From the IMG/VR virus record IMGVR_UViG_3300018412_000052, positions 1-23,705 of that record: 23,705 nt of DNA; one strand, given 5' to 3'. Both the position numbers and the translations under genes were made by a program. This document shows, piece by piece, positions 1-23,705 of this stretch (its first letter is position 1; every line of letters begins with the position of its first letter). This DNA is from a virus. The notes beneath the pieces are model-generated. The model did no database searches, had not been told where the DNA came from, and was given only the letters and a program-made list of their open reading frames with translations.

Positions 1-45
1 GTACTTGATGCAGAATTACACAAAAACCAAAAATATATTGTGTAG
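1..45 (+). CDS. Possible C-terminal end of an upstream gene (partial)
   Basis: Frame 1 is open from the window edge to a TAG at 43-45 and would encode the last 14 residues of a protein, VLDAELHKNQKYIV. It is followed at once by a non-coding control region, as expected for the end of a preceding operon. The fragment is too short to identify. Frame 2 is also open here for about 40 codons, so this call rests only on the more protein-like composition and on position. Confidence 0.3.
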   Translation, partial: VLDAELHKNQKYIV

Positions 46-88
46 AAATTTTCACCTTAAAAAAAGTTATTCTTGTGTAATTTTATAC

Positions 89-119
89 TTGACATTGAAA
101 AACGTGTACAAGTTGTACA
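89..119 (+). promoter_or_regulatory. Possible regulated promoter: TTGACA with a palindrome over the -10 position
   Basis: A perfect TTGACA lies at 89-94. At the expected -10 distance there is no good TATAAT; TTGTAC (113-118, spacer 18) is the nearest. That place is occupied by the perfect palindrome TGTACAA-G-TTGTACA (105-119). A consensus -35 with a poor -10 under a dyad suggests a promoter that needs, or is blocked by, a dimeric DNA-binding protein. Its target would be the late region that begins at 516. This is inference from the bases only. Confidence 0.35.
105..119. promoter_or_regulatory. 15-bp palindrome, candidate operator
   Basis: TGTACAA-G-TTGTACA is a perfect inverted repeat with a single-base centre, placed 10 to 24 bases downstream of the TTGACA at 89. 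No regulator gene is visible in the window. Confidence 0.45.
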
Positions 120-122
120 ACA

Positions 123-154
123 CGTAACAGTGCACACATCATAAAGCACGTTAC
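123..154 (+). repeat. Inverted repeat (stem-loop) between the two promoters
   Basis: GTAAC (124-128) and GTGC (130-133) pair with GCAC (146-149) and GTTAC (150-154), giving nine base pairs with one bulged A. The loop contains CACATCA, which also occurs in a stem-loop of each structured leader (371-376 region and 22851-22857). No T-run follows, so it is not a terminator. Confidence 0.4.
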
Positions 155-188
155 ATTTGCACAATGTTAAATAATGTTAAAAAAAGTA

Positions 189-217
189 TTGACAAGTTAT
201 GGAAGAAGTGTTATACT
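189..217 (+). promoter_or_regulatory. Late-operon promoter, extended -10 type
   Basis: TTGACA (189-194), 17-bp spacer, TATACT (212-217), with the extended -10 dinucleotide TG at 209-210. Transcription should start near 223-224. It is the strongest promoter upstream of the virion genes. It matches the promoter at 22688-22716 at 30 of 37 positions counted from TTGACA, well beyond the hexamers, so both were probably copied from one ancestor or serve the same polymerase form. Confidence 0.85.
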
Positions 218-222
218 TATCT

Positions 223-515
223 TTGTTAAGTACTTGAAGTACGTAAAGTACTTAAAGAACGTGTAATAACGTTAAGTACGTTAAAGAACGTTAAGTACAC
301 CTACTAAATGTGCTAAAGCACCTTAATTAACTTCTAACGAAGTCAATTGATTAAAACAATAACTTCTTGCACATCAAGAAAATAACTTATAACTTATCTT
401 TCGTGTTTATAACACGTCTTGTAGAGTACTTCTAAGTACTTGTATTATACTTCTAGTCTACGTTAATCACACGTTTATTATACATAGTTTCCAAACATTT
501 AGGAGGTTTGCTGAT
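223..515 (+). ncRNA. Structured leader of the late operon (module copy A): array of stem-loops
   Basis: The ~290 bases between the promoter and the first gene hold no ORF but a string of hairpins: TTAAGTACTT/AAGTACTTAA (226-235/246-255) right at the predicted 5' end; GTGTA-TAACGTT pairing with AACGTTA-TACAC (261-273/287-300); GTGC-TAAA-GCAC (310-321); ACTTC-TAAC-GAAGT (330-343); ATTG/CAAT (346-360); TTCTTG-CACAT-CAAGAA (364-380); CGTGTT-TAT-AACACG (402-416); AGTACTT/AAGTACT (425-440). It also has a 10-bp direct repeat CGTTAAGTAC (270-279, 289-298). Segments 243-259 and 402-421 recur identically in the module at 22721-22956. A role as leader RNA (antitermination, RNA stability or a processed small RNA) is inference. 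Confidence 0.55.
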
Positions 516-905
516 TTGAATATTTTAGAAACTGTTGGACTTGTTTTCATCAACGTCGTTTCCACGTTAATCGTTGTGTACGGTATCGACATGGTGCGTA
601 AAGCATTCAAGACTGTTGGTGCAACACTTGCAAAAACTGCCGAGTTACGTGAAGACTCCCAATCAATTAATCATTCCTTTGATGCGAAAGAACTTACGGA
701 GTACGAGAGAGAATGTCTTCAACGTGACGTTGATTTCGACAATCGTATCCTACGCATGAAAGAAGAAATAGCAATGCAGACTTACAAAGTGCCAAACGCA
801 CAACACGGTGTGGTTGCCGAAGAACTTGACCCTATGATTAAAAATCTTCCACACAACTCCGTTAAAACAAAATATGACGTATCAGTTGATGAAGTTGCCG
901 AATAA
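516..905 (+). CDS. Small membrane-anchored protein of unknown function
   Basis: First gene of the late operon, 129 residues. The start is TTG at 516, chosen because AGGAGG (501-506) lies nine bases upstream; no ATG is better placed. Residues 5-25 form one hydrophobic segment, probably a membrane anchor. The remainder is charged and largely helical (many E, D, K, R around residues 40-85) and would face the cytoplasm or periphery. I recognise no family. It sits just ahead of the terminase genes, a place where phages often carry small accessory proteins, but this does not identify a role. Confidence 0.75.
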   Translation: MNILETVGLVFINVVSTLIVVYGIDMVRKAFKTVGATLAKTAELREDSQSINHSFDAKELTEYERECLQRDVDFDNRILRMKEEIAMQTYKVPNAQHGVVAEELDPMIKNLPHNSVKTKYDVSVDEVAE

Positions 906-921
906 CGTGAGGATGGTGCAC

Positions 922-1119
922 ATGGAACATATTGATAAAGCAGTACTTGGATTTCTTGCCGATGTACTCTACATAAAGAAAATTATATGCTTTGAAGAAT
1001 TTGAAGACATTTGTCAAGTTAAGACTTCTTGTGATTTGGAGAAGATTACCGACAAGATGTTGAAGGAGGAATACAATGTCTACAAACAAGGAGAAAGCTA
1101 CTTACGATATGCCAAGTGA
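922..1119 (+). CDS. Small helical protein of unknown function
   Basis: 65 residues. Start ATG 922 is chosen because GTGAGG (907-912) lies nine bases upstream; the frame is open further upstream (to 874) but that would run into the end of the preceding gene. The protein is rich in E, D, K and I with two cysteines near the middle, and looks helical. Its last 44 bases overlap the start of the small terminase gene in another frame, and the ribosome binding site of that gene lies inside this one, so translation of the two may be coupled. No family recognised. Confidence 0.65.
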   Translation: MEHIDKAVLGFLADVLYIKKIICFEEFEDICQVKTSCDLEKITDKMLKEEYNVYKQGESYLRYAK

Positions 1120-1594
1120 TGTAGTTGAAGAAGAATTTGAAGTAACAGCAATTCAAGCACTTCCACCCAAGATGCAGAGATTTATTCACCTGTACATGAC
1201 TGGTCAGTACACTATTAACAAGCTTGCACAACTCCTGGAAGTACACCCCAACACTTTGAGTAATTGGTTGAAGAAACAGGAAGTAAGAGACATTATCAAC
1301 GACATGCAACAGACTACACACGAGATTGTAGGCATACAGTTGAAGTCACTTACACTACAGGCGGTAAACAAGCTTGGTGCACTTACAGAGTCTCCCATAG
1401 ACGGTGTAGCGTTGCAAGCAGTTAAAGATATTCTTGATAGGGCAGGACATAAGCCTAAACAGGAAATCAAGATTGATAAGACCGTCAAAACCTTTGAACA
1501 AAAACTATACGACCTCATTGAAGTTACTGTTGAGGACAAGACAAAAGAGAGTAATGCAGAAGAGGTGGTAAGTATTGAGTCAACAGATGAATAA
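1076..1594 (+). CDS. terS: Terminase small subunit
   Basis: 172 residues; ATG 1076 follows AAGGAGG (1062-1068). An N-terminal helix-turn-helix of terminase/transposase type is visible at about residues 45-68 (INKLAQLLEVHPNTLSNWLK). A central helical part with LQAVKDILDRAGHKPKQ (about 114-130) is typical of phage small terminases that bind the packaging site and assemble as a ring on the large subunit. The acidic tail (residues 145-172) overlaps the next gene by 20 bases. Position directly before the large terminase supports the call. Expected role: recognise phage DNA and present it to the packaging motor. Confidence 0.85.
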   Translation: MSTNKEKATYDMPSDVVEEEFEVTAIQALPPKMQRFIHLYMTGQYTINKLAQLLEVHPNTLSNWLKKQEVRDIINDMQQTTHEIVGIQLKSLTLQAVNKLGALTESPIDGVALQAVKDILDRAGHKPKQEIKIDKTVKTFEQKLYDLIEVTVEDKTKESNAEEVVSIESTDE

Positions 1595-3329
1595 AGAACA
1601 GCTTTTCTACTGGAAGTTGCAAAACGACAAACCGTGGTACATAGAAAACTTTTTGAAGATTAGAGATAAGAAATCTCAACTTGTTCCCTTTAAGCTTAAC
1701 ACCGCACAAAATAAAGTAATGGACCTCATCAAACAGTGTGAAGAAACTGGTAAGCTTAAACGCTTCATCATTCTCAAAGCACGTCAGATGGGGTTGAGTA
1801 CGGTGTTCGAGGGACTCATCTTCCACGACACATCAACAAACTCATTTAAAAATTCCTTCATCATCGCACATGAGGACAAAGCAACGCAGAACTTGTTTGC
1901 AATGAGTAAGTTGTTCTATGATGAGATACCAGAGGTAATACGACCAATGGTAAAGTACTCTAATGAGAAAGCGTTAGTGTTTGAAAATCCTTCTAATGAT
2001 TTGAAAGAGAAAAAAGAGAACCCTGGTCTTCGTTCCAGAATTACTGTAGCAACAGCAGGAACAACGGAAGCAGGGCGTTCTGCTACCATTCATAATCTTC
2101 ACGCATCAGAGGTAGCTTTTTTTCCAGATGCAAGGACAACAATGCTTGGTTTGTTACAGTCTGTTCCAGACGAAATGAATACGTTGGTTGTACTTGAAAG
2201 CACCGCCAATGGTGTTGGTGATTATTTTCATAGCATGTGGCAGAAAGCAGTACGTGGGGAGAATGAGTTCATCCCTGTTTTTTTGCCGTGGTTCGTAGAC
2301 CCTGGTTATACACGTCCCTTCCGTTCAGAAGCAGAAAAACAACAGTTGTCTGATGAGATTAACACCATCAGCACTGACACAAGCGGTAACAAGGTGCACA
2401 CCTACGAGTACGACTTGATGGAGAAACAAAACCTTACCTTGGAACAGATGAATTGGCGTAGATATACTGTAGCCAACAAATGTCAAGGTGACGAAGAACT
2501 CTTCATGCAGGAGTACCCAAGTACGCCAGAGGAAGCTTTCATATCAACTGGTAGACCTAAGTTTACCATCAAATCACTTAAGAAATATCAAACCATTACC
2601 AAAGAACCTCAACGTGGTTACATAATGCCAGACCCTAACGGAAACATGACGTTTGTACCAGATGAAGGTGGGTATGTTGCCATATGGAAAGAACCAGAAC
2701 CAGACACGTTTTATTGTATTGGCGCTGATGTTGCAGAGGGACTTGTAGAAGGTGACTACTCTGTAGCTGTAGTTGGCGACCCAAATACTTTTGATGTGAC
2801 AGCTATTTGGTATGGTCATATTGACCCCGATTTGTTTGGCGTTGAATTGATAAAACTTGCCAAATATTATAACGATGCTTACCTTGGTGTTGAAAACAAC
2901 AACCATGGTCTTACAACACTTTCTACCATCAAGAAGAACGAATACTGGAATTTGTTTTTTTCCAAATCTTATGATAGAATATCAGATACGATGACACAAA
3001 AGCTTGGTTGGACAACCTCTGTACGTACTAAGCCATTTATGATAGACAAGCTTTCCGAGTTTGTACGTGAAATGTATCTTGGTATTTATAGTGATTTGAT
3101 TATCTCCGAAATGTTCACTTACGTCATTGAAGATAATGGTAAAACAAATGCACAACCTGGGTGTCACGATGACACTGTTATGGCAACCGCCATACTCTTA
3201 CAACTTATGCTAGAAGGGAAAGGTGAGTATTACGTTCCAGAAATTCCGATTGAGGACAGAGGTAAAGTCCACAGAGACATTATCGACCCTCTGTTTGAAC
3301 AACAAGAAGACAATGAATATTCTGATTAG
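1575..3329 (+). CDS. terL: Terminase large subunit (packaging ATPase and nuclease)
   Basis: 584 residues. TTG 1575 is chosen because GAGGTGG (1562-1568) is six bases upstream; ATG 1587 is the alternative. The ATPase half shows Walker A KARQMGLST (68-76), a Walker B-like segment LHASEVAFF (175-183), and the coupling motif ESTANG (208-213). The RNase H-fold nuclease half shows GADVAEG (383-389, Asp385), GVENNNHG (438-445, Glu440) and CHDD (530-533), the three acidic clusters that bind metal in this family. It would cleave concatemeric DNA and drive it into the prohead through the portal encoded next. Length is usual for the family and all key motifs are present. Confidence 0.97.
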   Translation: MSQQMNKEQLFYWKLQNDKPWYIENFLKIRDKKSQLVPFKLNTAQNKVMDLIKQCEETGKLKRFIILKARQMGLSTVFEGLIFHDTSTNSFKNSFIIAHEDKATQNLFAMSKLFYDEIPEVIRPMVKYSNEKALVFENPSNDLKEKKENPGLRSRITVATAGTTEAGRSATIHNLHASEVAFFPDARTTMLGLLQSVPDEMNTLVVLESTANGVGDYFHSMWQKAVRGENEFIPVFLPWFVDPGYTRPFRSEAEKQQLSDEINTISTDTSGNKVHTYEYDLMEKQNLTLEQMNWRRYTVANKCQGDEELFMQEYPSTPEEAFISTGRPKFTIKSLKKYQTITKEPQRGYIMPDPNGNMTFVPDEGGYVAIWKEPEPDTFYCIGADVAEGLVEGDYSVAVVGDPNTFDVTAIWYGHIDPDLFGVELIKLAKYYNDAYLGVENNNHGLTTLSTIKKNEYWNLFFSKSYDRISDTMTQKLGWTTSVRTKPFMIDKLSEFVREMYLGIYSDLIISEMFTYVIEDNGKTNAQPGCHDDTVMATAILLQLMLEGKGEYYVPEIPIEDRGKVHRDIIDPLFEQQEDNEYSD

Positions 3330-3340
3330 GAGGTGTTATT

Positions 3341-5365
3341 TTGAGTGATAAAACTGCAACACGTTATGAAGAACAGAAATTAGCAAGCGAATGGAACTTT
3401 AAGTTTAAAGATGCCATGATAAATAAAGCACCGTACACTAAGCGTTGGTCTACATATCAAGATGCTTATAACGGTGATTATTTTAAAAGCAAAAACTTGC
3501 CAGAGTACAAGTCAAACCTTGTAAGTAATTATATTTTCTCCATTATCGAAACAATTAGACCTATTATGTTAGATAATAACCCAAAATTCCAATCTATGCC
3601 TAGACAGCCAGAAGGTTTGGCGTTTAGCAACGACTTGCAGGAAGCGTTGATGTACGAGTGGGACAGAGAGAATATGAGTCAAAAACTCTACAAAGAGTTG
3701 GTAAATACCCTTGTGTTTGGCACATCAATATTCTTTTTGCCTTGGGATAGTAACGAAAAATGTGTTCATGCAATCCCTGTTAACCCGTTTAATGTGTTTC
3801 CAGACCCACTTGCTACAAGTATTGAAGATGCAGAGTACATTATCTACGCATCATATAAGAATGTTTCACAGCTTAAGCGTTTTTTTCCAGATAAGACTGA
3901 TTTACTTAGCGGTGGTAATATAAACTACAGTGAGTTGGTACAGGACAAGGATAGAAATGCAAGAATTGACAATCAAGTCCTTGTACTTGAAGTATGGACC
4001 AGAAATTATGAAACAGATGAAAAGGTTAAAGGCGATGAAAAGCACTATGTTTACAAATATCCAAACGGTAGGGTAATTACGCTTTGTCCAGAGTTGGGTA
4101 TTGTACTTAACGACAAGCCAAACCCTTACAAAGATGGTAGCTTTCCCTTTGTACTCATCAAAGATTATGATTTGCCAGACAAGTTTTGGGGAGAGGGAGA
4201 AGTTACACAATTACTTTCACCTCAAAAACATATGAACGATTTGAACAATGCTGTTATTGACAGCGCAAAAGCTACTGCAAACATGCCTTGGATAATCGAT
4301 AAGAACTCTGGTATTGGGTACGGCAAGATTACTGCACGTCCTGGGTTGGTTATTCGTAAAAACCCTGGTTCAGAAGTAAGACGTGACCAACCACCATCAA
4401 TGCCACTGTACGTTGTTAACGCTATTGAAACTTATAAGAGTGATATTGAACAGATAAGTGGTATTTATAACACACTCAAAGGTGACAGTGCTACTGGTGT
4501 ATATACTGCACAAGGTATTCTTGCATTACAGGAAGCAGGGCAGGTCCGCATCAGATTAAAGGTAAAATTACTTGAAGACTCTCTTGGTAAAGTTGCAGAG
4601 TTGTGGTTTTCACGTATGAAACAGTTCTGGAAAGACGATAAGTGGTTGAGAATTACAAAACAAGATGGCAGTTATGATTTGAAGATGTTTACAAAAACTA
4701 TTCTTGAGTATGACTATGACATTAAAATTACCGCAGGTTCTACAATGCCTGTTAATCGTGGTGCAATGCTTGACCTCATGGTGAGGTTGGCACAGACACC
4801 TATGCCAGACGGACAACCACTTGTTGATAGAGAAGCTGTTGTTAATTATCTTCCAGAAGAGGTTAAATCTTCACTGCTTAGACGTATGTCTGGTAAACAG
4901 GACAACCTTGATGAGATTAAGAAAGTTATTGAACAACTTGGTCAGCAATTACAGGCTATTACGCAGGAGTCACAACAGAACGATGAACAGACTTTTGATG
5001 TTCTTGATGACATAACTTCATCAATCGAAGCAGTTAACAAACAAATTTTACAACTCAAGGCAGAACATGATAAAATTGAGAGTGAAAGACAAGCACAAGA
5101 CAAACAAGACCAAATCAAGAAGGAAGCTTATAACAAAGGTTTTGGTGATGCGGAAAGCATGTACTCCGAAGACGTTAGACCTGCTACAGAAAAACCAAGT
5201 GGAGAGTCGCAATCTTCACCTACTCCAACCGACGTGGAAGGTAGTCCAGAGGAAAGTTTAGAGTCACTTCCAGATGATATTCTTAGTGGTATTGAGAATA
5301 TGACTGATGAGGAATTAGACTTGTTGCTTCAACAAAATCCAGAGTTAATAGACTTAATTAAATAA
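3341..5365 (+). CDS. Portal protein
   Basis: 674 residues; TTG 3341 follows AGGAGGTG (3328-3335) with five bases between. The N-terminal two thirds have the portal pattern: a helical start with an aromatic-rich segment, an early helix (LVSNYIFSIIETIRPIM, about 64-80), VNPFNVFPDP near 147-156, and the long stem helices after LLSPQKHMNDLNNAVIDSAK. The last ~170 residues are charged and contain a long coiled coil and an acidic C-terminus rich in Asp and Leu. This length and position between large terminase and scaffold fit the ring-shaped head-tail connector of short-tailed phages, the channel for DNA entry and exit. The family call rests on pattern and gene order. Confidence 0.9.
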   Translation: MSDKTATRYEEQKLASEWNFKFKDAMINKAPYTKRWSTYQDAYNGDYFKSKNLPEYKSNLVSNYIFSIIETIRPIMLDNNPKFQSMPRQPEGLAFSNDLQEALMYEWDRENMSQKLYKELVNTLVFGTSIFFLPWDSNEKCVHAIPVNPFNVFPDPLATSIEDAEYIIYASYKNVSQLKRFFPDKTDLLSGGNINYSELVQDKDRNARIDNQVLVLEVWTRNYETDEKVKGDEKHYVYKYPNGRVITLCPELGIVLNDKPNPYKDGSFPFVLIKDYDLPDKFWGEGEVTQLLSPQKHMNDLNNAVIDSAKATANMPWIIDKNSGIGYGKITARPGLVIRKNPGSEVRRDQPPSMPLYVVNAIETYKSDIEQISGIYNTLKGDSATGVYTAQGILALQEAGQVRIRLKVKLLEDSLGKVAELWFSRMKQFWKDDKWLRITKQDGSYDLKMFTKTILEYDYDIKITAGSTMPVNRGAMLDLMVRLAQTPMPDGQPLVDREAVVNYLPEEVKSSLLRRMSGKQDNLDEIKKVIEQLGQQLQAITQESQQNDEQTFDVLDDITSSIEAVNKQILQLKAEHDKIESERQAQDKQDQIKKEAYNKGFGDAESMYSEDVRPATEKPSGESQSSPTPTDVEGSPEESLESLPDDILSGIENMTDEELDLLLQQNPELIDLIK

Positions 5366-5403
5366 TTGGAATAACCGTATAGGACTCCAAAGGGGGAAAA
5401 GTA

Positions 5404-6225
5404 ATGAATATTGACCAGTATCGTGAACTTAAAGCACAGGAGTCACAGGCGAGTCAGACAACTGAACAAACACCTGTTACTGCCACATCAACTGAAACTG
5501 TACCTGCTACTGCACCAGTAGTTGAAGCTACTGCACCTGCTGTTGAAACCACACCAATTGAGACTACACCAGAGGTTACACCTACTGCAACGTTACCAGA
5601 CAAGATTGCCATTGATGGCATCGGAGAAGTTAGTGTTGAAGAATTAAAGAATGGCTACTTGCGCCAGTCTGATTACACACGCAAGACTCAAGAAGTTTCA
5701 CGTAAGACAAAGGAAGTAGAAGAAGCTGTAGTTCTTTTTGAACATTTGAAACAGAACCCTCAACTCGCACAACAGTTGCTTCAAACAAAAGAACTTCCTG
5801 CAAATCTTGACCCAACGCAGACTAAAGTTTCAGAACTAGAAGAAAAGCTTTATGATATGATGCTTGAAAAAGAAATCGACTCGTTAAGTTCTAAGTATTC
5901 TGATTTTGAGGTTAAAGATGTACTTGAGATTGCACAGAAAAAAGGTATTACTAATTTGGAAGATGCGTACTTGCTTTCAAAATCTTACAAATCAACACAT
6001 CAGACAACCGATATTGAAAAGCTTAAAGAACAGATGAAGAAGGAAGTTATGGCTGAACTTGAACAGGAAAGAAAATCCACGCAGAGCATTATCTCGTCCA
6101 GAGGTGACTCTCCAATCGTTCAAACAAATGCACCAAAACTTTCTGATGCTGAACATAAAGTTGCTAAGATGATGAAGTTATCTGATGATGATTATATTAA
6201 ATGGCGTGATGTTTCACGTAATTAA
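5404..6225 (+). CDS. Scaffolding protein
   Basis: 273 residues; ATG 5404 follows AAAGGGGGAA. The first ~65 residues are a low-complexity Thr/Pro/Ala/Glu stretch. A short folded element, ELKNGYLRQSDYTRKTQEV (about 80-98), common in scaffold-type head proteins of Bacillota phages, is followed by a long coiled coil (about 95-225) and a basic/acidic C-terminal helix near 245-273. Such mostly helical, charged proteins placed between portal and capsid genes organise capsid subunits in the prohead and leave before maturation. No protease gene is seen in the block, so removal is probably by exit rather than cleavage. Confidence 0.85.
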   Translation: MNIDQYRELKAQESQASQTTEQTPVTATSTETVPATAPVVEATAPAVETTPIETTPEVTPTATLPDKIAIDGIGEVSVEELKNGYLRQSDYTRKTQEVSRKTKEVEEAVVLFEHLKQNPQLAQQLLQTKELPANLDPTQTKVSELEEKLYDMMLEKEIDSLSSKYSDFEVKDVLEIAQKKGITNLEDAYLLSKSYKSTHQTTDIEKLKEQMKKEVMAELEQERKSTQSIISSRGDSPIVQTNAPKLSDAEHKVAKMMKLSDDDYIKWRDVSRN

Positions 6226-6239
6226 AGGAGAGTGAAAAT

Positions 6240-7268
6240 ATGGAAAATTTACTTAAAATGTCTTTTGATTTGCAGATGTTTGCAACACCAGTTCAGCCAA
6301 CAGTAGATAATACTCTTGACTATACAACTACTGATAGAGATACAGGCACTAATTTTGGTAAGTTGCTTGAACCTGGTTTAAGAAAAATCTTTTTTGAAAC
6401 ATATGACGAATTACCAGAACAGTACAGTAAAATTTACAACATGAATACGTCTGACAAGGCGGTTGAACACGATTGGGGTATGGGTGCTTTCGGTGATTGG
6501 GACAAGAGGGCAAGTCAGTTTGATACTGTTGCTTATAAAACTTTGAGTCCTGGTCTTGAAAGAACTTACACACACGAAGCGTTCACGCAGGGCTTCATGG
6601 TTACAAGAGAAATGTATGATGACGAACAGTACAGACAGATGGAAAAGTTGCCTAAGGCAATGGCTCGTTCTGGACGTGCAAAGGTTGAGAAAGATGCAAT
6701 GCTTCCTCTTATCAATGGTTTCCTCGAAACTGTTCCTGGAACACCAGATTTCCCAATCTATGACGGCAAGTGTCTTTTCTCTGCAACACATCCACTCCTT
6801 GATGGAGGCGGTAAGGTTTGCAGTAATCTTGCAACAGGTCCACTTAGTGACATTAACTTAAAGAGTGCATTAAAGGTTATGAGAGAAACTCTTGACGAAG
6901 CAGGTAATCTTGCACAGTTTAGGGCAACAAAACTCATCATCCCTCCTGTACTTGAAGACACAGCAATCAGACTTTTACAGTCTACACAGATTGCAGGTGG
7001 TCAGTTAAATGACACAAATAAATTCCTTAACTCACATGGAATTGATATTGTTGTTCTTGATTACCTTGGCGCATCGGCAGGTGGTAGCGATACTGCTTGG
7101 TTCTTGCAGGATGGTAGCAGACACGAACTCAACTTCTTCTGGAGAGTTAAACCAGAGTTTAAGTGGGAAGAGGACTATGATACATTTGTAACCAAGTACA
7201 GAGGTTACATGAGATACTCATTCGGTGTTTCCGACTTTAGAGGTCTTGTTGGTTCTACTGGTTTATAG
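6240..7268 (+). CDS. Major capsid protein (HK97 fold expected)
   Basis: 342 residues; ATG 6240 follows AAAGGAGA (6224-6231). ATG at residue 7 (MSFDLQMFATP) is a possible alternative; the DLQMFA sequence is the usual N-terminal signature of capsid proteins in Bacillota phages (NLQLFA type). The body has the mixed alpha/beta composition of the HK97 fold, with a long spine-helix candidate near EMYDDEQYRQMEKLPKAMAR (about 123-142) and a C-terminal beta-rich end. It lies directly after the scaffold and is followed by a strong terminator, as expected for the most abundant virion protein. It would form the icosahedral shell. Confidence 0.92.
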   Translation: MENLLKMSFDLQMFATPVQPTVDNTLDYTTTDRDTGTNFGKLLEPGLRKIFFETYDELPEQYSKIYNMNTSDKAVEHDWGMGAFGDWDKRASQFDTVAYKTLSPGLERTYTHEAFTQGFMVTREMYDDEQYRQMEKLPKAMARSGRAKVEKDAMLPLINGFLETVPGTPDFPIYDGKCLFSATHPLLDGGGKVCSNLATGPLSDINLKSALKVMRETLDEAGNLAQFRATKLIIPPVLEDTAIRLLQSTQIAGGQLNDTNKFLNSHGIDIVVLDYLGASAGGSDTAWFLQDGSRHELNFFWRVKPEFKWEEDYDTFVTKYRGYMRYSFGVSDFRGLVGSTGL

Positions 7269-7286
7269 TCTAAGTTGAATAATTAA

Positions 7287-7320
7287 GGGGGAGTGGGATT
7301 TTTCCCTCTCTCCTTTTTTT
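7287..7320 (+). terminator. Rho-independent terminator after the capsid gene
   Basis: A G-rich arm (7287-7298) pairs with TCCCTCTCTCC (7303-7313) across a short T loop, with one T-T mismatch and one wobble, followed by seven T (7314-7320). No new promoter is evident before the next gene at 7338, so it must be leaky or be overridden. It would set a higher transcript dose for head genes than for tail genes. Confidence 0.8.
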
Positions 7321-7337
7321 AATATGGAGGGTTATAT

Positions 7338-7580
7338 ATGAAAAAGTTACCTAGTTTAGAAACACCACTTAACGCCAATGAAAGATATTTGTATGCTATT
7401 GCGATTAGAATGGATGCTATGTGTTCCATGATGGCTTCATTTATCGAATGTTATGCAAAAAAGAATGAAATAGCTACCACATCAGAAAAGATTGAAGAAA
7501 AGGTTTCTAACACCGAAGAAGTGGCAGAAACGGTAGTAGAAGTGGTAGAAGAGAAACCCAAAAGAACTCGTAAAAAATAA
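7338..7580 (+). CDS. Small head-associated protein of unknown function
   Basis: 80 residues; ATG 7338 follows ATGGAGGG. The N-terminal half is a helix rich in Met and Ala (about 10-40). The second half is a run of Glu and Val followed by the basic tail KPKRTRKK. Small proteins with an acidic middle and such a Lys/Arg tail are frequent just after the capsid gene in phages of this type. The function is not known to me; a minor head or DNA-contact protein would fit but is inference. Confidence 0.8.
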   Translation: MKKLPSLETPLNANERYLYAIAIRMDAMCSMMASFIECYAKKNEIATTSEKIEEKVSNTEEVAETVVEVVEEKPKRTRKK

Positions 7581-7593
7581 GGAGGTGTTGTAA

Positions 7594-8055
7594 ATGAAAA
7601 GAAGTGATATGGTAACACGTGTCCGTTCTGTTACACGTGACTTTTCTAACTCCATCTTTAGAGAACAGGACATTACCGATTTCATTAATGAAGGTGTTGA
7701 CAGGTTTAGACAGTACATTCCAGAGTTAGCATCTATGATTTACCTTGATACACGTGACTCTGAACCTATTTTGCTTCCAACACAATACCATCACTTGCTT
7801 TCTGTTTACTCTGCTTCCAGATGCTTTAGTCAAGACGAACGTCATTATCAAGCTACTACGCTGATGAATGAGTTTGAAACTAAGCTTGAAGAGTTAAAGT
7901 CCAATATTGAAAGCGGTCAGATAGTTATTGTTGATGCGACAACTGGTCAGCCTATTGTTGCTACATTTGAACCAGATTACGTTGACCTTGGTCCTTATTG
8001 GAATGAAGACAGCGTTGACACTGACCTTGATGAAGGTGTGGAGGGAGTTGAATAA
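7594..8055 (+). CDS. Head-tail adaptor (P22 gp4-like)
   Basis: 153 residues; ATG 7594 follows AAGGAGGTG. The N-terminal DMVTRVRSVTRD and DITDFINEGVDRF (about 5-38) match the helical pattern of phage adaptor proteins that dock on the portal ring, in which a short helix is followed by an ITxxINxA/GxxxF element. The C-terminus is acidic with a YVDLGPYW stretch. It lies after the capsid gene and directly before the tail-hub gene, as adaptors do in short-tailed phages. It would bridge portal and tail. The family call is by pattern and position. Confidence 0.75.
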   Translation: MKRSDMVTRVRSVTRDFSNSIFREQDITDFINEGVDRFRQYIPELASMIYLDTRDSEPILLPTQYHHLLSVYSASRCFSQDERHYQATTLMNEFETKLEELKSNIESGQIVIVDATTGQPIVATFEPDYVDLGPYWNEDSVDTDLDEGVEGVE

Positions 8056-8058
8056 GAC

Positions 8059-9834
8059 ATGGCTTACATTCAAAAAATTACTCCACCACCTAACACCGTT
8101 ATGAATTTCTCTTTGAGAAGTTTTGTTGGTGGACTTAACAATCGGTCAGAACAGTTAGAAGTAAATGAAGCTTCTGACGTACTTAACATGGTGTTTGAAG
8201 ACGATACAGTAATGGCTAAAAGACACGGACAGATTTATTATGATGCGGTTGCGTTAACAAACCCAATCACATTTATTGATGAGTTTAAGCCTTACGCAGA
8301 TACCAACAAACTTATTCGTTCAACTGATACCAAACTTTATGTTGACAGTACAAATATTGCTACTGTATCTGGTAGAGTTTGTGGTGTTAATCACTCTGGC
8401 AAGTACTTCTTTGCAGATGGCAACAAGTTGTACGTGTACGGCAAGTTCGACCAAACAACGTCCACGTACCGCAAGGTAATTGGTACTGCTGTTGATGCGT
8501 ATGTTCTTATGGAGATAACAAGTCCTGCTGATGGGCACGCAAGGCTTGACACAACGCACACACAAGGCGTATTGAATATAGACTATACAAATCATAAGGT
8601 TTATTATGAACCCTGTGAGAACGAGTTTGTGGACACGTACAAGGGTGCTAATAAGCTTCCAGATGACCCTAAGTATATTGTTTCACGTGGTGGTAGGATT
8701 TATGTATCTGGTTGTGAAGAGGATGACGACAATGTGTTTATAAGCCACGTACAGAACCCTTATTACTTCCCTGTTAGTTTGCCAATACAACTCCCACCCA
8801 ACTCTGATAAGATAATGGGTCTGTATGTTTATGATGACTCTATTGTGATTGGTAGACAGCATGATTTGCACGTTATTCTTGGCAATACAAATCGTACAGA
8901 TATGGGAACTACTGTTTTTCAGTTAAAACAAATAAATTCTCATACTGGTTTTGCCTGTAACAATGCTGTTGATATAGCACACAACTACCTTTTCTTCTTT
9001 GGTAGTGATGGAAATGCTTATGCGTTGTCTTCTGTTAAGGCTGATGCAAAGATACTTTCAACAACCATCTTGTCACAACAGGTTGATATAACTAAAGCAC
9101 CAATCAGTTTAACTCTCGACCAACTAGCCACTGCAAGTTCTGTATTCTTTAAAGACGAATGGCATATTACATGTGGCGACAAAGTGTTGATATATTCTTA
9201 TCGTCACAGGGCGTGGACCATGTTTAACAACTTTAATGCCACATCATTATACGTCAAAGATAATGTTTTGATGTGGGGAAGAAGTGATGGGCGTACTGCA
9301 AAATACTCTACAGCTTACCTTGACTTCGATATTCCTTTTCAAGCATTCTGGTCTTCCAAGCGCTTTGATATGGATGATGCAAACAGTTATAAACAGTTTA
9401 GAGAGTTTTTTATTGTTGCACATACATTTGAAACCTTTAGTTCTGATGTTAATGTTACTTTTGAAATTGACTACGACAATGTTAGCGACACTGTTACCAT
9501 ATCAAATCAGATAGCTGTCTTTGGTAAAACAAAGTGGGGCGCTAGGTTTATTAATCGTAACATTGTAAATTCACTTCCATTTGTTATTGGTAGACGTGGG
9601 CGTTCTATTAAGTTTAAATTCTCCAATGGACATTTCCCAACTGGAACTGTTGCTACTGTTGATGACTTTATAGGTTATCCAAGAAGTGAAGGTACTATGC
9701 TTTACGTAACTGCTGAAAGTGCGTATTATTTATATACGGAGTCACAATGGGTAAAACAACTTCCTGCTGATTTGAACCAGACTATGAAGGTTTATCAAGT
9801 CAACGGAGATTATGAACTAAGAGGAAAGAGGTGA
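8059..9834 (+). CDS. Tail hub/stabilization protein (P22 gp10 or T7 gp12-like)
   Basis: 591 residues; ATG 8059 follows GAGGGAG (8041-8047), which lies in the end of the previous gene. The N-terminal segment FVGGLNNRSEQLEVNEAS followed by VLNMVFEDD and KRHGQ is the usual opening of podovirus tail-hub proteins (a beta-propeller nozzle built on the adaptor ring). The rest is beta-rich with repeated short strands such as KLYVDSTN, KLYVYGKF, RIYVSG and NVLMWGRSDGR, in keeping with a propeller. It would close the portal channel and carry the fibres encoded next. Its presence, with no tube or tape-measure genes, is the main argument for a short-tailed particle. Confidence 0.82.
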   Translation: MAYIQKITPPPNTVMNFSLRSFVGGLNNRSEQLEVNEASDVLNMVFEDDTVMAKRHGQIYYDAVALTNPITFIDEFKPYADTNKLIRSTDTKLYVDSTNIATVSGRVCGVNHSGKYFFADGNKLYVYGKFDQTTSTYRKVIGTAVDAYVLMEITSPADGHARLDTTHTQGVLNIDYTNHKVYYEPCENEFVDTYKGANKLPDDPKYIVSRGGRIYVSGCEEDDDNVFISHVQNPYYFPVSLPIQLPPNSDKIMGLYVYDDSIVIGRQHDLHVILGNTNRTDMGTTVFQLKQINSHTGFACNNAVDIAHNYLFFFGSDGNAYALSSVKADAKILSTTILSQQVDITKAPISLTLDQLATASSVFFKDEWHITCGDKVLIYSYRHRAWTMFNNFNATSLYVKDNVLMWGRSDGRTAKYSTAYLDFDIPFQAFWSSKRFDMDDANSYKQFREFFIVAHTFETFSSDVNVTFEIDYDNVSDTVTISNQIAVFGKTKWGARFINRNIVNSLPFVIGRRGRSIKFKFSNGHFPTGTVATVDDFIGYPRSEGTMLYVTAESAYYLYTESQWVKQLPADLNQTMKVYQVNGDYELRGKR

Positions 9835-9839
9835 TATAG

Positions 9840-11063
9840 ATGGCTGTTATTAGTAATTTGATTATTCCGTATCCAGACTTTAAGCTAAACGACATCATTG
9901 ACTCTGAACAGTTTGATATGAATAATGCCGACATTGTATCAAAGATGAATGAAGTTATCGCATCATTAAATACTCACAACAACGCAACCTTGTTGCCACA
10001 TCCAGACTTGTCAATTGCAACTGCCAAACTTATAGATGGTGTTGTTACAACTCCTAAGATTGCAGATGGTTCTGTAACCGCTGTTAAGCTTGGTGCAGGT
10101 GTTTATACTGACCTTGTAAACTACATGAATACGTATGGCTATTCTACTGTAAGTGGTCATACAATTTACGATAAAAACGGCAATACTGTTACACATCGAA
10201 GTAGCATTCAATTCAAAGATTGCGTTGTTACAGATGAGGGCGGTAGAACTGTTGTTTATGGTATTACTGGTGCAACTGGACCACAAGGCGTTCAAGGTGT
10301 AAAAGGTGAAACTGGTTCTGTAATTGTACCTAGTATTGATGTGAATGGCGTTATGTCTTTTACCTTACAAAACACAACCATTCCACCTAATCCTGTTTCT
10401 GTACGTGGACCACAAGGTCCTCAAGGCGTACAGGGTGGACAGGGTGTTATCGGACCACAAGGACCACAGGGTATTCAAGGACCTACTGGTATGCAAGGTG
10501 TTCAAGGTTTAATTGGTCCTCAAGGCAATGTTGGTCCAGAAGGACCACAAGGTATACAAGGACCGATTGGTCCTCAAGGCGTTAAAGGTGATGATGGTGC
10601 AGATGGTAGAAGTTTTACAGTTTTGTCATTATATTCAACCCTTCTTGATTTGCAAACAAATCACCCAACTGGTGAAGCAGGACAGGCTTATGCTGTAGGT
10701 ACTATTGATAACAATTACATTTACATTTGGGATGTTGTTGATAGTGAATGGCAAAGTATCGGTCAACTTCAAGGTCCGACTGGTCCACAAGGTGTGCAAG
10801 GTGTACAAGGACCTCAAGGTGAAACTGGTCCACAAGGACCACAAGGCTTGCAGGGTACACAAGGTGTACAAGGTATTCAAGGTCCAGAAGGTGCGCAAGG
10901 TATTCAAGGTATTCAAGGCGTGCAAGGTACTGATGGCATATCTGCATATCATAGTGCTGTTAGTGGTGGATATGTTGGCACTGAAAGTGCATTTAATACT
11001 GCATTAGCAGGTATTGGTGATTTGAGTGCCGTTTTAGATAGTTTAAATGGTGAGGTGGTATAA
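9840..11063 (+). CDS. Collagen-like tail fibre
   Basis: 407 residues; ATG 9840 follows AAGAGGTGAT. An N-terminal region (1-140) with the repeated ATAKLIDGVV/TTPKIADGSV pattern probably attaches to the tail. Three Gly-X-Y collagen-like blocks follow at 141-159, 190-256 and 312-366, dominated by GPQG and GVQG. Between blocks 2 and 3 is a small globular insert ending in YIWDVVDSEWQSIGQLQG (about 257-311). The C-terminal AYHSAVSGGYVGTESAFN and DLSAVLDSLNGEV are common ends of collagen-like fibres in Bacillota phages. It should form a trimeric rod used in host attachment. Its stop codon overlaps the next start (TAATG), so translation of the two fibre genes is coupled. Confidence 0.88.
   Translation: MAVISNLIIPYPDFKLNDIIDSEQFDMNNADIVSKMNEVIASLNTHNNATLLPHPDLSIATAKLIDGVVTTPKIADGSVTAVKLGAGVYTDLVNYMNTYGYSTVSGHTIYDKNGNTVTHRSSIQFKDCVVTDEGGRTVVYGITGATGPQGVQGVKGETGSVIVPSIDVNGVMSFTLQNTTIPPNPVSVRGPQGPQGVQGGQGVIGPQGPQGIQGPTGMQGVQGLIGPQGNVGPEGPQGIQGPIGPQGVKGDDGADGRSFTVLSLYSTLLDLQTNHPTGEAGQAYAVGTIDNNYIYIWDVVDSEWQSIGQLQGPTGPQGVQGVQGPQGETGPQGPQGLQGTQGVQGIQGPEGAQGIQGIQGVQGTDGISAYHSAVSGGYVGTESAFNTALAGIGDLSAVLDSLNGEVV
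10260..10937 (+). repeat. Collagen-coding repeat tracts (three blocks)
   Basis: Blocks 10260-10316, 10407-10607 and 10773-10937 encode Gly-X-Y triplets. The DNA uses variants of a nine-base unit such as GGTCCACAA or GGTGTACAA with frequent synonymous changes, so units are similar but rarely identical. Such tracts can change length by recombination. Confidence 0.8.
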
Positions 11064-12055
11064 TGGGAACAAGTGCAGATAAATTTCAGTATTTGGCTGA
11101 TACGAAAGATTTAATAAAAACTGCCATAATTGGCAAAGGACAGACTGTTTCCAGTGGCGATACATTTAGAAGTTACGCCACGAAGATTGGTAATATTTCT
11201 TCCGAGTGTACTGCAATCGCATCTAATATACTTAGCGGTAAAACTGCCTACAGTGGTGGCAGTAAAATAACAGGTACTATTCCTTCAAAGGGTGCACAAA
11301 CATATTCACCTAGTACATCGGCACAAACAATTGCTTCTGGGCAATATTTAAGTGGTACGCAAACCATAAGTGCCGTTACTGGTACGGCTTATGCAGGCGT
11401 TGTTTTAAGCGGGTATACGTTTAATAGTGGTTATGGTGTTGGACTTACTGGCACTATGACAAACAGAGGTGCTGTGACTTCAACCATTACTACACAAGGT
11501 GGACAATACACTGTACCTGGTGGTTATCATAATGGTAGTGGTAAAGTTACGGCAAGTTTTGCTAATCTTTCAGCAGGTAATGTTAAAAAAGGTGTGAATG
11601 TTGGTGGCGTTGTAGGTACTTATGGTAGTGCTTACGAAACAAGTACATTAACATTTAGAGGTGTTTATTATAATAGCACTTATTATAATTATAATTACGC
11701 TACTAAAGGAAGTGGCAACAGTATACCTACCGAAAATTGTTTAGACATACTTTCTGCTAGTGGTACTGTTTTATATAGTGCATTTCCTTATAATGGCGTC
11801 AAGTATGATTTGATTGCAGGTACTACTTTTTCATTGGCAGATGACATTGTTGTCATAGTTGCTCATGGGTTTGGTGCAAGTTCTTATGCTTTGGATAAAA
11901 GTTTATATTTTTATACCACTGGTTCTAGTGGTCTTGAACTTTTGTCAGACACTCCGTTTGCTACTATTGTCGGCAGTAGTGTTACTAATAATTGCAGATA
12001 CATCATTTGCAAAGTAACAAATAGCACTCCTGTCCTTGCACTTGTAGCTGTTTAA
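11063..12055 (+). CDS. Distal tail fibre or adhesin with Gly/Ser/Thr-rich beta repeats
   Basis: 330 residues; ATG 11063 overlaps the preceding stop. Residues 1-45 look helical (DKFQYLADTKDLIKTAI). Residues 50-190 are rich in Gly, Ser, Thr and Tyr with loose repeats such as LSGKTAYSGGSKITGTI and LSGYTFNSGYGVGLTGTM, plus YTVPGGYHNGSGKV, a motif often seen in receptor-binding fibres of Gram-positive phages. The C-terminal 130 residues are beta-rich and lack repeats, a possible receptor-binding head. Coupling to the collagen-like gene suggests the two proteins act in one fibre. The receptor cannot be told from sequence. Confidence 0.75.
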   Translation: MGTSADKFQYLADTKDLIKTAIIGKGQTVSSGDTFRSYATKIGNISSECTAIASNILSGKTAYSGGSKITGTIPSKGAQTYSPSTSAQTIASGQYLSGTQTISAVTGTAYAGVVLSGYTFNSGYGVGLTGTMTNRGAVTSTITTQGGQYTVPGGYHNGSGKVTASFANLSAGNVKKGVNVGGVVGTYGSAYETSTLTFRGVYYNSTYYNYNYATKGSGNSIPTENCLDILSASGTVLYSAFPYNGVKYDLIAGTTFSLADDIVVIVAHGFGASSYALDKSLYFYTTGSSGLELLSDTPFATIVGSSVTNNCRYIICKVTNSTPVLALVAV

Positions 12056-12083
12056 TGTTTTGTTATTAAAGGAGGTATTTAAT

Positions 12084-12434
12084 ATGAATAAAGCGATTAA
12101 TATAGAAGGTTCGTCAAAAGAAGTTGTACGTGTGTTGTCAATTGCAGATGAAACTGCTGTTGAAAACAGTCCAAATGGTTTAACTTATATGCTGATAACT
12201 AATTATGTTGAACCACCTGTTTTGACAAATCCACTTGACCTTAATTACCCTATGTACAACAAGGTAACAAAAGAGTTTTACTGGAAAACGGTGTATTATC
12301 AGTACACAGCTACAGATGGTTTGATTGAAGTGGAAAACCTAAAACAAGTGGTTGCTACGTTGCAGTCTGAAAAGAACAGTTTGCAGGAGACAGTTGACAC
12401 ACTGTTATTTGAAAGTTTAGGAGGTGCTGTATAA
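12084..12434 (+). CDS. Small tail-region protein in the XkdW position
   Basis: 116 residues from ATG 12084, which follows AAAGGAGG (12068-12075); the frame opens with a TTG at 12060 but that lies upstream of the ribosome binding site. A short folded part contains the aromatic segment YPMYNKVTKEFYWKTVYYQY (about 61-80). It is followed by a coiled coil (VENLKQVVATLQSEKNSLQE, about 86-105) and a Gly-rich end. The layout, and the XkdX gene overlapping its stop, match the small XkdW-type proteins found after fibre genes in Bacillota phages. The function is unknown; a fibre accessory or chaperone is possible. Confidence 0.75.
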   Translation: MNKAINIEGSSKEVVRVLSIADETAVENSPNGLTYMLITNYVEPPVLTNPLDLNYPMYNKVTKEFYWKTVYYQYTATDGLIEVENLKQVVATLQSEKNSLQETVDTLLFESLGGAV

Positions 12435-12562
12435 TGTTTGATAGTGTAAAAAGATTGTATGAAAAATACGACAACAAAACAATTGTTAAAAATGCAGTAT
12501 TAAAAGGTTGGTTAACACCAGAGGAATACGAATTGATTGTTGGTGAACCATATGTTGCATGA
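12434..12562 (+). CDS. xkdX: XkdX family protein
   Basis: 42 residues, ATG 12434 overlapping the previous stop codon (TAATG), with GGAGG at 12420-12424. The sequence MFDSVKRLYEKYDNKT followed by VLKGWLTPEEYELIVGEPY has the XkdX pattern: a short N-terminal helix, then a G-W-(I/L)-T-x-E-(E/Q)-Y element and an I-x-G-E-x-Y end. The family is very widespread after tail-fibre genes of Bacillota phages (first named in Bacillus PBSX) and its function is unknown. Being so short, it is easily missed. Confidence 0.85.
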   Translation: MFDSVKRLYEKYDNKTIVKNAVLKGWLTPEEYELIVGEPYVA

Positions 12563-12571
12563 TGTTAAAAT

Positions 12572-12601
12572 AGAGGGGAGAAATCCCCTCTTACATCTTT
12601 T
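12572..12601 (+). terminator. Rho-independent terminator closing the structural block
   Basis: AGAGGGG (12572-12578) pairs with CCCCTCT (12585-12591) around a six-base loop, followed by a T-rich run TTACATCTTTT (12591-12601). It lies ten bases after the XkdX stop. Confidence 0.78.
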
Positions 12602-12626
12602 CAAATCACATAAAGTGTGATATAAT
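12598..12626 (+). promoter_or_regulatory. Promoter of the lysis/internal-protein block, extended -10 type
   Basis: TTTTCA (12598-12603), 17-bp spacer, TATAAT (12621-12626), with extended -10 TG at 12618-12619. The -35 box is made from the T-run of the terminator just upstream, so termination and re-initiation share bases. The expected start is near 12633, giving a short leader with the ribosome binding site AAGGAGG before 12660. Confidence 0.7.
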
Positions 12627-12659
12627 ATATTTAGAAAATAATGGTAAGGAGGTTACGTT

Positions 12660-13502
12660 ATGAGTTTAATAAGCAATGTTGTAAAAGCGGCAAAATCCGC
12701 AAAAGCTAAATCATCTTCAAATAAGTCTTCAAGTTCTTCCTCGTCTAGCAAGAGTTCTTCTTCAAGTTCTTCAAGTAGTTCTTCAAAGATTATGGACAGC
12801 ATTACAAAGACTCTTGATGCGATTAAAAACGCTTCATCTGGTAGTACATCTTCTGGCGGTACTTCTACGTCTGGTGGAAATGGTTATAACTCTGGTTCTA
12901 ATTACTCTGGTAGAGAAACAGCTTTCACGTGGAGTGATGGTAGTACAACTTATTCCCCATCAACAAACTATCTTGATGCGCAAAAGGAAGGTGGAAAACA
13001 AGGTGTTAATCTAGTTTCTGCCGTAACGTATGATAAAGGTGGTCCTACTGTTTCTAGTGGAAACGGGTTCACCGACCAGACGTACAGTAATTCTCAACAG
13101 ACTGGTACATATTACGACCAAGCACTTGCAAGAGAAAAGCAAGCACTTCAAGGCATCAATAATACACAACAGCCAGATATTCCCGTTCAACCATTGCCAA
13201 GTATTCAACAGCAACTTCAACCACAACCCATCACGCAAACCATTCCAGATTACTCGTCAATGTTCAGCTCTGCACTCAATGGTATGCAAAATCAAAACAA
13301 CTCGTTTATGCAGAGTATTACTGATAAGCTAAATTCTTATAAGAACTCTGGTGGTACAAACACTGTTTCTGAAAACAACTATGTCAACGATACCCTTGGA
13401 CGTAAAAGTGGAACTGGTGCGTATATTAAAAGTGCTACAAATTCTTCAAATGCAATTAGTAGGTATTTAGCAGGTGACGTGTTTAAGAACAGGGCAAAGT
13501 AG
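12660..13502 (+). CDS. Serine-rich low-complexity protein, probably virion-associated
   Basis: 280 residues; ATG 12660 follows AAGGAGG. Residues 1-17 are a basic helix with Lys and Ala. Residues 18-43 are almost wholly serine with a few lysines. After a short helix (44-58), residues 59-85 are Ser/Gly/Thr/Asn-rich, and the middle (165-205) is rich in Gln and Pro. The serine run uses many different serine codons (TCA, TCT, AGT, TCC, TCG, AGC), so it is kept at protein level, not by DNA slippage. The C-terminal 60 residues look like a small helical domain. No family recognised. It opens the block holding the other presumed internal proteins, so an internal or ejected virion protein is a reasonable guess. 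Confidence 0.75.
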   Translation: MSLISNVVKAAKSAKAKSSSNKSSSSSSSSKSSSSSSSSSSSKIMDSITKTLDAIKNASSGSTSSGGTSTSGGNGYNSGSNYSGRETAFTWSDGSTTYSPSTNYLDAQKEGGKQGVNLVSAVTYDKGGPTVSSGNGFTDQTYSNSQQTGTYYDQALAREKQALQGINNTQQPDIPVQPLPSIQQQLQPQPITQTIPDYSSMFSSALNGMQNQNNSFMQSITDKLNSYKNSGGTNTVSENNYVNDTLGRKSGTGAYIKSATNSSNAISRYLAGDVFKNRAK

Positions 13503-13513
13503 GGGTGGTTATT

Positions 13514-13684
13514 GTGAAATTTGACGTAATTAATATTCAAGAAGTTCTCGTTATTATTATTTGTGGCGTTGGTTTGGTTACTGCAATTTGCTTTGGTCGC
13601 AATGACTTAGCTATGGCTATTGGTAGTGGGTTGGTTGGATATTTGGGTGGAACAAAAAGTGTTTCCGCATCAAACAAGGAGTGA
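13514..13684 (+). CDS. Small membrane protein, possible holin or lysis accessory
   Basis: 56 residues, GTG 13514, with AGGGGTGG (13501-13508) six bases upstream. Two hydrophobic stretches, VLVIIICGVGLVTAICF (about 11-27) and LAMAIGSGLVGYLGG (about 32-46), could be two membrane spans or one span and a re-entrant Gly-rich helix; the tail is polar. The endolysin start overlaps it closely: the AAGGAG of the endolysin lies over this gene's last codons. Position directly before the endolysin suggests a holin or a holin partner, but two further holin-type genes lie at 22246-22646, so its exact role is open. Confidence 0.75.
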   Translation: MKFDVINIQEVLVIIICGVGLVTAICFGRNDLAMAIGSGLVGYLGGTKSVSASNKE

Positions 13685-13689
13685 TTAAT

Positions 13690-14361
13690 ATGAAAACACA
13701 AACATTACTTGCTGACAGTTCAAACTATACTAGAGGTAGAACTGAAAGTGTCAAATACATCGTTATTCATTATACCGCAAACAACGGAGATACCGCAAGA
13801 GGTAATTGTAACTATTTTGCTACTGGTGGTAGAAACGCTTCTGCACACTATTTTGTTGATGAGTCCAGTGTTTATCAGTCCGTTCTTGACTCTAATACTG
13901 CGTGGTCTGTCGGTGCTAAAAGGTATATTCACAATGATTGTAGAAACAAAAATAGCATATCTGTTGAAATGTGTAGTAGAAAAGATGCAAGTGGACGTTA
14001 CTACATCAAGAGTGATACTGTTTTAAACACAATCGAACTTGTTAAGTTTTTGATGTGTATGTATAGTGTTCCCATCGAAAACGTTCTTAGACATTATGAT
14101 GTTACTGGTAAGAACTGTCCAGAACCTTTTGTTCGAGATTTGTCATCTTGGGTTTCATTTAAGGACAAGTTATGTGCCAAGAAGGAGGACGAAGAAATGA
14201 TTGAAAAATTTAATACAATCAATGAAGTACCAAATTACGCCAAAGCAACTATTGAGAAACTTATCAACAAAGGTGCTTTTGCTGATGTGAATAAGCTTAA
14301 TCTTTCCGAAGATATGTTACGTGTTTTTGTTATCAATGACAGACTTGGAATTTATAAATAA
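13690..14361 (+). CDS. Endolysin: N-acetylmuramoyl-L-alanine amidase (Amidase_2)
   Basis: 223 residues. ATG 13690 is chosen over the in-frame GTG 13681 because AAGGAG (13677-13682) overlaps that GTG. Residues 20-150 are an Amidase_2 (T7 lysozyme/PGRP fold) domain: YIVIHYTA gives the first zinc ligand His27, LRHYDVTGKNCPEP gives His135 and Cys143, and SAHYFV and the ISVEMC strand are also typical. The enzyme cuts the bond between muramic acid and the stem peptide. Residues 171-223 (NEVPNYAKATIEKL ... LSEDMLRVFVINDRLGIY) form a small C-terminal domain seen in endolysins of clostridial phages, a likely cell-wall-binding part. It has no signal peptide, so a holin is needed for release. An internal translation start lies at 14197 (separate entry). 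Confidence 0.93.
   Translation: MKTQTLLADSSNYTRGRTESVKYIVIHYTANNGDTARGNCNYFATGGRNASAHYFVDESSVYQSVLDSNTAWSVGAKRYIHNDCRNKNSISVEMCSRKDASGRYYIKSDTVLNTIELVKFLMCMYSVPIENVLRHYDVTGKNCPEPFVRDLSSWVSFKDKLCAKKEDEEMIEKFNTINEVPNYAKATIEKLINKGAFADVNKLNLSEDMLRVFVINDRLGIYK
14182..14199 (+). promoter_or_regulatory. Internal ribosome binding site and in-frame start in the endolysin gene
   Basis: AAGGAGG (14182-14188), eight bases, then ATG (14197-14199), which is Met170 of the endolysin in frame. This is as strong as the ribosome binding sites of the main genes. It would give a separate 54-residue protein made of the C-terminal domain only. Production of a truncated wall-binding domain from an internal start is established for several clostridial phage endolysins; here it is an inference from the bases. 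Confidence 0.6.
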
Positions 14362-14374
14362 TGAGGTGATATAA

Positions 14375-15811
14375 ATGGCTGAACAACCTATGGTTATTCT
14401 TAGAAACATAGCAAATCAAGCAGGGCAGGACGTTGGTTGGGACAGTAACACTGGCAATGTTTCTGTAGGTGGTAGTTCTTACACTCCCAATCAATTAAAG
14501 AACATGGGTGGACAACTTGTTAGCGACCAGTGGGTAATGCCTAGTTACGTTGCAAACAACATGGTTAATTCCTCACCACAATCTGCACAACTTGCACAAC
14601 AAAAACAGCAAGGACAACTAAACGATATGTACTCTAGTATGGATGATATGTCTAGTGCTTATACACGACAACAGAAATCTAGTCTTGCAAGCGCACGTGA
14701 CAATCAACTTGCAGACTTAAAGAAAGCATACGCAACTGCCGTGTCTGATGGCGAGATTAGTATACGTGATGCAGAGGATGCTTTTGCTACCCAAGCAGAA
14801 CAGATTAATCAGCAAGCTTATCTTGATGCGGAACAGACTTCTCTGTACAGCCAAGACATGGGCATACAAAACTCACAACAGGCTGTTGGCTTACAACAGG
14901 GTGACAATGCACGAAAGAACTCCCTCATCAATACAAACATGACCACCAGAGATAAACGTGTGTCTGATATTCGTGACAGGCTTACTGCAATCAAAACGCA
15001 GAAGAACCTTGATGTGGCAAATGTTAATGCACAATACGATAGTGGCGTTGCACAAGCACAAGCTACTGCTGACCAGATGTACGCTACAAATATGTTTGGT
15101 TTACAGTCTAATAACTACTCTGCTGAACGTGACCAGAATTATGCACGTCAGAACATGAATTATCAAAATGATTTGGCACTTGGACAAATGTCGCAAGAAC
15201 AGCAATATGCACTTGAAAACATGTCAACTCAACAGAAATATGGTCTTGAACAAATGGCAAGAAGTCAAGAGTATAATGTTCAAAACATGAACCTTGAACA
15301 TGGGTTTGATGTTGAAAACATGGCTATGCAACTTAAGAATGACCTTACCAAGATGAATGTTTCGTTTGGTCAAAGTTCTGCATTACAAAGTCAGAGTGCT
15401 AAAAACTCTATGGACCAAACTGTTGCAAAATACGCACTCGAGGTAAAAGCAGAAGAAGATGCTTACCAAAAACAGCTTGAACGTGATAGACGTGGTTTAG
15501 ACCCAACATCAAAAGAGTACGAAGTTATTACTGGCAATGCTGAACGTGATTTGAAAAACAATATTGCAGAGATTGGCGTAAAGGCTTCATATCAATATGC
15601 TTTTGAAAATGCACTTAATACTTCCTCCGTTCCTTCTGTTAAACAGCCTAAAGATTGGTCAGAAGGTGGTACAAGTGGTTTTGGCGGTGTGTTGAACAAT
15701 CTTTCTGGTTATAGCGATAGGAACGCAAAGTATACTGCCGAACAGGATGATATTGCACGCAAGAAAGCAATTCTCAATGCCAATGAAAAGTACATGCCGT
15801 GGAGCAAATAA
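14375..15811 (+). CDS. Gln-rich helical protein with hendecad repeats, probable internal virion/ejection protein
   Basis: 478 residues; ATG 14375 follows GAGGTGAT. The N-terminus (about 5-45) has VILRNIANQAGQDVGWDSN followed by VSVGG, which resembles the copper-amine-oxidase N-terminal-like (stalk) domain pattern of Gram-positive surface proteins. Residues 75-250 are a Gln/Ala-rich helical region. Residues 250-326 hold seven 11-residue units (A or M at position 1, mostly Tyr/Phe at position 7 in the best units). A further helical part and a Gly-rich C-terminus (about 425-450) follow. Between the endolysin and the giant protein, and with no membrane span, it fits an internal protein ejected with DNA, as T7 gp15-type proteins are, although I see no homology to them. 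Confidence 0.7.
   Translation: MAEQPMVILRNIANQAGQDVGWDSNTGNVSVGGSSYTPNQLKNMGGQLVSDQWVMPSYVANNMVNSSPQSAQLAQQKQQGQLNDMYSSMDDMSSAYTRQQKSSLASARDNQLADLKKAYATAVSDGEISIRDAEDAFATQAEQINQQAYLDAEQTSLYSQDMGIQNSQQAVGLQQGDNARKNSLINTNMTTRDKRVSDIRDRLTAIKTQKNLDVANVNAQYDSGVAQAQATADQMYATNMFGLQSNNYSAERDQNYARQNMNYQNDLALGQMSQEQQYALENMSTQQKYGLEQMARSQEYNVQNMNLEHGFDVENMAMQLKNDLTKMNVSFGQSSALQSQSAKNSMDQTVAKYALEVKAEEDAYQKQLERDRRGLDPTSKEYEVITGNAERDLKNNIAEIGVKASYQYAFENALNTSSVPSVKQPKDWSEGGTSGFGGVLNNLSGYSDRNAKYTAEQDDIARKKAILNANEKYMPWSK
15122..15352 (+). repeat. Seven tandem 33-base units coding an 11-residue repeat
   Basis: Residues 250-326 of the overlapping gene divide into seven 11-residue units, for example MSQEQQYALEN, MSTQQKYGLEQ, MARSQEYNVQN and MNLEHGFDVEN. 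Met occupies position 1 in six units and starts the next segment too (Met 261, 272, 283, 294, 305, 316, 327). Positions 7, 9 and 11 favour Tyr/Phe, Leu/Val and Asn/Gln. The DNA units have diverged, so the pattern is held at protein level. Confidence 0.75.
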
Positions 15812-15831
15812 AATAAGGTAGGTGATGTTTG

Positions 15832-18800
15832 ATGTTTAATGTAAAAGACTATAGTTACAAAAGTATAATTAACAGAAACAACACGTCCTTTGGTTCTGAC
15901 TTGGACGATGAGATTGCAGAAATCCTAAGTAGGACGATTGTTCCAACAAACACCACCTACCACTCAACTGCAAAGAAGCGTTCTGGTGTTAAGCAGTTTT
16001 TTGATGCGTTGTCCATAGGAAATTACGCCACAGCAGGTCTTGTAAGAGGTTTGTTGCCAAACAACGATATAAGTGTTGGCGAAGGTGTGCTTGGCGGTAT
16101 ACGTGCTTCTGTGCCCTTTATGAGTAACTACGAAGAAGGTAAGCATACATACTCTGATGTGCTTGGTGATTTGGGTTGGAAACCTACAACCACTGGTGGT
16201 AAAATCGCTAGAGGTGCTGTTGGTTTTCTTGGTGATGTGTTCCTTGACCCTACCACGTACCTCTCTGGTGGTTTAAGTGCACTCTTTAAAGGTAGCGGTA
16301 AGGCAGGTATAACAACGGCACATAAGACTGCTACTGCATTGGAACTGGCTAAGGAGTTTGGTATTAAGGCAAGTGATGACATCGTGGAGAAGTTGCCTGG
16401 TGAAGTATTTGATGCGGTTGTTAGAAAGTATGCTACAAAGCCAAACATCAGTAAGGAACTTGTTGAACGTCTTGCAATGAAAAAGGCTGACGATGTTGTA
16501 CGTATTCTTGACAAAGTTCCAGAAGGTATGTCAAGTGAGTTGGCTGAAAAGATTGTTGTTAATAGTAACAAAGCAAAAGGCATTACACTTGGTGCAGACG
16601 ATTTAGCACGTGAAACAGAACACCTTACCAAATCATATAATAAGGCTATCGGTTTAAACACTACAGCCATTGACAGAACACTTAGCCTTGGCAATGCGCC
16701 ATTCGGTAAATTCTTATTTCGTGACTTGGCTGATAAGTCAACTACTGTCGTTACTGCTGACACTCTTAAAAAGATTGGTGATAAGACGCTTGCCCCACAA
16801 TATGCAAAACTCCGCAGTACGTTCTACGGAAGTAAGTTGGGCGACCTTTTCTCTACTAAGAGCACCCTCTTTAAGTTAAGCAAAACAAATCCAGGAGATT
16901 TTTATGACTTCTTAAAGTCTGCCGAAAGAATGAAGACTATTACTAAAAATACACAACTACTTCAAAAGTCCATCACTGAAAAAGGTAAGGCGTTTAATCT
17001 TACACCAGACGAAACACGTGAAGTAATAGAGTTGATGGAAGACGAAAGTAAGTGGGTTCAAGTTAAGAAGGCTATGAAGTTTTCTGATATGGAAGAAGCT
17101 AAAGTGTTTAAAGCCAAAATTCTTGAACGTCAAGCAAAAACTCAATCACAACTTGATGAATTACTTGAAACCAAGAAAAGCATTGATATGCTAAGTGAAG
17201 CTAACGATGCAAAGCTTGTTGATGCGGGTGATACGCTTAAAGCGATGCGTGAAGATTATACCAACAAGTTAACCTCCTTGAAGACCTCTCACATCACTGA
17301 ACAATCTAAACTTCAAGACCTTATCAAATCATATACTGACGAATTGGACAATCTTAAACTTGACGAAGAACTCCTTATTAAAAACAATGGTATCTCCACT
17401 GACAGTATTATTAAGTCATATGATGACTACAAATCTGCTGTTTCTTCTGATGTGGCAAATCCCTTTGCGAAGCTGAAAGTTGTTGAAGATGTTTCTACTT
17501 ACTTATTTGGCAGACCAGACTACATAACCTCTTCCTTGTGGGATGCACATTTTGATAAAGTTGCCAACATGATTAAAAACGGTGATGATAAGGCAAAGAT
17601 TGTTGATTATGTTGAGAAGAACTCTGAATATTTCTTTTCTGGACGTGCACAAACTGTTTATCCTTTTATTGGCGAAAAGCTTGGATATGGTAAAGGTAAG
17701 ATATTTGAGAATTGGAATGAAATGTATTACGACCGTATTAAGCACATCAATGAAAAGGTTGCAAAAGCTGAACCACTTACCGTTAAAGATGAACAGCTTC
17801 TTGCTGAACTCCAAAGTGTAAAAATGCAACGTGATGGCTGGTTACAGAAATTCCGTAATCAAGACAGCATGGAAGGTGTAATGAAGATTATTTCCGAAGA
17901 TAAGAACAAAGAAATGTTTGACGATTATGAGAAGTATAAGCACATGGCTAACACTACTTCAACTAGGGTTTCTGAAAGAACTGCAAGTGAACTTGCTGAA
18001 CAGCGTAAAATATTCAACGATTACGCTTCTCCACAGAATAAAATTCCAGATAAAATTGAAGCATCTGGAAAACTTCTTACATCAAAAAACAAGCTTACTG
18101 TCCTTGATGATTTGTTTGAGAGGACTTTTATCACTCTTCCAGATTTTGACCCTAACAATATAAAACCAAGTTATCTACGTTACACAAATGCTGTTGCTGA
18201 TGAAGTTGAACCACTTCTTGAAAATTTCTTTAAACTTGACTTTGACAATCTTTCACCAAAACAAAAAGAATTACTTTATAGTATGGCTATTGGCAACGCC
18301 AACAAACGTATGGATGGTGCAAAGGTTTTTGGTGCTGTTGGTGATGCTGAACGTAAAGCACTTGTTAAAGAAGCTGAATTGAGAAAAGCTAACCTTCGTA
18401 CAAGTATGCTTGCAGATAGAACAAAAATTGGTTCTACTGTACAGTTTAAAAATGGTGATGAAGTTGTTGAAGGTGTCGTTAAGTCTGTTGATTTTAACGA
18501 TGATGCGAAAGGTCTTTTGACTGTTGTTAAGAATGATGGAGGTGTTGTTGGCAAAGTTGGTGTCGACCAACTCACATCAGTTAAGATTAATTCAAAGCTT
18601 TTATCTGCCGATGAAATCGTTAAACTTTCAAACATTTCTGATGATTTTGTTACTAGTCAAAAGGAACTTACTTCCCTTCTTGATGTGAAAACTTCCGATT
18701 TATCCAAACTTGATGATGAGTTTAAAACATCTTATAAGAGTATTCTTGAGAATTATAAACAGCGTTCCACTGATGTTACTAACCAAATCAAAGAATTGTA

Positions 18801-21800
18801 TGTTAACAGTGAAGATTTATCAAAAGCATTCTCCACTGACAACTTGGCAAAAATAGACGAATTGACCAACAAAGTAATGCACGCTGATGAAGTCTTGGCA
18901 AACGATGATGCATTTGAAACCTTTATGCGTTCTTGGATTGGTGATGGCAAGGTTGAAGATATTATTGATAAGAACGCCCCACGTACAGCAGAATTTATGC
19001 TTGACTCTGACTTAGGTGTTAGTGAGAAAGTTGCAAAGATTGCACAACAACTTCGTAATGATTTTATTGAAATTGGTAAAAGCGAAGTTAATATTGGTCA
19101 GCTTAACGTGGGACAGCTTGATGAAATGATGGATAGATATTTGCCCCACGTTCTCACTGATGAAGGTAAAAAGTTATTCAATGACTCCGAAGAGTTTCAA
19201 CAACATCTTTCAAAACTTGATATAGAGTTTAACAACTTCTCAATGGAAAGAACTATTAAGCGCATTCCAGATGGAAATGGTGGGTACATTGACAATCCAA
19301 ATGTTACTCAAATCAATAAATACTTTAGTGAAAAGTTTGGTGATGTGTTAAAAGGTAAGAATGCTTTCGTAGACGATGTGTCTGACATTTATATTACACG
19401 TGCATTGAAGAACACTAGATTACTGTATGACGACAAATTCTCTCACGAGATTGTTGATACGTTCAGTAAAGACTATACAAGTGAACTTAGTGAAGGTTAT
19501 AATATAGTCATGAACCCTGTAAATTATCGCAATACTTCATCTGATGTGGCACAACTTAACGTGTCTATGGAGATAAGCAACGCTGTTTCCGATTACCTTC
19601 GTAGTGACGATGTTATTAAAAGTATCGAAGATGCTGTACGTGCAGAACTTGGTTCAAGTGTTGTTACCAAGGAACAAAACCTTGTTTACAAAAAGTTGTT
19701 TGGTGACAAAATGGGTGCTTATGCAAAGGACTTTATTGGTAAGAACTTTCCAGACAGTGTTAGAAGAAATATGTTTGAAAGTGAGTTAAAGGCGTTCAAT
19801 ACAACTTCTACTGTAGGTGGAACGCTTGATGACTTATCGACACCTATAATTAAGTTTAACGATGCGAATGTTGAAAGTTTAAATCGTGTGATTGACGAAA
19901 CCAAAGAACAATACATTAGCAGTATTCGCACCAAACTTATCAACTATGAGAAAACAAAATACTTCGAGTCTTATGGTAAAAAAATGCCAGAAGAGTTGTT
20001 AAATCGCTTTCATAACTATGCTTTAGATGATGTTGTTCGACACATCGACAATGCACGTAATGTTGCCGATGAGGTTGATTTACAAAAGCTTGACCGTATC
20101 TCCAAGAACATCGACACGTTAAACAATTTTAGAAATCCAGAAATTAAGCAAATGAACAGTGCAATTATTGACAAAGCAAATCAAGCAAGGCTTTTACAGA
20201 TACAGAAAGATAACAGTAGGTTTTTACAGATTTATGATAAGTTCACCCACTTTATTAAGATTAACCAAACATCCGTCTTACCTTCTTTCCACGCTAGAAA
20301 TAAGATGTCCAATACATTTAACAACTGGCTTGAGGTTGGTGCTGATGCGGTTGATGTTGACTTTCAGCGTACAGCCTTTCGTGCAATCAAGAACAAAGGT
20401 AACGTTGATGGTGTACTTAAAATAACAAATGCTGATGGTAGTGTTGGCATGATTGGTTGGGACGACTTATACAAGATTGCAGAGGAAAAAGGTGTTATAG
20501 GTGAAGGTTTCTTTGCTAAAGAGATTGCAGGCGATGCCACATCAAAAGGTTTGTTCAAGAAACTTCCTGCCCACCTTGACCCTACCGACACCAAGAACTT
20601 TAAGCCTTACAAGGTTGGTACTAGCATTGGTAGCACAATAGAGGACCAGGATAGACTTATTCACTTTGCTTCACAAGTAAGTCGTGGAATGAGTTATGAT
20701 GAAGCTTCTGAAAGTGTTACAAAGTTCCTATTTGATTATTCTGATTTGACAGCTTTTGAACAGACTGTAATGAAGCGTATCATTCCCTACTACACGTGGA
20801 TGCGAAAGAACTCTGCGTTGCAATTAGAAATGATGATGGAACATCCAGAGAAATACCGCTATGTGTCAAAGGTTGTTGGTGGTGTAGAGGGAATGGTTGA
20901 TGAGAATGACCGTATCAACAGAGATTATGTTAATGACTTTGCCAAGGATTGGGTACAGACACCGTTTAGTGTTACAAACCCAGAAGGTCGTACTGAAACC
21001 GTTTTGTGGAATACTGGCTTGCCATACATGGACATTAGTAAGATACCAAATCCACTTGACCCTGTTGGTAGTGTAAAGAACATCTTCTCCCAAACAAATC
21101 CGTTAATCAAACTTCCTGTTGAACAGATGCTTAATAAAAATACTTTCTTTGACTCACCAATTGTTGAGGAAGGTGGAAACCAACTTACAAGTCGTGCAGA
21201 CCACATTCTTTCCCAACTTGCATTGTACAACACTGGAAAAGACCTTGCAACAAAACGTGGTGCAGACTTAGGACTTCAAGTTTTAAACAATACAACTGGT
21301 GTCAAACTGCTTTCGTATGATTACGATATGTACAAGGCGATGAAAATACAAAAGATGATTGACGATGGTACTTTCTATGATAGAGATACCATTGGTGAGA
21401 AGGCTGTCAAAGGCACTGGTGCTGTTCTTCTTGGTGCAGGTGGTATTGTTGTGGATGGAGTTACACATGCGTTCTCCAAGGCTGTTAACTCTGTTGCAGA
21501 TAGTGCAAACAAAGACAAGCCACTTGGTGCTGATGAGTACACTGGTGCATTTAGACCTATAAGCCAATCTAAGTATGAAAAGCTTTCTGATAAGGACAAA
21601 GCACGTTACAATCCTCCCACATCAGAAGAAGCTATTGCATATAACAAAAAGGCTGTTGAACTTGAACAACTCCAACTTGAAAAAAGTGGTGTTGCAAAGA
21701 AATTCATCTGGTCCTTGTTTGACAAGTTTAACCTTGGTGAAAGAAATAAGGAATATAAACTTGGTGAAATTGTCACTGTTACAGATGGCGATACGTTTAA

Positions 21801-22230
21801 AATTAAGATTGGTAATGAAACAAAGAGTGTCAGAATGCTTTTGATTGATACGCCAGAAACAGTCGACCCACGTGTTGATGAACCTATGCCTTATGGCAAA
21901 GAAGCAAGCAACCACAGCAAGTCTCACTTCCTTGGACAAGATGCAAAGATTTACTTTGATGGGGAAGAAACTGACAAGTACGGCAGACTTCTTGGTTATG
22001 TTGAAATTGATGGCACTGACATGAATAATGAGTTACTTAAAGAAGGACTTGCACAAACTAGGTATCTTTACGAGCCACCTTATGATAGGCTTGATAAATA
22101 TAATGCAACAGAAAAAGAAGCGTATAATCAAAAGAAAGGATTGTGGTCACTCGATGGTTATGCGACTCCAAATCAAGACGATGGTTACAACATGAATTAT
22201 CTTGATGCGATAGGTCGTAAGTTAAAGTAA
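15832..22230 (+). CDS. Giant virion protein (2132 aa) with a C-terminal staphylococcal-nuclease domain
   Basis: ATG 15832 is chosen over the TTG at 15829 because the AGGTAGGTGAT site fits it better. The N-terminus has a Gly-rich hydrophobic part (KIARGAVGFLGDVFLDPTTY, about 124-143). Long coiled coils follow (for example about 424-520 and 960-1010), then a small SH3-like beta segment (about 866-918) and the segment IPYYTWMRKNSALQLEMM (about 1651-1668) found in large virion proteins of Bacillota phages. There is a Gly/Val-rich hydrophobic stretch near 1861-1880. Residues ~1974-2107 are an SNase domain: VTDGDTF (Asp1987), VRMLL (Arg2001), IDTPE (Asp2006, Thr2007, Glu2009), YGRLLGY (Arg2052) and a GLWS end, matching Asp21, Arg35, Asp40, Thr41, Glu43 and Arg87 of staphylococcal nuclease. 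Likely an internal protein delivered at infection; the nuclease could act on host or competitor DNA. Confidence 0.85.
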   Translation: MFNVKDYSYKSIINRNNTSFGSDLDDEIAEILSRTIVPTNTTYHSTAKKRSGVKQFFDALSIGNYATAGLVRGLLPNNDISVGEGVLGGIRASVPFMSNYEEGKHTYSDVLGDLGWKPTTTGGKIARGAVGFLGDVFLDPTTYLSGGLSALFKGSGKAGITTAHKTATALELAKEFGIKASDDIVEKLPGEVFDAVVRKYATKPNISKELVERLAMKKADDVVRILDKVPEGMSSELAEKIVVNSNKAKGITLGADDLARETEHLTKSYNKAIGLNTTAIDRTLSLGNAPFGKFLFRDLADKSTTVVTADTLKKIGDKTLAPQYAKLRSTFYGSKLGDLFSTKSTLFKLSKTNPGDFYDFLKSAERMKTITKNTQLLQKSITEKGKAFNLTPDETREVIELMEDESKWVQVKKAMKFSDMEEAKVFKAKILERQAKTQSQLDELLETKKSIDMLSEANDAKLVDAGDTLKAMREDYTNKLTSLKTSHITEQSKLQDLIKSYTDELDNLKLDEELLIKNNGISTDSIIKSYDDYKSAVSSDVANPFAKLKVVEDVSTYLFGRPDYITSSLWDAHFDKVANMIKNGDDKAKIVDYVEKNSEYFFSGRAQTVYPFIGEKLGYGKGKIFENWNEMYYDRIKHINEKVAKAEPLTVKDEQLLAELQSVKMQRDGWLQKFRNQDSMEGVMKIISEDKNKEMFDDYEKYKHMANTTSTRVSERTASELAEQRKIFNDYASPQNKIPDKIEASGKLLTSKNKLTVLDDLFERTFITLPDFDPNNIKPSYLRYTNAVADEVEPLLENFFKLDFDNLSPKQKELLYSMAIGNANKRMDGAKVFGAVGDAERKALVKEAELRKANLRTSMLADRTKIGSTVQFKNGDEVVEGVVKSVDFNDDAKGLLTVVKNDGGVVGKVGVDQLTSVKINSKLLSADEIVKLSNISDDFVTSQKELTSLLDVKTSDLSKLDDEFKTSYKSILENYKQRSTDVTNQIKELYVNSEDLSKAFSTDNLAKIDELTNKVMHADEVLANDDAFETFMRSWIGDGKVEDIIDKNAPRTAEFMLDSDLGVSEKVAKIAQQLRNDFIEIGKSEVNIGQLNVGQLDEMMDRYLPHVLTDEGKKLFNDSEEFQQHLSKLDIEFNNFSMERTIKRIPDGNGGYIDNPNVTQINKYFSEKFGDVLKGKNAFVDDVSDIYITRALKNTRLLYDDKFSHEIVDTFSKDYTSELSEGYNIVMNPVNYRNTSSDVAQLNVSMEISNAVSDYLRSDDVIKSIEDAVRAELGSSVVTKEQNLVYKKLFGDKMGAYAKDFIGKNFPDSVRRNMFESELKAFNTTSTVGGTLDDLSTPIIKFNDANVESLNRVIDETKEQYISSIRTKLINYEKTKYFESYGKKMPEELLNRFHNYALDDVVRHIDNARNVADEVDLQKLDRISKNIDTLNNFRNPEIKQMNSAIIDKANQARLLQIQKDNSRFLQIYDKFTHFIKINQTSVLPSFHARNKMSNTFNNWLEVGADAVDVDFQRTAFRAIKNKGNVDGVLKITNADGSVGMIGWDDLYKIAEEKGVIGEGFFAKEIAGDATSKGLFKKLPAHLDPTDTKNFKPYKVGTSIGSTIEDQDRLIHFASQVSRGMSYDEASESVTKFLFDYSDLTAFEQTVMKRIIPYYTWMRKNSALQLEMMMEHPEKYRYVSKVVGGVEGMVDENDRINRDYVNDFAKDWVQTPFSVTNPEGRTETVLWNTGLPYMDISKIPNPLDPVGSVKNIFSQTNPLIKLPVEQMLNKNTFFDSPIVEEGGNQLTSRADHILSQLALYNTGKDLATKRGADLGLQVLNNTTGVKLLSYDYDMYKAMKIQKMIDDGTFYDRDTIGEKAVKGTGAVLLGAGGIVVDGVTHAFSKAVNSVADSANKDKPLGADEYTGAFRPISQSKYEKLSDKDKARYNPPTSEEAIAYNKKAVELEQLQLEKSGVAKKFIWSLFDKFNLGERNKEYKLGEIVTVTDGDTFKIKIGNETKSVRMLLIDTPETVDPRVDEPMPYGKEASNHSKSHFLGQDAKIYFDGEETDKYGRLLGYVEIDGTDMNNELLKEGLAQTRYLYEPPYDRLDKYNATEKEAYNQKKGLWSLDGYATPNQDDGYNMNYLDAIGRKLK

Positions 22231-22245
22231 TTGGAGGTGTTGCAC

Positions 22246-22467
22246 ATGGAAGAATTTATTCTTGGGTTGGCTGAAAAAAGCATACTTGGTGCTGGGTTCT
22301 TCTACCTGCTTCACTATCTTGTCAAGAACATGGAAGGCATCACCGTAAACCTAACTAGCTTTGGTGAGGTATTACATAAAGTGTCCGACACGTTGCTTAA
22401 GATTGACATGAGAGTTGAACAGTTAGAACAGAAAATTAAAGACTTAGAAAGGAGGGGAGAAATATGA
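22246..22467 (+). CDS. Holin-like protein (UviB/BhlA type)
   Basis: 73 residues. ATG 22246 follows TTGGAGGTG (22231-22239); the in-frame TTG 22231 is inside that ribosome binding site and is rejected. One hydrophobic helix (ILGLAEKSILGAGFFYLLHYL, about 5-25) is followed by an amphipathic, coiled-coil C-terminus (VEQLEQKIKDLERR, about 57-70). This is the usual layout of BhlA/UviB holin-like proteins: an N-terminal span and a charged cytoplasmic tail. It would form membrane lesions that release the endolysin. It overlaps the next gene by four bases (ATGA). Confidence 0.75.
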   Translation: MEEFILGLAEKSILGAGFFYLLHYLVKNMEGITVNLTSFGEVLHKVSDTLLKIDMRVEQLEQKIKDLERRGEI

Positions 22468-22646
22468 AAGACTACAAAACATTAATTGCACCAATCGTGG
22501 CAGTAATTGCTATAGTGCTACAGTTAGTGTTAAAAATTGATTTACCACAACAGTTACAATCTGATTTGGTAGCTTCTCTTGCAAATCTCATTGCTGTAGG
22601 TGCAGTGCTGTACGGTATCATTAAAAACCATTTCACACAAAAGTAG
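22464..22646 (+). CDS. Small two-span phage holin
   Basis: 60 residues; ATG 22464 overlaps the previous stop, with GGAGGGGAGA just upstream. Two hydrophobic helices, LIAPIVAVIAIVLQLVL (about 7-23) and LVASLANLIAVGAVLYGII (about 35-53), are separated by a polar link containing DLPQQLQSD, and the C-terminus is short and basic. This matches the short class II-like holins of Gram-positive phages, where a Pro-containing polar loop separates two spans. It is the last gene of the late operon. With the preceding gene it forms a holin pair, one of which may act as a regulator. Confidence 0.78.
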   Translation: MKDYKTLIAPIVAVIAIVLQLVLKIDLPQQLQSDLVASLANLIAVGAVLYGIIKNHFTQK

Positions 22647-22648
22647 AT

Positions 22649-22694
22649 TTGTCAAGGAAAAAACTTTCAATTATGAAAATAAATGTCTTGACAA
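22649..22694. repeat. Nested inverted repeat overlapping the -35 box of the second promoter
   Basis: TTGTCAAG (22649-22656) is the exact complement of CTTGACAA (22687-22694), which contains the -35 TTGACA. Inside lies TTTCA-ATTA-TGAAA (22665-22678). As DNA it could be an operator covering the promoter; as RNA in read-through late mRNA it could fold into two stacked stems. Confidence 0.45.
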
Positions 22695-22716
22695 GTTTTA
22701 CAAGAAATGTTATAAT
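22688..22716 (+). promoter_or_regulatory. Consensus promoter, extended -10 type, of module copy B
   Basis: TTGACA (22688-22693), exact 17-bp spacer, TATAAT (22711-22716), with TG at 22708-22709. Both hexamers are perfect. Transcription would begin near 22722. The match to the promoter at 189-217 extends over TTGACAAGTT, AAGAA, TGTTATA and TCTTT. No ORF follows on this strand before the terminator at 22929, so it should make a short non-coding RNA of about 235 nt. Confidence 0.85.
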
Positions 22717-22720
22717 TGTC

Positions 22721-22956
22721 TTTAGAAGGTTTATTACTTCTAAATAACGTGTAAAGTACTTAAAGAAATAAAGAAAAAAGATTAAAAGCAAATGCCGTAA
22801 GGCATTTAAAGGTTTCTTTGAAACCTTTTGATTAACTTGAAAATCTTCTTCACATCACAAAAGAACTTGTTGCTTATTTCACGTGTTTATAACACGTCTT
22901 GCAGAAGTACTTTAACAACATAATAAATAAGACCTCACTTTGATGTGGGGTCTTTT
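22721..22956 (+). ncRNA. Candidate structured small RNA (module copy B)
   Basis: From the predicted start to the terminator there is no ORF but a series of stem-loops: TTTAGAAG/CTTCTAAA (22721-22728/22737-22744) at the 5' end; AAATGCC-GTAA-GGCATTT (22790-22807); AAAGGTTTC-TTT-GAAACCTTT (22808-22828); GATT/AATC (22830-22845); TTCTT/AAGAA around CACATCA (22846-22865); ACGTGTT-TAT-AACACGT (22881-22897); then the terminator. GTAAAGTACTTAAAGAA (22751-22767) and CGTGTTTATAACACGTCTTG (22882-22901) are identical to 243-259 and 402-421 in the late leader, in the same order and at similar distance from the promoter. The function is unknown; a stand-alone regulatory RNA is the simplest reading. Confidence 0.6.
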
Positions 22957-22960
22957 GTTT
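22929..22960. terminator. Terminator between convergent units
   Basis: AAGACCTCAC (22929-22938) pairs with GTGGGGTCTT (22945-22954) with one U-G wobble, six-base loop, then TTTTGTTT. On the other strand the stem is followed by CTTATTTATTAT, so it may also stop the rusA transcript, whose stop codon is at 22963. It ends the late operon, which has no terminator after the holin genes, and the copy B RNA. Confidence 0.85.
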
Positions 22961-22962
22961 GT

Positions 22963-23433
22963 CTATACGATTGATGCGAGTGCTTCACGTCTATCTTTTT
23001 CTGTTTGTACACGTACGTTTATTTCTACACGTGGGTTTTCCTTATCGTACTCTACGGTCTTTATGTTTGGCATAACGTAGTAATCGTTGTCAAACACTAT
23101 GTCTTGCATTACGTCTAGTAAAAGCTTCAAGCAATTATGACTATCCCTAACACGTCTGTCGGGCATGAAGAACACCAAATCTATGTACAACCACGTTGAT
23201 TTGTTTTGTTTTAACCATCGTTGTTCTTCTATCGCTAAGTTAATTAACGAACGGCTTACTCTCACGTAATTCTCTGCTTGCTTTGTTAGGCGTTTCCCAC
23301 CACCTCTTGTGTTTATGTACATGTGGTTAACGCTTGGTGGAAGTGGTAGAGACATCTTTAGCTTCTTCCTTGGGTAGCGTGCATCTTCTCTGTACAAATC
23401 TTCCTTAACTTCTTGTGTTTCTTTTTTTCTCAT
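22963..23433 (-). CDS. rusA: RusA-family Holliday junction resolvase
   Basis: 156 residues; ATG at 23433 with AGGGGG (23445-23440) seven bases upstream. LPLPPSVNHMY (about 29-39) is the RusA opening. RRVRDSHNCLKLLLD (93-107) and the acidic FDND (114-117) correspond to the catalytic region: Asp97 matches E. coli RusA Asp70 and Lys103 matches Lys76, and Asp115/Asp117 lie near Asp91. The place of Asp72 holds His99. The first 25 residues are an extra, highly charged extension. The enzyme cuts four-way DNA junctions made during recombination and replication, useful for debranching DNA before packaging. It is the only complete - strand gene and belongs to the neighbouring early region. Confidence 0.88.
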   Translation of the reverse strand: MRKKETQEVKEDLYREDARYPRKKLKMSLPLPPSVNHMYINTRGGGKRLTKQAENYVRVSRSLINLAIEEQRWLKQNKSTWLYIDLVFFMPDRRVRDSHNCLKLLLDVMQDIVFDNDYYVMPNIKTVEYDKENPRVEINVRVQTEKDRREALASIV

Positions 23434-23597
23434 GTAATTCCCCCTGTGATGTGTGATGAGGACGTGCTACTCGTGCCCACCTCCATGAAGCACTTTCGCA
23501 CATGTTTTGTCCTCTTTGAGTATGTCATGCCGATGTTGTACATCTTCATTTGTCATTGTTGTGGAAGTTCGACAACACGGCAATAACACACCTCTAC
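23434..23597 (-). ncRNA. Structured leader of rusA, candidate cis-regulatory RNA
   Basis: About 165 bases lie between the predicted start and the rusA ATG, visibly richer in G and C than the surroundings. Read on the - strand, distal part: GAGGAC (23514-23509) pairs with GUCCUC (23463-23458). Inside it two GUGC segments pair with two GCAC segments, enclosing an internal loop of GAAA against GAGUA; AGUA opposite GAA is the bulged-G (loop E/sarcin-ricin) pattern. The apical loop contains GGAGGUGG. Proximal part: UGCCG/CGGCA (23582-23578/23532-23528) encloses GUUGU/ACAAC and AUGU/ACAU, a possible three-way junction. UCCUC of the closing stem can alternatively pair with GGGGA of the rusA ribosome binding site. 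Pairings were found by eye. Confidence 0.5.
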
Positions 23598-23602
23598 TTC
23601 AC

Positions 23603-23611
23603 ATTATATCA
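23603..23611 (-). promoter_or_regulatory. Extended -10 promoter for rusA
   Basis: On the - strand the sequence TGATATAAT holds TATAAT (23608-23603) with TG at 23611-23610. No good -35 box is visible at 16-18 bp (TAGATT at best), as is common for extended -10 promoters. The same TGTGATATAAT string occurs in the promoter at 12598-12626. The expected start is near 23596. Confidence 0.6.
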
Positions 23612-23636
23612 CATCATCTTGGGAAAATCTACCTTT

Positions 23637-23705
23637 TTATTGCCTATCATCAAAGAAATCTATCATTTTAAATATAACTAACACTGAAGCTACTATCAGC
23701 ATCAC
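23637..23705 (-). CDS. C-terminal end of a gene leaving the window (partial)
   Basis: The - strand frame is open from the window edge to a TAA at 23639-23637 and encodes 22 residues: a hydrophobic run (VMLIVASVLVIF) followed by a polar end (FFDDRQ). This looks like the end of a small membrane protein, or of a protein with a C-terminal span. It lies upstream of the rusA promoter on the same strand. Too short to identify. Confidence 0.45.
   Translation of the reverse strand: MMLIVASVLVIFKMIDFFDDRQ

Follow-up and report, generated by a model that had tools for sequence, protein, structure and literature searches.

A promoter-linked hairpin array ahead of a phage late operon and its gene-less second copy at the late/early junction

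The late operon and its two control regions

We analyzed a 23,705-bp stretch of DNA (the window), which is the entire linear IMG/VR fragment IMGVR_UViG_3300018412_000052 and derives from a tailed phage of low-GC type. Its late genes are ordered as TerS, TerL, portal, scaffold, capsid, collagen-like tail fibre, amidase endolysin and a 2133-aa protein; two small hydrophobic ORFs follow, and then RusA on the opposite strand. Copy A, the control region at 189-515, stands ahead of these 22 kb of genes, as the initial annotation had described. The 2133-aa protein (15829-22230) carries a staphylococcal-nuclease (SNase) domain at its C-terminal end, and an RNA polymerase domain was not found in it. 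Its homologues in related phages measure roughly 1840 to 2450 aa, with those of G007 and G025 containing stop codons within the matched stretch.

Relatives were then collected. A megablast search of INPHARED showed no DNA relatives of the window, and the 2133-aa protein retrieved no close relatives from IMG/VR. TerL and TerS searches yielded about 30 related IMG/VR contigs with TerL identities of 60-76%, and two MAG contigs were also related. The order orf1-orf2-TerS-TerL was kept across the relatives, and neither orf1 nor orf2 matched a Pfam family above the cut-off. GATC occurred 0 times in the window against 141 expected on both strands and was also missing in G017, G002, G022 and G023; CGCG and GGCC were likewise absent from the window. 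This absence is strong restriction-site avoidance.

The second control region, copy B, is located at 22688-22956 (Table 1). The A and B promoters were identical at 30 of 38 positions, both having TTGACA, a spacer of 17 and TG before the −10 element, with predicted transcript starts near 222 and 22721, respectively. Two identical blocks of 17 nt (243 and 22751) and 20 nt (402 and 22882) occurred in the same order in both copies and were the only exact words of at least 11 nt in common. The global alignment of A and B scored 93, compared to 37 (sd 5) for dinucleotide shuffles; when the promoters were removed, the leaders still scored 74, compared to 31 (sd 4) for shuffles with a maximum of 54. 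The resemblance proposed in the initial annotation was thus confirmed as real. Stem-loops at both predicted transcript 5′ ends and the shared CGTGTT-TAT-AACACG hairpin were also found as claimed. The claimed CTTCTT..AGAA hairpin, however, formed well in A only; in B it was weak and missing from the minimum-energy fold. The fold z-score was −2.6 for A and −5.2 for B with its terminator included, the latter value being due in part to that terminator. Copy B ended in this terminator without coding, its longest ORF having 31 codons and no ribosome-binding site, in agreement with the earlier description.

Table 1. Positions of the features in copy A, the late operon and copy B.
Feature	Position	Strand	Remarks
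Promoter A, TTGACA-17-TATACT, extended −10	189-217	+	11/12; drives the late operon
A 5′-end stem-loop	226-255	+	fold; at predicted transcript start
A 17-nt block	243-259	+	exact identity with 22751-22767
A small hairpin, GUGC-UAAA-GCAC	310-321	+	
A hairpin, ACUUC-UAAC-GAAGU	324-350	+	cUAACg is a signature loop of the family
A hairpin, CTTCTTG-CACAT-CAAGAA	363-380	+	contains heptamer CACATCA, found genome-wide
A 20-nt block with CGTGTT-TAT-AACACG hairpin	402-421	+	exact identity with 22882-22901
RBS AGGAGG of first late gene	501-506	+	sequence
orf1, first late gene	516-905	+	129 aa; hydrophobic N-terminal stretch; no family
Terminator-like hairpin and U tract within late operon	7286-7309	+	computed; just past capsid gene
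Second internal terminator-like hairpin (12572-12591), then promoter-like site (12598-12626, extended −10)	12572-12626	+	computed
Promoter B, TTGACA-17-TATAAT, extended −10	22688-22716	+	12/12
B 5′-end stem-loop	22723-22743	+	fold; at predicted transcript start
B outer stem, 5′ arm (UAAAGUACUU / AAGUACUUUA)	22752-22761	+	10 bp with 22905-22914; encloses hairpins
B hairpin 1, AAAUGCC-GUAA-GGCAUUU	22790-22807	+	
B hairpin 2, AAAGGUUUC-UUU-GAAACCUUU	22808-22828	+	adjoins hairpin 1; in best R1/R2 match, 22810-22868
B hairpin 3, ACGUGUU-UAU-AACACGU	22881-22897	+	common to A
B outer stem, 3′ arm	22905-22914	+	
Bidirectional terminator, late/early junction	22929-22954	+	predicted; closes B and the late operon

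Hairpin leaders in the related phages

Next, we compared 20 leaders, namely A, B and those of 18 related phage or MAG contigs. Nearly all contigs covering the start of the late operon had one strong promoter and, after it, a leader that measured roughly 160-400 nt and exceeded this length in a few. In most relatives the element stood ahead of orf1-orf2-TerS-TerL, with the promoter 0.7-2.5 kb upstream of TerL; copy A occupies this position between late promoter and first genes, and copy B does not. The 20 leaders contained 43 perfect tight hairpins (stem of at least 6, loop of 3-5), compared to 6.4 in shuffles (sd 2.3, maximum 13), and the coding control gave 0.43 per 240-nt window. Upstream control regions also held hairpins above the level of coding DNA (15 in 17). 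Hairpins were few or absent in the leaders of G017, L023, L108 and L017, and the leader of G003 was only ~60 nt and without hairpins. A hairpin lay within a few nucleotides of the predicted start in A, B and many relatives (G007, G012, G017, L012 and L014), and two abutting hairpins close to the promoter were observed in B (22790-22828), L012, L014, L015, L021 and L132. The G023 leader was present at both contig ends (L095 54-108 and L097 6455-6509), so its 46.5-kb record probably has ends that overlap and is complete.

Loops closed by C-G were biased in sequence. On the transcribed strand, UUC was observed 11 times and UAAC 4 times, compared to once each in the reverse sense (15 vs 2, P 0.002); in coding regions 1 of 71 such hairpins had a UUC loop, and in upstream DNA none had either loop. 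This bias on the transcribed strand points to RNA rather than DNA. The initial annotation had suggested that stems differ while hairpins persist, and this pattern was recovered in the relatives, where the similarity of the leaders extended beyond the promoters and the stems covaried. In a covariance alignment of eight phages, which was fitted to structure, 6 of 7 stem pairs had changed on both sides, with all cells paired and none broken, and its covariation score was matched by 0 of 500 shuffles. A four-sequence MAFFT alignment that predated any model showed the same both-sided stem changes.

Two covariance models spanning a short core only, R1 from four other phages and R2 from eight, were built without the window and searched against all positions on both of its strands. 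Both ranked copy B first. With R1, B scored 19 bits (E 0.11) and A was second at 12.4 bits (E 1.6); with R2, B scored 24.1 bits (E 0.027), the next match 11.2 bits, and A was fifth at 9.9 bits, the CACATCA/CAAATCA part of the models being inflated by a heptamer that is abundant genome-wide. B thus appears as the more typical family member, and A belongs to the family mainly by its position and its cUAACg hairpin. The hairpin excess, the loop bias, the covariation and the ranking of B by window-free models together support selection on leader shape, providing good evidence that the leader is a shape-selected element at the RNA level.

No named RNA family accounts for this layout, as had been proposed. 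An Rfam 15 cmscan of A gave no match at E up to 5, EAR and phi29 pRNA included; that of B gave only sub-threshold, unrelated families at chance level, and eight relatives gave none at E up to 1. The exact 20-nt block was not found elsewhere in IMG/VR. Hence, of the earlier reading, the relatedness of the two modules, the shape selection on leader hairpins and the absence of a named family stood.

The heptamer itself was considered separately. C[AGT]CATCA and CAAATCA (in reverse, TGATGNG and TGATTTG) were 4-6 times over-represented on both strands throughout the phage group. Against a second-order Markov expectation with counts pooled over the group, CAAATCA occurred 357 times (90 expected), CACATCA 262 (53), CTCATCA 222 (42) and CGCATCA 109 (19). 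The excess was found in all frames on the coding strand and was sharply bounded; single-base neighbours were mostly near 1. The window, G002, G003, G005, G007, G012, G017, G022, G023, G025, L014 and others were rich in it; the outgroup G027 did not have it as an enriched word, and it was not enriched in most outgroup phages or in the Mollicutes MAG holding one relative. The heptamer may be a Chi-like or protein-binding site. Present in 12 of 20 leaders, CACATCA/CAAATCA had been considered an RNA motif specific to leaders and was downgraded because of this genome-wide over-representation; being so common, CACATCA is weak evidence for an RNA motif, and that part of the likeness between A and B is not RNA-specific.

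The late/early junction and copy B

The late/early junctions of G007, G025, G017, G012 and L146 contained a terminator only and no copy of B, and the late end of L147 reads likewise. Thus, B appears to be an extra copy specific to the lineage of the window and outside the conserved system, judging from these sequences. In L144 (IMGVR_UViG_3300047309_000214, 3926-5026, reverse), a strong junction promoter led into a terminator within about 85 nt without any gene; further on, a second promoter-like site was followed by another terminator, and one segment of the unit was CU-rich, resembling anti-Shine-Dalgarno RNA. The L144 junction promoter shared 22 and 20 of 38 positions with the A and B promoters, compared to the 30 shared by A and B. 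The L144 and G003 records overlap by 322 bp at their ends, so the two probably represent one 44-kb phage. The non-coding units of B and L144 suggest that the junction may tolerate, or make use of, small non-coding units.

Pairing partners for these RNAs were also sought. An attenuator, in which CACATCA would pair with TGATGTG of the B terminator, was rejected as not clearly above shuffles (P 0.08), and among the relatives only L131 and G022 approached P 0.02-0.04 for pairing of this type. In the L131 leader (1080-1230), CAAATCA/TGATTTG lies in both arms of a long terminator, with a further copy just upstream, an arrangement that permits mutually exclusive pairing (P 0.04). B as an antisense RNA to ribosome-binding sites of the window was rejected as well (P 0.18, no better than shuffles). 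The duplex of A with B was better than shuffles (P 0.01).

Possible modes of action

Position, hairpins, loop bias and covariation place A and B together in a family of hairpin-array RNAs that are linked to promoters and specific to this clade. A forms the 5′ leader of the late operon, which covers the virion and lysis genes, and would act in cis on its own transcript. Elongation is the likeliest target: by analogy with put, EAR and conAn, we infer that the nascent hairpins of A could help RNA polymerase past terminators inside the operon. Candidate terminators are listed in Table 1; others were computed near the capsid-adjacent site in G007 and G012 and further downstream in G017. In G017, L108, L014, L023 and, weakly, G022, such hairpins were also predicted after the promoter and ahead of the first gene. 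Protection of the 5′ end of the long mRNA is a near rival that could be combined with antitermination, and the most likely role of A would be one or the other. The most likely product of copy B is a separate, structured RNA of ~235 nt whose 3′ end would lie at the terminator shared with the late operon, as suggested by the promoter, structure and terminator of B and its lack of a gene. Taken as a whole, the explanation in which A acts in cis on elongation and B is a free RNA of this family has, in our estimate, a probability of about 0.5.

Known systems offer several comparisons. The put elements of phage HK022, which lie downstream of PL and PR and act over 10 kb, are two stem-loops of about 70 nt (PMC9378689). 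Compared by description, A and B are like putL and putR in being two related leader RNAs of one phage genome, with adjacent stem-loops behind strong promoters and, in A as in put, a long operon downstream (PMC9378689). However, put belongs to a lambdoid coliphage, in which PL and PR are early promoters and both copies lead into genes, whereas here A leads into late genes and B into a terminator. EAR is an RNA-only processive antitermination element in exopolysaccharide operons of Bacillales, which are low-GC Gram-positives, and conAn of plasmid pLS20 is a system whose RNA element, conAn2, stands at the head of a long mobile-element operon containing numerous internal terminators (PMC8955417). 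Like EAR, the present element is a candidate RNA element of a long operon, but A and B have no Rfam match. The conAn system also requires the protein ConAn1, and no counterpart was identified here. In phage lambda, a promoter, short leader and terminator at pR′ produce a small phage RNA, the 6S RNA. Lambda 6S arises by termination within the late operon's own leader, whereas B lies at the far end of the operon and faces convergent genes. The early region of G012 (L092 681-1280) encodes a 199-aa protein that has a CXXCXG zinc finger and weakly matches a Q-like antitermination family; it was found only in G012 and near-identical contigs, with a partial match in G017. An early-gene protein antiterminator was rejected as an explanation, because this single weak match in G012 was all that was seen.

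The other readings differ in what they leave unexplained. That the leader hairpins are simply a 5′ stabiliser of the mRNA against a 5′ exonuclease of the RNase J type, with B a stable by-product, is possible though doubtful; it is a close rival because many leaders start with a hairpin, and their UUC, UAAC and GUAA loops are of very stable kinds, yet it needs neither several hairpins nor the shared 3′ block and does not account for the terminators between promoter and first gene. That the inverted repeats act instead as DNA, either as regulator operators or as extruded hairpins like the promoters of the N4 virion RNA polymerase, is the least probable of all. Inverted repeats, including cGAAg loops, do occur in the upstream control regions, and G.U and A.C mismatches are equal in near-perfect stems (4 and 5). 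Against this, the UUC/UAAC bias is limited to the transcribed strand within leaders, and the stems vary between phages, unlike operators; N4-like hairpin promoters were rejected, as the giant protein shows an SNase domain only.

Concerning copy B, a functionless relic, duplication or import, or merely a promoter firing against early-operon read-through at the convergent junction, is a tenable alternative, if a less than even one. Its absence from five relatives fits this, as does the closer match of the A and B promoters to each other than to the unrelated junction promoter of L144. Nevertheless, the promoter of B is still perfect and its hairpins and outer stem have all been retained, even though its stems are unlike those of A; it outscores A in the R2 family model, which is not expected of a decaying copy; and the same junction in L144 holds a non-coding promoter-terminator unit that is independent of B. 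It is unlikely that B works in trans, either by titrating a factor that binds leader A or by base-pairing with phage mRNAs: the shared blocks, the common hairpin order and the self-complementary hairpins that allow A:B pairing are consistent with such a role, but palindromes present in both copies would be expected to give this duplex, pairing of B to ribosome-binding sites did not exceed shuffles, and B is not conserved. As a free RNA of the hairpin-array family, B might arise as a by-product or serve as a decoy for the factor that binds A; should the element antiterminate, B could also send antisense transcripts into the convergent early genes. An RNA decoy of an antitermination element, in which the gene-less copy is fired from a promoter as strong as that of A and competes with the leader for a shared elongation or RNA-binding factor, thereby timing the late genes, is a still less probable candidate.

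In phages that lack cultured hosts, control of the late operon has received little attention. A hairpin-array leader whose loops are kept while its stems are exchanged is a concrete candidate for an RNA that controls a 22-kb operon; comparing such leaders also exposed a DNA heptamer over-represented across the clade. The second, probably free copy in one phage offers a natural test of whether such elements act only in cis.
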